A stretch of DNA of 64,000 bases from Streptomyces sp. CNQ-509 (GTDB taxonomy: Bacteria > Actinomycetota > Actinomycetes > Streptomycetales > Streptomycetaceae): assembly GCF_001011035.1 (NCBI RefSeq), contig NZ_CP011492.1:5563001-5627000 (forward strand). Reading direction: 5' to 3'. The position numbers were made by a program, and so were the translations under genes. The notes under the pieces were generated by a model. It was not told the DNA's origin. It worked only from the letters and a program-made list of their open reading frames with translations, and ran no database searches. This document shows positions 1-64,000 of the stretch, in pieces. Position 1 is the first letter of the stretch; every line of letters starts with the position of its first letter.

Positions 1-1146
1 TTCGACGCCGAGCCCGGGACCCGGCGGCAGCGGTACGGCGCCGCCGGCGAAGGCGAGGGCCCCGGGGGCGATCACGTCCTGGCCGTCCCGCACCGTCAGC
101 CAGGGGGTGTGGGTGTCGCAGGAGTGGTCGAGGTTGGGGGTGGCGGCGGCCAGGTGCGTCATCGCGGCGAGGCTGATGCCGAGGTGCGAGTTGGAGTGCA
201 TGGACAGGCCGATGCCGAACGTCGCACAGAGCGCCGCCACCTGCGCGGACTTCAGCAGCCCGCCCCAGTAGTGGTGGTCGAGCAGCAGCACCCCGATGGC
301 GCGGTGCGCGATCGCCGGCGGCAGATGGGCGTGCGTGACCACCGCCATGTTCGTGGCCAGCGGCATCGGCACCTTCGCCGCGACCTCGGCCATTCCCTCG
401 ATGCCGGGCGCCGGGTCCTCCAGGTACTCCAGGGCCCCGGCCAGCTCGGTGCCGACGCGCACGGAAGTCTCCGGCGTCCATGCGGCGTTGGGGTCGATGC
501 GCAGCGGCAGCCCGGGAAAGGCGTCGGTGAGGGCGCGTACCGCCGCGATCTCCTCGCCGGGCGGGAAGACCCCGCCCTTGAGCTTCAGCGAGCGGAACCC
601 GTACTCCCCGACGAGCAGCCGCGCCTGGGCCACGATGCCGTCCGGGTCGAGCGCCGCGCCGAAGCGGTCCTCCGGCGCGTCGGGGTGGCCGGCCCACTTG
701 TAGAAGAGGTACGCGCTGTACGGCACGGCGTCGCGCACCGGCCCGCCGAGGAGGTCCGCCACGCGGCGCCCGGTGGCCTTACCGACGATGTCGAGGCAGG
801 CGACCTCGAAGGGGGAGAAGACGGAGTCGACGGTCTTGCCGTTGCTGCCGGCGCCGGTGAGGCCGTGCTGGTCGGTGAAGACGCCGGTGCCGACGCTGGC
901 GGCGACGCGGGCGTAGAGGTCGTGGTGGTGGCCGGCGTCGGCGCCGGTCAGAGCCTCGGCGGCGGCGCGCAGCCGGTCCAGGTGGGAGGCGTCGCCGTAG
1001 CTCTCGCCGAGGCCGCTGAGGCCGTCGTCGGTGACGACCTCGACGACGCTGCGCAGAGCCCACGGCTCGTGTACGCCGGCGGCGTTGAGCAGCGGCGGGT
1101 CGCGGAAGGCGACCGGGGTGACGGTGATCTCGCGTATCCGCATCAT
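1..1146 (-). CDS. gudD: Glucarate dehydratase, enolase superfamily (3' end beyond window)
   Basis: This is a mandelate-racemase-type enolase superfamily protein; 382 codons are visible and the C-terminus lies off the left edge. It should dehydrate D-glucarate or galactarate to 5-dehydro-4-deoxyglucarate. Visible residues fit the glucarate dehydratase subgroup: the K188-x-K190 pair, a DPN metal-ligand motif at D218, an EDP motif at E243, Asn266, and the HSNSHLG segment carrying the catalytic histidine near residue 317. I chose the ATG at 1146 because its ATGA overlaps the stop of the upstream kdgD, which is typical translational coupling. The neighbours kdgD and udh supply the preceding and following steps of the oxidative hexuronate route, which supports the substrate assignment. 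Glucarate versus galactarate cannot be decided from sequence alone. Confidence 0.85.
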   Translation of the reverse strand, partial: MMRIREITVTPVAFRDPPLLNAAGVHEPWALRSVVEVVTDDGLSGLGESYGDASHLDRLRAAAEALTGADAGHHHDLYARVAASVGTGVFTDQHGLTGAGSNGKTVDSVFSPFEVACLDIVGKATGRRVADLLGGPVRDAVPYSAYLFYKWAGHPDAPEDRFGAALDPDGIVAQARLLVGEYGFRSLKLKGGVFPPGEEIAAVRALTDAFPGLPLRIDPNAAWTPETSVRVGTELAGALEYLEDPAPGIEGMAEVAAKVPMPLATNMAVVTHAHLPPAIAHRAIGVLLLDHHYWGGLLKSAQVAALCATFGIGLSMHSNSHLGISLAAMTHLAAATPNLDHSCDTHTPWLTVRDGQDVIAPGALAFAGGAVPLPPGPGLGVE

Positions 1147-2072
1147 CGGTCCGCCCCCGCCAACTCCAGTCCCGCGGAGACGATCCGCTCCAGCTCGGCG
1201 AGGTGCTTGGGGTGCGGGTCGGCCAGCGGCGGCCGTACGCCGCCGGTGTCCAGACCGCGCATCCTGGCGCCGGCCTTCACCAGCGCTACGGCGTAGCCGG
1301 GGACTTCGTTGCGCAGGTGGACGAGGGGGATGAAGAAGCCGCTCAGCAGGCGGCGTACGCGAGCGTCGTCGCCCGCGGCCCGCGCCCGGTGGAAGGCGAG
1401 GGCCACCTCGGGGGCGAAGCAGAAGACGGCGGAGGAGTACAGCCGCGCGCCCACGGCGGCGTACGCGGCGGCTGAGACCTCGGCGGTGGGCAGGCCGTTG
1501 AAGAAGGTGAAGTCCTTCTTCGGCCCGTCGCCGCCGTCGAGCGCGGCATGTACGGCCGGGACGACGCGCTGCATCAGCTCGATGTCCCCGAGCCCGTCCT
1601 TGAAGCCGGTGACCGTGGGGATCAGGGCCAGCTCCGCGGCGCCCGCGGGGGTGAAGCGGGCGTTGTCGCGCTGGTAGACGACCAGCGGCAGGCCGGTCGC
1701 GGCGGCGACCTCGCGCACGTACGCGACGAGCCCCGCCTCCGGCGCGGCGACCAGGTACGGCGGCATCAGCAGCACCCCGTCCGCGCCTGCCTCCGCGGCG
1801 GCTCCGGCGCACGCGACGGCGTGCGGCAGCGGGCCGCCGGCCCCGGCGAACACCGGCACCCGGCCCGCCGCGGCCGCGACGGCGGTACGGACCACGCGCC
1901 GGTGCTCGGCGCCGTCGAGCGCGTGGAACTCGCCGGTGCCGCAGGCGGCGAAGACCGCGCCCGCGCCGTGCGCGACGCCGTCGGCGACGTGCCGGGCGAG
2001 CACGTTCTCGTGCACCGCGCCGGCGGCGTCGAAGGGGGTGAGGGGGAAGAACAGGATGCCGTCGAGCTGCAC
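1143..2072 (-). CDS. kdgD: 5-dehydro-4-deoxyglucarate dehydratase (DHDPS/NAL family)
   Basis: This 309-residue TIM-barrel protein of the dihydrodipicolinate synthase/N-acetylneuraminate lyase superfamily is predicted to decarboxylate and dehydrate 5-dehydro-4-deoxyglucarate to 2-oxoglutarate semialdehyde. The N-terminal LFFPLTPF motif, the CGTGEF motif, the YQRDN tyrosine motif and the Schiff-base lysine in TGFKDG are visible. The length is normal for KdgD. It starts at a GTG preceded by a weak GAGG, and its stop overlaps the gudD start by four bases, so the two are almost certainly one operon. An AT-rich imperfect inverted repeat lies directly upstream and may be the operator. Together with udh and gudD this completes the conversion of uronic acids to a TCA-cycle precursor. 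Confidence 0.87.
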   Translation of the reverse strand: MQLDGILFFPLTPFDAAGAVHENVLARHVADGVAHGAGAVFAACGTGEFHALDGAEHRRVVRTAVAAAAGRVPVFAGAGGPLPHAVACAGAAAEAGADGVLLMPPYLVAAPEAGLVAYVREVAAATGLPLVVYQRDNARFTPAGAAELALIPTVTGFKDGLGDIELMQRVVPAVHAALDGGDGPKKDFTFFNGLPTAEVSAAAYAAVGARLYSSAVFCFAPEVALAFHRARAAGDDARVRRLLSGFFIPLVHLRNEVPGYAVALVKAGARMRGLDTGGVRPPLADPHPKHLAELERIVSAGLELAGADR

Positions 2073-2081
2073 CGGAACCTC

Positions 2082-2112
2082 GATTCATCTATCTGAACGA
2101 AAGATATGAATC
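2082..2112. promoter_or_regulatory. AT-rich inverted repeat upstream of kdgD-gudD
   Basis: The arms GATTCAT and ATGAATC flank an AT-rich centre in the gap between udh and kdgD, a sharp AT island in very GC-rich DNA. It lies 10-40 bp upstream of the kdgD start. It is a plausible operator for a sugar-acid-responsive repressor, but no regulator gene is adjacent in this window. Confidence 0.4.
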
Positions 2113-2216
2113 TGAATTGGTGCCGGAAACGTAGAGGTGGGGGCGACGGCCGTCAAGGGGGTGTGCGCGGGTTCCGGCCGCGGTTGCCGGGAGCCGGGGA
2201 GCGGCGAACGCGGGCC

Positions 2217-3053
2217 TCAGTGGGGCCAGATGGGCGGGTCGGTGCAGAACGGGCCGCCGAGGTTCGCCCGGTCCGGCGCGTCCGGCGCGTCGGGGCCCTG
2301 CTCGGCGAGGAGCTTGTCCGCGTACACCTCGGAGTCGTCCTGCGGCTCGTAGCCGAGCGCCCGCGCCGTGTTCAGGTCCCACCAGGCGCGGGTGTTGGCG
2401 GAGCTGCCGTAGACCACGGTGTGGCCGACGTCCGGTGCGCTCAGCGCGGCGTGGAAGAGGCGGGCGCCGTCCGCGGGGCTGAGCCAGAGGGAGAGCATGC
2501 GCACGCTCGTCGGCTCGGGGAAGCAGGAGCCGATGCGTACGGAGACGGTCTCGATCCCGTGCTTGTCCCAGTAGAGCTGTGCCAGGTCCTCGCCGAAGCA
2601 CTTGGACAGGCCGTAGAAGGTGTCGGGGCGGTGCGCTGCGTCAGTGCCGATCAGCTCGGCGGCGGGCACGCGGCCGGCGCGGCGGGGGCGGGGGTGGAAG
2701 CCGACGGCGTGGTTGCTGGAGGCGAAGACGACCCGGCGGACGCCCTCTTCGCGGACGGCCTCGTAGAGGTGGTACGTGCCCTCGATGTTGGCCCGCAGCA
2801 CCTTCTCGAACGTCGACTCCAGGGAGATCCCGGCGAGGTGGAGCACGGCGTCGACGCCGCGGACCGCCTCGCGCAGCGCGCCGCGGTCGGCGAGGTCGGC
2901 GGTGACGGCGCGCTCGGGCCCCGGGTCGACGGCGACCCGGTCGAGCAGGCGCAGCTCGTGGCCGTGGGCGGGGAGCAGGCCGCGCATCAGGGTGCCGATG
3001 CCGCCGGCGGCGCCGGTGAGCAGGACGGTGCGCGGGGGGCGGTGGGCTGACAT
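2217..3053 (-). CDS. udh: Uronate dehydrogenase (SDR family NAD-dependent)
   Basis: This 278-residue extended short-chain dehydrogenase/epimerase is predicted to oxidise D-glucuronate or D-galacturonate to the aldarolactone with NAD. The Rossmann glycine motif TGAAGGIG lies near residue 11, the FASSNHAVG stretch supplies the catalytic serine/asparagine region, and the YGLSK motif provides the Tyr-x-x-x-Lys pair. The reading frame extends 46 codons further upstream, but the ATG at 3053 has a good GAGGAG ribosome site and begins directly before the dinucleotide fold, so the shorter form is preferred. It lies upstream of kdgD and gudD on the same strand, separated by 144 bp with a possible operator, and is divergent from the gene at 3170. 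Confidence 0.85.
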   Translation of the reverse strand: MSAHRPPRTVLLTGAAGGIGTLMRGLLPAHGHELRLLDRVAVDPGPERAVTADLADRGALREAVRGVDAVLHLAGISLESTFEKVLRANIEGTYHLYEAVREEGVRRVVFASSNHAVGFHPRPRRAGRVPAAELIGTDAAHRPDTFYGLSKCFGEDLAQLYWDKHGIETVSVRIGSCFPEPTSVRMLSLWLSPADGARLFHAALSAPDVGHTVVYGSSANTRAWWDLNTARALGYEPQDDSEVYADKLLAEQGPDAPDAPDRANLGGPFCTDPPIWPH

Positions 3054-3169
3054 CGTGACTCCTCGTGGTGCGGGGCGCCGGGTGGACGGGGCGGCGGGGA
3101 GGCGGTCTTGACGGTGTGTCGGGGCGGCCTTAGCGTGCCTGTTCACCAATATGGACGCCGGGCAGAAAT

Positions 3170-4402
3170 GTGTACACCCTGATGATGACACCTCGTGCTT
3201 CGGTCTTTCTGTATCCGTGGGACGTCGTCGGCGACCCCGCGGCCGCGCGCCGGGTCGCGGAGCTGGGCGTACGGCAGGTAACGCTCGCCGCCGCCTACCA
3301 CTCCGTACGCGCCGTGACCCCCCGCCACCCGCGCCACCGCATCGTCACCGCCCGGCACTCCGCGGTGCTCTACCCGCCGGACGCGCGCCTGTGGGCGGGC
3401 CGGGCGCTGCACCCGTACGAGCAGGACTGGGTGGCCGCCGCCGACCCGTTCGGCGAGGCGGCCGAGGCGCTGGCCGGCGCGGGTCTTGAGGTGCACAGTT
3501 GGGTGGTCCTCGCGCACAACTCCCGGCTGGGCGCGGAGCATCCGGAGACGTCGGTGGTGAACGCGCACGGCGACCGCTACCCCTGGGCGCCCTGCATCGG
3601 CCGCCCCGACGTGCGCGACTACCTCGTCCGGCTCGCGGCGGAGGCCGCCACCCGGCCGGGGGTGCGCGGCTGCGAGCTGGAGTCGTGCGGGTGGTACGGG
3701 CTGGCGCACCTGCACGCGCACGACAAGACCGGCGGGGTGGCCCTGGACGCGGCCGGGCGGTTGCTGATGTCTCTCTGCTTCTGCGACCGCTGCCGCGACG
3801 GCTACGCCGCGTACGGCGCCGAACCGGACGACCTGCGGTCGGCGGTCACCGCGGCGCTGCGCCCGTACTGGGACGGCACCGCCGCCGCGCCGCCGGCCGC
3901 GGCCGAGGCGGTGGAGGCGGCGGGCACCTGGGCCCGGATCGTGGGGCTGCTGGGCGCCGAGCGGGCGGCGGCGGTGCTCGGCTGGCGGCGCGCGGCGGCG
4001 ACCCGGCTGCAGCGCGAGGCGGTCGAGGCGGTACGGGCCGAGGCCCCGGACTCCGCGTTCCGCGTCCTGCTGCACGCCACCCCGGAGCCGTACGCCTGCG
4101 GAGCGAACGCGGGGGTGGACCCGGCGGAGGTGCTGCAGTTCGCGGACGGCCTGGTCCTCCCCTGCACCGGCGGCCCCGCAGCCCGCACCGCCGCGCTGGA
4201 CCCCTGCGCCCCGCACCGCCGCCCGCACACGACCCTGGCGGCGAATTTCACGGTGGTCTCGGGCATGGGCGGCACCCCGGCGACCCTGGCGGCGGACGCG
4301 GCCCACGCGGCGAAACTGGGCGCGGACGAACTGCGGCTGTACCACGGTGGCCTGGCATCGGCCGAGGACCTCACCCGCATCGCGGAGGCCCTGGGCGCCT
4401 GA
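3170..4402 (+). CDS. Conserved hypothetical protein, probable TIM-barrel hydrolase-like
   Basis: This protein of up to 410 residues begins with a strand-like segment (SVFLYPWDV) and has alternating alpha/beta character. A CFCDRC cysteine motif near the middle resembles a motif I associate with uncharacterised glycoside-hydrolase-like barrel proteins. No signal peptide is visible. I cannot assign a reaction. It is divergent from udh and shares its upstream region, so a role linked to carbohydrate use is possible but inferred only from position. The start is uncertain: GTG at 3170 and ATGs at 3182 and 3185 are all in frame and none has a strong ribosome site; the start just before TPRASVFLYP is the most conservative. 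Confidence 0.6.
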   Translation: MYTLMMTPRASVFLYPWDVVGDPAAARRVAELGVRQVTLAAAYHSVRAVTPRHPRHRIVTARHSAVLYPPDARLWAGRALHPYEQDWVAAADPFGEAAEALAGAGLEVHSWVVLAHNSRLGAEHPETSVVNAHGDRYPWAPCIGRPDVRDYLVRLAAEAATRPGVRGCELESCGWYGLAHLHAHDKTGGVALDAAGRLLMSLCFCDRCRDGYAAYGAEPDDLRSAVTAALRPYWDGTAAAPPAAAEAVEAAGTWARIVGLLGAERAAAVLGWRRAAATRLQREAVEAVRAEAPDSAFRVLLHATPEPYACGANAGVDPAEVLQFADGLVLPCTGGPAARTAALDPCAPHRRPHTTLAANFTVVSGMGGTPATLAADAAHAAKLGADELRLYHGGLASAEDLTRIAEALGA

Positions 4403-4795
4403 CCCGGCAGGGCCGTCACCCGCCGGCCCGCCCGTACTCTCCGGGCGCGGACGGCAGCGCGGGGCCGGTCGGGCCCGATCCTGCTGGTCTCGATGCCTAT
4501 GCGCAGGCCCGGACGAGGAGGGTGCCGACGTCCTGTCCTTCAGGGGGTGAGACGACCTCGGCCTGGGGGTTCCCCGCAGGGCGGGCGGACCGTCCATGCC
4601 GGAACGCGACTATGCGCGTCCCCTCCGTAAAGAGCGCACGGCCGGGCGACCGCACGTCGGCCGAACCGCTGCGCGGGCGAGGGACGTACCTTCCGGGTCG
4701 CCCGCTCTCTGGCCTCCGATCCGCCCCTCCGTCCCGTGTCGACGAGCGGCACCGGTACGGAGGCGGTCGCGGTGCGTCCGGCGGGGGTGAGCCGG
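4403..4795. other. Intergenic region without a recognised gene
   Basis: This 393-bp gap separates the convergent hypothetical gene and the alcohol dehydrogenase. No frame has convincing coding character. A stretch around 4500-4600 faintly resembles the eroded 3' end of an IS200/IS605 TnpB gene, but too little is left to call it. Confidence 0.4.
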
Positions 4796-5809
4796 TCAGG
4801 GGGTGGCCGGGGTTACGTGGATCTTCGGGCCCGGGCCCGCGGTCGCCGGGCGGGTGCCGGACAGGGGGGCCGCCACGGCGTCCAGGCCGATCGTCGCCGC
4901 GATCAGCGGGCGCGGGTCCACCGAGCCGTCCGCGTACGCGTCGATCGTCTCCGCCAGGCCCGGGGAACCGCTCAGGATGCCCACCGCCGTGGCGTCCTTC
5001 AGGGCCAGGGCGCGGGTGTCCAGCAGGCTCGGGGTGCCCGCCAGGCCGATGTAGACCACCGTGCCGCCCGGCTCCACCCACTCCACCGCCCGCGCGGGCA
5101 GCGCGTCCGCGTTGGAGGCGTCGATCACCGCCTCGTACGGGACGGAAGGCAGCGACTCCGCCGTCCAGCAGCGGTCGAAGCCCAGGGACGAGGCGAACTC
5201 CAGCGTCGCCGGGTCGCGGCCCAGGAGGTGGACCTCCGCGCCCGCCCGGCGGGCGAACATCGCGGCCAGCAGCCCGATCGTGCCGGGCCCCGTGACCAGG
5301 ACCCGGTCGCCCGGCGCGAGCCGCGCCGCGCGGGCCGCGCGCAGCGCGTTGCCGCCCGGTTCGACCAGGGCGCCCAGCGCGTCGTCGACCGTGTCCGGCA
5401 GGGCGTGCAACGACAAAGCCGGGACCGCCAGTTGCGCCGCCAGCGCGCCCGGGCGGCCGAGGATGCCCACCTCCTGGCGGTCGTCGCACAGGTGCTGTCT
5501 GCCGCCCCGGCAGCGGCGGCAGGCGCGGCAGCCCAGCATCGTGTCGCCCATCACCCGCCGCCCCACCCAGCCCGGGTCCACCTCCGCGCCGACCGCCGCG
5601 ACCCGCCCGGACCACTCGTGCCCGGGGCGTACGGGGAACCGCGCGCGGCCGTCGCGGAGATACTGCAACTCGCCCGAGTACAGCTCCACATCCGTCCCGC
5701 ACACCCCCACGCGCGCGACGTCCACCAGCGCCTCGCCCGGTCCGGCCACCGGCGGGTCGACGTCCACGACGCCCGCCCGCCGGGGGCCGTGCAGCACGAA
5801 CGCCCTCAA
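4796..5809 (-). CDS. Zinc-dependent alcohol dehydrogenase (MDR family)
   Basis: This 337-residue medium-chain dehydrogenase/reductase resembles threonine or polyol dehydrogenases. The catalytic zinc ligand cysteine lies in VGVCGTD near residue 37, followed by the GHEWSG motif, and a four-cysteine structural zinc loop is visible (C-x2-C-x2-C-x7-C) in the stretch after TMLG. The NAD fold is marked by TGPGTIGL. It likely oxidises a sugar, polyol or sugar-acid hydroxyl with NAD(P). It lies 9 bp downstream of the truncated dehydratase and is probably co-transcribed with it, which suggests a role in a non-phosphorylative sugar oxidation pathway. The exact substrate is not determinable. Confidence 0.8.
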   Translation of the reverse strand: MRAFVLHGPRRAGVVDVDPPVAGPGEALVDVARVGVCGTDVELYSGELQYLRDGRARFPVRPGHEWSGRVAAVGAEVDPGWVGRRVMGDTMLGCRACRRCRGGRQHLCDDRQEVGILGRPGALAAQLAVPALSLHALPDTVDDALGALVEPGGNALRAARAARLAPGDRVLVTGPGTIGLLAAMFARRAGAEVHLLGRDPATLEFASSLGFDRCWTAESLPSVPYEAVIDASNADALPARAVEWVEPGGTVVYIGLAGTPSLLDTRALALKDATAVGILSGSPGLAETIDAYADGSVDPRPLIAATIGLDAVAAPLSGTRPATAGPGPKIHVTPATP

Positions 5810-5818
5810 GGCAGGGCC

Positions 5819-6688
5819 TCAGTGCGACTCACGGCTCACCTCGGAGCCCGAGGAGCCCACCAGGAAGTCCAGGTCCGCGCCGGTGTCCGCGCCTTGCACG
5901 TGGTCCACGTACAGCCGCTCCCACCCGCGCCGCGGCGCCGCGTAGCCCGCCACCGTCGCCGCGTTCGGCGTCCGCGCGGCCAGTTCGGCGTCCGGTACGT
6001 CCAGCGTGAGGCTGCGCCCCGGCACGTCCAGGCTGATGCAGTCGCCGCTGCGGACGAGCGCCAGCGGCCCGCCCGCCGCCGCCTCCGGCGCGACGTGCAG
6101 CACCACCGTCCCGTACGCCGTGCCGCTCATCCGCCCGTCGCAGACCCGCACCATGTCGCGTACGCCCTGCTCCGGCAGCTTACGCGGCAGCGGCATGTTG
6201 GGGACCTCCGGCATGCCGGGACAGCCGCGCGGGCCGCAGCCGCGGAGCACGAGCACCGAGCCGGCGTCGACGTCGAGGTCCGGGGCGTCGATGCGGGCGT
6301 GCAAGTCCTCGATGCTGTCGAACTTGTCGCAGCCGCCGAGGAGCACCAGGCCGTCGACCGGGTTGGCGCGGAACATCTCCTCCGCGGCCATCGCCGCCAT
6401 GTTGCGCCACAGCATCGCCGTGGGGCGCACCTGGGTCTCGCCGAGCGAGACCACCGGGAGTTCGAGGGGGATGCCCCCGGCCTCGTGCACGCCGTCGCGT
6501 ACGGAACGGGCGACCTCGGTGAGGTGGGAGTTGCAGGGGGTCAGGTCGGAGGCCGTGTTGGCGATCGCGATGTGGGGGCGCCCGGAGAACGCGTCGTGCG
6601 GCAGACCGCGGCGCATCCACGCGCGGTGTATGTACGCGTTCCGGTCCGTATCCCCGTACCACTCGGCGCTCCGCAGCTCGGCAGCCAT
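5819..6688 (-). pseudogene. IlvD/Edd-family dehydratase with large in-frame internal deletion
   Basis: This 289-residue frame begins like a full sugar-acid/dihydroxy-acid dehydratase (EWYGDTDRNAYIHRAW, then the CNSH and GGCDK Fe-S ligand motifs) and ends with a normal IlvD C-terminus (IEDLHARID, LRGCGP, MSGTAYGTVVLH). The family is usually about 570 residues. Directly after GGCDK, at about position 6322, the sequence jumps to FDSIEDLHARID, so roughly 280 central residues, including the third Fe-S cysteine and much of the active site, are missing without a frame break. The product is unlikely to be active. The ATG at 6688 directly precedes the conserved N-terminus. It could be a real deletion or an assembly collapse. 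Confidence 0.75.
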
Positions 6689-6825
6689 ACACCGTCCTTC
6701 CGGTGGCAGGGGCGAACCCCCGCACCGTAAACGGTTGCTCGCGCCCTGCCTACCCGTCGTCTGCGGTGCGGCGGACGGGGATACTGGAGGGCACAGGAGA
6801 GGCGGCCGGCGGAGGGGGCACATTC

Positions 6826-7158
6826 ATGGCGCAAGGACAGGACCGGGACGAGGCGATCGGCCTGGCGGCTGCCCTCGGAGCGATCCGGCGGGAACTGGCG
6901 CAGGCGATGAACACGGCCCGGACGGAGGGCGGTCCGGTGCGGCTCTCGGTCTCCTCGCTCGAACTCGAACTGCAGACCACGCTCAGCCGCTCCGGCGGCG
7001 TGAACGGCGGCATCAAGGTCCACGTGATCTCCGCGGGCGCCGAGCGCACCGAGGGCCGCAGCGACGTGCAGACGCTGCGGCTGCAACTCGACGCCAAGAC
7101 GGCGCTCGACGACCGGCCCGTCCCCGCCGGCGACACGGTGGACCGACGGCCGAGGTGA
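6826..7158 (+). CDS. Trypsin-co-occurring domain protein (trypco2-like)
   Basis: This 110-residue protein has an N-terminal helix, a central strand-rich core (RLSVSSLELELQTTL), a glycine-rich turn and a second strand pair (GIKVHVIS, TLRLQLDAK). That pattern matches the small trypco2 family that comparative genomics places beside trypsin-like peptidase NTPases in conflict systems. The ATG at 6826 has a GGAGGGGG ribosome site; an upstream in-frame start lacks one. The stop is four bases before the start of the large peptidase-NTPase gene, so the two are co-translated. Its molecular role is unknown; a regulatory or adaptor function for the peptidase is an inference from linkage. Confidence 0.7.
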   Translation: MAQGQDRDEAIGLAAALGAIRRELAQAMNTARTEGGPVRLSVSSLELELQTTLSRSGGVNGGIKVHVISAGAERTEGRSDVQTLRLQLDAKTALDDRPVPAGDTVDRRPR

Positions 7159-7162
7159 CACC

Positions 7163-10100
7163 GTGGCGGACTTATCTCCGGAGCTGGCGCGGGTGGCGCG
7201 GGTGGTCGGCGACCTGCCCGGCGAGCCGGACCGCGCCCACCTCAGCAGCGGTTACCGCATCTCCGACCGGCTGATCCTCACCACCGCCCACGAGTTGGCG
7301 CACACGACCGCCCTGGCGGCCGACCTCGGCGGCGAGGGCACGTACCGACCGGTGACGTGCGTGTGGCGGGGTGGGACCATGGATCTTGCCCTGCTGCGGT
7401 TCGACACGGCGCCCGCGACCCGCGTCCCGCCCGTACGGCTGGGGAGCGTGCCCCGGGACCGGGAGGCGGAGGTCGCCGCGCGCGCCGTCGGCCATCCCCG
7501 GTGGGCGCAGGTCGACCGGCGTACGGCCGGCGAGCCGGACGCCGTGTGGCGGGGCCGGACCGGGGTGCGCTGCGCGATCCGTACCGCGGACGCCGAGGCG
7601 CCGGGCCTGCTGCGCGTCGGGGTCAAGGACGCGGCCCCGGCCCCGGCGCCGGCCGGCGAGAGCCCCTGGCAGGGCATGTCCGGCGCGGCGGTACGGACCG
7701 AGGAGTCGGGTCTCCTGGTCGGTGTGGTGACCGACCACGTTCCGGCGGCGGGCGTCGGCATGCTCCAGGTGACCGCCCTGGACTCCGTCGACGACGACGA
7801 GTGGCGGGCGCTGCTAGGCGACGAGGACGTGGATCCCCGGCCGCTGCCGGTGCTGCCCGACGGCTGGCGGCGCACCAGGGCAGTCCAGCAGCATCACGTG
7901 CGCATGGACCGGATACGCCGCACGCCCCAGCCGCTGGTCCCGGAGAAGCTGCCCTACGTCGACCCCGGCGGCGCCGCCGCGCCGGCCGCCGTCCTCGACC
8001 GCCTGGCAGGCATGGCGGCGAGCCCCGGCCTGCCCGCCGGGGTGCTCGTCGTCGGCGAACCCGGCGCGGGCAAGACCCGGTTGTGCCTGGAGACCGCCGC
8101 GCTCGCCGAGGACAGCCGGGAGTGGCTGGTCGTCCACGTCACCGCGGCGGCCCCGCTCACCGACGTGTGGGACAGCGTCGACGGCCAGGCCGACCGGGTG
8201 CTCGTGGTCGCCGACGACGTCGACCGGATCGCGTCGCCAGGAGAGAAGTACACCGAGGTCTTCAGGGAGGCCGCCGGAGCCGGCGTCCGGCTGGCCGTGC
8301 TGACGACCGTACGCCGCGCGCGGCTCGACGCGCTCAAGGACGACCCGCTGACCCCGTACCAGACCTTCGAGACCCTCGACATCCGCTGGGACCCGTCGTA
8401 CCACCGCGCCATCTCCCGGGAGATGGTACGGAGCAGCCTGGCCTCCGAAGCCGGCAGGCAACTGGATGAGGACCGTCTGGTGGGGCTCTGCGCGGGGCCG
8501 CCCGCGGTGAGCCAACTGTGCGCTGTGTACTACGACAGCCTGGCCCGCGCGGGCAGCGACCTGACCGGCGTCCCGCCCCGCCCCGACCGCGAGTTCTCCA
8601 TCTGGCTCCGCGACATCCTGCACGGCATGAAGCTGCCCGCGGTGCCGGCGGACGGCGACCCGGACCCCGCGACGACGGCCGTGGCGCAGCTCGTCGTGCA
8701 CGCGCCCCGGCCCTTCAAGGAGGCCCTCGACATCTTCGCCCCCGGCCGCGACGATCCCCGCCGGACAGCGGGCGCGGAGACGATCGGCTCGCTCGTCACC
8801 GGCGGCCTCCTCTACGCGCAGGACGACGCGCTGCGGCCCGCGCACGACGTCTACGCCGACGGCCTGCTCGGCCACGCGGTGCTGACGGCCGGCCAGCGGA
8901 CGGTGCACCCGCGGGGCCTGCGTCTGGTCCTGGAGACCGGCCTGGCGGACGGCCGCGCCCTGGTGCGGGTCGCGACGGCGGTGGACCGGCTGCGCGACAC
9001 CCTCGACGTCGCGGCCGGCGACAAGCTGGCCGGCGTCGTGGGGGAGTGGGGCGACGACCGCCGCACCGCGCTGCGGGAGCTGGTCCTCGCGGACCCGAAG
9101 GGCCGGGAGCTGCGCGCCCTCCTTGCACTCCCTACCTGGCGCCCGGTGGCCGTCCGCAGGCTGGCCGAACCCTGGCTTGAGGAGCACCACACCGAGATCA
9201 GGGCCCGCGACACCGTGCTCACCGCGGCCCGTTACCTGCCCGCCGCGCTCGCGAACCGCTACCTCTTCGACTGGATCTACGACCACGCCCACCGCCCCCA
9301 GGCCGCGCTCGCCTTCCAGCAGGCCCTGGAGAACGACGACCTCGACCCCGCGGTCCTGGAGTGGACCACCGACCAGGTCTACGAGTGGCTCACGCAGAAC
9401 GCGCCCCGCCTCAGCGCCTGCCGCCCGCTGCAACGCATCCTCGACACCAGCAGGAACGGCCTGCCCCCCGAAGACCCGCGCGTCGGCCAGGTGCTCACCT
9501 GGGCGCTGCGCTGGCTGCGCCGCTACGGCACCCGCCGCGAGGCGGGCTTCGTGGCCCGGCCGCTCGTCCTCCACCCGGAGCTGAAGGGCGCCGATCTCAC
9601 CCGGACCGCCCGCCTGCTCCTGGACAGCGTCGCCCCCGACGACCCGCCGAGCGCCACCTTCGCCCTGGAGGCCGTGCTGGCGCGGCACCGGCTCCACCGG
9701 GACCTGGACCGGGGCGTGTACGAGCAGGCGGTGGCGGACTCCTTCGCCTGGCTGGCGGACGACGCCGGATACGGCCTGCGGCGCACGGCCGCGTACCTGC
9801 TCAAGGAGCTGGTCGTGCCCGGGCTGCCCGGCCGGGACGGCCTGGCGCGCGCCGTGCAGGCGGCCTGGATCTGGCTGGAGCCGAACGCCGGCCACCACGT
9901 CGAGATGGGCAAGGTGCTGCCCGGGCTGCTGAAGAACGCCGCCAAGTCCCGGCCCGGCCAGCACGCCGCCTTCGTCAGGGAGGAGCGCGAAGAACTCGGA
10001 CGACTGGCCATGGACTGGCTCGAGGCCCACGAAGACTCCGGGCGGAACAGCGGCAGCGAGGTGCTCGGCGCGCTGCTCGGCACCCCACTGCCCGACGGCG

Positions 10101-11203
10101 ACCCCGAACGGCTGCGCTGGCTCGTGGACGAGGCGCTGGTCATGCTGGGTGACCGCCCTGCGCCCAGCGTAGCCCGCTCCGTGCTGGCCCCCCTGCTGTA
10201 CAAGCGGTACGCCGACAAGGACTTACGCGACCGGGTGGTGGCCGCGACGTACGCCCAACTGCCCCCGGCCGCACCGCCGAGCAGGCACATGGCATTCCCG
10301 CTCACGAAGCTCGTGGAGCGGACCGACCTCGGCGAGGCCGAGCACGAGCGGGCCATGACCGGGACGCTGGAGTGGCTGAACCGGTATCCGCGTGCCTCCG
10401 GCGCCCCGGCCCTGCTGGCGGAGGCGCTGCGCAGCCGGCGGACGACCCCCGGTGACCGCGTTCGGCTGGCCGCCCGCGCGGTCGGCATGCTGACGCCGCG
10501 CACGCTGCTCCCTGAGCGCAAGGGCAAGGAGCCCCGGCTGCCCCGGGCGCTGCTGACGTACCGCGCCGACACCCCCACCGAGTGGAACCGGTTCGTCGCC
10601 CGCGCCTGCGACCTGCTGACGGACGAGAAGCAGCCGCGCGAGGCGGTACGCGTCCTCCGTGTCCTGCTGGCGGGCGCCGACCGGCTCGACGGCCCGGTCC
10701 TGACAAGGCTGCACCGGACGTGCCTCGACTGGTGCGAGGTCCACGACCACACCGACCGCGCGTTCAGCCTGCTCATCCCCGCGCTCGACAACCGCGCGCT
10801 GCCCCCGGACGTCCGCCGCCGTGCCTCACGGCTGGCGGTACGCCGGCTCCGCCCCGGCGGCGAGCGCAACTCGGCGCACGGGAACCTGCTGGAGAGCCTG
10901 CTCCGCTCCGGCGAACTGCCCGATGCGGACGAGGTTGACCGGGTGCTGGAGGCGGCCCTCGACTGGCTGGAGGCGCACCGGAGCGACCACGCCGCCGTCG
11001 ACCCGCTGCTGGTGCAGGTCGCGCGGTGGCTGGAGCGCCCGGCCGGCACGCATCGGACGGAGGCGCGGCTGCGGCGGGCGATGGTGCGTATCGGCACCTG
11101 GCTGGACGACCGGCAGGACGGCGCCCCCGAGCGGCGCGAGGCGCTCGACAACCACCGGCAGCGACTGGCCGCGCTGCTGGACAGGGGCGGTGAAGCCACC
11201 TGA
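7163..11203 (+). CDS. Trypsin-like peptidase / P-loop NTPase / helical-repeat protein (putative conflict system effector)
   Basis: This 1346-residue protein has three parts. Residues 1-210 form a trypsin-like serine peptidase with His43 (TTAHEL), Asp74 (MDLALL) and Ser173 (GMSGAA). Residues about 250-520 form a P-loop NTPase with Walker A GEPGAGKT at 298-305 and Walker B-like VVADD with Asp351/Asp352. The rest, to 1346, is alpha-helical with repeated AxxWLE/DWLE-type units, suggesting a HEAT/TPR-like superstructure. No signal peptide is present, so the peptidase is cytoplasmic. This is the architecture of STAND-type signalling or antiphage proteins: a repeat sensor, an NTPase switch and a proteolytic effector. 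Two TTA leucine codons (codon 4 and codon 1021) make translation dependent on the rare tRNA. The GTG start follows the upstream stop by four bases. Confidence 0.85.
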   Translation: MADLSPELARVARVVGDLPGEPDRAHLSSGYRISDRLILTTAHELAHTTALAADLGGEGTYRPVTCVWRGGTMDLALLRFDTAPATRVPPVRLGSVPRDREAEVAARAVGHPRWAQVDRRTAGEPDAVWRGRTGVRCAIRTADAEAPGLLRVGVKDAAPAPAPAGESPWQGMSGAAVRTEESGLLVGVVTDHVPAAGVGMLQVTALDSVDDDEWRALLGDEDVDPRPLPVLPDGWRRTRAVQQHHVRMDRIRRTPQPLVPEKLPYVDPGGAAAPAAVLDRLAGMAASPGLPAGVLVVGEPGAGKTRLCLETAALAEDSREWLVVHVTAAAPLTDVWDSVDGQADRVLVVADDVDRIASPGEKYTEVFREAAGAGVRLAVLTTVRRARLDALKDDPLTPYQTFETLDIRWDPSYHRAISREMVRSSLASEAGRQLDEDRLVGLCAGPPAVSQLCAVYYDSLARAGSDLTGVPPRPDREFSIWLRDILHGMKLPAVPADGDPDPATTAVAQLVVHAPRPFKEALDIFAPGRDDPRRTAGAETIGSLVTGGLLYAQDDALRPAHDVYADGLLGHAVLTAGQRTVHPRGLRLVLETGLADGRALVRVATAVDRLRDTLDVAAGDKLAGVVGEWGDDRRTALRELVLADPKGRELRALLALPTWRPVAVRRLAEPWLEEHHTEIRARDTVLTAARYLPAALANRYLFDWIYDHAHRPQAALAFQQALENDDLDPAVLEWTTDQVYEWLTQNAPRLSACRPLQRILDTSRNGLPPEDPRVGQVLTWALRWLRRYGTRREAGFVARPLVLHPELKGADLTRTARLLLDSVAPDDPPSATFALEAVLARHRLHRDLDRGVYEQAVADSFAWLADDAGYGLRRTAAYLLKELVVPGLPGRDGLARAVQAAWIWLEPNAGHHVEMGKVLPGLLKNAAKSRPGQHAAFVREEREELGRLAMDWLEAHEDSGRNSGSEVLGALLGTPLPDGDPERLRWLVDEALVMLGDRPAPSVARSVLAPLLYKRYADKDLRDRVVAATYAQLPPAAPPSRHMAFPLTKLVERTDLGEAEHERAMTGTLEWLNRYPRASGAPALLAEALRSRRTTPGDRVRLAARAVGMLTPRTLLPERKGKEPRLPRALLTYRADTPTEWNRFVARACDLLTDEKQPREAVRVLRVLLAGADRLDGPVLTRLHRTCLDWCEVHDHTDRAFSLLIPALDNRALPPDVRRRASRLAVRRLRPGGERNSAHGNLLESLLRSGELPDADEVDRVLEAALDWLEAHRSDHAAVDPLLVQVARWLERPAGTHRTEARLRRAMVRIGTWLDDRQDGAPERREALDNHRQRLAALLDRGGEAT

Positions 11204-11365
11204 GCCTCCCGGGCGTGGTGAAGATCCGGAAGGATGTTCGCCGCGCGGGGCGCCCGCGGCGCGACGTGCAGGTGAAGGGGCCGCGGGACGGCAGAGAGAC
11301 GATCAACGGGGCGGCGCGGACCGGCCCGTGGCCGTACGGGCGTCTCCGGGGCCGCGTACGGACCC

Positions 11366-11734
11366 TCAGATGTACTGCGCGACCCGCCGCTCGGCGGCGA
11401 CCAGGTACTCGCTCAGCGCCTCGCGGGAGCGGTGGAGCGTGGTGATGTGGGCGTCGAGCCCGTCCAGCCGGTCGCGGAACTTGTCGATCAGCTCGGGGCA
11501 GGGCTCGAAGTCGGGTCCGGTGCCGGTGGCGCAGGGCAGCAGCCAGGCGATGTCCGGGGTGGACAGGCCGGCGTCGAGCAGCCGCCGGATCTGGGTGACG
11601 GTGAGCACGGCGTCGTCCGTGTACTCGCGGTAGCCGTTGCCGGAGCGCTCGGGCTTCAGCAGGCCCTGGGCCTCGTAGTAGCGCAACTGATGCGCGTTGA
11701 CGCCGGTGCGCCGGCTCAGCTCCCCGATCCGCAT
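11366..11734 (-). CDS. MerR family transcriptional regulator
   Basis: This 122-residue MerR-type regulator begins with MRIGELSRRTGV and the RYYEAQGLL helix-turn-helix/wing signature, followed by the usual dimerisation helix. It contains two cysteines in a PCATG...EPCP stretch that might sense a ligand, but it is not a clear metal-binding loop. The ATG at 11734 was chosen because the conserved N-terminus starts there; a much longer overlapping frame is an artefact of GC content. It is divergent from the oxidoreductase at 11798, and the 63-bp gap holds a perfect palindrome, so it probably controls that gene and itself. Confidence 0.88.
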   Translation of the reverse strand: MRIGELSRRTGVNAHQLRYYEAQGLLKPERSGNGYREYTDDAVLTVTQIRRLLDAGLSTPDIAWLLPCATGTGPDFEPCPELIDKFRDRLDGLDAHITTLHRSREALSEYLVAAERRVAQYI

Positions 11735-11759
11735 GCGCGCTCCTCCCCGCCCTCCGGGC

Positions 11760-11790
11760 TTGACCTTCATACCGGTGTGAACGTTCACCA
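11760..11790. promoter_or_regulatory. Divergent MerR operator/promoter
   Basis: The gap contains TTGACC at 11760, then ACCGGT at 11771 and a perfect 12-bp palindrome, GTGAACGTTCAC, at 11777-11788. A TTGACC hexamer followed by a dyad before the target gene fits MerR-type promoters, where the regulator binds between the -35 and a distant -10. Confidence 0.55.
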
Positions 11791-11797
11791 TTCTTCC

Positions 11798-12712
11798 ATG
11801 ACGACCGACACACACGCCGGAACCGCCGCCCCCGCCCCCGTCGCCGTCCTCGGCCTCGGGCTGATGGGGCACGCCCTCGCCGCAGCCCTGCTGCGCGCCG
11901 GCCACCCCACCACCGTCTGGAACCGCACCGCCGCCAAGGCCGACGACCTCGTCGCCGCGGGCGCCGTACGCGCGGAAACCCCCGCCGCGGCCGTCGCCGC
12001 CGCCCCGCTCGTGATCGCCTGCGTCACCGACTACGACGCGCTGCACGCCTTCCTCGACCCCGTCTACCCGGACGCCCTGCGCGGCCGGACCCTGGTGAAC
12101 CTCACCAGTGGCTCCTCGGCGCAGGCCCGCGACACCGCGGCGTGGGCCGGCGGGCGCGGGCTGACGTACCTCGACGGCGCCATCATGGCCAACCCGTCGG
12201 CCATCGGAACCGGGGAGGCGACCATTGTCGTCAGCGGTCCGCGCGCGGAGTTCGACCGCTACGCGCCCGCGCTGCGGGCCCTGGCGGGCGACATCCCGTA
12301 CCTGGGCGCGGACCGGGGGCTGACCGCGTTGCACGAGATGGCGGTGGTGAGTCTGATGTGGAGCCTCCTCAATGGCTGGCTGCACGGCGCCGCGCTGGTC
12401 GGCACGGCGGGGGTGTCCGCCGTGGAGTACGCCGCCGTCGCGGAGAAGGGCATGCGGGCTGTCCTCGGCTGGCTCCCGGGCTATGCCGAGCAGATCGACA
12501 CCGGCACCTTCCCGACGGACGACGCCACGCTGGACACCCACCGGGCCGCGATGGCACACCTCGTCCAGGAGAGCGAATCCCTCGGCGTGAACGCGGAGTT
12601 CCCGGCGCTGATCAAGTCCCTCGCGGACCGCGCCGCCGCGGCGGGGCACGGCGGCGAGGGATACCCGGTGATGATCGAGGAGTTCCGCCGCCCGGCGGCG
12701 CGGCCCGCATGA
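11798..12712 (+). CDS. NAD(P)-binding imine reductase-like / beta-hydroxyacid dehydrogenase family protein
   Basis: This 304-residue protein has the N-terminal Rossmann motif VAVLGLGLMG and the WNRTAAKAD segment that binds the NADP phosphate, followed by an all-helical C-terminal domain. The NLTSGSSAQARD and LDGAIMANPSAIGTG segments resemble the 6-phosphogluconate/beta-hydroxyacid dehydrogenase superfamily and especially the actinomycete imine reductase-like group. It likely reduces a small carbonyl or imine with NADPH. It is transcribed from the MerR-type operator, so a xenobiotic or stress signal may induce it. The natural substrate is unknown. Confidence 0.78.
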   Translation: MTTDTHAGTAAPAPVAVLGLGLMGHALAAALLRAGHPTTVWNRTAAKADDLVAAGAVRAETPAAAVAAAPLVIACVTDYDALHAFLDPVYPDALRGRTLVNLTSGSSAQARDTAAWAGGRGLTYLDGAIMANPSAIGTGEATIVVSGPRAEFDRYAPALRALAGDIPYLGADRGLTALHEMAVVSLMWSLLNGWLHGAALVGTAGVSAVEYAAVAEKGMRAVLGWLPGYAEQIDTGTFPTDDATLDTHRAAMAHLVQESESLGVNAEFPALIKSLADRAAAAGHGGEGYPVMIEEFRRPAARPA

Positions 12713-12758
12713 TCCCGCCGCCGGAATACCACCGACAGACCAGGACTTGGCAACGGAC

Positions 12759-13190
12759 ATGACCACGACCCCGTACGACCCCCGCGCGCTGCTGGCGGAG
12801 AGCCGGCTCGGCGTGCTCGCCACGATCAAGAAGGACGGCCGCCCGCAGCTCTCGCCCGTCATGCCCTTCTACGACCGGGACACCGGCGTCCTGTACGTCT
12901 CGATGACCGAAGGCCGGGCGAAGACCGCGAACCTGCGCCGCGACGCCCGCGCCGCGCTGGAGGTCACCGCCCGCGACGGCCGCTCCTGGGCCACGGCCGA
13001 GGGCACCGCGACCCTCGTCGGACCCGGCACCGACCCGCGGGGCCCCGAGGTCGAGGCGCTGGTGGACTACTACCGCGCCGCGGCGGGGGAGCACCCCGAC
13101 TGGGACGAGTACCGCGCGGTGATGGTCTCCGACCGCCGGGTGCTGATGAAGATGGCCGTGGACCACGTCTACGGCGAACGGCTCGGCTGA
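12759..13190 (+). CDS. PNPOx-like F420/FMN-dependent oxidoreductase
   Basis: This 143-residue split-barrel flavoprotein belongs to the pyridoxamine-5'-phosphate oxidase-like superfamily; the pattern LGVLATIKKDGRPQLSPVMP and the VSMTEGRAKTANLRRD segment are typical of actinobacterial PPOX-class F420-dependent enzymes. It would bind F420 or FMN and reduce a small substrate. A TTG 12 bases upstream is in frame, but the ATG at 12759 is the better start. It follows the oxidoreductase at 46 bp and may be in the same operon; a strong palindromic terminator follows it. Confidence 0.75.
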   Translation: MTTTPYDPRALLAESRLGVLATIKKDGRPQLSPVMPFYDRDTGVLYVSMTEGRAKTANLRRDARAALEVTARDGRSWATAEGTATLVGPGTDPRGPEVEALVDYYRAAAGEHPDWDEYRAVMVSDRRVLMKMAVDHVYGERLG

Positions 13191-13205
13191 CCCGGGCGCG
13201 TGCAC

Positions 13206-13235
13206 CGGGGTGACGGGCGGCCGCCCGTCACCCCG
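13206..13235. terminator. Palindromic terminator after PPOX gene
   Basis: A perfect 30-nt palindrome (15-bp arms beginning CGGGGTGACGG) lies 16 bp after the stop codon. There is no U tract, as is common for Streptomyces terminators. Confidence 0.7.
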
Positions 13236-13392
13236 TCCGTGTCCGCGGGCGTCATCCCCGCGGCGGAGGGGGAGCGGCGGCGTACTCGCTTTTCAGTACG
13301 GAGAAGTGCCGTACGGGCGACGACGACGGCGCGGGATCCCCGCGGAACGCTGGAGGGGTTCTTCGAGACCCCAGAAGCGGAGACCCCCTCCC

Positions 13393-15750
13393 ATGGCGAC
13401 CTTCCTGTACCGGCTCGGCCGGTTCGCCTTCCGCCGGCGCCTGCCCGTGGCGCTGCTGTGGGCGGCCGTCCTCGGCGCCGCGTTCCTCGGTGCGACGAGC
13501 GCCGGCGACCCGCCCGACGACTCCTCCTCGATGCCCGGGATCGAGGCGCAGCACGCGTACGACCTCATCGACGAGCGCTTCCCCGGCGCCGCGGCCGACG
13601 GGGCGGACGCCCGGGTCGTCTTCGTCGCGCCCGGGGGCGAGAAGATCACCGGGGGTACGGGCCGCGCGGCGGTCGGCGCCTTCGTCGCGGACGTGACCGG
13701 CGCCCCGCAGGTCGCCGCGGTGGCAAGCCCCTTCGACGGGCAGGGCGTCAGCGACGACGGGACGACCGCGTACGCCACCGTCACCTACGAGGTCGCGGAG
13801 GACGACGTCAGCGAGGCCGCCAGGGCGGCGCTCGACGACGCCGTCGAGGAGGCGCGCGACGCGGGGCTGACCGTCGAGGCGGGCGGCAGCGCGGTGGGGT
13901 CCGAGGAGGCGGCGGGCCTCGGGGAGGTCGTCGGCATCGCCGTGGCCGCGGTGGTGCTGCTCGTCACCTTCGGCTCGCTGGCCGCCGCCGGGCTGCCGCT
14001 GATCACCGCGGTCGTCGGGATCGGCGTCAGCATGTGCGCGATCCTGGCCCTGGGCAGCGCGCTCGGGCTGTCCTCGACGGTCGGCGAGCTGGCGATGATG
14101 CTCGGGATCGCGGTCGGCATCGACTACTCGCTCTTCGTCGTCTCCCGCTACCGCGAGGAACGGGCCGCGGGACACGAGCCGCGCGAGGCGGCCGGGCGGG
14201 CGACGGGCACGGCGGGGTCCGCGGTGGTGTTCGCCGGGCTGACGGTGGTCATCGCGCTGGCCGGGCTGTCGGTCGTCGGGGTGCCGATGCTGACGAAGAT
14301 GGGGCTGGGCGCGGCGGGGGCGGTGCTGGTGGGGGTGCTGGTCGCGCTGACGCTGGTGCCGGCGCTGCTGGGGTGGTGGCCGAACGCGGTGCTGGCCCGC
14401 GGCGCCCGCGGACCCGGCACCGGTGGCGGCTCCGGTGCGGGCCGGCGCGGACGGTGGCGCCTCGGCGGGCGCGGAAGCGCGGAACGTACGAGCCCTCCGG
14501 GCCGCACGACCGCCCCGGGGCGGATGAGCGCGCCGGACGGCACGGGCTCCCCGTACGGTGCGGGCCCGGCGGGTTCCGCAGCGCCCGCCACCCCCGCCGT
14601 CCGCTGGGCCCGGTTCGTCCTGCGCCGGCCCGTCCCCGTCCTCCTCGCCACCGTCGCCGGGCTCGGCCTCCTCGCCGTACCCGCCGCCGATCTGCGCCTC
14701 GGCATGCCGGGCGACGAGGCCAAGCCGGCCTCCACCACCGAGCGCCGCGCCTACGACGCCCTCGCCGCCGGCTTCGGCCCCGGCTTCAACGGCCCGCTCA
14801 CCGTCGTCGTCGACGCCCGCGGTGCCGCCGACCCGCGGGCCGCCGTCGCCGGGGTGGCCGCGGCGCTCGACGCCACCGACGGCGTCGTCTCCGTCTCTCC
14901 GCCGCGCTTCGACGAGCCCGGCGAGACCGCCGTACTCTCCGCCACCCCCGCCACGGCGCCCACCAGCGAACGCACCAGGGACCTCGTCCACGACATCCGC
15001 GGGCAGCGCGCCGCGACCGAGGCCGCCACCGGCGCCACGTACGAGGTCACCGGCGCCACCGCGCTCAACATCGACGTCGGGCAGAAGCTCCAGGACGCCC
15101 TGATCCCGTATCTGGCGACCATCATCGGCCTGGCGTTCTTCCTGCTCCTGCTGGTCTTCCGCTCCGTGCTCGTGCCGCTGAAGGCCGCGCTCGGGTTCCT
15201 GCTGTCGGTGCTCGCCGCGCTCGGCGCCGTCGTCACCGTCTTCCAGCAGGGGCATCTGGCGGGCCTGTTCGGCATCGAGCAGACCGGGCCGATCATGAGC
15301 ATGATGCCGATCTTCCTGGTGGGCATCGTCTTCGGACTGGCCATGGACTACCAGGTCTTCCTCGTCTCCCGGATGCGCGAGGCGTACGTGCACGGGGAGG
15401 ACGCCCGCGCGGCCGTCGTCAGCGGCTTCGGGCACAGCGCCCGGGTGGTCGCGGTGGCCGCGGTGATCATGATGGCGGTCTTCGCCGGGTTCATGACCGG
15501 CGGCGAGCAGGTCATCAGGATGATCGGCTTCGGGCTCGCCGTCGCCGTCCTCTTCGACGCCGTCGTCGTCCGCATGGCGTTCGTACCCGCCGTGCTGGCC
15601 CTGCTCGGCAAGCGCGCCTGGTGGCTGCCCGGCTGGCTGGACCGGCTGCTGCCGCGCGTGGACGTGGAGGGGGAGGCGCTGGGCCGCGGGGCGCCGGGAC
15701 CGCGGCCGGTCCCGGACGACGAGGCGGGCCACGGCCTGACGCGCGTCTGA
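13393..15750 (+). CDS. MMPL family RND-type transporter
   Basis: This 785-residue inner-membrane protein has the duplicated MMPL layout: an N-terminal membrane helix, an extracytoplasmic loop, five or so helices (about residues 175-335), a low-complexity charged linker near 335-400, then a second set with helices near 575-765. The EEAAGLGEVVGIAVAAVVLLVTFGS and GIDYSLFVVSRYREE segments carry the conserved proton-relay aspartate and tyrosine of RND/MMPL proteins; the second half repeats this with AMDYQVFLVSRMREA. Such proteins move lipids, siderophores or drugs outward by proton motive force. It precedes a two-component pair on the same strand and may be part of the same stress regulon. The substrate is unknown. 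Confidence 0.87.
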   Translation: MATFLYRLGRFAFRRRLPVALLWAAVLGAAFLGATSAGDPPDDSSSMPGIEAQHAYDLIDERFPGAAADGADARVVFVAPGGEKITGGTGRAAVGAFVADVTGAPQVAAVASPFDGQGVSDDGTTAYATVTYEVAEDDVSEAARAALDDAVEEARDAGLTVEAGGSAVGSEEAAGLGEVVGIAVAAVVLLVTFGSLAAAGLPLITAVVGIGVSMCAILALGSALGLSSTVGELAMMLGIAVGIDYSLFVVSRYREERAAGHEPREAAGRATGTAGSAVVFAGLTVVIALAGLSVVGVPMLTKMGLGAAGAVLVGVLVALTLVPALLGWWPNAVLARGARGPGTGGGSGAGRRGRWRLGGRGSAERTSPPGRTTAPGRMSAPDGTGSPYGAGPAGSAAPATPAVRWARFVLRRPVPVLLATVAGLGLLAVPAADLRLGMPGDEAKPASTTERRAYDALAAGFGPGFNGPLTVVVDARGAADPRAAVAGVAAALDATDGVVSVSPPRFDEPGETAVLSATPATAPTSERTRDLVHDIRGQRAATEAATGATYEVTGATALNIDVGQKLQDALIPYLATIIGLAFFLLLLVFRSVLVPLKAALGFLLSVLAALGAVVTVFQQGHLAGLFGIEQTGPIMSMMPIFLVGIVFGLAMDYQVFLVSRMREAYVHGEDARAAVVSGFGHSARVVAVAAVIMMAVFAGFMTGGEQVIRMIGFGLAVAVLFDAVVVRMAFVPAVLALLGKRAWWLPGWLDRLLPRVDVEGEALGRGAPGPRPVPDDEAGHGLTRV

Positions 15751-15846
15751 CGCGCCGCGCCGTAGGGTCGGCTGCCCGCACCGCGGGCGCGGCGGCCGGC
15801 CCCGGCGCGTACGACCACGAGCCGGTCCACCCGAGGGGAGAAGACC

Positions 15847-17133
15847 GTGTTCCCCACCTGGTCGCGGTTCACCGACCGCCACCCCCGCCTCGTCGAGGCG
15901 GCCCTGCTCCTGCTGGTGGCGGCCGTCACCAGCCGGCAGCACGCCGGCGCCGCCCACGGCTGGGCCGCCGGGCAGCCGCTGGTGGCCGCGGCGCTGGTCC
16001 CGCTGCTGTGGCGGCGCCGCCACCCGGGCCCGGTCGTCGTCGTCACCGCCGTGTGCGGGGCCGCGTCCGCGGGCCTGGGCTATCCGCTCTCGCTGCCGCT
16101 GCTGGCGCCGTCGGTCCTCGCGCTGTACGAGCTGGCCGTACGCGCTCCGCAGCGGACCGTCTACACCCACTACGCCGTCGTCCTCGCCATGGTCGTCCCC
16201 GTCGCGCTGCTCGCCGAGAACGAGGATCAGGACTGGGCAGAGGAGTCGGTCGGGCCGGTCTTCTGGCTGCTGCTGCCGGTGCTCGCGGGCATCGCCGTCC
16301 AGGCGCGGCGGGCGTACCTCGACGCCGTGCACCTGCGCGCCGAGCACGCCGAGCGCACCCGCGAGGAGGAGGCGCGCCGCCGGGTCGCGGAGGAGCGCGT
16401 ACGCATCGCCCGCGAACTGCACGACGTCGTCGCCCACCACATGGCGCTCGCGCACGCCCAGGCCGGCACCGCCGCCCGGCTGGCGCGCAGCCGGCCGGAC
16501 CAGGCCGGGGAGATCCTCGGCGAGCTGACCGGCACGACGTCGGCGGCGCTGCGCGAACTCCAGGCCACCGTGGGGCTGCTGCGCCAGCCCGGCGACCCGG
16601 AGGGACCCGCGGGACCGGGCCCGCCCGGCGGCTCCGGGGAGCCGCTGGAGCCGGCGCCCGGCCTGGACCGGCTGCCGGAGCTGGCCGCCGCGTTCGCGTC
16701 CGCCGGGCTGCCCGTCAGCGTCGCGGCCGAGGGCGCGGAGCGGCCGCTGCCGCCGGGGCTCGACCTCACCGCGTACCGGATCGTGCAGGAGGCGCTGACG
16801 AACGTCGCCAAGCACGCGGGCGCGGGCGCGGCCCGGGTGCGGCTCGCGTACGCGCAGGACCTGCTCACCGTCAGCGTCAGCGACGACGGCGGCGCGGGCC
16901 GGCCGCCACCGCGGCCGGGCGGCGGCTTCGGGCTGATCGGCATGCGCGAGCGCGCCCGCGCCGCGGGCGGCAGCCTGCGCGCGGGCCCGCGGCCGGACGG
17001 CGGCTTCACGGTGACCGCGGAACTGCCCCTGCCCGTACGGCAGGAGACCCCCGTCCCCCCGGCGCCCGGGCAGGCTCCCGTCCCGCAGGCCCCCGTCCCG
17101 CAGACCGACGAGCCCTCCGGAGAGCCCCGATGA
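15847..17133 (+). CDS. NarL-family sensor histidine kinase
   Basis: This 428-residue membrane kinase has four to five predicted N-terminal helices (about residues 15-160), a HisKA_3 dimerisation segment with the phospho-acceptor His192 in ARELHDVVAHH, and a C-terminal HATPase with the N box (EALTNVAKHAG) and the GGFGLIGM glycine motif. The C-terminus is a proline-rich tail of about 30 residues. A GTG start at 15847 follows a GAGGGGAG ribosome site. Its stop overlaps the start of the response regulator by four bases, so the pair is translationally coupled. The signal is unknown; the upstream MMPL exporter suggests envelope stress or toxic compounds. Confidence 0.9.
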   Translation: MFPTWSRFTDRHPRLVEAALLLLVAAVTSRQHAGAAHGWAAGQPLVAAALVPLLWRRRHPGPVVVVTAVCGAASAGLGYPLSLPLLAPSVLALYELAVRAPQRTVYTHYAVVLAMVVPVALLAENEDQDWAEESVGPVFWLLLPVLAGIAVQARRAYLDAVHLRAEHAERTREEEARRRVAEERVRIARELHDVVAHHMALAHAQAGTAARLARSRPDQAGEILGELTGTTSAALRELQATVGLLRQPGDPEGPAGPGPPGGSGEPLEPAPGLDRLPELAAAFASAGLPVSVAAEGAERPLPPGLDLTAYRIVQEALTNVAKHAGAGAARVRLAYAQDLLTVSVSDDGGAGRPPPRPGGGFGLIGMRERARAAGGSLRAGPRPDGGFTVTAELPLPVRQETPVPPAPGQAPVPQAPVPQTDEPSGEPR

Positions 17134-17801
17134 CCGTCCGAGTCCTCCTCGCCGACGACCAGGCCCTGCTGCGGGCGACGTTCCGGATGCTCATCGACTC
17201 GTACCCGGACCTCGAGGTCGTCGCCGAGGCCGCCGAGGGCGGCGAGGCCGTCGAACTCACCCGCGCGCACCGCCCCGACGTCGTCGTCATGGACATCCGC
17301 ATGCCCGGCACCGACGGCCTCGCCGCGACCGAGGCGATCTGCGCGGACCCGGAGCTGGCGGAGGTGCGCGTGCTCGTCCTCACCACGTTCCAGACCGACG
17401 AGCACGTGGCCCGCGCGCTGCGCGCCGGCGCCGCCGGCTTCCTCGGCAAGGACGCCTCCGCGGACGAACTCGTCGACGGCATCCGCACGGTCGCCGCCGG
17501 CGACGCGCTGCTCTCGTCGGCCGCCACCCGCGCGCTCATCGCCCGCTTCCTCGCCGCTCCCGTGCCCGGCACCTCCCGGGCCGTACCGGAGGACCTGGCG
17601 GTGCTCACCGCGCGGGAGCGCGAGGTGACGGCGCTGGTCGCGCAGGGGAGGTCCAACGCCGAGATCGCCGCGGAGCTGGTCGTCAGCCCGCTGACCGTAC
17701 GCACCCACGTGCAGCGCGCGAAGACCAAGCTGGCCGCCCGCGACCGCGCCCAGCTCGTCGTCCTCGCCTACCAGTCGGGGCTGGTGCGGGCCCCGGAGTG
17801 A
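17130..17801 (+). CDS. LuxR/NarL-type response regulator
   Basis: This 223-residue regulator has an N-terminal receiver domain with the acidic pair in LLADDQ and the phospho-acceptor Asp55 in VVMDIRMPG, plus the conserved Lys in FLGKDAS, and a C-terminal LuxR helix-turn-helix (LTAREREVTALVAQGRSNAEIA). It is the partner of the kinase just upstream, with an ATGA overlap. A 13-bp stem terminator lies 54 bp downstream, shared with the convergent SARP gene. Confidence 0.92.
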   Translation: MTVRVLLADDQALLRATFRMLIDSYPDLEVVAEAAEGGEAVELTRAHRPDVVVMDIRMPGTDGLAATEAICADPELAEVRVLVLTTFQTDEHVARALRAGAAGFLGKDASADELVDGIRTVAAGDALLSSAATRALIARFLAAPVPGTSRAVPEDLAVLTAREREVTALVAQGRSNAEIAAELVVSPLTVRTHVQRAKTKLAARDRAQLVVLAYQSGLVRAPE

Positions 17802-17854
17802 GCGGGACGGACGCGGCGCGGAGCCGGGCGGCGCGGCGGAGGACGGGAGAAGAA

Positions 17855-17889
17855 GAAGCGGCCCGGGCAGGAACTCCCCGGGCCGCTTC
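17855..17889. terminator. Bidirectional hairpin between response regulator and SARP
   Basis: A 13-bp perfect stem (arm GAAGCGGCCCGGG) with a 9-nt loop sits between two convergent genes. Confidence 0.75.
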
Positions 17890-17947
17890 GGTATTTCGGA
17901 CACTGTGCGGATGTCCGAGCACGCCAGGAGATCGCGATGCGGCGATC

Positions 17948-19096
17948 TCACGCACCACCGCCCGGGCGCGGCCGCCAGTCGAGCGCGGGCGCATGGTTGA
18001 GGATCTCGTTCTCCAGGTGCTGCAGCGCGGGCCGGGGATCGATCCCCAGCTCCTCCGCCAGCCTGCGCTGGTTGGTGCGCAGCACGGCGAGGGCGTCGGC
18101 CTGCCGGCCGGCCCGGTAGAGCGCCAGGCTCAGCAGCTCGCAGCCGTACTCACGCAGCGGGTGCGCCTGCGTGAACGCCTCCAGCTCCGCGACGGCCATC
18201 TCGTGCGCGCCCACCGCGAGCAGCGCGGCGCACCGCCCCTCGATGACCGACAGCCGCAGCTCCTCCAGCCGGGCGACCTCGGGCCGTACGTAGGTGGTGT
18301 CGGCCACCTCCGCGTACGCCTGACCCCGCCACAGCATGAGACCGGCTTCTAATTCACGCAGCGCCTCCTGGGGCTTGCCCCTGTCCAGGGCCTCCCAGCC
18401 GGCGCCGGCGCGCTCGCTGAACCGGTGCACGTCGACCTCGACGACGTGGTTGTCCAGCAGATAGCCGCGACCGTAGGTGCGGAGCACGGTCGCGGGGGTG
18501 CGCGGGGCGCGGTTGGGTTCCAGGACGCGGCGCAGGTTGGCCACGTACGCCTGCAGTGACGTGATCGCCGAGGGAGGCGGATTGCCGGTCCACAGCTCTT
18601 CGACGATGACGTCGACCGCCACCGGCTGGCCGACCTTGCTCACCAGCAGGGCGAGTAGCGCGCGTTGCTTCGGGGCGCCCAGGTCGAGCAGCCGGCCGTC
18701 GACGACGGCCTCGATGGGGCCGAGCGCCCGGAACTCCGCCATCGGCCTGGACGGGTCCGGGGACATGGCCGGCTGCGCGGCGCCCCAGCGGATCGGGCGC
18801 GACGGCGCCGGGGGTGCGGCCGGCGGCGCCTCCGGCAGGGTCGGACCGCTGGGCGCTCCGACGACGAGGGCGGACGGAGTGGATTCGAGTTCGAGATCGA
18901 GTTCCTTGGCGAAATACACCTTCAATATCTCGTTGGCGCGGCGGAGTTCCTGAACCTCACGCTCCAGCTCCGCGATGCGCCGCGCATCTCCGGTGCCCGT
19001 TCCCATACGCTGCCCGCCCTCCGAATGGGACTGGCAGCTTCCACCCGATCCAGCGCCGATAACCATCGTGTCGACGTTGGTTCTGTCGTTCGTCAT
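17948..19096 (-). CDS. SARP/BTAD-family pathway activator with IS3 OrfA-like N-terminal coiled coil
   Basis: This 382-residue regulator is the likely cluster activator. Residues about 121-215 form an OmpR-type winged helix (FRALGPIEAV, APKQRALLALL, SLQAYVANLRRVLEP) and residues about 222-375 the bacterial transcriptional activation domain, as in DnrI/AfsR-type SARPs. The N-terminus is odd: residues 39-68 (RRIAELEREVQELRRAN, EILK, FAKELD) match the C-terminal leucine-zipper segment of IS3-family OrfA transposase proteins, followed by a proline-rich linker. Leu249 is encoded by TTA, so bldA control is expected. Starts at 19096 or at Met31 (19006) are both possible. Direct repeats with SARP-box geometry precede four cluster genes and are the likely targets. 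Confidence 0.88.
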   Translation of the reverse strand: MTNDRTNVDTMVIGAGSGGSCQSHSEGGQRMGTGTGDARRIAELEREVQELRRANEILKVYFAKELDLELESTPSALVVGAPSGPTLPEAPPAAPPAPSRPIRWGAAQPAMSPDPSRPMAEFRALGPIEAVVDGRLLDLGAPKQRALLALLVSKVGQPVAVDVIVEELWTGNPPPSAITSLQAYVANLRRVLEPNRAPRTPATVLRTYGRGYLLDNHVVEVDVHRFSERAGAGWEALDRGKPQEALRELEAGLMLWRGQAYAEVADTTYVRPEVARLEELRLSVIEGRCAALLAVGAHEMAVAELEAFTQAHPLREYGCELLSLALYRAGRQADALAVLRTNQRRLAEELGIDPRPALQHLENEILNHAPALDWRPRPGGGA

Positions 19097-20746
19097 CTCT
19101 GAACTCCCAACATCTCACCGCCTTTTCCGGGGCGCCTGGCCAGGGCCGGGTGTCGGCCTGGCCGGCTGCCGGCCGTACCGCCAAGCAGGATCCGGTCACC
19201 GTACGTTCCGTGCGGTGTACGCGAGTGGTGCTGCGCGGCGCTCCGAGGAGCGCTCCCGCACCGCGGCATGACAGCGGACCGCCCGTGGGGCGGCGCGGGG
19301 GGTGTGCGCTGCCGGGTCACGAGGCGGTCCGCAGAGACGACGTGCGCCGCGTCGGAGAGCATAGGCGCCGAAAGGATTTGCTGCCGAAAAGCAGCAATCT
19401 CAACTGGAGATTCGCGAAATTCGAGCTTTGCCGGATGCGGCGGCCAGGAGTTCTCAAGCTGGCCGCGTGGCCAGTGGCCTGGATCCGGACCTGCGTCGAT
19501 CATTAGCATTTCTGCTGCCCCCGTGTTTGTTGTCCAGTCCCCCGAGACTGGCCGGGGGTCAGCGTAGCCGTGAACGCTAATCCAGTCAAGGCCCGGCAAT
19601 GCCGACCACCGTTTTACGCGGCCGATACACAACGCAATGGATCAACGGCCGCCGGACACCGAGAGCAACGATCGATGTGGGGGCTTCGACGCTTTTCTCC
19701 CCGGCTATTCGATCTCAACATCGCTATGGGGGGTTGTCAACACGGTTCCCGCGCCGGTGACGCCTTCCCGGGCCCGTATCCAGGTGTTCCCGCACGTCGA
19801 AGGTCTGATCGATTACCGCGCCCGGTCTCGAGCGGCAAGGTCCTGCCATCCGTGGGGGTGTAGCAGGAAGTTGCTACCCGGTGTCTTGCCGGGACGTTTT
19901 TGCAAGATCGACCAGACCTCTGCCCGGACCCCCGCGGAGGGGTTACTTCCCAGGTGGGCAGGGGTGTCGAGGGCGAGAAAAATGCGGAACTCTCGGCTCC
20001 GTTTCTGATCTCCTCACGCCCCGGCCGTAGACCTCGTGTCAACACTGCCGGACCCGGACTGGCGCGTAGCAGAGCGTGACGGCGGATCTTGGTGTACGGG
20101 CCCTCCGCGGGCAGGTTCCCGCGGGTGGCAAGTCCGGCAAAGTCGGCAATGAAATTTCATCCCGGCCCGCCGCGAACGAACGGATACCGCTCCCGGGCCG
20201 GTCACGGGCCCGTCCGGATGCGGACCCTCACCTTTCCCGTGCCGGGTTCAGGCGATTATCCCGGCGAAATAATCCGCCGTTCGCCGGCCCGTCACCGGCG
20301 CCGCGGAGCAGACCCCGGCGCGCGACGCGTCACCGGACGTTCTCCCGTCGTTTTCCGATTTCCCGGTGTGGTGAATTAGGTCTTCCGTGCCGGGCCCACG
20401 GGGCGGCCGGTCCTTTGCAATGAGAGCGAAAGCGGAATCGGTCCCGGGGACACCGGCGGCCGCGGCCCGGGGGGTGCCGCGGGCCGGGCCGGGGACGGTG
20501 GGCCGCCGGTGCCGGCGCGGGCCGTGGGGGAGTGGCCGCGCGTACGGGGTGCATCCGGGGGCCGTACCGCGAGGTGCCGCGGCGCCGAGTGGGGCGGGAG
20601 ATGGCGCGGATTGTCCATCTTTTCCCTTCTCGGGTCGGGGGCAGCAGCGATCCTCAATCACTTGACAGGCGGCGGCGGCGAAATGTGACCGACGATCAAG
20701 AACTTCTTTCCCCGGCGCTGGTCGGCGGGCCTGTCCCGCCGTCGCC
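19097..20746. other. Long intergenic region between SARP and hydroxylase, no convincing gene
   Basis: This stretch of about 1.65 kb has lower GC than its neighbours and only short frames without codon bias or recognisable products. It contains AT-rich patches and a perfect palindrome, ATGAAATTTCAT, near 20148-20159. It presumably holds the divergent control region of the SARP gene and the left promoter of the cluster; a small RNA cannot be excluded. Confidence 0.5.
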
Positions 20747-20786
20747 GCCAAGCCGGCGCCAACCCGGTCGATAGTGCCAGCCAAAT
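20747..20786 (+). promoter_or_regulatory. Putative SARP box upstream of FAD hydroxylase
   Basis: Direct repeats GCCAAGC (20747) and GCCAACC (20758) are spaced by 11 bp, and GCCAAAT (20780) follows two further periods later. A -10-like GATAGT lies between the second and third repeats. SARPs bind tandem heptamers spaced 11 bp apart just upstream of the -10. The same 0/11/33 layout occurs upstream of prenyltransferase 2 and ligase 1. Confidence 0.65.
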
Positions 20787-20834
20787 CGCCGGGCCGATGC
20801 TGAGTCCACGCAGCATCGGTAGAGAGACGTCGGC

Positions 20835-20972
20835 ATGACGGTGTCGAGGAGGCTCATCCGGAAGCTCTGCTTCCTGATCGTGGGGATGACGACAGCGCTC
20901 GGTCTCGGTTGCCGCTTCCTGCGGTTCGGCGGCGGGCGGGGACTGCCCGGGATCCCCCGATGTCCTGCCTGA
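20835..20972 (+). CDS. Possible 45-residue leader peptide
   Basis: A short frame starts at an ATG 50 bp downstream of the SARP box and ends 25 bp before the hydroxylase start. It encodes a basic N-terminus (SRRLIRKL), a hydrophobic stretch (CFLIVGMTTALGLG) and a Gly/Pro-rich tail. An AGAGAG sequence precedes it. It could be a leader or small membrane peptide, or chance; coding evidence is weak. Confidence 0.2.
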   Translation: MTVSRRLIRKLCFLIVGMTTALGLGCRFLRFGGGRGLPGIPRCPA

Positions 20973-20997
20973 GCCGTCACCTCATGGAAGGCCGAGC

Positions 20998-22773
20998 ATG
21001 GAAGCCATCGAAGTTCCGGTTCTGATCGTGGGCGGCGGCGGTTGCGGCCTGTCCGCCTCCATCTTCTTGTCCGGCCAGGGTGTCGAGCACCTGCTGGTCG
21101 AGCGGCACACGGACACGTCGAGGCTGCCGCGCGCCCACTACCTCAACCAGCGCACCATGGACATCTTCCGCCAGCACGGTCTCGTGGACTCCGTCCACGA
21201 ACTGTCGGCGCCGCCCGAGGTGTTCGGCAGGGTGCGCTGGCAGACCTCCCTCGCCGGGGACGACCCGCTGGACGGGCAGGTCATCTACGAGATGGACGCC
21301 TTCGGGGGCGGTGCCCTCACCGAGGTGTACGCGGAGCACGGCCCCGTCCTGCCCGCCAAGCTCCCGCAGTTGCGGCTGGAGCCGATGCTGCGCCGCCGCG
21401 CCGAGCGGGACAATCCCGGCCGGGTGCTCTTCGGCCACGAGCTGACCACCTTCTCCGACAAGGGCGACCGCGTCGTCGCCGAGATCCGCGACATCGCCAC
21501 CGGCGAGACGACCACGGTCACCGCGCAGTACGTCATCGCCGCCGACGGCGGCCGCACCATCGGCGCCGAGCTGGGCGTGGAGATGCAGGGCGTGCCCAGC
21601 ATGCTGAACGTCACCACCGCGTACCTCACCGCCGACCTCTCCCCGTGGTGGCACGACGGCACGATCATCACCTGGTTCGTCAACCCCTTCCGCCCCGACC
21701 TCTCCAGCACGCTGATGGAGATGGGTCCCACCTGGGGCAAGCACTGCGAGGAGTGGGCGCTGCACTTCAACCCCGGCGACGCCGACCGCGACGACCCGGA
21801 GGCGATGACAGCCCGGATCCGCGAGGTCCTCGGCGTGCCGGACCTGGAGCTGACCCTGCACCGGATCAGCCAGTGGACCGTCGAGGGCGTGCTCGCCGAC
21901 CGCTACCGCCAGGGTCGCGTCCTCATCGTCGGCGACGCCGCGCACCGCCAGCCGCCCACCACCGGTCTCGGCCTCAACGGCGGCGTCCAGGACGTGCACA
22001 ACCTGGCGTGGAAGCTGGCCGCCGTGGTCGCCGGCCACGCCGACGACAGCCTCCTCGACTCCTACGAGACCGAGCGCCGCGCCGTCGGCAAGCGGAATGT
22101 CGACTGGGGCCTGTCGACGTGGTTCCACCACAAGGTGGTGACCGAGGCCGCGATCGGGCTCGGCGCCCACATCCCGGTCGAGCGCCGGTCGGCGGTGTTC
22201 TCCGCCTACTTCGACCCCTCCCCGGTCGGCACGGCCGTACGGGCCCGGGCCGCGGAGATCTTCCAGACCCACCGCTCCGAGTGCCAGGCGCACGACCTGG
22301 AGGTGGGCTTCGCGTACGAGGACGGCGCGCTCGTCCCTGACGGCACCGCGCCCCCGGCCCGCGCGCCCCTCGGCAACACCTACCACCCCACCACCCGGCC
22401 CGGGCACATGCTCCCGCACGCCTGGATCGAGCGGGACGGCGAGCGCCTGTCCACCCACGATCTGGTCGGCCGCGGCGGCGGCTTCGTGCTGATCGCAGGC
22501 CCCGAGGGGAAGGCGTGGTGCGACGCGGCGGCGGAGGCGGCCGAGAAGTTCTCGATCCCGCTCACGGCGGTGCGCATCGGCGAGGGCGCCGAGTACGCCG
22601 CCGCGGACGGCCGGTGGGCGGCGGTCCGCGAGATCACCGACGAGGGCGCCATCCTGGTACGCCCGGACCACCACGTGGCCTGGCGGAGCACGTCCGCCGG
22701 AGCCGATCCGGCGGCCGCGCTCGCCGACGTGCTCTCGCGCGTCCTCGCCCACGGCGGCACCCGGCACGGCTAG
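20998..22773 (+). CDS. FAD-dependent aromatic hydroxylase (group A monooxygenase)
   Basis: This 591-residue flavoprotein has the N-terminal dinucleotide motif VLIVGGGGCGLSAS, the central DG motif (AADGGRTIG) and the GD motif (VLIVGDAAHRQPPTTGLGLNGG) of class A NAD(P)H-dependent monooxygenases such as phenol hydroxylase and polyketide hydroxylases, then a C-terminal thioredoxin-like domain. In this cluster it probably hydroxylates or oxidises the tetrahydroxynaphthalene/flaviolin core to a quinone. A SARP-like repeat array sits about 250 bp upstream and no terminator is evident before the exporter gene, so both may share a promoter. The actual substrate is an inference from the neighbouring THN synthase. 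Confidence 0.85.
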   Translation: MEAIEVPVLIVGGGGCGLSASIFLSGQGVEHLLVERHTDTSRLPRAHYLNQRTMDIFRQHGLVDSVHELSAPPEVFGRVRWQTSLAGDDPLDGQVIYEMDAFGGGALTEVYAEHGPVLPAKLPQLRLEPMLRRRAERDNPGRVLFGHELTTFSDKGDRVVAEIRDIATGETTTVTAQYVIAADGGRTIGAELGVEMQGVPSMLNVTTAYLTADLSPWWHDGTIITWFVNPFRPDLSSTLMEMGPTWGKHCEEWALHFNPGDADRDDPEAMTARIREVLGVPDLELTLHRISQWTVEGVLADRYRQGRVLIVGDAAHRQPPTTGLGLNGGVQDVHNLAWKLAAVVAGHADDSLLDSYETERRAVGKRNVDWGLSTWFHHKVVTEAAIGLGAHIPVERRSAVFSAYFDPSPVGTAVRARAAEIFQTHRSECQAHDLEVGFAYEDGALVPDGTAPPARAPLGNTYHPTTRPGHMLPHAWIERDGERLSTHDLVGRGGGFVLIAGPEGKAWCDAAAEAAEKFSIPLTAVRIGEGAEYAAADGRWAAVREITDEGAILVRPDHHVAWRSTSAGADPAAALADVLSRVLAHGGTRHG

Positions 22774-22784
22774 CAGGATCGCCG

Positions 22785-22827
22785 CACGGCAGCACCGCAG
22801 TACGGCTGTACCGCAACACGGCAGCAC
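22785..22827 (+). repeat. Short direct repeats after the hydroxylase
   Basis: The 11-mer CACGGCAGCAC occurs at 22785 and 22817 within a CGGCA/CAGCAC-rich low-complexity patch in the 278-bp gap before the exporter. No function is evident. Confidence 0.4.
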
Positions 22828-23051
22828 GGCACGACAACAGCACGACGGGGAGGTGGAGGCGGCTCCGGACACGATGCCCACCGGACGCCGCCGCCCCCTC
22901 GCCGGGCGCCCCGCCGGACCGACCGCGGCCCCGGCGCCGCGCCCCCCAGCCCGTACAGAATGTCCGGCTCGGCCTCGGGTCACATTCCCCTCGCCGCCCC
23001 TGTCATGAGGGTTGAGGACGGACGTCCGTCACACGCGACAAGGAGAAGATC

Positions 23052-24590
23052 GTGGCAACACAGAGCGCGGACGCTGCTGCCGGGCCCGGCCCGGGAGCTG
23101 CCGGAGCGGCGGAGCCCGACCCCAAGCGGTGGCTGATCCTCGTCGTCATCTGCGTGGCACAGCTCATGGTCGTCCTGGACGCGACCATCATGAACCTGGC
23201 CCTGCCGTCGGCGCAGGAGGACCTCGGGTTCTCGCTCGCCAACAGGCAGTGGATCGTGACCGCGTACGCCGTGGCGTTCGGCAGCCTGCTGCTCTTCTGC
23301 GGCCGGCTCGTCCTGCTCTTCGGCCTCAAGCGGAGCTTCCTCGTCGGCCTGGCCGGCTTCGCCGGCGCCTCCGCCGTCGGCGGCGCCGCGAACAGCTTCG
23401 AGATGCTCGTCTCCGCCCGCGTCGGCCAGGGCGTCTTCGCCGCGCTGCTCGCGCCCGCCACCCTGACGCTGCTGACCACGACCTTCACCGACCCCAAGGA
23501 GAAGGGGAAGGCGTTCGGCGCCTACGGCGCGGTCGCGGCCAGCGGCGCGGGCCTCGGCCTGATCATCGGCGGCGCGCTCACCTCCGGCCTCTCCTGGCGC
23601 TGGTGCATGTACGTGAACCTGCTCTTCGCCGGCGTCGCGCTGCTGGGCGCCGGGCTGCCGTTCGGCCGCAACGCGGCCGTCAGGAGCATGCGCACGAAGC
23701 TCGACTTCCCCGGCGTCATCCTGGTCTCCGCCGCGATGTTCTGCATCGTCTACGGCTTCTCCAACGCCGCGAACGAGGACTGGAGCACCCCCCAGACGTG
23801 GGGCTTCCTCGTCGCCGGCGGCGTGCTGCTCGTCGCCTTCGCGGCCTGGCAGACACGCGCGGCGCACCCGCTGCTGCCGCCGCGCGTCGTCCTCGACCGC
23901 AACCGCTCCGGCGCGTATCTGCTGATGCTGCTCGTCGGCGCCGGCATCTTCGGCTTCTTCCTCTTCCTCATCTACTACATGCAGACCACGCTGGACTACT
24001 CGGCGATCGCCTCGGGCGTCGCCCTGCTGCCGATGGTCGTGTTCACCGCCGTGGCGGTGAACATCGGCAACATCAAGATCATGCCGAAGTACGGTCCCAA
24101 GCCGCTGGTCATCGCGGGCCTGACGCTCAACGCCGGCGCCCTGGTCTGGCTCACCAGGGTGGAGGTCGACTCCGGCTACGCCGCCGCGCTCCTCGGCCCG
24201 ATCCTCGTCCTCGGCTTCGGCATGGGCTTCATCTTCGCCGCGGCGCTGCAGACCGGCACCACCGGCGTGGAGCCGCAGGACGCGGGCATCGCCTCGGCGA
24301 GCATCCAGGTCGGCCAGCAGCTCGGCGGCTCCCTCGGCACGGCCCTGCTCAACACCATCGCGGCGAGCGCCATCACGGACTACGTGAAGGAGCACGCGCA
24401 GGGACGGCCGCCGACCGAGGAACTGCTCCAACTGGCCGCGGTCGACAGCTACGTCACCGTGTTCTGGTGGTGCGCCGGCCTCTTCGCGGCGGGCGCGGTC
24501 ATCTGCGGTCTGCTCATCCGCTCCGGCCCGCTGCCCGCACCGGCCTTCGGCGCGAAGCCGGTGGACAAGGCGGAGAAAGCGCCCTCCTGA
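23052..24590 (+). CDS. DHA2-family MFS drug/product exporter
   Basis: This 512-residue transporter has the 14-helix layout of the EmrB/QacA group. The first helix is WLILVVICVAQLMVVLDATIMNLALP, with the motif D1 region (LDATIMNLALP), then RQWIVTAYAVAFGSLLL and motif A remnant GRLVLLFGLKR, and motif C in ASGAGLGLIIGG. The GTG start at 23052 follows an AAGGAGAA ribosome site. It is clearly paralogous to the second exporter at 35011-36549. It probably exports the meroterpenoid or gives self-resistance. A conserved acidic residue in motif A is replaced (LVLLFGLKR), which the paralogue retains (LSDIIGRKE). Confidence 0.85.
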   Translation: MATQSADAAAGPGPGAAGAAEPDPKRWLILVVICVAQLMVVLDATIMNLALPSAQEDLGFSLANRQWIVTAYAVAFGSLLLFCGRLVLLFGLKRSFLVGLAGFAGASAVGGAANSFEMLVSARVGQGVFAALLAPATLTLLTTTFTDPKEKGKAFGAYGAVAASGAGLGLIIGGALTSGLSWRWCMYVNLLFAGVALLGAGLPFGRNAAVRSMRTKLDFPGVILVSAAMFCIVYGFSNAANEDWSTPQTWGFLVAGGVLLVAFAAWQTRAAHPLLPPRVVLDRNRSGAYLLMLLVGAGIFGFFLFLIYYMQTTLDYSAIASGVALLPMVVFTAVAVNIGNIKIMPKYGPKPLVIAGLTLNAGALVWLTRVEVDSGYAAALLGPILVLGFGMGFIFAAALQTGTTGVEPQDAGIASASIQVGQQLGGSLGTALLNTIAASAITDYVKEHAQGRPPTEELLQLAAVDSYVTVFWWCAGLFAAGAVICGLLIRSGPLPAPAFGAKPVDKAEKAPS

Positions 24591-24599
24591 CAGCCCGCC

Positions 24600-24639
24600 G
24601 CCAAGTGGACGCCAAGTCGTTGCTGTGTGGCGGCCAAGT
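24600..24639 (+). promoter_or_regulatory. Putative SARP box upstream of ligase copy 1
   Basis: GCCAAGT occurs at 24600, 24611 and 24633, that is offsets 0, 11 and 33, the same layout as upstream of the hydroxylase and prenyltransferase 2. It starts 9 bp after the exporter stop and lies about 90 bp upstream of the ligase start. Confidence 0.65.
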
Positions 24640-24693
24640 GGGGTGGCGGATCCTGAGTGGGCGTGAGCTCGGGGTGGTGTATTGCGCGTGTCT

Positions 24694-26281
24694 GTCGGGA
24701 GTTTCGGCGCTGGTTGGGGTGGTGACCTGGTGAGCGTGAGTCCGGTGCACAAGCGTGGTTTGTATCTGGGTGTGCTTGCGCAGCGTGCGGCGGTGAGGCA
24801 CGGGTCGATGCTGCTGACGCTGGATCATGATCTGGATGTGCTGCCTGATGCGGGGCGGCGTATCACGGTCAGTGAGCTGGCTTATCACGTGTCCGATCTC
24901 GCCGCGCGTCTGGCGGTGGCGGGGGTGCGGGCGGGCGAGCATGTGGTGGTCTACAAGCGGCCGAACTTCGATTCGTGGATCCTGGGCACGGCGGTGGCGC
25001 GGCTCGGGGCGGTTCCGGTGATGCTCTCCCCGGCTCTGGATGCTCCGACGGTGGCGGCGTTGATGCGGCGTCTGGGCCGCCCGCACCTGCTCACCGACGA
25101 GGCGAAGCAGGCTCTCCTCGCCGGTGAGGATCTTGACGGGCTGGCGGCTTCGGTGATCACGGTGGCGTCGCTGGGTGAGCTGGAGGGTTCGCCCGGGGTG
25201 CCGGTGGTCTTCACGGGCCTGGACGAGCCGGCGATGATCACGCATACGTCGGGGACGACGGGGCTGCCGAAGCTGGTGGTCCACACCGCGCGCACGATGC
25301 GCACCCGGCTGCGGCCGCAGTTGTTCATGCTCGGGGTGATGCCGCGGCGGGAGACCGTCGCGATCAGTATCCCCTTCGTTCATTCCCGGCTCTTCGCGGC
25401 GATGGCGCTGGTGCTCTTCAAGGGCATGCCCACCCTCCTGGTGAACAACCACGACCCCGAAGCGGTCGCCACGTTCTTCCTCAAGAACCGCCCCGGGCTG
25501 ATCGAGGCCCTGCCCAACAGCTTCCTCGCCTGGGAAGGGCTGGTGAACGACCCCAGGAGGCCGTTCGCGTCGGTGAAGTACTTCTCCTCCACCTTCGATG
25601 CCATCCACCCGCGCACCGTGCGCCGGCTGCTGGACGCCTCCGGCCGCCGCGCCCCGCAGTTCTTCCAGATCTACGGCCAGTCCGAGGTCGGCCCGGCGGT
25701 CGGCAGGCCCTACTACCGGCGCCACGCACGCGACATGGACGGCCGCTGCGTCGGCTTCGCCCTGCCCGGCAGCGCGAAAGTCCGGGTCACCTCACCCAAC
25801 GGCCGCCAGGTCACCCCCGACAACCCCGGGTTCATCGAGGTCCGCTGGGACGGCATCGCCAAGACCTACCACGGCGAACAGGACCGCTACGACGAGAACG
25901 TCCACCAGGGCTGGTGGCGCACCGGAGACATCGGCTACCGCACCAAAGCCGGCTGCCTCCACATGCTCGACCGCGAGATCGACACCATCCCCGGCATCGG
26001 CTCCAGCCTGGAGATCGAAGACACCGTCCTGGACCGCCTCGACGAACTCGTCGAACTCGCCATCGTCCAGGGCCCCGGCAACAAACCCGTCCCCATCACC
26101 TGCACCCGCAACGACGAACCCGTCGACCCCCACCGCTGGCAACAAGCCACCCACGACTACCCCCAACTCACCGCCCCCGTCCACATCCCCCTCGCCCAAC
26201 TCCCACGCACCGCCACCCTCAAAACCCGCCGCGTCGAACTCACCCGCATCCTCCACGACAAACTCCAAGAACAACCCTGAA
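24694..26281 (+). repeat. 1588-bp inverted repeat, copy 1 (partner 49826-51413)
   Basis: The whole ligase gene plus 36 bp upstream and one base downstream recurs in inverted orientation at 49826-51413. Translations agree in every frame I compared on both strands, so the copies appear identical at the base level. Homology ends sharply at GTCGGG on one side and TGAA after the stop on the other; upstream of that the promoters are similar but diverged. Confidence 0.9.
24730..26280 (+). CDS. AMP-dependent acyl/aryl-CoA ligase family protein, copy 1
   Basis: This 516-residue class I adenylate-forming enzyme has the P-loop THTSGTTGLPK at about 171-181, the A5 motif YGQSE, the A7 motif GWWRTGDIGY and a C-terminal LKTRRVEL segment in which the lysine matches the A10 catalytic lysine. 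It should activate a carboxylic acid as acyl-AMP and pass it to CoA or a carrier. The GTG at 24730 was chosen because homology to copy 2 stays in frame there while the longer N-termini differ. Base usage drifts strongly: the first third is G/T-rich at wobble positions, the last third almost pure C/A. A SARP box lies upstream and a small ferredoxin-fold-like gene 51 bp downstream. The substrate is unknown. Confidence 0.85.
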   Translation: MSVSPVHKRGLYLGVLAQRAAVRHGSMLLTLDHDLDVLPDAGRRITVSELAYHVSDLAARLAVAGVRAGEHVVVYKRPNFDSWILGTAVARLGAVPVMLSPALDAPTVAALMRRLGRPHLLTDEAKQALLAGEDLDGLAASVITVASLGELEGSPGVPVVFTGLDEPAMITHTSGTTGLPKLVVHTARTMRTRLRPQLFMLGVMPRRETVAISIPFVHSRLFAAMALVLFKGMPTLLVNNHDPEAVATFFLKNRPGLIEALPNSFLAWEGLVNDPRRPFASVKYFSSTFDAIHPRTVRRLLDASGRRAPQFFQIYGQSEVGPAVGRPYYRRHARDMDGRCVGFALPGSAKVRVTSPNGRQVTPDNPGFIEVRWDGIAKTYHGEQDRYDENVHQGWWRTGDIGYRTKAGCLHMLDREIDTIPGIGSSLEIEDTVLDRLDELVELAIVQGPGNKPVPITCTRNDEPVDPHRWQQATHDYPQLTAPVHIPLAQLPRTATLKTRRVELTRILHDKLQEQP

Positions 26282-26331
26282 ACCCCGCCGCCCGCTACCG
26301 GCGGCGTGCGTGTTTACCAAGGAGATTCCCC

Positions 26332-26637
26332 ATGAGCGTCCGCATGTTCCGTGCCAAGATCAAGGAAGACAAGGTCGAGACCGCGGAGAAGGCTGCGAAG
26401 GAACTCTTCGCGGCGATCGAGGAAGCGAAGCCCGAGGGCGTCCGCTATTCCTGGTGCAAACTCGCGGACGGGCGGACCCTCGTTCTCGTGGTGGATCTGG
26501 AGGATGACGAGAAGAACCCTCTTCTCACCATGCCGGCATTCCAGGAGACGATGAACGGCCTGAAGAACGAGTGGATCTCGGAGCCGCTGTCGGTCGAGCC
26601 GATGACGTCACTCGGCTCGTACCGCCTCTTCTACTGA
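26332..26637 (+). CDS. Small protein, possible dimeric alpha/beta-barrel (ABM-like) fold
   Basis: This 101-residue protein follows ligase 1 by 51 bp and has a clear AAGGAG ribosome site. The order strand (VRMFRAKIKE), helix (VETAEKAAKELFAAIEEA), strand (RYSWCKLADGRTLVLVVDL), helix (MPAFQETMNGL) and strand resembles ferredoxin-like alpha/beta barrel proteins such as antibiotic biosynthesis monooxygenases. No catalytic residues can be assigned. It may act as a cofactor-free oxygenase or cyclase in the cluster, but this is inference from fold appearance and position only. No second copy accompanies ligase 2. Confidence 0.65.
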   Translation: MSVRMFRAKIKEDKVETAEKAAKELFAAIEEAKPEGVRYSWCKLADGRTLVLVVDLEDDEKNPLLTMPAFQETMNGLKNEWISEPLSVEPMTSLGSYRLFY

Positions 26638-26991
26638 TTCCACCCGGACGACCGTACCGCCCGCCGCGGCACCGCCGCGCGTGCGCCGGCGGCCGGGGGT
26701 TCCCCCTGGGCGGCGGCCGAGGGCGGTAGTCCACGGGCTCACCTTCCCGTCACCGCGTTCCCGGGTGCGGAATGAGCCATCGGCCACGAGCCTTCCGGCC
26801 ACCGCCCCGCGGGGCGGGCGGCCCCGGCCCGGCGCCGGTTCGAACGCCATTTTCCCATCAAACGCGTGTAGCCGATGCTCATTGCGCCGCCGGCTGTCTC
26901 GACGTGCGCCGGACGGCTTTGGCGGGGAGTCTTCTCTCAACGCGTCTTGTCTGGGTGCAACAGAAACAGCGAAACGGAGGAACAGGCGAAG
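26638..26991. other. Intergenic promoter region of the ScyD-like gene pair
   Basis: A 354-bp gap without a convincing gene. It probably contains the promoter of the secreted beta-propeller pair; a GGAGG ribosome site lies at 26976-26980. No SARP-type repeat array is visible here. Confidence 0.4.
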
Positions 26992-28146
26992 ATGCGTAGT
27001 CTGAAGAGGTTCCGCATGCCGCTCGCCGTCGCGGCGGCGACGGCGCTCGCGGGTGTGGCAGCCGGTCCGTCGGGTCAGGTGGTCGCGGCGGAGAAGGGTT
27101 CGGGCACGCTGTCCGGCGACGCCCCGGTCGAGGTCATCGCGAAGGGGCTGCACTCGCCCCGCGACCTGACCTGGACGCCCGAGGGCCGGCTTCTCGTCTC
27201 CGAGGCGGGCGGCATCGAGCAGCTCTGCGACAACGCCGACATCATGACGGCGAAGTGCTTCAGCACCACGGGCGCCATCACCGACGTCACCGACGGCAAG
27301 CCGAAGCGGATCGTCGAGGGCCTGGCCTCGAACGTGAACAACGCCGAGGTCGTCGGCCCGAACGCGATGGTCTACTCCGAGGGCAAGCTGCACGTCCTTC
27401 AGGCGGGCCACGGCATCGGGCTGCCGAAGTGGCTGCCCCGCGACCTGCGCACCACCCTGAAGAACCAGTACGGCAGGGTGCTCCAGGTCACGGAGAAGAA
27501 GGTCAAGGCGGTCGCCAACCCCGGCGCGGCCGGCTACAAGTGGATGCAGGAGAACCCGGACCTCGTCTCCGAGGACCCGACGTCCAACCCCGTCTCGCTC
27601 GCCGCGAAGCCGGGCGGCGGCTTCTACTACGTGGACGCGGCCGCGAACATCCTCGGTGAGATCGACCGCCGGGGCAAGGTCAAGGTCCTGAAGTGGTTCC
27701 CGAAGGCCCCGAACGGCGCCGACGCCGTACCCACCTGCGTCGACGTCGGCCCCGACGGCGCGGTGTACGCCGGGCAGCTCACCGGCTTCGGCAACACCGG
27801 CAACGCCGCGGCCAACATCTACCGGTACGACCCGAAGACCGGCGAGCTGAAGGTCTGGGAGAGCGGCTTCGCCACCATCTCCGGCTGCGGCTTCGGCGCC
27901 AACGGCGACTTCTACGTCACCCAGTTCGACCGGACCGGCTTCCCGCCGCCCGGTGACCCGCAGGGCGTCGTCGTCCAGATCGCCAAGGACGGCACCCGCA
28001 CCGAGCTGGGCGCGGGCAAGCTCTTCGCCCCGCAGGGCTTCCTCGCGGGCCCCGACGGCTCCATCTACGTCACCAACAACACCGTGTGGTACCCGGTCGG
28101 CACCACCAACCGCTGGGACCAGGGCGAGGTCGTCAAGATCGGCTGA
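26992..28146 (+). CDS. Secreted ScyD/ScyE-like beta-propeller protein 1
   Basis: This 384-residue protein begins with a Sec-type signal (MRSLKRFRMPLAVAAATALAG, then AGPSG...VVAAEK with a probable cleavage near residue 33). The mature part consists of repeating blades with NHL/SGL-type motifs such as GLHSPRDLTWTPEGRLLVSE, GGGFYYVDAAANILGEIDRRG and GPDGAVYAGQLTG. This matches the family annotated as ScyD/ScyE after the cyanobacterial scytonemin cluster. It likely binds or helps oxidise an aromatic intermediate outside the membrane, but no active site is known. A tandem paralogue follows after a hairpin. The ATG at 26992 gives a proper signal peptide; an upstream in-frame ATG does not. Confidence 0.8.
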   Translation: MRSLKRFRMPLAVAAATALAGVAAGPSGQVVAAEKGSGTLSGDAPVEVIAKGLHSPRDLTWTPEGRLLVSEAGGIEQLCDNADIMTAKCFSTTGAITDVTDGKPKRIVEGLASNVNNAEVVGPNAMVYSEGKLHVLQAGHGIGLPKWLPRDLRTTLKNQYGRVLQVTEKKVKAVANPGAAGYKWMQENPDLVSEDPTSNPVSLAAKPGGGFYYVDAAANILGEIDRRGKVKVLKWFPKAPNGADAVPTCVDVGPDGAVYAGQLTGFGNTGNAAANIYRYDPKTGELKVWESGFATISGCGFGANGDFYVTQFDRTGFPPPGDPQGVVVQIAKDGTRTELGAGKLFAPQGFLAGPDGSIYVTNNTVWYPVGTTNRWDQGEVVKIG

Positions 28147-28175
28147 CCCCGGCCCCCGTCCGTGACGGAAAGGCT

Positions 28176-28203
28176 GTCGTCGACCGGGCGACCGGTCGAC
28201 GAC
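28176..28203 (+). terminator. Hairpin between the two propeller genes
   Basis: A 12-bp perfect stem (arm GTCGTCGACCGG) with a 4-nt loop lies 30 bp after the stop of the first propeller gene. It may reduce read-through or stabilise the first message. Confidence 0.6.
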
Positions 28204-28286
28204 TCCCTTGCCGCGGCGGCCGGCCCCGGCCGCGCACGTGGTCACCCAGCAGAACCTCACCCCACCCAAGAGGAGATGAGAGCTCG

Positions 28287-29489
28287 ATGCGACGTCTCGC
28301 ACGATGTCGGATGCTGCTCGCCGCGGCAGCGGCGACAACGCTCGCCGGTGTGGCGGCCGGATCGTCCGGACCCGTGGCCGCCGCCGACCACGGCCGGGGC
28401 TCGGGCACGCTCGGCAAGGACGCCGAGGTCGAGGTGATCGCGGAGGGTCTGCACTCGCCGCGCTCCCTGACCTGGGGCCCGGGGGGCCGGCTGCTGGTCT
28501 CCGAGACCGGCACGCCGCCGCTGACGGCGCCGTCCGAGTGCAACATGGTCTCGGAAGAGATCGTCTTCGAGATGAAGTGCTTCGGCCACACCGGTTCCGT
28601 CGCCGACATCACGAACGGCACGCCGAAGCGGATCGTGAAGAACCTGCCCTCGGCGCTGAACCTCCAGGACATGATCGGCCCGAACGGGCTGGCCTACAGC
28701 CAGGGCCGCCTGTACACGCTGCAGGCGGGCTCGCCGCAGGCCCTCCCGACCGACGCGTGGCTCTCCGACGGCCTGCGGAACAAGCTCAAGCCGTACGTCG
28801 GCACCCTGCTCGACGTCACCAACCCGAAGAAGCCGCGGGTGGCCGCCCGGCCGGGTGCGGCCGACTACGAGTACATCAAGGAGAACCCGGACCCGACGCC
28901 CGACTTCGATGTCACGAACCCGTACTCGCTCACGCCCAGGAAGGGCGGCGGCTTCTACTACGTGGACGCCGCGGCGAACGTGCTCGGCGAGATCGACCGG
29001 TGGGGCAACGTCGAGATCCTCACCGGCTTCCCGCCCAGCCAGGCGGGCTCCGACGCCGTGCCCACCTGCGTCGCCCAGGGCCCGGACCGCGCGGTGTACG
29101 TCGGCGAGCTGACCGGCCACGGCAACACCGGCGAGGAGGGCGCCAAGGCCGCCAAGGTCTACCGCTACGAGCCGTGGAGCGGTGACCTGGAGGTCTGGCA
29201 GCGGGGCTTCAGCGCCATCTCGGGCTGCGGCTTCGGCAAGAACGGCGACTTCTACGTCACGCAGTTCACCTCGACCGGCTTCCTGCCGTCGCCCGACGAC
29301 GACGGCGGCAGCGTCATCCAGATCGGCCGCGACGGCACCCGTACGGAGCTGGGCAAGGGCAAGCTGTTCTTCCCGCACGGCTTCCTCGCGGGCCGGGACG
29401 GCTCGATCTACGTGGCCAACAAGAGCCTGTGGTGGCCCCCGGGCACCACAGGCGACTGGGACAAGGGAGAGGTCATCAAGATCGGCTGA
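28287..29489 (+). CDS. Secreted ScyD/ScyE-like beta-propeller protein 2
   Basis: This 400-residue paralogue of the preceding gene has the same layout: signal peptide (MRRLARCRMLLAAAAATTLAG), an SGTLGKDAEVEVI start of the mature part, and conserved blades (GLHSPRSLTWGPGGRLLVSE, GGGFYYVDAAANVLGEIDRWG, SGCGFGKNGDFYVTQF). It differs from copy 1 by insertions, for example around the EEIVFEMKCFG region, and overall divergence is large, so the duplication is old. Both keep two cysteine-containing spots that could form disulfides outside the cell. Role as in copy 1; a heterodimer is possible. An AAGAGGAG ribosome site precedes the ATG. Confidence 0.8.
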   Translation: MRRLARCRMLLAAAAATTLAGVAAGSSGPVAAADHGRGSGTLGKDAEVEVIAEGLHSPRSLTWGPGGRLLVSETGTPPLTAPSECNMVSEEIVFEMKCFGHTGSVADITNGTPKRIVKNLPSALNLQDMIGPNGLAYSQGRLYTLQAGSPQALPTDAWLSDGLRNKLKPYVGTLLDVTNPKKPRVAARPGAADYEYIKENPDPTPDFDVTNPYSLTPRKGGGFYYVDAAANVLGEIDRWGNVEILTGFPPSQAGSDAVPTCVAQGPDRAVYVGELTGHGNTGEEGAKAAKVYRYEPWSGDLEVWQRGFSAISGCGFGKNGDFYVTQFTSTGFLPSPDDDGGSVIQIGRDGTRTELGKGKLFFPHGFLAGRDGSIYVANKSLWWPPGTTGDWDKGEVIKIG

Positions 29490-29534
29490 TCGACGACCGG
29501 GCGTCCGGGTGTCCGGACGTCCCGGCGTCCGCCC

Positions 29535-29573
29535 AGGGCCGGGCCGTGGCTGCCAAGCCGTCGGCCCGGCCCT
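29535..29573 (+). terminator. Hairpin terminator after propeller 2
   Basis: A 12-bp perfect stem (arm AGGGCCGGGCCG) with a 15-nt loop follows the second propeller gene by 45 bp. Confidence 0.65.
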
Positions 29574-29645
29574 CGGCCGTGCCCGCCCGGGTCGTGCGCG
29601 GTGGGCACCGGTTCTGTACGCACGTGTCCGTAACGGAGGGGTCTC

Positions 29646-30791
29646 ATGCGAGTTGGCATCTGGTTCATCGGCGCCCGCGGGTCGGTCGCCACCACCGCCG
29701 TCGTCGGGGGGCTCGCGCTGCGCGCCGGCCTGACCGAGCCCGTGGGCTGCGTCACGGCGCACCCCGACCTGGCCGCCGGCGCGCTGCCGGGCTTCGGCGA
29801 CCTGGTCTTCGGCGGCCACGACGTGAACACCGGCACGGTGGCCAAGAAGGCCGAGCAGCTCGCCGCCGCCGGCGTCGTGCCCGCGCGGCTCGTACAGGCG
29901 CTGGAGGCGGACCTCGCCGAGGCGGAGGCCGAGCTGCGGCACGCGCCCGCCGGCGGCACCCAGGCGGAGACGGCCGCCGCCGTGGTCGCCGACATCGAGG
30001 CGTTCGCGGAGCGGCACGCGCTGGAGCGGGTCGTCGTCGTCAACGTCGCCTCCACCGAGCCCGCCGCCCAGCCGCACCCGGCGCACGCGGACCTGGCGGC
30101 GCTCGACGCCGCGCTCGCCGCCCCCGGCCGGGTGCTGCCGCCCAGCTCCCTCTACGCGTACGCGGCGTTCACCGCCGGCTGCGCGTACGTCGACTTCACC
30201 CCCTCCACGGGGGCGCGGCTGCCCGCGCTCGACGAACTGGCCGCCGCCCGCGGACTGCCCTACGCGGGCCACGACGGCAAGACCGGTGAGACGCTGCTGA
30301 AGTCGGTGCTCGCCCCGATGTTCGCGATGCGCAACCTCGCGGTCCGCTCGTGGTCGGGCCTGAACCTCCTCGGCGGCGGCGACGGCGCCAACCTCGCCGA
30401 GCCGGGCGCCAACGCGGCGAAGTCCGTCAGCAAGCAGCGCGTGCTGCGCGAGACCCTCGGCTACGCGCCGGAGGGCGACACCCACATCGACTACGTCGCC
30501 GACATCGGCGACTTCAAGACCGCCTGGGACCTCATCACCTTCGGCGGCTTCCTCGGCACCCCGATGCGGCTGCAGTTCACCTGGGAGGGCTGCGACTCGG
30601 CGCTCGCCGCGCCGATCGTCCTCGACCTGGCCCGGATCTCCCTGGCCGCGCACGCGGCGGGGCGCACGGGCCCGCTGACGCCGCTGGCCTTCTTCTTCAA
30701 GGACCCCCTCGGGGACGGCGACCACGCGCTGCACGCCCAGTGGGCGGAGCTGCGCGCGTTCGTCGCGGGACTCGACGGCGACGGCCGCTGA
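29646..30791 (+). CDS. Inositol-3-phosphate synthase family protein (divergent type)
   Basis: This 381-residue protein has a Rossmann start (VGIWFIGARGSVATT), the NVASTEP segment, and the conserved FTPS and GHDGKTGETLLKSVLAPMF signatures of myo-inositol-1-phosphate synthase, with SWSGLNLLGGGDG and the C-terminal lysine-rich SVSKQRVL loop. It should convert glucose-6-phosphate to inositol-3-phosphate with NAD. The N-terminus differs from the common actinobacterial Ino1, which typically begins with a VGVGNCA motif, so this is a second, divergent subfamily. Its place inside a meroterpenoid cluster is unexpected; it might supply an inositol or cyclitol unit or be a passenger. It ends at a terminator facing haloperoxidase 1. 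Confidence 0.8.
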   Translation: MRVGIWFIGARGSVATTAVVGGLALRAGLTEPVGCVTAHPDLAAGALPGFGDLVFGGHDVNTGTVAKKAEQLAAAGVVPARLVQALEADLAEAEAELRHAPAGGTQAETAAAVVADIEAFAERHALERVVVVNVASTEPAAQPHPAHADLAALDAALAAPGRVLPPSSLYAYAAFTAGCAYVDFTPSTGARLPALDELAAARGLPYAGHDGKTGETLLKSVLAPMFAMRNLAVRSWSGLNLLGGGDGANLAEPGANAAKSVSKQRVLRETLGYAPEGDTHIDYVADIGDFKTAWDLITFGGFLGTPMRLQFTWEGCDSALAAPIVLDLARISLAAHAAGRTGPLTPLAFFFKDPLGDGDHALHAQWAELRAFVAGLDGDGR

Positions 30792-30812
30792 GGAGGTCCC
30801 GTACGACGTGAA

Positions 30813-30852
30813 CGGCCGGGCAGGCCGCGGTGGTGCGCACCCTGCCCGGCCG
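30813..30852. terminator. Bidirectional terminator between inositol-phosphate synthase and haloperoxidase 1
   Basis: A 12-bp perfect stem (arm CGGCCGGGCAGG) with a 16-nt loop separates two convergent genes. Confidence 0.75.
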
Positions 30853-30881
30853 GTCCCGCGTGACCGCGACCGCGGCGGCGG

Positions 30882-32438
30882 TCAGTCCTCCACGTCGCCC
30901 TTGATGTACTTCTGGGCGAACTCGTACGCGAGGTCGCCGAACTGGGTGCCGAACTCCATCGACCGCTCGACCGTGGTCGTGAAGTGCACCCCGGCCCAGA
31001 GCCGGCTGTAGCCGCAGTCCTTCACGAACTCGGTCCAGGTGCCGTAGTGCAGCTCCATGTCCCTGGCGGGGGTGATCCCGGGCTCCGTCAGCGTCCAGCC
31101 GGCGGGGATGGGCCAGGTCCAGTCCAGGCGGTCGTCGCCGAGGAAGCGCCGGGCGGCCTGCGCCTCGGCGGCGCAGAGCGTCGTGGATCCCGACGGGTAG
31201 TCGGGGTGGTCGCCCACGGGGAGGAAGCTGGCCCACTCGTCGGCGGGCATGTCGTGCACGGTCCCGATGCCGGGCCCGCCCCAGGCGGACACCTTCTTCT
31301 TGCCGTACACGTGCCGGATGGCGGAGAACGGCCGCGGCGCCTGGTACTTGACCTTATAGTGCCAGGCCGCGATGAGATCCTCGACCTGTGCCAGCGAACT
31401 CGTGTAGATCAGGTGGACCCAGTCGTCCAGCTCCAGGTCGTGGGCTATCCCCGCGGCCTTCGTCGACTGGCCGATGCCCAGGAACTTGTTGTCGAAGAAC
31501 TCGGCCTTCACCTTCTGCTCGTCGTCGAGCGTGGCGGACGCCTCCAGGATCTCGTCCACCGAGCGCTTGTAGCGGCGCGGGTCGGTGTGGTCGAGGTGGT
31601 CCGGCGGGGCCAGCGGGAACTGGCTCGGGTGCCGGTAGGTGTCCGGCTTCACCAGCGCCATCTGCGGGGTGACCATGTGCTGGACGACGAAGATGCCCTT
31701 GTCGCCCGGGCCGCCGCCCACCCGGCGGCGGTGCGGGTGCCTGGCCGGCTGCCACTTCGACGGGTTGACCAGCTTGTAGGCGGTGTTCACCGGCTCGAAG
31801 CCGGTGTAGTCCTCGTAGGGCTGCCCGTGGTACTTCCGGCCCTCGTCGCCGAAGAGGTTCATGCCGTCACGCGCCTTGGCCTTGAGGACGCCCCTGGCGG
31901 CCAGGTTGCCGATGCCCACCGGGCTGGTGGGATCCGTCGACTGGTCGTCGGGGTCCAGGCCGAGCGTGGTCATGAGCTGCCGGAAGGCCGCCACCCGCTC
32001 CTTGAAGACGGACTGGAACACCACGTTCGCGGCGTGGAACGCGGCGACGTTCTTGTTCCGGTTGGTGTTCGACTCGCTGGCGGGACGGCGCGGTATGCGG
32101 CTGTGCCGGCCGACGGCGGTCGGGTGGTAGGGCGCCAGCGCGTCGAACCACGCGGTCATCGTGAGATGGGTGAGGTAGACGAGGACCGTCGCGTCCATCG
32201 GGCCGAGCGGCTCCTCGGACGGGTTGGCCGCCGTGCTGAGCAGGTCCCGGTGGAAGTTGCCGGTGTCGAAGTCGAATTCGGCGGCGGCGGCCGGCTTCGC
32301 CGCCGGTCCCGTGCCCTGGCCGGCGGCGGCCGCGGTGCCGGTCCCCAGGGTCGCCAGCGCGGCGGTCGAGGCGCCGCCGAGCAGCAGCGACCTGCGAGCT
32401 GGGGAGAAGCCAGCGGAGGAGGAGTTTCCGGACGTCAT
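30882..32438 (-). CDS. Vanadium-dependent haloperoxidase homologue 1 (NapH/Mcl type)
   Basis: This 518-residue protein matches bacterial vanadium chloroperoxidases of meroterpenoid clusters. It has the vanadate pocket pattern: K-x6-R in KVKYQAPR, the PSGST motif where fungal enzymes have SGH, and R-x5-H in RLWAGVH with His485 as the expected vanadate ligand. The N-terminus (SPARRSLLLGGASTAALATLG) looks like a Tat signal, so the enzyme may be exported with its cofactor. It should oxidise chloride or bromide with peroxide, driving oxidative dearomatisation, halogenation or cyclisation of a prenylated naphthol. It is last in a minus-strand group with the cis-prenyltransferase and haloperoxidase 2. 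Whether the product is chlorinated cannot be told from sequence. Confidence 0.9.
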   Translation of the reverse strand: MTSGNSSSAGFSPARRSLLLGGASTAALATLGTGTAAAAGQGTGPAAKPAAAAEFDFDTGNFHRDLLSTAANPSEEPLGPMDATVLVYLTHLTMTAWFDALAPYHPTAVGRHSRIPRRPASESNTNRNKNVAAFHAANVVFQSVFKERVAAFRQLMTTLGLDPDDQSTDPTSPVGIGNLAARGVLKAKARDGMNLFGDEGRKYHGQPYEDYTGFEPVNTAYKLVNPSKWQPARHPHRRRVGGGPGDKGIFVVQHMVTPQMALVKPDTYRHPSQFPLAPPDHLDHTDPRRYKRSVDEILEASATLDDEQKVKAEFFDNKFLGIGQSTKAAGIAHDLELDDWVHLIYTSSLAQVEDLIAAWHYKVKYQAPRPFSAIRHVYGKKKVSAWGGPGIGTVHDMPADEWASFLPVGDHPDYPSGSTTLCAAEAQAARRFLGDDRLDWTWPIPAGWTLTEPGITPARDMELHYGTWTEFVKDCGYSRLWAGVHFTTTVERSMEFGTQFGDLAYEFAQKYIKGDVED

Positions 32439-32477
32439 CGTATTTTTTCCTTGTCCCTAGCGAGGATGCGTTGCACG

Positions 32478-32517
32478 TCCCAGGCGGGGCCCGTGGGGGG
32501 CCGGGCCACGCCTGGGA
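32478..32517 (-). terminator. Intergenic hairpin between cis-prenyltransferase and haloperoxidase 1
   Basis: A 9-bp stem (arm TCCCAGGCG) with a GC-rich 22-nt loop lies in the 122-bp gap. It could attenuate read-through into haloperoxidase 1. Confidence 0.5.
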
Positions 32518-32560
32518 GACCGGAGTCGGCCGTTGTTCGCCCGAGTCGTGCGGTGGTGCG

Positions 32561-33220
32561 CTATGCCGGGTAGTTCCCGTACCGCCGTTCCCGCCCGCGC
32601 AGGTCGGTCATCGCGGTGTCGAAGTCGGCTCGCGTCATGTCCGGGAACAGCACGGGGGAGAAGTGCAGTTCGGCGTAGGGGGACATCAGCGGGAAGAAGG
32701 ACGACATCCGGATCGCGCCGCCGGTGCGGATGAGGAAGTCGACCTGCTTCGGGACGTAGGCGTTCTCGGCCAGGATCTTCTCGGTCAGCTCGGGAACCTT
32801 GCCGTTGAGCCTGTTGAAGAGCTGGATGACCTCCTCGGTGAGGGACATGCCCATGATGTAGTGGAGCGTGAAGCCCGCCTCCTTGTTGGACTCGTCCCGC
32901 AGGTTCTCCAGCTCGGTGAGGTACTTCTTGGGCACTAGGTCGAGCGACCCGGTGAAGTCGAACCTGCAGTTGTCGTGCGTGCGCCGGGCCACGTCGTTGA
33001 ACGCGACCAGGAACGTCGTCACCGCGGGCTCGGGGCGGCTGAAGTTCGCGGCCGAGGAGGTGGTGATGTACAGGGTGGTGATGCCGTCGTTCCTCGCCCA
33101 GTCCATGAACTCGACGAGCTTGTCCGCCATCGCCTTGTAGCCGTCGTCGAGCGACACGCCGTTCGCCTTGGACCAGCGGCGCATTCCGTCCGGCAGCAGC
33201 ATCAGGTTGGTCACTGTCAT
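32561..33220 (-). CDS. cis-Prenyltransferase homologue, lavandulyl diphosphate synthase-like
   Basis: This 219-residue protein belongs to the undecaprenyl diphosphate synthase family. The phosphate-binding start is altered to [10 protein letters not shown] (Asp11, Arg14, Arg15, Trp16), and the C-terminal IPP-binding signature [17 protein letters not shown] and the [11 protein letters not shown] segment are present. Short family members in Streptomyces meroterpenoid clusters (cyclolavandulyl diphosphate synthase, Mcl22) instead join prenyl units head-to-middle to give branched lavandulyl skeletons. Length, start motif and context favour that role over cell-wall lipid synthesis. The ATG at 33220 has an AAAGGGGA ribosome site. 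It lies 92 bp after haloperoxidase 2. The exact chain (C10 or C15) is undetermined. Confidence 0.78.
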
Positions 33221-33312
33221 CCCCTTTGGTGTGCGTGGTCAGATGTGTCGGAGGGTTGTGCGCACGCGGGAGCGTGAATGGGCCGGAGCGGGTCCGGCGC
33301 AACCTGCTGCGA

Positions 33313-34863
33313 TCAGTCCTCGGCCTCGCCCGAGACGTGCCGCTGCACGAACTCGTGGGCCAGGTCGCCGAACTGCTTGCCGAACTCCACGGACCTCTCG
33401 GCCGTCTTCGTGAAGTTCACGCCGGCCCACACCCGGCTCAGGGCGGCGTCCCGGACGAAGGTGGTCCAGGTGCCGTAGTTCAGCTCGATGTCGCGGGCCG
33501 GGACCAGCCCGGGTTCCGTCTGCGTCGAGCCGGCTTTGAAGGTGTACGTCCACTCCAGGACGTCGTCACCGAGGAAGCGCCGCGCCCCCTGCGCCATGGC
33601 GGCGCACAGGGCGGTGGATCCCGACGGGTACTCGGGGTGGTCGTTCACCGGCAGGTAGCCGGCCCACTCGTCGGCGCGGAGTTCGACCGTCCCCTTGCCG
33701 GGACCGCCCCAGGCGCGCACCTTCTGCCTGCCGTACACGTGCCTGACCGCGCTGAAGGGCCGGACGGCGTCGTACGCGTGCTTGAGGTGCCAGGAGGCGA
33801 TCAGGTTGTCGAGCTGGGCCACCGAGCTGGTCATGTAGAGGTGCACCCAGCCGTCCAGGTCCAGGTCGTGGGCGATCGCCGCGGCCCTCGTCGCCAGCAG
33901 GATGCCCTGGTAGTTGTTGCTGAAGAACTCCGCCTTCGCCTTCTGCTCGTCGGTCAGCGCGGCGGAGGCGCGGAGGATCTCGTCCACGGCGCGCTTGTAG
34001 CGGCCCGGTGCGGTGTGGTCGCTGTGGTCGGGCGGCGGCAGCTCGAACCGGCCCGGGTCCCGGAAGGTGTGGCCCTCGACCAGCCGGAGCTGCGGGGTGG
34101 CGAACTGCTGGACGGTGAAGATGCCCTTGTCGCCCGGGCCGCCGCCCACCCGGCGGCGGTGCGGGGTCCTGGCGGGCTGCCACTTCGACGGGTCGACCAG
34201 CTTGTAGGCGGTGTTCACCGGCTCGTAGCCGGTGTAGTCCTCGAAGGGCTGGGGGTGGTACCTCCGGCCCTCGTCCCCGAGGAAGTTCATGCCGTCGCGC
34301 CGCCGGGCCTCGACGGCGGCCTTGCCGGCCAGATTGCCGATGCCCGCAGGGGTGGCCGGGTCCTCCGACTCGTCGTCGGGGTCGAGGCCGATCGCCTCCA
34401 GCAGCCCCCGCAGGATGTAGCCCCGCTCCGGGTAGGCGACGCTCACCACGTGGTACGTGGCGTACAGCCCGGCGATGTTCTTGTTCCTGTTGGTCTCGGA
34501 CTCGCCGGCGGGGCGGCGGGGGAGCCGGGTGCGCACGCCGACGGCGGTCGGATGGTAGGGCGCCAGGGCGTCGAACCAGGCGGTCTGCATGACGTCCTGG
34601 ATCCAGAAGATGAGGGTGACGTCCGCGGGACCGAGGTCCTGCGTCTCCCCGCTGGAGTCGCCCGCCACGGTGAGCAGGTCACGGACGAAGTTGCCCTTGT
34701 CGAGGTCGAAGGCGGGCGGCGGCTCCGCCGCCGGTCCCGGCTCGGCGGCGGCGGTGCCCGCGTGGCCCAGGGCGGTGAGGGCCGCGGCCGAGCCGCCGCC
34801 GAGCAGCAGCGACCTGCGCCGTGGTGAGAAGCCGGGGACGGAGGAGCTTCCGGACGTCGTCAT
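33313..34863 (-). CDS. Haloperoxidase homologue 2 lacking the vanadate-ligand histidine (NapH3-like?)
   Basis: This 516-residue paralogue of the other two haloperoxidases keeps the Tat-like start (SPRRRSLLLGGGSAAALTALG), the K-x6-R pair (KHAYDAVR) and PSGST, but in the R-x5-H motif reads RVWAGVN: the residue expected to bind vanadate is Asn483 instead of His. In the homologues at 30882 and 36806 it is His485 and His490. The enzyme is therefore probably not a normal haloperoxidase. In napyradiomycin biosynthesis the homologue NapH3 catalyses an alpha-hydroxyketone rearrangement rather than halogenation, and a similar role is inferred here. It precedes the cis-prenyltransferase gene and follows the second exporter on the same strand. 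Confidence 0.85.
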   Translation of the reverse strand: MTTSGSSSVPGFSPRRRSLLLGGGSAAALTALGHAGTAAAEPGPAAEPPPAFDLDKGNFVRDLLTVAGDSSGETQDLGPADVTLIFWIQDVMQTAWFDALAPYHPTAVGVRTRLPRRPAGESETNRNKNIAGLYATYHVVSVAYPERGYILRGLLEAIGLDPDDESEDPATPAGIGNLAGKAAVEARRRDGMNFLGDEGRRYHPQPFEDYTGYEPVNTAYKLVDPSKWQPARTPHRRRVGGGPGDKGIFTVQQFATPQLRLVEGHTFRDPGRFELPPPDHSDHTAPGRYKRAVDEILRASAALTDEQKAKAEFFSNNYQGILLATRAAAIAHDLDLDGWVHLYMTSSVAQLDNLIASWHLKHAYDAVRPFSAVRHVYGRQKVRAWGGPGKGTVELRADEWAGYLPVNDHPEYPSGSTALCAAMAQGARRFLGDDVLEWTYTFKAGSTQTEPGLVPARDIELNYGTWTTFVRDAALSRVWAGVNFTKTAERSVEFGKQFGDLAHEFVQRHVSGEAED

Positions 34864-35010
34864 AATCTGTTCCTTATCGACTTGCGCCGCTGGAGATGAC
34901 AGGTCGGCCGGCGGACGTTCCCGGCCCACGCGAAAGCGGCCGGCGATATCCGGGTCACCCCGGCATCACCAGCCGCTCGAGCTGCAGTCTGGGCGCAGTG
35001 CGCCTCAGGA

Positions 35011-36549
35011 TTATGCGGTCTTCGTCTCCTCGGACAGCTCCTCCGGCTCCCCGTCCGCCTTCTCCTCCGCGGGCTCCTCCGCGGGCGTGGGCAGCGGGCC
35101 GCCGCGCAGCAGCAGACCGGAGACGACCGCGCCGATCGCGAAGAGGGCCGTGCACCACCAGAACACCGTGGTGTAGCCGTCGATCGCCGCGAGGTCGAGC
35201 TGGCTCTGCGACGGCTGCCCCTGCACGTTGCTCTCCAGCCAGTTGCCGGTGGCGGTGGCGGCGATCGTGTTGAGCAGCGCCGTGCCGACCGCGCCGCCGA
35301 GCTGCTGGCCGGTGTTGACGCAGGCCGAGGCGATCCCCGCGTCCCTGGGCTCCACGCCCGAGGTGCCGGTGCGCAGCGCCGCGGCGTAGATGAAGCCCAT
35401 GCCGAGGCCGACGACCATGAGCGGGCCGAGCAGGTGGGTCACGTAGCCCGAGTCCACGCCGATCACGGTCAGCCAGGCCATGCCGAGCGCGCTGAGCACC
35501 AGGCCGAAGGTGACCAGCGGCCGGGGGCCGTACGTCGGCATCAGCTTGATGGCGCCGGCGCTCGCCCCCACGGTCGTGCACACGACCATCGGCAGCAGCG
35601 CGACGCCCGAGGTGATCGCCGAGTAGTCGAGGTTGGTCTGCATGTAGTAGATGAGGAACAGCATCACGCCGAACATGCCGGTCCCGACGAGCAGCACCGT
35701 GAAGTACGCGCCGCCGCGGTTGCGGTCGAGCAGGATCCTGGGCGGCAGCAGCGGGTTGGCGGCGCGCGTCTGCGAGAACGCGAAGACGAGGAGCAGGACG
35801 CCGCCGAGCGCGAGGACGCCCCACGTCGAGGTCGTGCCCCAGCCCTCGTCGGCGGCGTTGGCGAAGCCGTAGACGAGGCAGAACATGCCGCCCGACGCCA
35901 GCACCACGCCCGGGACGTCCAGCTTGGCACCCGTCCTGGTCTCCCGCTGCATCAGCATGACGCTGCCGGCGAAGGCGACGACGGCGAAGACGAGGTTGAC
36001 GTACATGCACCAGCGCCAGTTCAGCGCGGAGACCAGCGCGCCGCCGAGGATGAGCCCCAGGCCCGCACCGCTGGCCGCGACCGCGCTGTAGATGCCGAAC
36101 GCCTTGGCCTTCTCCTTCGGGTCGTGGAAGGTGGTGGCCAGCAGCGCCAGACAGGCGGGCGCGAGCATTGAGGCGAAGGCGCCCTGGCAGGCGCGGGCCG
36201 TCACCAGCATCTCGAAGTTGGTCGCGGCCCCGCCGACGGCGGAGGCGCCGGCGAAGCCGGTGAGCCCGATGAGGAAGCTTTCCTTGCGGCCGATGATGTC
36301 GGACAGCCGCCCGCTGAACAGCAGCAGGCTGCCGAACGGCAGCGCGTAGGCGGTCACGATCCACTGCCGGTCGGAGTCGGAGAACTCCAGCGCTTCCTGC
36401 GCCGACGGCAGGGCGAGGTTCATCACGGTCAGATCGAGGCCGACCATGAGATAGGCGGTGCAGATGACGGCGAGGATGAGCCACCGCCGGGGATCCCCGA
36501 GCGCTTCCGAGCCCGGCCCGCCCGCTGGGGCTGCGCTCCGTGTTTCCAT
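35011..36549 (-). CDS. DHA2-family MFS exporter 2
   Basis: This 512-residue 14-helix transporter is a paralogue of the one at 23052. It keeps the family motifs: LDLTVMNLALP in helix 1, RQWIVTAYALPFGSLLLFSGRLSDIIGRKE with an intact motif A, and motif C ASGAGLGLILGG. The C-terminus is acidic (about 20 residues rich in E). The ATG at 36549 follows CAGGAGATGATC; an alternative start is two codons upstream. It probably exports the product or intermediates. It heads the group exporter 2, haloperoxidase 2, cis-prenyltransferase, haloperoxidase 1 on the minus strand. The 256 bp upstream carry no recognised gene and presumably its promoter. Confidence 0.87.
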   Translation of the reverse strand: METRSAAPAGGPGSEALGDPRRWLILAVICTAYLMVGLDLTVMNLALPSAQEALEFSDSDRQWIVTAYALPFGSLLLFSGRLSDIIGRKESFLIGLTGFAGASAVGGAATNFEMLVTARACQGAFASMLAPACLALLATTFHDPKEKAKAFGIYSAVAASGAGLGLILGGALVSALNWRWCMYVNLVFAVVAFAGSVMLMQRETRTGAKLDVPGVVLASGGMFCLVYGFANAADEGWGTTSTWGVLALGGVLLLVFAFSQTRAANPLLPPRILLDRNRGGAYFTVLLVGTGMFGVMLFLIYYMQTNLDYSAITSGVALLPMVVCTTVGASAGAIKLMPTYGPRPLVTFGLVLSALGMAWLTVIGVDSGYVTHLLGPLMVVGLGMGFIYAAALRTGTSGVEPRDAGIASACVNTGQQLGGAVGTALLNTIAATATGNWLESNVQGQPSQSQLDLAAIDGYTTVFWWCTALFAIGAVVSGLLLRGGPLPTPAEEPAEEKADGEPEELSEETKTA

Positions 36550-36805
36550 GATCATCTCCTGGTGCCATCGGTCGTACCTGGGGGGTGTCACACATAGGAC
36601 GGGCACGACGGGTCGGCGCGTGACATGACGATCGATCGGAACCGGCCAGACTCGCGGGTGTGCGGCGGCAGGTGACGTGCTCCGGCGCCCCTGCCGCGGG
36701 GCCCTCCCGGCGCGTGCCCGCTGTCGCACGGGCCGGAAGGCCCCGGCTGCATGCCGGTGCGCGGCGGCAGGCTACGGGCCCGGGGAGGGCACGTGCCGCC
36801 GGGTA

Positions 36806-38377
36806 TCAGTCCTCGACCTCACCCTTGATGTGCTTCTGCACGAACTCGTGGGCCATGTCGCCGAACTGCTCCCCGAAGGCGATGGACGTCTCGACCGTCT
36901 TGCGGAAGTGCACCCCGCCCCACACGCGGCTGGCGCCGCACTTCTGCGTGAAGTCGGTCCAGGTGGGGAAGTGCAGTTCGATGTCCTTCGCGGGGACGAC
37001 GCCGGGCTCCGTCCGCGTCGAGCCTGCCGGGAACGTGAACTTCCAGTCCAGCTCGTCGGAGCCGAAGTAGCGCCGCGCGCACTGGGACGCCGCGGAGCAC
37101 AGCGTCGTGGAGCCCGACGGGTACTCCGGGTGGTCGCCCACCGGGAGATAGCTGGACCATTCCCCGGCGGGCATGTCGTCGACCGTCCCCATGCCGGGGC
37201 CGCCCCAGGAGGTCACCTTCTTCTTGCCGTAGACGTGCTGGATCACCGTGACCGGCCGCGCCGCGTCGTACTTGGTCTTCTCGTTCCAGACGGCGATCAG
37301 CGGGTCGAACGTCGCCAGCAGGTGCTCCAGGATGAAGTGCGCCCAGCCCTGCACGCCCAGCTCGCCGTTCTGGTCGTGCTTCCGCGCGATGACCAGCGCC
37401 GAGTGGCCGATTCCCCAGATCTTGTTGTCCATGACCTCGGCGATGGCCTTCTGCTCGTCGGTGAGCGCGGCCGACGCCTCCAGGACCTCGTCCGCGGAGC
37501 GCTTGAAGTCCCGGGGCCGGGTGTGGTCGACGTGCTTGGGCGGCGGGACGGTGAACTCGCGCGGGTCGGCGTAGATGTGGGGCTTCACCATCCGCATCTG
37601 CGGGGTGACGAAGTGCTGGGCCACCCAGATGCCCAGGTCGCCGGGACCGCCGCCGACGCGGCGGCCGTTGTGGGCCTGGAGCTGCGGCTGCCAGCGCGAG
37701 GGGTTGACGACGTCGAAGGCGGTGTTCACGGGCCGGTAGCCGGTGTAGTCCGCCCAGGGCCTGGGGTTGTACTTGCGGCCGCCGTCGTGACCGAGGAAGT
37801 TCATGCCGTCGTTCTTGAGGGCCTCGAAGACGGACTTGCCGGCGATGTTACCGACACCGACCGGGTCGGCCGGATCCATCGAGTCGTCGTCGGGGTCCAG
37901 GCCGATGCTGGTCAGCAGGTCCCGCATGGGCTTGACCCGGCTCGGGATCACCTGCTTGACCAACTGGTACTGGGAGTAGATACAGGCGATGTTCATGTTC
38001 CGGTTGGTGGCGGACTCGCTGGACGGACGGCGGGGAATCCGGGAGTGCACACCGACCGCGGTCTCATGGTAGGGCGCCACCGCGTCGAACCACCCGAGAC
38101 CCGTCAGGTGGTTGATCCAGAGGAACACCGTGACGTCCATCGGGCCGAAGATCTCCGACGAGGGGGAGATCCCGGCGCCGTCGTCCTCGGGCTGGAACCA
38201 CTCGATGTAGTTGTCCTTGTCAAGGTCGAACTCTGCCTGGGCCGCCTTGCCGCCCTCGGCGGCGGCGGCCGTGCCGGCGTGACCCAGGGGGAGCAGCGCG
38301 GCGGCGGAGGCACCGCCGATGAGCAGCGACCTGCGCCGCGGGGAGAAGCCTGAGACAGGAGAGTGTCCGGTCGTCAT
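36806..38377 (-). CDS. Vanadium-dependent haloperoxidase homologue 3
   Basis: This 523-residue protein has a Tat-like start (SPRRRSLLIGGASAAALLPLG) and the complete set of family residues: K-x6-R in KTKYDAAR, PSGST, and R-x5-H in RVWGGVH with His490. It is more distant from copies 1 and 2 than they look from each other, with a longer N-terminal insert (YIEWFQPEDDGAG) and a different middle helix (GVQGWAHFILEHLLATFDP). It probably performs a separate halogenation or oxidative cyclisation. The ATG at 38377 was taken because the signal peptide starts there. It is downstream of prenyltransferase 1 and preceded by an 11-bp stem hairpin, so it may be read from the prenyltransferase promoter. Confidence 0.9.
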   Translation of the reverse strand: MTTGHSPVSGFSPRRRSLLIGGASAAALLPLGHAGTAAAAEGGKAAQAEFDLDKDNYIEWFQPEDDGAGISPSSEIFGPMDVTVFLWINHLTGLGWFDAVAPYHETAVGVHSRIPRRPSSESATNRNMNIACIYSQYQLVKQVIPSRVKPMRDLLTSIGLDPDDDSMDPADPVGVGNIAGKSVFEALKNDGMNFLGHDGGRKYNPRPWADYTGYRPVNTAFDVVNPSRWQPQLQAHNGRRVGGGPGDLGIWVAQHFVTPQMRMVKPHIYADPREFTVPPPKHVDHTRPRDFKRSADEVLEASAALTDEQKAIAEVMDNKIWGIGHSALVIARKHDQNGELGVQGWAHFILEHLLATFDPLIAVWNEKTKYDAARPVTVIQHVYGKKKVTSWGGPGMGTVDDMPAGEWSSYLPVGDHPEYPSGSTTLCSAASQCARRYFGSDELDWKFTFPAGSTRTEPGVVPAKDIELHFPTWTDFTQKCGASRVWGGVHFRKTVETSIAFGEQFGDMAHEFVQKHIKGEVED

Positions 38378-38416
38378 GTGCCGTCCTTGTCCTTGAGAGG
38401 GGATTCCTTGCATGGC

Positions 38417-38452
38417 AGAAGGCACGGCCCGCCGGAACGGACCGTGCCTTCT
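38417..38452 (-). terminator. Hairpin between prenyltransferase 1 and haloperoxidase 3
   Basis: An 11-bp perfect stem (arm AGAAGGCACGG) with a 14-nt loop lies between the two minus-strand genes. It may terminate or attenuate transcription into the haloperoxidase gene. Confidence 0.65.
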
Positions 38453-38523
38453 GAGATCGAGGGCCGGCTCAGCCAGTCATGCGCGCCGGAGAACGGGGGC
38501 GGGTCAGGTCCCCGGGTTCATCC

Positions 38524-39435
38524 CTACCGCTTGTGCGTCTCCATCAGCCGCACCGGTTCGTACCCGGCGGAAAGCTGGTAGTACGCGCAGACGTCGATGA
38601 ATTCCCCGTCGGGGAACCATTTGACGCCGAAGAGGTTCAGACGCTCACCGGGATAGGCATACGGGGCGTTCGTCGCGAACCGCGCGATGTGCGGCTCTAT
38701 GGGCGCGGGCACCGCCGCCGGATCCAGGCCGCGGCCCGGCGGCGGGGCGAATGCGACCCGTACGATCCGTGAGGAGTCCCAGCGGAAGGTGATGTTGGCC
38801 CGCATCGACCTGCTGGCGAACTCCAGCATGCCCTCGTCCGCGTCGTACAGCCCGATTTCGCGCAGCATGGCACGGAGCGCGCTCGGTTCCGGACGGCCGT
38901 CCGGGGTGAACTGGAAATACAGGTTCATCGTCTGCCGCTTGTAGTCGACCCCGACCATCGCGACTTCGTCGAGGCCGTAGCGGGCGAAGAGGCCCGCGTT
39001 GTCGGCCACGGCGTGCGACACGGACGGGACCTCGGCCAGCTTCGCCACCGGCTGCAGGTCCTGCGGGAAGTGCGCGTAGAGCTTCTTGAAGCCGCCGGTG
39101 ACACCGCAGTCGACGAAGTGCTCCCTGATGGTCCAGCGCCCCTGCAGATCGGAGAGCAGGGAGTGGACGGGGTGGTCCGTGGGTTCGAGGAAGCCGTGCG
39201 CCACCGCGTGCGGATACGGGTCGCCCAGTCCCGGAGAGGCGGTGAAGCTGTAGTCGAGTTCTCCCGCGTGCCGCCCTCCGGTCTGCAGACTGAGGACAAG
39301 CAGAGCGTCCTCGATCGACTCGCCGAAGGTGCTCAGCAGGGGCCAGACCTTCTCCCGGGAACAGGCCACACCCACTAAGTGGGCCGACTCTTCGATGGCC
39401 GAGTAAACCCTTTCGAGTTCGACAGCTCCGGACAT
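38524..39435 (-). CDS. ABBA aromatic prenyltransferase 1 (NphB/CloQ superfamily)
   Basis: This 303-residue protein has the length and start (ELERVYSAIEESAHLVGVACSREKV) of soluble ABBA prenyltransferases such as NphB and Fnq26. The repeated alpha-beta-beta-alpha units show in LDYSFTASPGLGDPY, GGFKKLYAHFPQDL, VDYKRQTMNLYFQF and YYQLSAGYEPV. It lacks DDxxD motifs, as expected for this fold. It should transfer a prenyl group to a carbon of the THN-derived naphthol. The ATG at 39435 has a GGAGGA ribosome site. Its promoter module is shared with the THN synthase gene, and a leader hairpin lies between promoter and start. It is clearly homologous to prenyltransferase 2 but strongly diverged, so the two likely act at different positions or on different donors. 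Confidence 0.87.
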   Translation of the reverse strand: MSGAVELERVYSAIEESAHLVGVACSREKVWPLLSTFGESIEDALLVLSLQTGGRHAGELDYSFTASPGLGDPYPHAVAHGFLEPTDHPVHSLLSDLQGRWTIREHFVDCGVTGGFKKLYAHFPQDLQPVAKLAEVPSVSHAVADNAGLFARYGLDEVAMVGVDYKRQTMNLYFQFTPDGRPEPSALRAMLREIGLYDADEGMLEFASRSMRANITFRWDSSRIVRVAFAPPPGRGLDPAAVPAPIEPHIARFATNAPYAYPGERLNLFGVKWFPDGEFIDVCAYYQLSAGYEPVRLMETHKR

Positions 39436-39548
39436 GATGCGTGCGTCCTCCAGTCTGAAGGTGAGCGCTGGTGTGAGCAGGAAGTCCGGATGGGCGGACC
39501 GCGGCGGGCCCGGGACTTCTCCCGGCTGAAGACAGGGGCGGCGAAACC

Positions 39549-39565
39549 CCGCACCGCGGGTGCGG
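39549..39565 (-). promoter_or_regulatory. Leader hairpin upstream of prenyltransferase 1
   Basis: A 7-bp stem (CCGCACC/GGTGCGG) with a 3-nt loop followed by GGTTTC on the minus strand lies in the untranslated leader, between the promoter and the start codon. It resembles the longer leader hairpin of the THN synthase gene. Confidence 0.45.
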
Positions 39566-39611
39566 AGACGCGTCAACGCCACGAAGGGCGGACTCCAGCG
39601 GTGCAATCATA

Positions 39612-39640
39612 TGTATAGGTTCTTCGCCTCTGGTCGTCAA
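39612..39640 (-). promoter_or_regulatory. Promoter of prenyltransferase 1 (module shared with THN synthase)
   Basis: On the minus strand TTGACG (39640-39635) and TATACA (39617-39612) are separated by 17 bp, with GGCGAAGAAC just upstream of the -10. The same arrangement, including downstream GAGTCCGCCCTTCG, occurs before the THN synthase gene. Confidence 0.65.
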
Positions 39641-39768
39641 GGCCCCGGCGGCCCCGCGCCACCCGGATGCGACGGCACCGGTCCGTGTCCTGCCGCGTCG
39701 CCCGGCAGAACCCGGACCGGCACCCGGTGCCCGCGCCGGGATCGGCGACCCGGGCCGGCACCGGTCGG

Positions 39769-40842
39769 TCACCGGACCTTCGTGGCGGAGAGGAGGGCCG
39801 GCACCGGGATGACGTCCTTCGGCAGTTCGGCGGGGTCCTTGGTGATCGCCTTCGTCACCTCGAACCCGCACTCCTCCAGCCAGCTCCGGTAGACCGACAG
39901 CTTCTGCGGGCCGCCCTGGCCCATGGTGCAGCCGATGAAGAAGGCCGGGAAGAAGTCGACGTTGTAGTTGTCGGTGTCCGTGAGGTTCTCGGGGTACACC
40001 GGGACCAGCACGTTGACCTCGCCGCCGACCGGCAGCGACCGGTTGACGCCGGTGAGGATCCGGATCACGTCGTCCTTGTCGAACATGTCCAGGAAGTGCT
40101 TGATGAGAACGACGTCGAAGCCCTGCGGGATCTCCTCGAAGACGTTGCCGCCGATGAACGAGCAGTGTTCCGCCACGCCGTGCGCCCGGAAGTTCTCCAG
40201 GGCCTCCTCCTCCTTCTCCGGCAGGTCGAACGTCGTCACCCGGAGCCCGGGGGAGGCCTTCGACTCGTAGGCGTGGATCGCCCCGAGACCCGTGTTCCCG
40301 GCGAGGTCGAGCACCTGGGCGCCCGCCGCGATGTCGACGTTCCCGAAGAACCAGGGGTCGATGTTGGCGGTGACGTTGTCCATCAACGTCCCCCAGGACT
40401 CCCGGAGGTCCTTGTGCTCGGCCACGGCGTCGTACATGGTGCCCTCGGTGACGCCGTAGAACTCCTTGAGGCCGACGAGCGTGCCGGTCCGCGCGCTCTC
40501 GGTGAGGTGGAAGAGCTGCCTGAGCGCCACCACCTTGATCATGTTCATGTAGGTGAGCGCGCGCTTCAGGTCGCGCTCGGGAACCTCGCCGAGCGCGTCG
40601 AGGGTGTACGTGCCGGACGCCTCGTCGCGCGCGACGAAGCCCTCCTTGATGAGCAGGAAGAGAAGCTGCTCCACGGCGTCGGGCTTGGTGCCCACCGCGG
40701 CGCCGAGGTCGGCCGCGGTCATGCCGGGCTTGTCGCGCAGTGCGTCGATGATGCCGAGCTCGAAACAGGACAGGAGGGTCATAAACCGGGTGGGGCCCAC
40801 CATGTAGTCGCGGATGCGCGCGAGTGTGGCTCCTTGTGTCAT
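39769..40842 (-). CDS. SAM-dependent methyltransferase, NapB5-like
   Basis: This 357-residue protein has the plan of plant-type small-molecule O-methyltransferases: an N-terminal winged-helix dimerisation domain (about 1-110) and a C-terminal Rossmann domain with the SAM motif VLDLAGNTGLG at 177-187. The usual catalytic histidine region (L-x-x-V-L-H-D-W) reads IKHFLDMFD, so the general base of classical O-methyltransferases seems absent. This, with the cluster context, suggests C-methylation of the tetrahydroxynaphthalene ring, as proposed for NapB5. It is the last gene of the group THN synthase, Idi, methyltransferase, 45 bp after idi. O-methylation cannot be excluded. Confidence 0.8.
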   Translation of the reverse strand: MTQGATLARIRDYMVGPTRFMTLLSCFELGIIDALRDKPGMTAADLGAAVGTKPDAVEQLLFLLIKEGFVARDEASGTYTLDALGEVPERDLKRALTYMNMIKVVALRQLFHLTESARTGTLVGLKEFYGVTEGTMYDAVAEHKDLRESWGTLMDNVTANIDPWFFGNVDIAAGAQVLDLAGNTGLGAIHAYESKASPGLRVTTFDLPEKEEEALENFRAHGVAEHCSFIGGNVFEEIPQGFDVVLIKHFLDMFDKDDVIRILTGVNRSLPVGGEVNVLVPVYPENLTDTDNYNVDFFPAFFIGCTMGQGGPQKLSVYRSWLEECGFEVTKAITKDPAELPKDVIPVPALLSATKVR

Positions 40843-40887
40843 TTCTCTGGCTCCCTTCGAGTTGGTCGTCTCCCGCGGGCGGCGGCG

Positions 40888-41460
40888 CTACGCGGTCGCC
40901 AGGCCGGCCGCCTGCGGCAGCCGGTCGGCGGCGTTGGTGGCCACCGCGAGCACGCCGCCCAGCCAGGGCGAGTAGTCGTCCGGGCGGGCCGCCAGGTCCG
41001 CGCGGAGTTCCTCCGGCGCGACCCATTGGACGTCGGCGACCTCCGCCGGGTCGGGCTTCAGCGGCACGCCCACCGGCACCAGCCCGACCACGACGTGGTC
41101 GTACTCGTGCTCGACCCGGCCGGTGTGCGGGTCCTCGGCCCGGTAGAGGTACACGCCGGCCTCCTGCAGCGGCACCCCGGGCAGCCCGATCTCCTCGATC
41201 AGCCGCTCGCCGGCGGCGTCGAACAGCGCCTGCCCGGGCGCCGGGTGGCCGCAGCAGGCGTTGGCCCAGCGCAGCGCGAACCGGGTCTTCACCGCGGCCC
41301 GCTGCTGGAGCAGGATGCGGCCCTGCTCGTCCAGCAGCATCACCGAGTACGCCCGGTGCAACCGGCCCGGCGCCGTGTGTGCCTCGGCGACCCGGAGGGA
41401 GCCGAGCGCGGTGCCGCCCGCGTCGACGAGCTCCACCAGTTGCGATTCCCGAGTAAGCAT
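40888..41460 (-). CDS. idi: Isopentenyl-diphosphate delta-isomerase, type I
   Basis: This 190-residue Nudix-fold enzyme interconverts IPP and DMAPP. The metal and active-site cysteine motif appears as RWANACCGHP, the start as LHRAYSVMLLDEQGRILLQQRA and the Nudix-like segment as ERLIEEIGLPG, with WVAPEEL near the C-terminus. The ATG at 41460 has a CAGGAG ribosome site; an in-frame ATG at 41502 would add 14 residues but has none. It lies between the THN synthase and methyltransferase genes and should balance the C5 pools for the cluster's prenyl donors. The motif CCGHP is standard, whereas the preceding W-x-N is spelled WAN. Confidence 0.88.
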   Translation of the reverse strand: MLTRESQLVELVDAGGTALGSLRVAEAHTAPGRLHRAYSVMLLDEQGRILLQQRAAVKTRFALRWANACCGHPAPGQALFDAAGERLIEEIGLPGVPLQEAGVYLYRAEDPHTGRVEHEYDHVVVGLVPVGVPLKPDPAEVADVQWVAPEELRADLAARPDDYSPWLGGVLAVATNAADRLPQAAGLATA

Positions 41461-41550
41461 GACGAGGTCTCCTGCCTCCCGTGGGGAAAGGTTTTCCGGC
41501 ATGCCGGCGCCCTTGCCGCGCATGCCGGTGGTGTACGTGCCGCGGTGGGC

Positions 41551-42618
41551 TCAGTCCGCGTCGTCCGGGGTGTCCCGGCTCCATCTGCCCAGTGCCATCT
41601 CGGCGGTGATGCCGGGGCCGAAGCCCGCGATCACGCCCGTGGCGTCCGCCTGCGGCGTCTCTTCCTCGATCAGCCGGCGCAGGGCGTCGAGGACGACGGC
41701 GCTGGCGATGTTGCCGCGCTCGGTGAGCGTGGCCCAGCTGTGCCGGAACATCTCGCGGTCGACGTCGAGGAACCGCGCGAGGTCGTCCAGGATCCGCGGA
41801 CCGCCGGCGTGGATGATGTAGAAGTCGAGCTTGCCGATGTCCCAGTCGTGGTCGGTGGCGAAGTCCCGCAGCACCGGGGCGAGCGGCTCCATGGTGCCGG
41901 GGACCCGGCGGTCGAGCTGGAAGTGGAAGCCGGTGTCGCGGACGGCGTAGGAGATCCAGTCCTCGGTGTGCGGGATGAGGTACGAGCCGTTGCGCTCCAG
42001 GCCGACGCCGGTGCCGCCCTCGCCGCGGACGACGGCGGCGGCGACGGCGTCGCCGAAGAGCCCGTCGGAGAGCAGCGAGCCGATGTCGTCGTCGCCCGGC
42101 TGGTAGCAGAGCGAGCACAGCTCGCACGAGACGATGAGGACGTTGCCGCCGGGGTGGGCCAGACAGAAGTCGTGGGCCCGGTTGATCGCCGCCCCGCCGG
42201 CGGCGCAGCCGAGCTGGGCGATGGGGATCTGGCGGGTGTCGGAGCGGAAGCCCATCGTGTTGATCAGCCAGGCGGTGAGCGATGGCATCAGGAACCCGGT
42301 GCACGACACGTAGACGATCGCGTCGATGTCGCGCGCCGCGACCTCCGCGTTGGCCAGCGCCTCCTCAATGACCTCGGGGCAGCGCTTCTTGGACTCGGCT
42401 TCGTAGACGCGGTTGCGTTCTTCGAATCCGGGGTGCGCGAGGGTTTTTTCGATGGGCTGGACGATGTGCCTTTTCCGTACGCCGGTATTCCGGATCAGCC
42501 GCAGTGCCAGCGGAAGCTGCGGCTTCCCACCGTGGACGCGCTGGGCGAACTCCAGCGTCTCTTCCATCGTGATGACATATTCCGGCACGCGCACCGACGG
42601 CTTGCAGAGCCTGGGCAT
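41551..42618 (-). CDS. rppA: 1,3,6,8-tetrahydroxynaphthalene synthase (type III PKS)
   Basis: This 355-residue chalcone-synthase-fold enzyme condenses five malonyl-CoA to THN. The catalytic triad falls at Cys138 (AQLGCAAGG), His270 (FYIIHAGGP) and Asn303 (TERGNIAS), the positions known from Streptomyces RppA/THNS, and Cys106 in VSCTGF is also conserved. It starts at an ATG 150 bp downstream of a strong promoter-like element, with a terminator-like hairpin in the leader. It heads the operon with idi and the methyltransferase. The nearby fused carboxylase probably raises malonyl-CoA, and the hydroxylase and prenyltransferases use the naphthol. A melanin-only role is unlikely in this setting. 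Confidence 0.95.
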   Translation of the reverse strand: MPRLCKPSVRVPEYVITMEETLEFAQRVHGGKPQLPLALRLIRNTGVRKRHIVQPIEKTLAHPGFEERNRVYEAESKKRCPEVIEEALANAEVAARDIDAIVYVSCTGFLMPSLTAWLINTMGFRSDTRQIPIAQLGCAAGGAAINRAHDFCLAHPGGNVLIVSCELCSLCYQPGDDDIGSLLSDGLFGDAVAAAVVRGEGGTGVGLERNGSYLIPHTEDWISYAVRDTGFHFQLDRRVPGTMEPLAPVLRDFATDHDWDIGKLDFYIIHAGGPRILDDLARFLDVDREMFRHSWATLTERGNIASAVVLDALRRLIEEETPQADATGVIAGFGPGITAEMALGRWSRDTPDDAD

Positions 42619-42685
42619 AGGTACCTTCTGTCGTAGAGATCAGACGGCCGGCAGCCGAATTGCGCGCAGGGTTCCCCTGCCACGC

Positions 42686-42714
42686 AAAACCGCAGCGGAC
42701 GTGATCCGCTGCGG
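42686..42714 (-). promoter_or_regulatory. Terminator-like leader hairpin of the THN synthase operon
   Basis: On the minus strand a 10-bp perfect stem (CCGCAGCGGA/TCCGCTGCGG, 5-nt loop) is followed directly by TTTT. It lies between the predicted transcription start (about 42768) and the rppA start codon, so it could act as an attenuator. Leaders with an internal terminator are unusual in this genus. Confidence 0.55.
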
Positions 42715-42774
42715 TGGGGATGTCGTGCGAGATTGGGCACGCCCGCGAAGGGCGGACTCGGAGCGACAAGTATA

Positions 42775-42804
42775 TTTATAGATTCTTCGCCAGCCGGCCG
42801 TCAA
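42775..42804 (-). promoter_or_regulatory. Promoter of the THN synthase operon
   Basis: On the minus strand TTGACG (42804-42799) and TATAAA (42780-42775) are separated by 18 bp, with GGCGAAGAAT before the -10. It is an AT island in GC-rich DNA and nearly matches the promoter of prenyltransferase 1. Confidence 0.7.
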
Positions 42805-42983
42805 GCCCCCGCCGTCGCCGGGGCGGTCGGTCACCCGCGTGACGTGCCACAAGTCACCCACGGTCACGAACCGGAGCGGTGATCCCGCCCGTGACCCACC
42901 GCGTATGCGGACGTGTTCGGTGCGCCGGTGCGGCCGGTTCCGATCCGGTCGCCGCGCCGGCGTGCGGTGCTGTGGCACGGGGT

Positions 42984-43169
42984 TCATTCCGGCTGCATCT
43001 CTTCCAGCGTGGCCGTCACGTCGTCGGGGTGGTAATAGACCCGGCCGATCTGCTTGTAGCGGCGCCAGCGGTGCATGTGGGCGTAGCGGTAGACCGTGCC
43101 CTTGGGTATCCGCCAGATGCTGGCGATGTCGTTCGCCGTCAGACCGGTGCTCGCGAGTTGGTACTTCAT
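42984..43169 (-). CDS. Small helix-turn-helix DNA-binding protein
   Basis: This 61-residue protein is an excisionase/MerR-like single helix-turn-helix: LTANDIASIWRIPKGTVYRYAHMHRW followed by the wing RYKQIGRVYYHPDDV. Its ATG overlaps the stop of the gene at 43166 by four bases (ATGA), so both are co-translated. Such pairs occur in actinobacterial integrative elements and phages. It may act as a local regulator of the divergent or neighbouring cluster genes, but its target is not evident. It lies upstream of the rppA promoter on the same strand. Confidence 0.7.
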   Translation of the reverse strand: MKYQLASTGLTANDIASIWRIPKGTVYRYAHMHRWRRYKQIGRVYYHPDDVTATLEEMQPE

Positions 43170-43828
43170 CCGACCTCTCTTTGCGTGCGCATCCGGCGGG
43201 CGAGTCTGCTCCACCAGGTGACCGGCCAGGTGTGGGCGGCGGAAGCCGTGCAGACGATCTCCGAAGGCATCGCGTCGCCGTGGGTGCGGATCAGGGCGAC
43301 GAGGGTGCCCTCGCAGCCGGCGTCGGGACAGTCGCCGAGGTGGACGCGGCGGAGGCGGCCGGGGTCGGCGACCTTGCGCGCCCGCCGGGAGAGTTCCTGG
43401 ATCTCCTCCGCGATGTCGCCCGCGGCCGGGTGGCGGGCGAGCCACTCGACATGCAGGCACAGGAAGCGCGCGAGCGCCGGGACGTCCCTGGCGGGGGAGT
43501 TCAGCCGGCGTTCCTCGGCGACGAGTCCCGACCAGGAAGCCAATACCGTGCGGATGGCGGCGCGCACCTCGGCGGCGGCGGGATTCATCGTGCCGGTCGC
43601 GGAACTCTTCCTGGCGACCTTCCGGATGACCCGTACCATCTCGGGACCCGGACTTCCGGTGCAGTCGGAATAAAGTGCGGGAAGGTTGAGCAGGTCGCTC
43701 TCGAGCCGGCCCCGGCAGGATGTGCAGAGCCTACTTCCTCCGTCGGTCACTCCCCTGATTTTCGTGGAGCTATCGGTCAGCGTACTTCTGCAGGACGGGA
43801 CTCGACATATTCCGTGCCTTGTGAGCAT
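43166..43828 (-). CDS. Hypothetical zinc-ribbon-like protein
   Basis: This 220-residue protein starts with a probable zinc ribbon (C8-x4-C13 and C36-x2-C39 in LCTSC), continues with mostly helical sequence and has further cysteines in LGDCPDAGCEG. The rest is not recognised. The ATG at 43828 has a GGAGGGG ribosome site. It is coupled to the small helix-turn-helix gene and might be a nucleic-acid-binding partner of mobile-element origin; this is an inference from similar gene pairs in actinobacterial phages and integrative elements. It sits in the middle of the biosynthetic cluster without an obvious biosynthetic job. Confidence 0.6.
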   Translation of the reverse strand: MLTRHGICRVPSCRSTLTDSSTKIRGVTDGGSRLCTSCRGRLESDLLNLPALYSDCTGSPGPEMVRVIRKVARKSSATGTMNPAAAEVRAAIRTVLASWSGLVAEERRLNSPARDVPALARFLCLHVEWLARHPAAGDIAEEIQELSRRARKVADPGRLRRVHLGDCPDAGCEGTLVALIRTHGDAMPSEIVCTASAAHTWPVTWWSRLARRMRTQREVG

Positions 43829-44213
43829 TTCCCCTCCGTGAGTATTCGCGGAGCGCCGGCGGTGTCACCCTCGGACGGCTTGGGGGCCGTGAGCCCGCCG
43901 TGCGAAAAACAGTCTGCAAGACGACTGATTCACGTCAAGGGAAGGTCTGGTTCGTAGCTAGATCCTGTCAGTTTGGTGGGCTCCCCGGTCCGGGGCGGGG
44001 GAGCGCGGTTCGTCCGGCAAACGGCTCCCACCAGGGCGTCCGTCCCTCGTTACGGCACGTTCCGGACGGTGATGTTCGCGTGGCGTGATCCGGTTGCCGA
44101 TAACGGTGAAACCCCGGATGTGCCGGTGGTTGACGCCCCGAAACGGGCGAACGGATTTCCGATTCCAGATGTCCGCGGAATTTTGCCAAACGGAAGTGAA
44201 TCGTCTTGACGAC
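43829..44213. other. Intergenic region, no gene recognised
   Basis: A 385-bp gap after the carboxylase gene. It contains an AAAAACAGTC...GACTG inverted repeat near 43905-43925 and moderately AT-rich patches, probably the promoter of the zinc-ribbon/helix-turn-helix pair and the terminator of the carboxylase. Confidence 0.4.
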
Positions 44214-47200
44214 TCACCCCGGCGTGCCTTCCGCGAGCCCGCGTTCCACGGCCGCGATGAGCTGCGGCCGGAGCTCCTCGGGACGGATGATCGCGTCCAC
44301 GGAACCCACCTCCCGCGCGCGCCGGATCGAGTGCACGCCGTCGAACTCGGCGGCGACCTCGCCCAGTTTCTCCGCGCGCACCGCCGCCCACACGCTCTCC
44401 AGCCGCCCGGCGAGCTGCGCCCGCTCCCGGCCCGAGGCCGCGGAGAGACGGGACTCCAGGCCCGTCACCCGCGCGTCCGCGGCCGTACGGGCGTCGACCT
44501 CGGCGGCGAAGACCACCGCGGCGGCCGGCGCCCCGCCGAGGACCGAGGCGTACGAACCGTCCACCGCCAGCACCGTCATGCCCGGGTTCAGCGCCTTGGA
44601 GAACACCACGAACGCGCCGCCGTGGTAGCGCGAGATCACGCAGAACACGATCGGGCCGCGGAAGTTGACGATCGCCCGGCCGATCTCGGCCCCGTACTCC
44701 AACTGCAGCTCGCGCATCGACTCCGGCGAGCCGTCGAAGCCGGACAGGTTCGCCAGCACCACCAGCGGCCGGTTCCCGCTCGCCGCGTTCACCGCCCGGG
44801 CGACCTTCTTCGACGACCGCGGGAACAGCGTGCCCGCGGTGTACGCGTCGGGCCCGTCGGTGGGCGGGAAGCCGCGCCGCGGCACCGACCGCGACTCGAT
44901 GCCCACCAGGCACACCGGCCGCCCGCCCAGGTGCACGTCCTGCACCACCGCGGTCTCCGCCTCCGCCATGTCGGCCCAGCGCTCCAGCACCGCGTGGTCC
45001 TGGTCGGTGACCGCGCGCATCACCGTGCGGATGTCGAACGGCTTCTTGCGGTCCGGGTTGGTCGCGGCGGAGAAGATCTCCCCGACCGTGGTGAAGTCGC
45101 TGCCCTCGGCGGCGTGCGGGAAGTCGCACACGTCCCGGTCGACCGGGTCGGAGGTCCGCGCCTTGCGCGGGCCGGCCTCGCCGGGCAGCACGTAGCTGTG
45201 GTCGTAGTACGACAGCAGCACGTCCCGCGCGGCCTTCAGGTCGGGCGCCCAGTACTGCGCCTGCCCGTTCGGGCCCATCACCCGGTCGTAGCCGCCGATG
45301 CCGAAGTTGTCCTCCGCCGAGACGCCGCCGGAGAAGTCGAGCGATCTCTTGCCGGTCAGCACCATCGCCGAGTCCGGGGTCATCACCAGCACGCCCCGGG
45401 TGTGCATCAGCATCGTGGCCTCGGCGTTCCAGTACGGCTGCGCGCCGACGTTGACGCCCGCGACGACGACGTTGATCTCGCCGCCGTCCTGGGTGAAGTG
45501 CACGATGCGGCGCAGCGCGCGGGCGATCCAGTCCATGTTCTCGGTGCCCGAGTCCATCGCGATCCGGGCACCCGCGGACAGCGCGTACCACTCGACGGGC
45601 ACCCGCAGCCTCTCCGCCAGGTCGAGCGCCGCGACCACCCGCGCGCACTCCGCCTCGGAGAGCGCGCCCAGCGCCTTCACCGGGTCGCCGAGGAGCACGA
45701 CGCGGGTGACACCCTCCGGGTAGCGCTCCGTCGGCGTGGTGGCCACGCCGGCCACGAGGCCGGCCTTGTTGAGGCCCTTCGGCCGCTGCACGGGGGCCAG
45801 TGCGCCGGAGTCGTCGAGGTCGTGCTCGGTGAAGGTGCCGCCGGCACCGGCGATCATGTCGAAGAGCTCGTACGGGTAGACCGTGCCCCGGCGCCGCACC
45901 CGCAGCACCTTCTGGCCGTAGTCGTCGAGCGGCTGGAGCAGGTCGGTGGGCGGGGCCGTGACGCTGAGGCGGACGCCCGCGGCCACGTCGTACGAGACCC
46001 GCACCGCGGCCGGCACGAGACCGCCCCGCCGGTCGCGCCGGCAGCCGAGGAGCAGCACCTCCTCCACGCCCAGGCCCCGGGTCGTCGGCAGGACGCGCCG
46101 GGCCACGTCGTTCAGCTCCGCGAGCGTCAGATCGCTGGGCGGGCGGACGTTGATGAAGATGCGGTTGGTGTCCTGGCGTCTGCTCCCCGGCCGCCTGACC
46201 TGCTCCCTGCGGATCGCGTCCAGGCAGGCGCCGAGCGCCGCCTCGACCTCGGGCAGCGCGAGGATGCGGCCCTCCTCGTCGCGCAGCGGGGTGAGGTCGC
46301 GGACCTGGGCCATGGCGACCAGCCGCTCGTCCGCGGGGTTGCTCGGCGCGACGCAGCGCAGCAGGTAGACGTCCTCGTTGACGGACGGCAGCCGGGTGAG
46401 GTCGAAGTTCCGCAGCCGGCGCAGCAGCAGCCGCTGGCCGATGAGCGGGTGCATGCCGCGCATCAGCTTGTCCTCCTCCGGTCCTTCGGGGGAGGGCAGG
46501 AACGTGAAGTGCTGGGGCGCCGCGCCGTTGTGCCCGGCGACCGTCGTGGTGATCCGGTGCAGGCTGGCGGGGAGCGATCCCGACAGCGCCGCGCGCAGCC
46601 CGGCGGCCATGTCGTCGGTCTCCGGGGGCCGGCCGGTCCAGGTGAGGTAGAACTCGGCGACGACGGCGGTCGAGTCGGGCTCCGCGGCGGCCACCTCCGC
46701 GACGGTCGCGGCGGCGCCGGCCAGGTCGCCGAAGTCGGCGACGGTCACCAGCAGCCGGTGCGAGACGCCGTCGAGTTCGTAGCGGCCGGTGACGAACGGC
46801 CGCCCCGCGACCGTCTCGCAGCGCACGCCGGTCAGCCGGTGGTCGCGGTAGGCGCGGCGGACGAGGACTTCCAGCAGCGGGTCCGCCTCGGTGTCCGGGC
46901 GGGCGATGCGCTCGCCCAGCAACTGGATGAGCGACTCGGGGCTGGCGACCATGTCGGCGATCCGCCGGTCGCGGTCGGGCGCGTCCGGGTGCGCGTCGAG
47001 GTGGTGCAGGTGGTCGCGTATCCGGTTGTAGACCGTGGCGCGGGTGTGGCGCAGCAGCGGCTGCGCGTACCAGCGGAACACCAGGCTCCGCGCGAGCCCG
47101 CCGACCAGCGGGAAGCGCAACTGCGTGGCCCGGATCAGGCGTTCCAGCGCCTGGCTCACGACCTGGCGCAGCCCGTCGGGCGGCGGCGCCTCGGTGAGCC

Positions 47201-49712
47201 ACTGCTGGAGCAGCGCGGTGATCACCGCGACGTCGGCGGTGGCCGCCTGCCGGGCGAGGAAGATCCGGAAGACCGCTTCCTCCAGCGCGGGCGTACGGTC
47301 GAGGCTTTCGACGCCGTAGTGGCCCAGCACGCGGGTGAGCCGGCCCTGGAACGTCTCGGAGAGCCCGGCCCGTTCCGCGTCGAGACTCTGCAGGTAGGTG
47401 TGGAAGAACTCGCGCGGGCTGCGCACCCAGGTCTCGGCCGCGGTCTCCTCGTGCTCCGGCTTGTTGCGGCTCAGCTCGGAGAGATCGGCGAAGACCTCCA
47501 GCAGCCCGGCCTCCGCGGCCAGCGGCCGCTCCGGCAGCACGGCGCGCACTGCGAGGTAGCCGGCGAGGGCGTCGTCGGCCCCGGCCGGGTCGACGTCGAA
47601 GCCGAGAAGTCTGCTGCGGAGGTCCGCCAGGCCGCGCGCGGCCCGCTGCTCCGCGCTCTGCCCGGCCGCCTCCGCGGGCAGGTCCAGGTCGGCGCCCGCG
47701 GCCACGGGCGCGGCGTCGACGTCGTCGAGCGGCTCCAGACGGAGCAGCGGCGCACCGGTCTCGACCTGGCTGCCGACGGCGACCAGCGACTCCTTGAGCA
47801 CCGCGCGGAACGGCGCGCGCAGCACCGTCTCCATCTTCATGCTCTCCAGTACGAGCACCGGGGCGCCCTCGTCGACCTCGTCCCCGGCGCCGAGCGGCGT
47901 CGCGACCACCAGCGCGGGGGCGGGGGAGCGGACCACGCCGCCCTCGTCGCGGCTGATCCGGTGCGTCACACCGTCGACCTCGACCAGGTGCACCGGCCCG
48001 TGCGCGCCGGTGACCAGCCGGAAGCGGTGGCCGTTGAGCCGGATCTGCCCGGTGTGCTGGTCGAACCGCTCCAGCACGGCGTCGACGGCCCGCACAGTGC
48101 CGTCGTCCGTATCCGTGCCGGAGCGGAAACCGACGCGGTAGCGGCCGGGGCCGGTCTCGGCCACCGTGAGCCGGTACCCGGCGCCGCGCAGCGTGAGGTC
48201 GACCGGGCGGCCGCCCTCGTGGTGCACCTGCGGGCGGCCGCCGCGCGCGGTACCCAGCAGCCGCTGCAACTCGGCCTGCTTCCCGTCCTCGTACGCCTCG
48301 ATCGCCGCGACCGCCAGCGCGACGCCGGAGTGCCGCGGCGACGCCAGCCCGCCCCCGGCCCGTACCCGGTCGATCCAGCCGGTGTCGGCGCCGGCGTCGA
48401 TCACCGCGGGCTCGTCGAGCAGGTCGAGGATGAAGCTCTTGTTGGTGGTGCCGCCCTCGATGAGCACCGTCGTCTCGCGCATCGCGTGCCGCAGCCGGGA
48501 GAGCGCCTCCGCGCGGTCCCGCCCGTACGCGATGACCTTGGCGATCATCGAGTCGAAGTCGGCGGGGATGGTGTCGCCCTGGCTGACGCCGGTGTCGACC
48601 CTGATGCCGGGACCCGCGGGCAGGTCGAGCAGCGCGATACGGCCCGGGGCGGGCGCGAAGTCGCGGTCGGGGTCCTCGGCGTTGAGCCGGGCCTCGACGG
48701 CGTGCCCCAGCTCGGCCGGCCGCTCGCCGGTGAGCCGGCCGCCCGCGGCCACGTGGAGCTGCGCCTTGACGAGGTCCATGCCGGTGGTGGCCTCGGTGAC
48801 CGGATGCTCCACCTGGAGCCGGGTGTTGACCTCCAGGAAGGCGAACATGCCGTCCTTCGGCTGGTACAGGAACTCGACCGTGGCCGCGCCCCGGTAGCCC
48901 ACCGCGAGCGCCAGCCGCTCCGCCGACTCCTTCAGCCGCGCCACCTGCTCTGCTGCCAGCACAGGCGAGGCCGACTCCTCGACGATCTTCTGGTTCCTGC
49001 GCTGCACGGAGCAGTCCCGTACGCCCAGCGCCCACACCCCGCCCTGGCCGTCGGCGATCACCTGGACCTCGACGTGCCGCGCGTGGACGAGCAGCCGCTC
49101 CAGGAACAACGCGCCGTTGCCGAAGGAGCGTTCCGCCTCCTCGCTGGTGCGCTGGAACGCGTCGGCCAGCTCGTCCGGCGCGTGCACGGCGCGTACGCCC
49201 CGGCCGCCGCCGCCCGCGGTCGCCTTGAGCATCAGCGGATAGCCGATCCGCTCGGCCTGGCGCAGCGCCGTGTCCAGATCCGCGACGGGGCCGCGGCTCC
49301 ACGGCGCGACCGGGACGCCGACCTCCTCGGCGAGGAGCTTGGCGCTGATCTTGTCGCCCAGCTTCCGCATCGCCTCGGGGCCCGGACCGATGAAGGTCAC
49401 GCCGAGCTTCCCGCACAGCTCGGCGAAGGCGGGGTCCTCGGCGACGAAGCCCCAGCCCACCCACGCGGCATCGGCGCCGGACTCGACGAGGGCGCGCTCC
49501 AGCACGGCGAGGTCGAGGTACGGGCGGTCCGCCGCTCTGCCCAGGTCGTAGCCGAGGTCTGCCGCGCGTACGAACGCGGCCGTGGCGTCGGCGTCGGTGT
49601 AGAACGCCACCGTCTCGATCCGCGGCGCGCCCGTGGCGTTGAGCTCGCCGACGGCCTTGATGAGCCGCATCGCGGCCTCGCCACGGTTGATGATCGCCAC
49701 ACGGCTGAACAC
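44214..49712 (-). CDS. Fused multidomain acyl-CoA carboxylase (BC-BCCP-CT)
   Basis: This 1832-residue protein joins all carboxylase functions. Residues about 1-450 form biotin carboxylase (RVAIINRGEAA start, ATAGGGGRGVR ATP loop, EVNTRLQVEHPVTE). The biotinyl domain carries Lys626 in ESMKMET. A central helical region follows, then carboxyltransferase from about 1100 to 1832 (AGAGGTFTEHD, GANVGAQ-like GVNVGAQPYW, GGVSAEDNFGIGG, GGAFVVFSKALNPG). It resembles the eukaryote-like single-chain acetyl-CoA carboxylase. In this cluster it should make malonyl-CoA for the pentaketide THN; propionyl-CoA cannot be excluded. It is 114 bp downstream of ligase 2 on the same strand and may be driven by the SARP box there. 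Confidence 0.88.
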   Translation of the reverse strand: MFSRVAIINRGEAAMRLIKAVGELNATGAPRIETVAFYTDADATAAFVRAADLGYDLGRAADRPYLDLAVLERALVESGADAAWVGWGFVAEDPAFAELCGKLGVTFIGPGPEAMRKLGDKISAKLLAEEVGVPVAPWSRGPVADLDTALRQAERIGYPLMLKATAGGGGRGVRAVHAPDELADAFQRTSEEAERSFGNGALFLERLLVHARHVEVQVIADGQGGVWALGVRDCSVQRRNQKIVEESASPVLAAEQVARLKESAERLALAVGYRGAATVEFLYQPKDGMFAFLEVNTRLQVEHPVTEATTGMDLVKAQLHVAAGGRLTGERPAELGHAVEARLNAEDPDRDFAPAPGRIALLDLPAGPGIRVDTGVSQGDTIPADFDSMIAKVIAYGRDRAEALSRLRHAMRETTVLIEGGTTNKSFILDLLDEPAVIDAGADTGWIDRVRAGGGLASPRHSGVALAVAAIEAYEDGKQAELQRLLGTARGGRPQVHHEGGRPVDLTLRGAGYRLTVAETGPGRYRVGFRSGTDTDDGTVRAVDAVLERFDQHTGQIRLNGHRFRLVTGAHGPVHLVEVDGVTHRISRDEGGVVRSPAPALVVATPLGAGDEVDEGAPVLVLESMKMETVLRAPFRAVLKESLVAVGSQVETGAPLLRLEPLDDVDAAPVAAGADLDLPAEAAGQSAEQRAARGLADLRSRLLGFDVDPAGADDALAGYLAVRAVLPERPLAAEAGLLEVFADLSELSRNKPEHEETAAETWVRSPREFFHTYLQSLDAERAGLSETFQGRLTRVLGHYGVESLDRTPALEEAVFRIFLARQAATADVAVITALLQQWLTEAPPPDGLRQVVSQALERLIRATQLRFPLVGGLARSLVFRWYAQPLLRHTRATVYNRIRDHLHHLDAHPDAPDRDRRIADMVASPESLIQLLGERIARPDTEADPLLEVLVRRAYRDHRLTGVRCETVAGRPFVTGRYELDGVSHRLLVTVADFGDLAGAAATVAEVAAAEPDSTAVVAEFYLTWTGRPPETDDMAAGLRAALSGSLPASLHRITTTVAGHNGAAPQHFTFLPSPEGPEEDKLMRGMHPLIGQRLLLRRLRNFDLTRLPSVNEDVYLLRCVAPSNPADERLVAMAQVRDLTPLRDEEGRILALPEVEAALGACLDAIRREQVRRPGSRRQDTNRIFINVRPPSDLTLAELNDVARRVLPTTRGLGVEEVLLLGCRRDRRGGLVPAAVRVSYDVAAGVRLSVTAPPTDLLQPLDDYGQKVLRVRRRGTVYPYELFDMIAGAGGTFTEHDLDDSGALAPVQRPKGLNKAGLVAGVATTPTERYPEGVTRVVLLGDPVKALGALSEAECARVVAALDLAERLRVPVEWYALSAGARIAMDSGTENMDWIARALRRIVHFTQDGGEINVVVAGVNVGAQPYWNAEATMLMHTRGVLVMTPDSAMVLTGKRSLDFSGGVSAEDNFGIGGYDRVMGPNGQAQYWAPDLKAARDVLLSYYDHSYVLPGEAGPRKARTSDPVDRDVCDFPHAAEGSDFTTVGEIFSAATNPDRKKPFDIRTVMRAVTDQDHAVLERWADMAEAETAVVQDVHLGGRPVCLVGIESRSVPRRGFPPTDGPDAYTAGTLFPRSSKKVARAVNAASGNRPLVVLANLSGFDGSPESMRELQLEYGAEIGRAIVNFRGPIVFCVISRYHGGAFVVFSKALNPGMTVLAVDGSYASVLGGAPAAAVVFAAEVDARTAADARVTGLESRLSAASGRERAQLAGRLESVWAAVRAEKLGEVAAEFDGVHSIRRAREVGSVDAIIRPEELRPQLIAAVERGLAEGTPG

Positions 49713-49825
49713 CGGTCAGACCTCCCAAGTTCACCTACAGTCCGCGGGCGCGCCGGCGGCTGTTCCGCCCGGCGCGCCCGCTGCGTGTCGGGCCGGGGCC
49801 GGATGGGGCCCCGAGCCACGGGTTG

Positions 49826-51413
49826 TTCAGGGTTGTTCTTGGAGTTTGTCGTGGAGGATGCGGGTGAGTTCGACGCGGCGGGTTTTGAGGGTGGCGGTGC
49901 GTGGGAGTTGGGCGAGGGGGATGTGGACGGGGGCGGTGAGTTGGGGGTAGTCGTGGGTGGCTTGTTGCCAGCGGTGGGGGTCGACGGGTTCGTCGTTGCG
50001 GGTGCAGGTGATGGGGACGGGTTTGTTGCCGGGGCCCTGGACGATGGCGAGTTCGACGAGTTCGTCGAGGCGGTCCAGGACGGTGTCTTCGATCTCCAGG
50101 CTGGAGCCGATGCCGGGGATGGTGTCGATCTCGCGGTCGAGCATGTGGAGGCAGCCGGCTTTGGTGCGGTAGCCGATGTCTCCGGTGCGCCACCAGCCCT
50201 GGTGGACGTTCTCGTCGTAGCGGTCCTGTTCGCCGTGGTAGGTCTTGGCGATGCCGTCCCAGCGGACCTCGATGAACCCGGGGTTGTCGGGGGTGACCTG
50301 GCGGCCGTTGGGTGAGGTGACCCGGACTTTCGCGCTGCCGGGCAGGGCGAAGCCGACGCAGCGGCCGTCCATGTCGCGTGCGTGGCGCCGGTAGTAGGGC
50401 CTGCCGACCGCCGGGCCGACCTCGGACTGGCCGTAGATCTGGAAGAACTGCGGGGCGCGGCGGCCGGAGGCGTCCAGCAGCCGGCGCACGGTGCGCGGGT
50501 GGATGGCATCGAAGGTGGAGGAGAAGTACTTCACCGACGCGAACGGCCTCCTGGGGTCGTTCACCAGCCCTTCCCAGGCGAGGAAGCTGTTGGGCAGGGC
50601 CTCGATCAGCCCGGGGCGGTTCTTGAGGAAGAACGTGGCGACCGCTTCGGGGTCGTGGTTGTTCACCAGGAGGGTGGGCATGCCCTTGAAGAGCACCAGC
50701 GCCATCGCCGCGAAGAGCCGGGAATGAACGAAGGGGATACTGATCGCGACGGTCTCCCGCCGCGGCATCACCCCGAGCATGAACAACTGCGGCCGCAGCC
50801 GGGTGCGCATCGTGCGCGCGGTGTGGACCACCAGCTTCGGCAGCCCCGTCGTCCCCGACGTATGCGTGATCATCGCCGGCTCGTCCAGGCCCGTGAAGAC
50901 CACCGGCACCCCGGGCGAACCCTCCAGCTCACCCAGCGACGCCACCGTGATCACCGAAGCCGCCAGCCCGTCAAGATCCTCACCGGCGAGGAGAGCCTGC
51001 TTCGCCTCGTCGGTGAGCAGGTGCGGGCGGCCCAGACGCCGCATCAACGCCGCCACCGTCGGAGCATCCAGAGCCGGGGAGAGCATCACCGGAACCGCCC
51101 CGAGCCGCGCCACCGCCGTGCCCAGGATCCACGAATCGAAGTTCGGCCGCTTGTAGACCACCACATGCTCGCCCGCCCGCACCCCCGCCACCGCCAGACG
51201 CGCGGCGAGATCGGACACGTGATAAGCCAGCTCACTGACCGTGATACGCCGCCCCGCATCAGGCAGCACATCCAGATCATGATCCAGCGTCAGCAGCATC
51301 GACCCGTGCCTCACCGCCGCACGCTGCGCAAGCACACCCAGATACAAACCACGCTTGTGCACCGGACTCACGCTCACCAGGTCACCACCCCAACCAGCGC
51401 CGAAACTCCCGAC
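49826..51413 (-). repeat. 1588-bp inverted repeat, copy 2 (partner 24694-26281)
   Basis: This is the inverted partner of 24694-26281, covering the second ligase gene with the same boundaries. The two arms enclose 23.5 kb that contains the THN synthase, all haloperoxidases, prenyltransferase 1 and the carboxylase. Confidence 0.9.
49827..51377 (-). CDS. AMP-dependent acyl/aryl-CoA ligase family protein, copy 2
   Basis: The 516-residue product is identical to that of the gene at 24730: P-loop THTSGTTGLPK, YGQSE, GWWRTGDIGY and LKTRRVEL. Identity over the whole gene including synonymous positions means a very recent duplication, gene conversion, or an assembly effect. The upstream region carries a similar but diverged SARP box. 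Unlike copy 1 it is followed by the carboxylase gene rather than the small barrel protein. The GTG at 51377 corresponds to the start chosen for copy 1; longer N-termini diverge between the copies. Function as in copy 1, substrate unknown. Confidence 0.85.
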   Translation of the reverse strand: MSVSPVHKRGLYLGVLAQRAAVRHGSMLLTLDHDLDVLPDAGRRITVSELAYHVSDLAARLAVAGVRAGEHVVVYKRPNFDSWILGTAVARLGAVPVMLSPALDAPTVAALMRRLGRPHLLTDEAKQALLAGEDLDGLAASVITVASLGELEGSPGVPVVFTGLDEPAMITHTSGTTGLPKLVVHTARTMRTRLRPQLFMLGVMPRRETVAISIPFVHSRLFAAMALVLFKGMPTLLVNNHDPEAVATFFLKNRPGLIEALPNSFLAWEGLVNDPRRPFASVKYFSSTFDAIHPRTVRRLLDASGRRAPQFFQIYGQSEVGPAVGRPYYRRHARDMDGRCVGFALPGSAKVRVTSPNGRQVTPDNPGFIEVRWDGIAKTYHGEQDRYDENVHQGWWRTGDIGYRTKAGCLHMLDREIDTIPGIGSSLEIEDTVLDRLDELVELAIVQGPGNKPVPITCTRNDEPVDPHRWQQATHDYPQLTAPVHIPLAQLPRTATLKTRRVELTRILHDKLQEQP

Positions 51414-51439
51414 TACGCCCACCCAGCATCCGCCATCCC

Positions 51440-51480
51440 ACTTGGCCGCCAACACACGAGTGACTTGGCGTCCACTTGGC
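51440..51480 (-). promoter_or_regulatory. Putative SARP box upstream of ligase copy 2
   Basis: On the minus strand GCCAAGT repeats begin at 51480 and 51469 (11-bp spacing) and a third at 51446, 23 bp further. The array is related to that of ligase 1 but the linker differs, so the promoters are older than the identical coding copies. Confidence 0.65.
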
Positions 51481-51518
51481 GATTCCTGGATTGCAATTCC
51501 ACTGGGTGGGCGCAGTGT

Positions 51519-52682
51519 TCACGGAGTGATGACCTGAGGCGTACCGGCGGGCGTGTCCTCGTCCGCCTCCATTTCCTCGGCAATACGCATGGCTTCGTCG
51601 ATAAGCGTTTCGACAATCTTGGATTCCGGCACCGTGGCGACGACCTTCCCCTTGACGAAGATCTGCCCCTTGCCGTTGCCCGACGCCACGCCGAGGTCGG
51701 CGTCGCGGGCCTCGCCGGGACCGTTGACGACGCAGCCCATCACGGCGACGCGCAGCGGCACCTCCATGCCGTCGAGCCCGGCGGTCACCTCGTTGGCCAG
51801 CTTGTAGACGTCCACCTGCGCCCTGCCGCACGAGGGGCACGAGACGATCTCCAGACGGCGCTCCTTGAGCCCGAGGGACTCCAGGATCGCCGCGCCGACC
51901 TTGACCTCCTCGGCCGGCGGCGCCGACAGCGACACCCGGATCGTGTCGCCGATGCCCTCGGCCAGCAGGGCGCCGAAGGCCACCGCGGACTTCACCGTGC
52001 CCTGGAACTCGGGCCCCGCCTCGGTCACGCCGAGGTGCAGCGGGTAGTCGCAGGCCGCGGCCAGCTTGCGGTACGCATTGATCATCACGACCGGGTCGTG
52101 GTGCTTCACGGAGATCTTGATGTCCCGGAAGCCGTGCTCCTCGAAGAGCGAGCACTCCCACAGCGCCGACTCCACCAGGGCGTCGGGCGTCGCGCTCCCG
52201 TACTTCTCCATCAGGCGCTTGTCCAGTGAGCCCGCGTTCACGCCGATGCGGATAGGCACCTGGGCGTCCGCGGCGGCCTTGGCGATCTCGCCGACCTTGT
52301 CGTCGAACGCCTTGATGTTGCCCGGGTTCACGCGGACCGCGGCGCAGCCCGCGTCGATCGCCGCGAAGACGTACCGCGGCTGGAAGTGAATGTCGGCGAT
52401 CACCGGGATCTGCGACTTGCGCGCGATCTCCGGCAGCGCGTCGGCGTCGTCGGCCGAGGGCACGGCGACCCGTACGATCTGGCAACCCGACGCCGTCAGC
52501 TCCGCGATCTGCTGGAGCGTTGCGTTCACGTCGGCCGTCACGGTCGTGCACATCGACTGCACGCTCACCGGCGCATCGCCGCCGACGAGCACGGCTCGGT
52601 CGTCATGGCCCAGCCTGAGCTGCCGGCTCTTGCGCCGGGGAGACACCTGCTGGGGCACCTTGGGCATGCCGAGGTCCACCAC
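51519..52682 (-). CDS. ispG: 4-hydroxy-3-methylbut-2-enyl diphosphate synthase (GcpE)
   Basis: This 387-residue Fe-S enzyme of the MEP pathway converts MEcPP to HMBPP. The TIM-barrel start ([21 protein letters not shown]), the VNPGNI and GVNAGSLD segments, and the cluster cysteines in SCPSCGR and [10 protein letters not shown] are all present. The GTG at 52682 opens directly before VDLGMPKVP. It follows the IspH-prenyl synthase fusion gene by 80 bp on the same strand, so two consecutive MEP steps and prenyl elongation are encoded side by side. It is probably a second, cluster-dedicated copy, since a housekeeping ispG is expected elsewhere in the genome. Confidence 0.92.
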
Positions 52683-52762
52683 GTCTGATCATCCTCTCGA
52701 TTCTGTCGTGCTGGGCCGGCACCGGTGGCGGGCCCCTCGGGTCAGGTCTGCGGGGCGGGCGG

Positions 52763-54793
52763 TCAGCGGTCGCGGTACGCGACGTAGTCCACCATCAGGT
52801 CCAGCCGCTCCCGCCAGCCGTCCGCCAGCGGCGCGCCCTCGAGGGCCGTGCGGGCGGTCCCGACGAGCTGGTCGATGTGCTCTTCGACCTCCTGGCGTAC
52901 GCCGGACGCGAGCATCGCGGCGCTGAGCGCCTCGGTGTCCCACGTGCTCCCCGCCACCAGCTCGGCCACCCGGGCGTCCTTGGTGGCGGCGAGGGCGAGC
53001 AGGAGGTTCATCTTGTGCTCGCTGACGTCCAGTCCGGCCGGCTTGCCGGTCGTCTCGGAGTCGCCGAAGGCGTCGAGCAGGTCGTCGCGGAGCTGGAACG
53101 CCTCGCCGGCGGCGACGCCGTACGCCTCGAACACCTCCTGGAGGTCCTGCCGCCCGGCGAGGGACGCGCCGAGGGCGAGGGGACGGTGGATGGTGTACCG
53201 GCCGGACTTGCAGACCGCGATCCAGCGGGCGAGGTCCGTGTCCGGCTTCGGCTCGGCGGCCAGCGCGATGTCGAGCTGCTGGCCCACGAGCATCTCGGTG
53301 CCCAGGTCCGTCCAGATCTCCATGGCCGTTCCGGTCAGCCCGGCGGCGAGCCGGGTGGCGTAGCCGTACGCCAGGGCGCCGGCCAGGATGCCGATCCCCT
53401 CGCCGTAGCGGCGTGGCTCGCCGGTCCAGCCCTTGTCCGCGTGGATGGCGGCATGCTTGGCGTGCAGGGTCGGCGCGCCGCGGCGGGTGGGCGCGTTGTC
53501 CAGGATGTCGTCGTGCAGCAGCGCGGAGGCGTGCAGCAGCTCCAGCGCCGCGGCGGCGCCGATGACCGCGTCCTCGGCGGCCGAGCCGTCGGGGGCACCG
53601 CCGGCCGCCAGGTATCCGCTCACGCAGAACCTCGGCCGCAGCCGCTTGCCGCCGGCCGCGATCAGCTCCGCGATGCCCTCGACGGGCAGCGCCGCACGCG
53701 GGTCGACCGCCCGCCAGCGGGCGATCTCGGCGCTCAGCAGGTCCTCGATGCGCGCGACCGCGCGGCCGACCAGTTCCTCGGTGGCGTCGTCCGAGGGGAG
53801 GTCCTTGCCGGCGGCGGCGCCGTTCTTCTTCGGCAGTTCGAGCCCCGACGGCGGCCGGAACACGACGGTCTCCTTGGCGGTGACCTCGGTCTCGACGTCG
53901 GCGTACCCGAGGGCCGCGAGACGCTCGATGACCTCCTCGACCAGCACCTCGGGGGCGCTCGCGCCGGAGCTGACGCCGACCGTGCTGACGCCCTCCAGCC
54001 AGGCGGGGTCGAGGTGGTCCACGTTCGGCAGCAGCCGGGCCTCGGCGCCCGCGGCCTGCGCGACCTCCACCATCCGCACGGTGTTGCTGGAGTTGGCGGA
54101 GCCGACGACGAGCACGAGTTCGCTGCGCCAGGCGATCGACTTCACCGCGGTCTGCCGGTTCTGGCTGGCGTAGCAGATGTCCTCGCTGCCCGCGCCGACG
54201 ATCTCGGGGAAGCGCTCGCGCAGCACGGACACGATCTCCTCGGTGTCGTCCACCGAGAGCGTGGTCTGGGTGAGGAACGCGGCGCGCGTGCCCTCCGGCA
54301 GCTCCAGGTTCCTGGCCGCCTCCGCGTCCTCCACGATGATCGTACGGTCCGGGGCCTCCCCGTAGGTGCCCTCGATCTCCTCGTGGTCGGCGTGCCCGAC
54401 GAGGAGCAGGGTGCGTTCGTCGCGGGCGAACCGGCGCGCCTCCTGGTGCACCTTGGCCACGAGGGGGCAGGTCGCGTCGATGACCTGGAGGCTGCGCTGC
54501 GCCGCGTTGCTGCGCACCTCGGGGGAGACGCCGTGCGCGGAGAAGATGCACACCGCCCCGTCCGGCACCTCCGTCTCGGAGTCGACGAACCTGACGCCCC
54601 GTTCCTCCAGCCGGCGTACCACGTGCTCGTTGTGGACGATCTGCTTGCGTACGTACAGCGGTGCGCCGTGGATCTCGAGCGCGCGCTCGACGATCTCAAT
54701 GGCCCTGATCACTCCCGCGCAGAAGCCGCGCGGCTCTGCGAGAATGAGCTTCTTGCCGCCCGATTGCTTCTTGTTATCCACCGCGGTAGCCAT
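52763..54793 (-). CDS. IspH-polyprenyl diphosphate synthase fusion protein
   Basis: This 676-residue protein has two enzymes in one frame. Residues about 15-315 are IspH (HMBPP reductase): Fe-S cysteines Cys25 (RGFCAGV), Cys109 (DATCPLV) and Cys207 (DICYAS), plus the SSNT motif. After a charged linker (about 316-335) residues 336-676 form a trans-prenyl diphosphate synthase with GGKRLRP, first aspartate motif DDILD (428-432) and second DDLLD (570-574). IspH makes IPP and DMAPP, which the second domain can condense to GPP, FPP or longer; small residues before the first motif would allow a chain longer than C10, but this is weak evidence. There is no stop or shift between domains. The ATG at 54793 is preceded by a TTGACG promoter-like element. 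Confidence 0.93.
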   Translation of the reverse strand: MATAVDNKKQSGGKKLILAEPRGFCAGVIRAIEIVERALEIHGAPLYVRKQIVHNEHVVRRLEERGVRFVDSETEVPDGAVCIFSAHGVSPEVRSNAAQRSLQVIDATCPLVAKVHQEARRFARDERTLLLVGHADHEEIEGTYGEAPDRTIIVEDAEAARNLELPEGTRAAFLTQTTLSVDDTEEIVSVLRERFPEIVGAGSEDICYASQNRQTAVKSIAWRSELVLVVGSANSSNTVRMVEVAQAAGAEARLLPNVDHLDPAWLEGVSTVGVSSGASAPEVLVEEVIERLAALGYADVETEVTAKETVVFRPPSGLELPKKNGAAAGKDLPSDDATEELVGRAVARIEDLLSAEIARWRAVDPRAALPVEGIAELIAAGGKRLRPRFCVSGYLAAGGAPDGSAAEDAVIGAAAALELLHASALLHDDILDNAPTRRGAPTLHAKHAAIHADKGWTGEPRRYGEGIGILAGALAYGYATRLAAGLTGTAMEIWTDLGTEMLVGQQLDIALAAEPKPDTDLARWIAVCKSGRYTIHRPLALGASLAGRQDLQEVFEAYGVAAGEAFQLRDDLLDAFGDSETTGKPAGLDVSEHKMNLLLALAATKDARVAELVAGSTWDTEALSAAMLASGVRQEVEEHIDQLVGTARTALEGAPLADGWRERLDLMVDYVAYRDR

Positions 54794-55120
54794 ATGGAAA
54801 AGACTGCGGAACCGCGGCTGTGAGCGTCAAGGATCATTGCGGGGCAACATATTGTCACCGGTTTGCCGGGATGTGTCTCGCCTGGTCAACAGGGGTCCGA
54901 ACCCCTACGGCGGGGCGGCGGAGGGGCAACCGATTAAAGCATGGAAAGTCCCGGGAGAGAGCTGGCACGGGGTGCCTGCGAACGCCTTGGGCCGGACTGT
55001 GCGGCGAGTTGGCGCCGGCTTGTCGGCGTACCCGGCAATGCGTTGCCGCAGGCAGCTTCCCGATTCTCCCGCGCCGGGTTCCCGGCCGCCGCTGCCGCCT
55101 CGGCCGGTGGCCAGGGTTCC
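54794..55120. other. Divergent control region of the IspH fusion and prenyltransferase 2
   Basis: No gene is seen. On the minus strand TTGACG near 54827 with CAGTCT 18 bp downstream could drive the fusion gene. The 14-mer GGGGCAACATATTG at 54841-54854 recurs at 59243-59256. Toward prenyltransferase 2 the region ends in a SARP-like array. Confidence 0.5.
54841..54854. repeat. 14-bp motif GGGGCAACATATTG, copy 1
   Basis: An exact 14-mer with an AT-rich half, 48 bp upstream of the fusion gene start. A second copy lies at 59243-59256 upstream of the methyltransferase. A shared regulator site is possible. Confidence 0.45.
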
Positions 55121-55160
55121 GCCAAGTCGGCGCCAACCGGGTCCACAGTCAGGGCCAAGC
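55121..55160 (+). promoter_or_regulatory. Putative SARP box upstream of prenyltransferase 2
   Basis: GCCAAGT (55121), GCCAACC (55132) and GCCAAGC (55154) stand at offsets 0, 11 and 33. The first 18 bases closely match the array before the FAD hydroxylase (GCCAAG-CGGCGCCAACC). Confidence 0.7.
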
Positions 55161-55255
55161 CTGGTGACGGACCCTGGGCAGGCTGAGCTGGTAGCTGCCC
55201 CATACATCTGACCTGACCTCGACCCGTCGACCCCCATCGACTTGCGGAGGATTCC

Positions 55256-56173
55256 ATGTCCGGTGCTGCTGACGTCGAGCGTGTCTATTCGGCCATGGAG
55301 GAGGCGGCCCGCCTCCTCGACATCACTGTCTCCCGGGAAAAGGTCAGACCCGCTCTGGAGGCGTACCACGAGGTGCTCGCCGACGCCGTGGTGGTCTTCT
55401 CGATGGCGAGCGGACGCTACGCGACGGAGCTCGACTTCAGCATCTCGGTGCCGGCGGAGGCCGGCGACCCGTACCGCGTGGCGTTAGCCAAGGGGTTGAC
55501 CCCCCGCACCGACCACCCCGTCGGCAGACTGCTCGCCGACACCCAGGAGCACTGCCCCGTCAGCATGTTCGCCTTCGACGGCGAGATCACCGGCGGGTTC
55601 AAGAAGACGTACGCCTTCTTCCCGACGAACGATCTGCAGAGCGCGTCGAAGCTGGCCGAGATCCCCTCCATGCCGGACAGCGTGAAGGAGAACGCCGACC
55701 TGTTCGCGCGGTACGGCCTCGACAAGGTGCAGATGACGTCGATCGACTACAAGAAGAAGGCGGTCAACCTCTACTTCAGCGAGATGTCCCCGGACATCCT
55801 CGGCCCCGACACCGTCCGGTCGATGCTCCGCGACATGGGCCTGAAGGAGACCGGCGAGACGGGGCTGACGTTCGCGCGCCGCTCGTTCTCCGTCTACCCC
55901 ACGCTGAACTGGGAGACCGGCAGGATCGAACGGCTCTGCTTCGCCGTGATCAGCAGGGACCCCACGCTGGCGCCGGCCGAGCGGGCGGAGGACCTGGCGA
56001 AGTTCTCGAAGTACGCGAACAACGCGCCGTACGCGTACGCCGGCGAGGCGCGCACCCTCGTCTACGGCCTCACGCTCACGCCCCGCGAGGAGTACTACAA
56101 GCTCGGCTCGTACTACCAGATCAGCGACATCCAGCGGAAGCTGCTCAAGGCGTTCGACTCGCTCAACGACTAG
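55256..56173 (+). CDS. ABBA aromatic prenyltransferase 2
   Basis: This 305-residue paralogue of prenyltransferase 1 keeps the ABBA pattern: ERVYSAMEEAARLLDITVSREKV start, ELDFSISVPAEAGDPY, GGFKKTYAFFPTNDL, IDYKKKAVNLYFSEM and SYYQISDIQ. It should attach a prenyl group to the aromatic core. Leu77 is encoded by TTA, so translation is expected to depend on bldA, like that of the SARP that probably activates its promoter. It is divergent from the IspH-prenyl synthase fusion, the likely source of its donor. An 18-bp stem terminator follows. It marks the right end of the recognisable cluster. Confidence 0.87.
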   Translation: MSGAADVERVYSAMEEAARLLDITVSREKVRPALEAYHEVLADAVVVFSMASGRYATELDFSISVPAEAGDPYRVALAKGLTPRTDHPVGRLLADTQEHCPVSMFAFDGEITGGFKKTYAFFPTNDLQSASKLAEIPSMPDSVKENADLFARYGLDKVQMTSIDYKKKAVNLYFSEMSPDILGPDTVRSMLRDMGLKETGETGLTFARRSFSVYPTLNWETGRIERLCFAVISRDPTLAPAERAEDLAKFSKYANNAPYAYAGEARTLVYGLTLTPREEYYKLGSYYQISDIQRKLLKAFDSLND

Positions 56174-56181
56174 GTTCCGTC

Positions 56182-56230
56182 CGGCGGAAGGGCCGGTGTC
56201 CCCGTCGCGGGAACACCGGCCCTTCCGCCG
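56182..56230. terminator. Strong bidirectional terminator
   Basis: An 18-bp perfect stem (arm CGGCGGAAGGGCCGGTGT) with a 13-nt loop separates prenyltransferase 2 from the convergent sigma-factor gene. It is the longest stem seen in the window and a natural cluster boundary. Confidence 0.85.
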
Positions 56231-56246
56231 TCCGTACGGATGCGTG

Positions 56247-57146
56247 CTAGAGCGCGAGCGCGATGTCGACGTCCGCCAGCTCGGCCTGAATGCGGATGGC
56301 GGTGATCCGCCCGTCGTCGACGGTGAAGCGGAACGCGAGCCGCGGCCGGCCGCCCTTCGCCCAGACCAGCCCGGCCGTCCCGTCGATGAGCGCCGGCACC
56401 GGCGCCCAGGCGCGGCCGGCGAAGACGCGGGTGACGGCGTCGGCCCCGCGCAGCTCGGCGTCGACGCCCATCTGCACCGCGGTCGCGTCGGAGCGCAGCA
56501 CGATGTCCGGGTCCAGCATCGACAGCAGCGCCTCGAAGTTGCCCTCGCGGGAGGCGGCGAGGAAGGCGCTGGCCAGATCGGACTTGCCCGTCTTGGGGGT
56601 ATCCGCGCTCTTGTCGTACACGCCGACGGCCGCGGTCCTGGCCAGCGGTGCGGCCCGCTGCACGCGGCGCCGGGCGCGGCTGGCCAGCTGGCGGGCCGCG
56701 GCGGGGGAGCGGTCGACGATGGTCGCTATCTCCTCGAAGGGGACGGCGAACATGTCGTGCAGCACGAACGCCAGTCGCTCGGCGGGCGTGAGGGTGTCGA
56801 GCACCACCAGCAGCGCGACGCCGACGGAGTCGGCGAGGACGGCCTCCTCCTCCGGGTCGTCCGGCGCGGCCTCGCCGTGCGGCTCGCCGGCCTCGGTGGT
56901 GTCCACCAGGTCCTCGGGGCGTGACTTGCGGGACTGGAGCATGTTCAGCGAGACCCGGGCGACGATCGTCGTCAGCCAGCCGCTGAGGTTCTCCACCTCG
57001 TCGGTGCGCGAGCGGCTGAGGCGGATCCACGCCTCCTGGACCGCGTCGTCGGCTTCGGCGGCAGAGCCGAGCATCCGGTACGAGAGTGCGCGCAAACGGG
57101 GGCGATCACTTTCGAACCGCTCGGCCAGCCAGTCGTGATCACTCAT
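56247..57146 (-). CDS. SigJ/ECF41-like sigma factor with SnoaL-type C-terminus
   Basis: This 299-residue factor has sigma region 2 (LRALSYRMLGSAAEADDAVQEAWIRL), region 4 (LTPAERLAFVLHDMFAVPFEEIA) and a C-terminal NTF2/SnoaL-like domain (LASAFLAASREGNFEALLSMLDPD). The carboxy-terminal domain usually controls activity in this ECF group. It lacks the NPDKL motif seen in its neighbour at 59289. The ATG at 57146 is preceded by GAGAGGA; a longer upstream frame is not conserved-looking. The neighbouring methyltransferase may be a target, but no typical ECF41 partner gene (carboxymuconolactone decarboxylase-like or oxidoreductase) is adjacent. Confidence 0.85.
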   Translation of the reverse strand: MSDHDWLAERFESDRPRLRALSYRMLGSAAEADDAVQEAWIRLSRSRTDEVENLSGWLTTIVARVSLNMLQSRKSRPEDLVDTTEAGEPHGEAAPDDPEEEAVLADSVGVALLVVLDTLTPAERLAFVLHDMFAVPFEEIATIVDRSPAAARQLASRARRRVQRAAPLARTAAVGVYDKSADTPKTGKSDLASAFLAASREGNFEALLSMLDPDIVLRSDATAVQMGVDAELRGADAVTRVFAGRAWAPVPALIDGTAGLVWAKGGRPRLAFRFTVDDGRITAIRIQAELADVDIALAL

Positions 57147-57462
57147 CTGGTCAAGTCCTCTCACCGGCGCCTGCCAAGTTGATGACCGGCGGGATCCCGC
57201 CGTTGTGACGAGCCGGGGACCGCCACCGGCCCGGTGCCGTGCCACGTCGCCGCCTCCCGTCCGCGCCGGTCGCGGCCGTCGGTGACAACAGCCGGCAACG
57301 AGCTTACTCCGTAGGGCGACGGCCATGACCTGCGCCTGGGCTCCGGCAGACGGATGCCCGCCCGGTACGTACCGGACGAGCACTCCCGCGCCGGAGCGCC
57401 GGCCCTCGCCCCCGCGGCCGTGGAAGGCGCGCGGTGCCGGGGACGAGGACCGGCGGCGCCGG
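57147..57462. other. Intergenic region upstream of the sigma-factor gene
   Basis: A 316-bp gap between two minus-strand genes. On the minus strand a TGTTGTCACC segment lies near 57285; the ECF41 promoter -35 is TGTCACA-like, so autoregulation is conceivable, but a matching -10 is not clear. Confidence 0.3.
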
Positions 57463-58995
57463 TTACGCGCGTTCCGCGGTGAAGAAGACGAACGTGCCGG
57501 GGCCCCACTCCTCGCGGATCCGCAGGCCGGCGTCGGCCAGCAGCTCCTTGAGCGTGTCCGGGTCGAACGGGCGCGGCCCGACCCGGTATTCGGCGGGGGT
57601 GTGGGCGGCGACGAAGTGGCGGTAGACGGGATCGTCCGAGTTCCGGAAGGTCATCACCGTGAACGTGCCGCCGGGCCGCAGGCACCGCCCGACCTCGGCG
57701 ACGGCCGCCGGCGGGTCGGGGAACGCCTGGAGCGCGTTCCAGCACAGCACCGCGCCCAGGCTCGCGTCCTTGAAGGGCAGCGGCGCGGCGCCGGACCTGA
57801 TCGCCGGGACCCCGGGCAGCCGGGCGCGCAGCATCGAGAGCATCGGTCCCGTCGCGTCGAGCGCGACGACGCGCTCCGCGCCGACCGTGTCCGCGAGGAC
57901 GCCGGTCCAGCGGCCCGCGCCGCAGCCGAGGTCGAGCACCGGGCCCTCGACCGGGCGGACGTGCCGGGCCAGGTAGTCGTCCTCGATGCCGGTGGTCACC
58001 GCGTCGTCCCAGTTGCTGCCGCACAGCCGCAGGAAGTTCGGGCGGGCGATCCGCTCGTAGAAGAGGGTCATGCCCGGCGTCTCGGCGACCATGAAGTCGA
58101 AGTCGTCGGCCTCGTCCCCGGCCATGGTCTTGGTGAGGTCCAGGATGCCGGCCGAGACCGGGTACGCCGTGTCGCACTCGGTGCACCGCGCCCGGCGCGC
58201 GGCGACATGAAAGGCGCCGCCGCAGGCCGGGCAGCGCAGCGCGGGCTCGTGCGCGTCGAAGAGGTTCACGGCCGGCTCGGCGGCCCGGACGACCTGCTCG
58301 GCCGGCGGGAATTCGATCTCGGCGGGGACGGCGGGGGAGGTCCAGTTGCGCACCGCCCAGTACGCCTTGGCGCCGAGGCCGGCGAAGGCCGTCCCGGTGT
58401 CGGCGCGCCAGCCGCGTACGACCTCCTCCGGGGACATCGCCTCGATCCAGCGCTTGTCGAAGTCACCCTCGGCGCCGTACCGCTGCCAGGCGGCGGGGGA
58501 GGGGAACACCCGGCCGAGAACGGGGTGTTCGGGGTCGAGGGTGGCCAGCGCCCGGTCGAGCCGGGAGTAGTCGTCCTCGTGGAGGCCGGCCTGGCGGGCC
58601 GCGGCGAGCACGCGCTCACGCGCCGCGGGGAAGTGCGCCAGCAGGTAGCACAGCGCCAGGAAGAGCGGGTCGCCCTGGTCGAGGCCGCCCGCCAGGTCGG
58701 CGTAGGCGTCGAGGCCGGTGCCGACCGCGGTGGCGACGGGGCCGTCCGTCGCCGGATACTCGGTCTCGACGAGGAGACCGAGCAGCACCGCCGCGTAGCC
58801 GCGCCTCCGGTCGTCCAGCGCCTCGAAGCGGCCGGCGAGCTCCTCCGCGGCCGGCAGGGCGAGGCCGGTGGCGGCACCGTCCCGCCACAGCGCGCCCGTC
58901 AACTGCCGGAACTCCGCGTCGAGACGGTCGTCTGGTGCGTCCACGAAGGCGCTGACGAGTTCGTGCACCTTCGCCGGGGCGGCGGAAGCGCTCAT
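57463..58995 (-). CDS. Class I SAM-dependent methyltransferase with zinc-ribbon domain
   Basis: This 510-residue protein has a helical N-terminal part (about 1-240) of unknown type, a Trm112-like zinc ribbon (CPAC...CTEC, about residues 248-265) and a C-terminal methyltransferase with VLDLGCGAGRWTG. The substrate may be a small molecule or a modified macromolecule. A similar layout with an N-terminal helical domain is found in uncharacterised actinobacterial enzymes. It stands between two ECF sigma-factor genes and has the GGGGCAACATATTG motif about 250 bp upstream. It might tailor the meroterpenoid, but it lies beyond the strong terminator, so membership in the cluster is doubtful. Confidence 0.8.
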   Translation of the reverse strand: MSASAAPAKVHELVSAFVDAPDDRLDAEFRQLTGALWRDGAATGLALPAAEELAGRFEALDDRRRGYAAVLLGLLVETEYPATDGPVATAVGTGLDAYADLAGGLDQGDPLFLALCYLLAHFPAARERVLAAARQAGLHEDDYSRLDRALATLDPEHPVLGRVFPSPAAWQRYGAEGDFDKRWIEAMSPEEVVRGWRADTGTAFAGLGAKAYWAVRNWTSPAVPAEIEFPPAEQVVRAAEPAVNLFDAHEPALRCPACGGAFHVAARRARCTECDTAYPVSAGILDLTKTMAGDEADDFDFMVAETPGMTLFYERIARPNFLRLCGSNWDDAVTTGIEDDYLARHVRPVEGPVLDLGCGAGRWTGVLADTVGAERVVALDATGPMLSMLRARLPGVPAIRSGAAPLPFKDASLGAVLCWNALQAFPDPPAAVAEVGRCLRPGGTFTVMTFRNSDDPVYRHFVAAHTPAEYRVGPRPFDPDTLKELLADAGLRIREEWGPGTFVFFTAERA

Positions 58996-59242
58996 GTGCG
59001 ATCCTTTCGCGAGAGGCAGGCGGGGCTGCGTAAGGCGGTATCGGCGCGCGCCGGATGCAGGACTCTGCCGCGGGCGGTCGGAATGTCAGCCGCTGAGCCG
59101 GTCATCCGCGGAACACGGTTTCGCAGGAATGCCGCAGCCAAGGAATCATTCCTCCAGTTTAGTTGCCGGCCGATTCCCCCGGCGCGATCATCTTATGGGG
59201 AAAGACCGCTTCCTGCCCGGGGACGGATCGAGCGATCCGGCG

Positions 59243-59256
59243 GGGGCAACATATTG
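59243..59256. repeat. 14-bp motif GGGGCAACATATTG, copy 2
   Basis: Exact repeat of the motif at 54841-54854, in the 293-bp gap between the methyltransferase start and the end of the second sigma-factor gene. Confidence 0.45.
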
Positions 59257-59288
59257 CTACTCCGCGCGGACGACGCGTCGGTGGCGGC

Positions 59289-60221
59289 TCAGCCGGTGTT
59301 CCACGCGCGGAGTTTCTCGGGGTTGAGCACGGCCCAGATCCGGGTGATGCGGTCCCCGCCGATGTCGAAGGCCAGGACCGCGACGGTCTCGCCGTTCCGT
59401 TCACTGACCAGTCCCGGCTGGCCGTTGACCGTACGCTCCAGGATCGTCAGCGGGCTCCGGGCCGCCAGCCCGGCGCAGGCGAGGGCGATCTCCCGTGCGC
59501 CGGTGACCGGATGGGTGACCGCGGCGGCCAGCCCGCCGCCGTCGGCGGTCACGGTGGCGTTCGGATCCAGCAGCCCGATGAGGGCGTCGATGTCCTGGGC
59601 CTCCCAGACCTGCCGGAACTCCCGGACGATGCCGGCCTTCCTGGCCGGCGCGGTCGCGGGGGTACGGGACGGCCGGATCCGGCGCCGGGCGGAGGAGGCC
59701 AGCTGCCGGCAGGCTCCCGGCGACCGGCCGACGATCTCGGCCACCTCCGCGAAGGAGTACCGGAAGACGTCGTGCAGCACGAACGCCACCCGCTCGGCCG
59801 GCGTCATCGACTCCAGCATCACCAGGAACGCCATGCTCACCGACTCGTCCAGGGTGATCCGGTCGGCCGGGTCCATGTGGCTGCCGCCGCCGCGGGCGGT
59901 GGTCCACTCGGTGTGCTCCGGCAGCGGCTCGGGAATCCACTGCCCGACGTACGTCTCCCGCCGCACCCGCGCCGAGTTCAGCAGGTTCAGGCAGATCCGG
60001 CTGGTCACCGTCGTCAGCCAGGCGCCCGGGGACTCGATGGCCTCCTGCTCGGCCCGCGGCATCGCGTACCAGCGGGCGTACGCCTCCTGCACCGCGTCCT
60101 CGGCGTCGGAGAGCGAACCCAGCAGCCGGTAGGCCAGATTGATCATCTGGCGTCGCTCGCCCATGATCACGCCCAGGCCCGGATCCGGTGCCGCAACCCC
60201 CGGCCCCGACTCGGTGGTCAT
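59289..60221 (-). CDS. ECF41-type RNA polymerase sigma factor
   Basis: This 310-residue sigma factor has region 2 (INLAYRLLGSLSDAEDAVQEAYARW), the linker motif WIPEPLP, region 4 (MTPAERVAFVLHDVFRYSFAEVAEIV) and a SnoaL-like C-terminal domain ending in RIWAVLNPEKLRAW, close to the NPDKL signature of ECF41. In that group the C-terminal extension tunes promoter activation without an anti-sigma factor. The ATG at 60221 has a GGAGGAGG ribosome site; a GTG seven codons upstream is possible. It is divergent from the P450 gene. The usual ECF41 partner oxidoreductase gene is not seen beside it. Confidence 0.88.
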   Translation of the reverse strand: MTTESGPGVAAPDPGLGVIMGERRQMINLAYRLLGSLSDAEDAVQEAYARWYAMPRAEQEAIESPGAWLTTVTSRICLNLLNSARVRRETYVGQWIPEPLPEHTEWTTARGGGSHMDPADRITLDESVSMAFLVMLESMTPAERVAFVLHDVFRYSFAEVAEIVGRSPGACRQLASSARRRIRPSRTPATAPARKAGIVREFRQVWEAQDIDALIGLLDPNATVTADGGGLAAAVTHPVTGAREIALACAGLAARSPLTILERTVNGQPGLVSERNGETVAVLAFDIGGDRITRIWAVLNPEKLRAWNTG

Positions 60222-60497
60222 CGCGCCACCAGCCTCCTCCACGCAACAGCCCTCGGCATCTCGTCAAGGTAACCCACCCGCACACCGGCGCAGCGCCACG
60301 CCTCACATTCGGCCAACGTGCCTTGTCGTACAGATGAGACGCACATATCCACGTGCGAGCAGGGCGCTTTCGAGCCGCGTTCCCTCCCCCCGTCCGGCGC
60401 GCGGCCGGCCCCTGCTCGTTCGCGTTCCGGCCGGCGGAATCCGGCCGGCTCGGCGCAGGGACCCACGAACCGATCACCACGGTGGAGGCGATGGAGT

Positions 60498-61676
60498 ATG
60501 GCAGTGGAGTACAGCCCCTACGACGAGCAGCTCAACGTCGACCCTTATCCGCTGTACGCGCAGCTTCGCGAAAAGGCGCCCGTTTACCACAACGAGGAGC
60601 TGGACATCTGGGCGCTGTCACGGCACGCGGACGTCGACGCCGCGCTGCGCGACTCGGCGGGCTTCTCCAGCGCCAACGGCCCGCTGCTGGACTCCGCCAT
60701 CTGGGGACCCGACGCGCACAAGGTGATGTCGTTCAACGCCATGGATCCGCCCGACCACACCAGGACCCGGGCCCTGGTGTCCGGTGTGTTCAGCCCCCGG
60801 CACATGAACGGGCTGGAGGAGCGGATCCGCGACATCGTGCGCACCCACCTCGACCCGGCGCTGGAGCGCGAGTCGTTCGACTTCGTCGCCGACGTCGCGG
60901 CCACCGTCCCGATGGACGTGATCTCGGAGCTGATCGGCGTCCCGCACGAGGACCGCGCGGAGGCGCGCCGCCTCATCCACCTCGCCTTCCACCGCCCGCC
61001 CGGCGCCCGCGACCTCACGCCCGAGAACGCCCAGGCGATGGGCGAGTTGGCCGGTTACTACCTGCGCTGGGTGAGCGAACGGCGCCGCACCCCCGGCACG
61101 GACCTGCTCACCTCGCTGGGCCAGGCGCGGCCCGACGGCGCGCTCCTGACGGACGAGCAGATCGTCGCCGTGCTGGGGCTGCTGGTCACGGCGGGGTACG
61201 AGACGAGTCTGCGGATGCTGGGCAACGCCTGGTACTGGGCGTGGCGCAACCCGGACCAGCGCGCCCGCGCCTTCGACGGCGGGATCACCGAGTGGGTCGA
61301 GGAGACGCTGCGCTACGACACGCCCGTCCAGTACATGGTCCGTACCCTCACCGAGGACCGCACCCTGCACGGCGTCCCCGTGCCCGCGGGCGCGCGCGTC
61401 CTGTGCCTGATCGCCGCCGCCAACCGCGACCCCGAGGTGTTCCCCGACGCCGAGCGCTTCGACCTCGGCCGCGACACCCACCGCGTGATCAGCTTCGGCG
61501 GCGGCCCGCACTACTGCCTCGGCGCCCCGCTGGCCCGGCTGGAGGCGCGCGTCGTCCTGGCCGAACTGGCGCGCCGCGTCAGCGCGTACGAGATCGACGC
61601 GGACCGTGCCGTCCGCGTCTACACCACCAACATCCGGGGCTTCTCCTCGCTGCCCACCACCATCAAGCTCCGCTGA
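60498..61676 (+). CDS. Cytochrome P450
   Basis: This 392-residue soluble bacterial P450 has the I-helix motif TAGYETS, the ExxR pair in EETLR, and the heme loop FGGGPHYCLG with Cys340 as iron ligand. The I-helix reads A-G-Y-E-T, matching A-G-x-[D/E]-T. It would oxidise a small molecule using a ferredoxin partner that is not encoded here. The ATG at 60498 has a GGTGGAGG ribosome site. It is 16 bp upstream of the F420-type oxidoreductase, so the two form an operon. Whether this pair belongs to the meroterpenoid cluster or a separate pathway is open. Confidence 0.88.
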   Translation: MAVEYSPYDEQLNVDPYPLYAQLREKAPVYHNEELDIWALSRHADVDAALRDSAGFSSANGPLLDSAIWGPDAHKVMSFNAMDPPDHTRTRALVSGVFSPRHMNGLEERIRDIVRTHLDPALERESFDFVADVAATVPMDVISELIGVPHEDRAEARRLIHLAFHRPPGARDLTPENAQAMGELAGYYLRWVSERRRTPGTDLLTSLGQARPDGALLTDEQIVAVLGLLVTAGYETSLRMLGNAWYWAWRNPDQRARAFDGGITEWVEETLRYDTPVQYMVRTLTEDRTLHGVPVPAGARVLCLIAAANRDPEVFPDAERFDLGRDTHRVISFGGGPHYCLGAPLARLEARVVLAELARRVSAYEIDADRAVRVYTTNIRGFSSLPTTIKLR

Positions 61677-61692
61677 CGGCTGAGGATCGCGT

Positions 61693-62505
61693 ATGAGGTT
61701 CGGCATATCGACGTTCGTGACCGACAAGGGCATCGCACCCGCCGCGCTCGCCGTGGCGGTGGAGGAGCGCGGGTTCGACTCGCTGTTCGTGACCGAGCAC
61801 AGCCACATCCCGGCCAGCCGGGACACGCCCTTCCCCGGCGGCGGTGAACTGCCCCAGGTCTACTACCGCACCTTCGACCCGATCGTGACGCTCACCGCGG
61901 CCGCCGTCGTCACCGAGCGGCTGCGGCTCGGCACCGGCATCGCGCTGATCCCGCAGCGCGACCCGATCCTCCTCGCCAAGGAGATGGCCTCGCTCGACCA
62001 GGTCTCCGACGGCCGCGCCGTCCTCGGCATCGGCGCCGGCTGGAACCGCGAGGAGATGCGCGACCACGGCACGGACCCGCGCACCCGGTTCGCGCTCATG
62101 CGCGAGCGGGTGCTGGCGATGAAGGAGCTGTGGACGCACGAACTGGCCGAGTTCCACGGCGAGTACGTCGACTTCCCGCCGGCGTACTGCTGGCCGAAGC
62201 CGGCCCACCCGATCCCGGTGCTCGTCGGCGGCTGGGCGCCGGGGACGTTCGACCGGATCATCGAGTACGGCGACGGGTGGTTCCCCTTCGGCGCGAGCCC
62301 CGCGGCACTCGTCCCCGCCGTCGCCGAGCTGCGCGAGCGGGCCGGGCGGCGGGTGCCGGTCGTCGTGCACGCGGCCCCGCCCGAGCCGAAGGCCGTCGCG
62401 GACCTGACGGAGGCGGGCGTGGACGAGATCACGTTCAACCTGCGGTCCGCACCGCGCGACGAGACCCTGCGCCAGCTCGACCGGATGGCAGAGCTGCTGG
62501 GCTGA
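61693..62505 (+). CDS. LLM-class F420-dependent oxidoreductase
   Basis: This 270-residue TIM-barrel enzyme belongs to the luciferase-like monooxygenase superfamily; the pattern FGISTFVTDKGI, LFVTEHSHIP, RLGTGIALIPQRDP and GRAVLGIGAGWNREEM matches actinobacterial F420-dependent members. It would oxidise or reduce a substrate with F420 or FMN. It is co-transcribed with the P450 and is followed by a long hairpin terminator. The substrate is unknown. Confidence 0.82.
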   Translation: MRFGISTFVTDKGIAPAALAVAVEERGFDSLFVTEHSHIPASRDTPFPGGGELPQVYYRTFDPIVTLTAAAVVTERLRLGTGIALIPQRDPILLAKEMASLDQVSDGRAVLGIGAGWNREEMRDHGTDPRTRFALMRERVLAMKELWTHELAEFHGEYVDFPPAYCWPKPAHPIPVLVGGWAPGTFDRIIEYGDGWFPFGASPAALVPAVAELRERAGRRVPVVVHAAPPEPKAVADLTEAGVDEITFNLRSAPRDETLRQLDRMAELLG

Positions 62506-62512
62506 CCGCCCG

Positions 62513-62538
62513 CGCCCCCGGCCCGCGGGCCGGGGGCG
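62513..62538. terminator. Bidirectional terminator between LLM enzyme and SDR
   Basis: An 11-bp perfect stem (arm CGCCCCCGGCC) with a 4-nt loop separates two convergent genes. Confidence 0.75.
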
Positions 62539-62547
62539 TGCGGTGGC

Positions 62548-63318
62548 TCAGGAGGGGGGGTCGGGGGCGTGCTTCATCAGGGCGGTCTCGCCGGCCGACC
62601 AGCCGCCGTCCACGGAGATGTCCGCGCCCGTCATGTACGAGGCCGCGTCCGAGACCAGGAAGGCCACCGCCTCGCCGATCTCCTCCGGCGTGCCGAGCCG
62701 GTTCAGCGGCGCGAACGGGAAGTTGCCCTCACCGGGCTTGGCGCCGTTGGCGGCGGTCATGGGGGTGTAGACGAGGCCGGGATGGACGGAGTTCACCCGT
62801 ATCCGGTAGCGGCCCAGCTCCACCGCGGCCGTCTTCGTCAGGCCCCGGGCGCCCCACTTGGACGCCCCGTACCCCGCCGTCATGGGGTGCCCGTTCAGGC
62901 CCGTGGCGGAGCCGACGTTGACGATCGAGCCGCCGCCGGCCGCGCGCATCGCCGGGACGACCGCCTTCACGCCGAGGAACACCCCGGTGAGGTTCACCTT
63001 CACGACCTGCTCGAACTTCTCCAGGCTCTCGTCCTCGATCAGCGACCAGGAGTCGACCCCGGCGTTGTTGACCAGGCCGTCCAGCCTGCCGTAGCGCCCG
63101 ACGACCGCGTCCACCACGGCCGTCCAGTCGTCCTCGCTGGTCACGTCGTGGCGGAGGAAGATCCCGCCGGCCTCGGCGGCGGTCTTCTCGCCCTGCTCAC
63201 TGCCCCGCCCGGTCACCACGACCGCGGCCCCGTCCCGGGCCAGGCGGGCGACGACCGCCCGGCCCAGCCCGCCGCCGCCGCCCGTCACGATCACTACCTT
63301 GTCCTGCAAGCCAGACAC
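62548..63318 (-). CDS. Short-chain dehydrogenase/reductase
   Basis: This 256-residue classical SDR has the cofactor motif TGGGGGLG, the NNAGVD motif, a catalytic serine in VGSATG and the YGASK pair. The C-terminal VDGGW sequence is typical. It would oxidise an alcohol or reduce a ketone with NAD(P). A GTG at 63316-63318 follows AGGAGG. Its neighbours do not define a pathway, so the substrate is unknown. Confidence 0.85.
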   Translation of the reverse strand: MSGLQDKVVIVTGGGGGLGRAVVARLARDGAAVVVTGRGSEQGEKTAAEAGGIFLRHDVTSEDDWTAVVDAVVGRYGRLDGLVNNAGVDSWSLIEDESLEKFEQVVKVNLTGVFLGVKAVVPAMRAAGGGSIVNVGSATGLNGHPMTAGYGASKWGARGLTKTAAVELGRYRIRVNSVHPGLVYTPMTAANGAKPGEGNFPFAPLNRLGTPEEIGEAVAFLVSDAASYMTGADISVDGGWSAGETALMKHAPDPPS

Positions 63319-63422
63319 GGTCGTTCCTCCTGGTGTTCATGCGGTGGACGGAACCGGCCGGGGCCGGTGCGGTGCCGGGCGCGCGGCCCCGCGTCCGTCC
63401 CGGCTCCCGGCTCCCGGCGGGG

Positions 63423-64000
63423 TCAGAACCCGATGGCCTCGCGGAGCAGCAGGACGGTGCCGCGCCCGGGGTAGTAGTTCGGGTTGAAGGCGTGGAGGAT
63501 GAGGACGCGGTTGAGGGCGCTGCCCACCCCGTACGCCTTCATGGCCCGCTCGTCCTCCAACTTGGTGCAGTGGGTTTCGAGACGGCGCAGCCCGGTCTCC
63601 ACGTCGGGCACCACCTTCTGCGCCCCGACGACCCAGATGGCGTGGTCGGAGCCGCCGGTGTAGCCGGTGAGCTGGCTTCCGCTGGCCGAGCCGATCACGA
63701 GGGAGCCGGTCTCGGTGACCGCGTGGACGCTGCCGACGATGACGTCGTGGTGGCCGAGCAGCCGCCGGATGTCCTTCCGCTGGGCGGTGCGGTCCATGGC
63801 CAGGCTCTGCGTCCTGACGGAGTCGTACCGCTCGCTGTTGAGATCCTCGTCGATGCCGGACAGGCGCAGCGTCTCGCTGGCCCCGGTGAACACGGTGGCG
63901 CCCTCGGGAACGAGGTCCTTGACGCGGGCGCGCGCGGCCGCGGCGTCGTCGAGGATCTCGGCCTCGAAGCCGTTGCCCTTCAGTGCGGTGGCCACCTTCT
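63423..64000 (-). CDS. LUD-domain (LutC/YkgG-like) protein, 5' end beyond window
   Basis: The visible 192 codons encode a LUD domain: VFTGASETLRLSGI, DVIVGSVHAVTETGSLVIGSASGSQ, and VPDVETGLRRLE are typical of lactate-utilisation protein C and related single-domain members. The reading frame stays open to the right edge, so the true start may lie outside; the GTG at 63995 would be an early alternative. Members of this family are linked to L-lactate oxidation or to unknown redox roles. No LutA or LutB is visible here. Confidence 0.75.
   Translation of the reverse strand, partial: KVATALKGNGFEAEILDDAAAARARVKDLVPEGATVFTGASETLRLSGIDEDLNSERYDSVRTQSLAMDRTAQRKDIRRLLGHHDVIVGSVHAVTETGSLVIGSASGSQLTGYTGGSDHAIWVVGAQKVVPDVETGLRRLETHCTKLEDERAMKAYGVGSALNRVLILHAFNPNYYPGRGTVLLLREAIGF

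Follow-up and report, generated by a model that had tools for sequence, protein, structure and literature searches.

An old inverted duplication of a ligase-family gene in a biosynthetic cluster of Streptomyces sp. CNQ-509, probably homogenized by gene conversion

Two inverted copies of a gene for an AMP-binding enzyme of the ligase type lie within an antibiotic gene cluster of the marine strain Streptomyces sp. CNQ-509, and we consider it very probable that they descend from an old duplication in the cluster, that ectopic gene conversion has since kept them identical, and that they specify a predicted diazotase. The copies occupy the same positions in a second genome (G047), show near-zero divergence within each genome as against high divergence between the genomes, and in G047 both carry the same divergent tract. 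Conversion between the arms is strongly supported by these observations, and the process was presumably non-reciprocal.

Structure of the inverted repeat and its surroundings

In the 64,000-nucleotide stretch analyzed here (the window), a base-by-base comparison of arm A (24694-26281, plus strand) with arm B (49826-51413, minus strand) found 1588 of 1588 bases to be reverse-complementary (100%) across a spacer of 23,544 bp. Each arm consists of a ligase gene (ligA, with a GTG start at 24730 and a stop ending at 26280; ligB, with a GTG at 51377 and its stop codon at 49827) and 36 nt of upstream sequence, and identity ends sharply 36 nt 5' of the start and 1 nt 3' of the stop. The identical 1588-bp inverted repeat, the abrupt loss of identity just beyond the genes and the enclosed core of about 23.5 kb, all described in an initial annotation of this DNA, are thereby borne out. 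As an internal control, the inverted MFS1/MFS2 pair of the same cluster is only 78-81% identical.

The same annotation regarded the promoters as diverged. They are not unrelated but homologous, each bearing three CCAAG half-sites; relative to promoter A, promoter B has a deficit of 28 nt next to the operator, adjoining the edge of identity. Before ligA (24601-24638, plus strand) the half-sites are spaced by 11 and 22 bp, before ligB (51441-51479, minus strand) by 11 and 23 bp. We take this pattern to be a putative SARP-like operator; an exact search of the 8.04-Mb genome gives three occurrences, all of them in front of a ligase gene, and none for the reversed control. A SARP-type gene (PF03704 and PF00486) is present at 17948-19096.

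Arm A is preceded by genes with domain matches to an FAD monooxygenase and a transporter, MFS1 (20998-24590, plus strand), and followed directly by a gene for a conserved 101-aa protein (26332-26637, plus strand) with no Pfam or NCBIfam match; its earlier description as a small barrel gene finds no backing in Pfam (0 families at E 0.001). In a further genome, G105, and in a contig of strain CNH-099 the ligase is followed by this gene too. The inner block (26875-42618), assigned by Pfam and NCBIfam, encodes a ScyD/E-like protein and its paralogue (the ScyE paralogy being seen from direct repeats), an INO1-like protein, three vanadium haloperoxidases, a cis-prenyltransferase-like protein, MFS2, an ABBA prenyltransferase, an O-methyltransferase, an IPP isomerase and RppA. 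An 1832-aa single-chain acyl-CoA carboxylase with biotin carboxylase, ACC_central and carboxyltransferase domains (44214-49712, minus strand) follows ligB, and the flank outside arm B holds ispG (PF04551) and an ispH-polyprenyl synthase fusion (PF02401 and PF00348; 51519-54793, minus strand). CNQ-509 is a producer of naphterpin and debromomarinone.

Probable concerted evolution of the two copies

G047 contains the same cluster with both ligase copies at the same places, in a block that is collinear with, and 94.8% identical to, that of CNQ-509. Far from differing at many sites, the arms show 0 differences in 1588 positions in the CNQ-509 assembly and 1 in 1592 in G047, whereas the ligases of the two genomes differ from each other at 148-149 of 1551 nt (9.5%). 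The paralogues are thus closer to each other than to their orthologues (148/1551 between genomes), and a tree pairs the CNQ-509 arms together and the G047 arms together. In the draft genome of CNH-099 a 20.7-kb contig (C48) covers most of the inner block, and both its ends consist of 95-nt identical inverted ligase ends; the two outer contigs have 95 nt of promoter in common, and all four contig ends stop within the ligase or its promoter, with neighbors as in CNQ-509. The inner contig, which holds three haloperoxidases and one ABBA prenyltransferase, is without rppA, the IPP isomerase and the INO1-like gene. These contig ends fit the layout shared by CNQ-509 and G047. The pair is known from three genomes, two resolved and one inferred from contig ends, fewer than the minimum of five species that PMC6053082 uses for recurrent cases. 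Searches for further carriers, run with strict E-value limits on overlapping draws of 295, 391 and 296 genomes, found two copies more than 90% identical to the query only in CNQ-509 and G047.

The shared places in G047 and the matching contig ends in CNH-099 imply that the duplication is older than the split of the strains. Of the recent gene conversion or duplication initially suggested, conversion is strongly supported and a recent duplication is not. We propose that the cluster already contained two copies of a unit of operator and ligase when CNQ-509, G047 and CNH-099 diverged, the second having arisen by duplication within it; copy A, behind the FAD monooxygenase and MFS1, is most likely ancestral, and copy B lies in front of the carboxylase. 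RecA-type ectopic gene conversion would then keep the inverted copies identical, amounting to concerted evolution. Each of two operons, one of ligA with the gene for the 101-aa protein and one of ligB with the carboxylase gene, would have its own operator-driven copy, which would raise the dose of the enzyme.

Between CNQ-509 and G047 the ligase has a dS of 0.353, as against 0.057-0.165 for 22 neighboring genes (a range that leaves out MMPL, ScyE2 and g12747, the last a valid value of 0.035, and in which VHPOb, MFS2 and VHPOc rest on codon-aware alignment); an unlinked paralogue has 0.079. If the arms had diverged at background rates of 0.06-0.093, they should show 24-37 synonymous differences, and the probability of observing none is at most 3.2e-11. 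The divergence of the ligase is itself uneven, with a breakpoint at nt 1068 (LLR 18.7) that separates 132 differences in 1080 positions from 16 in 471 (p=5e-9), and the divergent 1.07-kb stretch is present in both G047 arms. With CNH-099 as outgroup the excess of changes falls on the G047 side (25 versus 9 over the 314 nt of ligase available, compared with 179 versus 197 in six other genes; p=0.004). In the dS comparison with CNH-099 the ABBA2 values, probably from a paralogue, were ignored, and five genes had no match in the stretches used. The tract was probably imported into the lineage of G047, and the donor would be an unsampled outside source. A search for the donor that included the third paralogue at 2.077 Mb did not find it; this paralogue was rejected because it is far from both arms in codons 1-315 (pS 0.36-0.71, versus 0.16-0.49 when the arms of one strain are compared with those of the other). 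In codons ~315-495 the CNQ-509 arm has a pS of 0.15-0.34 to the third paralogue versus 0.49-0.63 to the G105 orthologue, a frame-broken gene as comparator, which suggests an older ectopic exchange. Faster mutation or codon bias was rejected as the sole cause of the high ligase dS, because the 3' third of the gene is near background and genes of lower GC3 fall short of it (SARP 0.057, the 101-aa gene 0.077, ABBA1 0.144).

The perfect identity of 1588 bases would also be expected if the ligase had been duplicated in CNQ-509 so recently that there was too little time for differences, yet the same two sites are occupied in G047, the CNH-099 layout fits and the CNQ-509 and G047 ligases are 9.5% apart; this account would call for two or three independent duplications that each ended at the same two sites, and is hardly credible. 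That the copies are held identical by strong selection acting directly on their nucleotides we regard as next to impossible: the dN/dS of the ligase is only 0.09, but its synonymous sites are free to differ between strains, and the dS between them indicates that its DNA letters are not constrained. The CNQ-509 genome was built from 454 and MiSeq reads into 128 contigs and 7 scaffolds and completed by 'manual in silico assembly' (PMC4684245), and the draft contigs of CNH-099 break at the arms. A single collapsed repeat contig placed twice is nevertheless a very improbable source of the perfect identity, given that the unique flanks on all four sides have orthologues in G047, whose arms differ at one site. 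Collapse moreover presupposes near-identical copies, so that it could mask a few differences and could in part explain the zero count within CNQ-509, but would not create the pair.

Predicted function of the enzyme

Rather than a ligase, the protein, which has an AMP-binding domain of the ANL type (PF00501, E 9.8e-39), is probably a diazotase of the NapB4 type, most likely an ATP-dependent enzyme resembling NapB4 and CreM and acting on 8-aminoflaviolin. NapB4 is described as a homologue of CreM (PMC11705231), and the gene for the diazo-forming enzyme as conserved across naphterpin clusters (PMC12670698). Genomic context points the same way, with links to rppA, a cupin monooxygenase and a DegT aminotransferase. 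In S. aculeolatus the genes rppA, cupin, aminotransferase and ligase stand in a row, the CNQ-509 ligase being 59% identical to that homologue; rppA is accompanied by a cupin and/or aminotransferase gene in the available flanks of 8 of the 11 further loci examined (of 32 retrieved); and in CNQ-509 the cupin and aminotransferase genes lie 8-10 kb to the right of the window. Counting against this assignment, the top database scores of the CNQ-509 ligase are to ordinary acyl-CoA ligases. With the NCBIfam diazotase model NF058622 (AvaA6), an equivalog for 3-aminoavenalumate diazotase and hence for another substrate, it scores 84.9 bits against a cut-off of 975. Like the NapB4/CreM-type diazotases, this candidate is an ANL-type AMP-binding enzyme linked to genes for THN synthase, cupin monooxygenase and aminotransferase; unlike them it has two identical copies, which are set apart from the cupin and aminotransferase genes.

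Orientation of the core and parallels in other systems

The initial annotation proposed that the arms could invert the enclosed block. Inversion is mechanistically plausible for arms so arranged, but both resolved genomes (CNQ-509 and G047, two genomes only) share one orientation and are collinear across the block. A reversible switch that flips the 23.5-kb core and swaps the genes 3' of each ligase could draw on the convergent identical 1.6-kb arms, and in Salmonella almost half of the tuf conversions selected at one site also inverted the intervening region (PMC5485169). We nevertheless judge it very unlikely, in view of the single orientation, the same ligase-101-aa junction at the single-copy locus of G105, the same kind of operator at both promoters and a scan of 20 proteins at 20998-56173 and two short frames at 42984-43828 that turned up no recombinase. 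Since an operator of this kind stands before both copies, an exchange of the genes that follow them would not necessarily bring in a different regulator; the common operator, and the fact that none of the scanned proteins is a recombinase, likewise speak against phase-variable promoters. Rather unlikely, though worth entertaining, is a recombination relay, in which foreign alleles would pass from copy to copy, the same exchanges would flip the core and cultures would mix both orientations; the ligase-carboxylase and ligase-101-aa operons would then be exchanged between the two promoters.

Conversion between the arms has its closest parallel in tufA and tufB of Salmonella, likewise two near-identical inverse genes whose borders are the limits of identity, with conversion blocked by large heterologous sequence; there the copies encode EF-Tu and lie 762 kb apart, in contrast to the 23.5 kb within a secondary-metabolite cluster seen here (PMC5485169). 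The pair also resembles 26 prokaryotic genes under concerted evolution (PMC6053082) in that paralogues within a genome are closer than orthologues and synteny is shared, but differs in being known from three strains only; the cases named there include tuf, genes of ammonia oxidation and of photosystems, and archaeal methyltransferase genes, and the string 'secondary metabol' occurs zero times in the text of that paper. Homogenization inside a biosynthetic gene cluster has a precedent in PKS and NRPS domains (PMC4256081), which are parts of modular synthases, unlike the whole free-standing inverted gene with its own operator in CNQ-509. The pair would extend concerted evolution in such clusters from domains to a whole gene.

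The arms also bear on 'HIBGC8' of strains CNB-632 and CNH-099, reported from a very short contig carrying three haloperoxidases, whose equivalence to HIBGC9 of CNQ-509 was said to need further sequencing (PMC4650096). As the 20.7-kb CNH-099 contig combines three haloperoxidases, one ABBA prenyltransferase and two ligase-arm ends, HIBGC8 most likely represents the core of a cluster of the same kind, and the identical arms give a concrete reason for the fragmented assembly of a marinone-type cluster in a MAR4 strain. With the divergent tract as a tracer, the pair offers a natural experiment on how inverted copies of a gene convert each other in Streptomyces, and it suggests that the two copies of a duplicated biosynthetic gene can evolve together as a single unit.

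Probable concerted evolution of the inverted ligase pair

Base-by-base alignment of arm A (24694-26281, plus strand) with arm B (49826-51413, minus strand), which are separated by 23,544 bp, bore out the identity proposed in the initial annotation, with 1588 of 1588 positions matching and no differences. Each arm carries a single 516-codon gene encoding an AMP-binding domain (the ligase), with GTG starts at 24730 and 51377 respectively, and identity ends 36 nt 5' of the start codon and 1 nt 3' of the stop codon. A third homologue, 77% identical, lies unlinked at 2.077 Mb of the 8,039,333-bp CNQ-509 chromosome (of which the window is 5,563,001-5,627,000). The 10 neighbor proteins scanned there included nothing like the THN cluster except two sigma factors, which are ~51% identical to the one encoded at window 56247-57383.

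Window 12388-59288 has a collinear counterpart, 94.8% identical, in the single-contig genome G047 (8,029,398 bp), and both ligase copies occupy matching positions in the two genomes. The inverted pair is thus older than initially assumed: of the recent gene conversion or duplication that had been suggested, conversion stands and a recent duplication does not. Between the G047 arms there is a single difference in 1592 positions (an R/K change at codon 22), whereas the ligases of the two genomes differ at 148/1551 nt (copy A) and 149/1551 nt (copy B), and a tree of these copies groups them by genome rather than by position. Independent evolution since the strain split predicts 24-37 synonymous differences between arms, given background rates of 0.06-0.093, and the probability of observing none is at most 3.2e-11. 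Concerted evolution by gene conversion is therefore well supported. Homogenization is not general in the block, because an inverted MFS1/MFS2 pair (23118-24413 and 35209-36495) remains at 78-81% identity. Published accounts describe concerted evolution of PKS/NRPS domains (PMC4256081) and of core genes (PMC6053082); a limited literature search recovered no report on the inverted ligase pair, and a word search of three papers on CNQ-509 or MAR4 strains (PMC4650096, PMC5867634, PMC4684245) returned no instance of "ligase".

Equally scoring ligase homologues on opposite strands also occur in the genomes G068 (G068:C1:198068 and 11925213) and G108 (G108:C1:105460 and 11220823). The G068 pair is placed symmetrically, with one member about 198 kb from each chromosome end, as long terminal inverted repeats predict; the latter pair resembles it, the length of G108 being known only as a rounded value.

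Probable exchange between the arms and orientation of the inner block

Between CNQ-509 and G047 the ligase shows a dS of 0.353, against 0.057-0.165 for 22 other block genes and 0.079 for the unlinked paralogue. This excess sits within the first 1068 nt (12.4% versus 3.3% beyond; LLR 18.7), with 132/1080 differences in codons 1-360 and 16/471 in the remainder (p=5e-9). With the draft genome CNH-099 as outgroup, 314 usable nucleotides contain 25 changes unique to G047 and 9 unique to CNQ-509, compared with 179 and 197, respectively, across six further genes (p=0.004), so the divergent stretch most likely entered the lineage of G047. Its presence in both G047 arms would be accounted for by two separate imports with the same ends, but a single import into one arm, followed by arm-to-arm conversion, would explain it more simply; no donor was found.

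The greater part of the inner block lies on one 20,701-bp contig of CNH-099, with the genes for the carboxylase, methyltransferase, prenyltransferase and three haloperoxidases, MFS2, a cis-prenyltransferase-like gene, both ScyE-like genes and the gene for the 101-aa protein; this contig lacks rppA, IPP isomerase and the INO1-like gene. Both its termini consist of the ligase 3' end, inverted and identical across 95 nt. As for the outer contigs, that with MFS1 stops within ligA and that with ispG stops in promoter B, its final 95 nt recurring exactly in the MFS1 contig. This is the pattern that draft assembly shows for an unresolved identical inverted repeat. The contig fits what PMC4650096 reports for "HIBGC8", a cluster whose relation to HIBGC9 that paper leaves open.

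As both arms point inward, a crossover between them would invert the block and swap the genes following each ligase, just as initially predicted. For inverted tuf genes, PMC5485169 describes inversion alongside nearly half of the conversions that were selected at a single site. The block has the same orientation in both resolved genomes, CNQ-509 and G047 (2/2), the CNH-099 contigs being uninformative in this respect; the CNQ-509 orientation is less certain than it appears since the assembly of that genome combined 454 and MiSeq reads (PMC4684245). Inversion may be nearly neutral because the same kind of operator stands on both sides, and the shared orientation lends no support to a function of the arms as a switch.

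Operator and ancestry of the copies

Each ligase is preceded by the element CCAAGT-5-CCAAGT-16/17-CCAAG, which has three matches in 8.04 Mb, one upstream of each ligase gene (ligA, ligB and the unlinked third one; reversed control, none). SARP sites consist of direct repeats spaced in this way, and the cluster's SARP-type regulator (17948-19096) is the predicted binder. The same element precedes the carboxylase in S. aculeolatus and in G105, a relative with a single-copy locus; G105 also has it in front of a 101-aa homologue. The stretches examined at these loci yielded no ligase. Hence the ligase seems to have been inserted between a pre-existing operator and the carboxylase, possibly via recombination at operators. 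In both CNQ-509 and G047, promoter B has lost 28 nt precisely at the point where arm identity stops; CNH-099 does not have this loss, and there identity continues through the promoter. Heterology likewise halts conversion tracts in the tuf genes, as described in PMC5485169.

Copy A is probably ancestral, because the order FAD monooxygenase-MFS1-ligase recurs at another locus (L012) and again at the G105 locus, which is degraded, and the S. aculeolatus and G105 carboxylases have no ligase in the stretch examined around each. A decayed relative of the cluster close to a chromosome end (L075; G105:C1, 8.5-19 kb) has an FAD monooxygenase without its middle, a frame-broken ligase, and partial ScyE-like and haloperoxidase genes.

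Predicted ligase function and extent of the cluster

The 1832-aa single-chain acyl-CoA carboxylase of the cluster (44214-49712) contains an ACC_central domain, a eukaryote-like layout, and has relatives at 88-98% identity in G047, G105, CNH-099 and S. aculeolatus. IspH (LytB) and polyprenyl synthase domains are fused in one 676-aa frame (52763-54793), also a single frame in CNH-099 (L110). Between the ligase and the haloperoxidases lie the genes for a ScyD/ScyE-like protein, its paralogue, and a protein resembling inositol-1-phosphate synthase (26875-29489 and 29646-30791).

The S. aculeolatus genome encodes a 59%-identical ligase, and its gene is lined up with rppA and the cupin and DegT aminotransferase genes, an arrangement that would correspond to the order napB1-B4; NapB4 is described in a review (PMC11705231) as a CreM homologue and putative diazo-forming enzyme. 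Eight of 11 further ligase loci, a subset of the 32 fetched, have rppA with a cupin and/or aminotransferase gene in the flank examined (the exceptions being L013, L014 and L033). Against this, the best database scores of the ligase are to ordinary acyl-CoA ligases, and it falls far from the cut-off of the curated diazotase model. On balance we consider it likely that the ligase is a diazotase of the NapB4/CreM type. A second rppA, a cupin monooxygenase and a DegT aminotransferase (L125, G000:C1:5633967-5636791) lie in CNQ-509 about 7-10 kb to the right of the window, and the cluster therefore probably extends beyond it.
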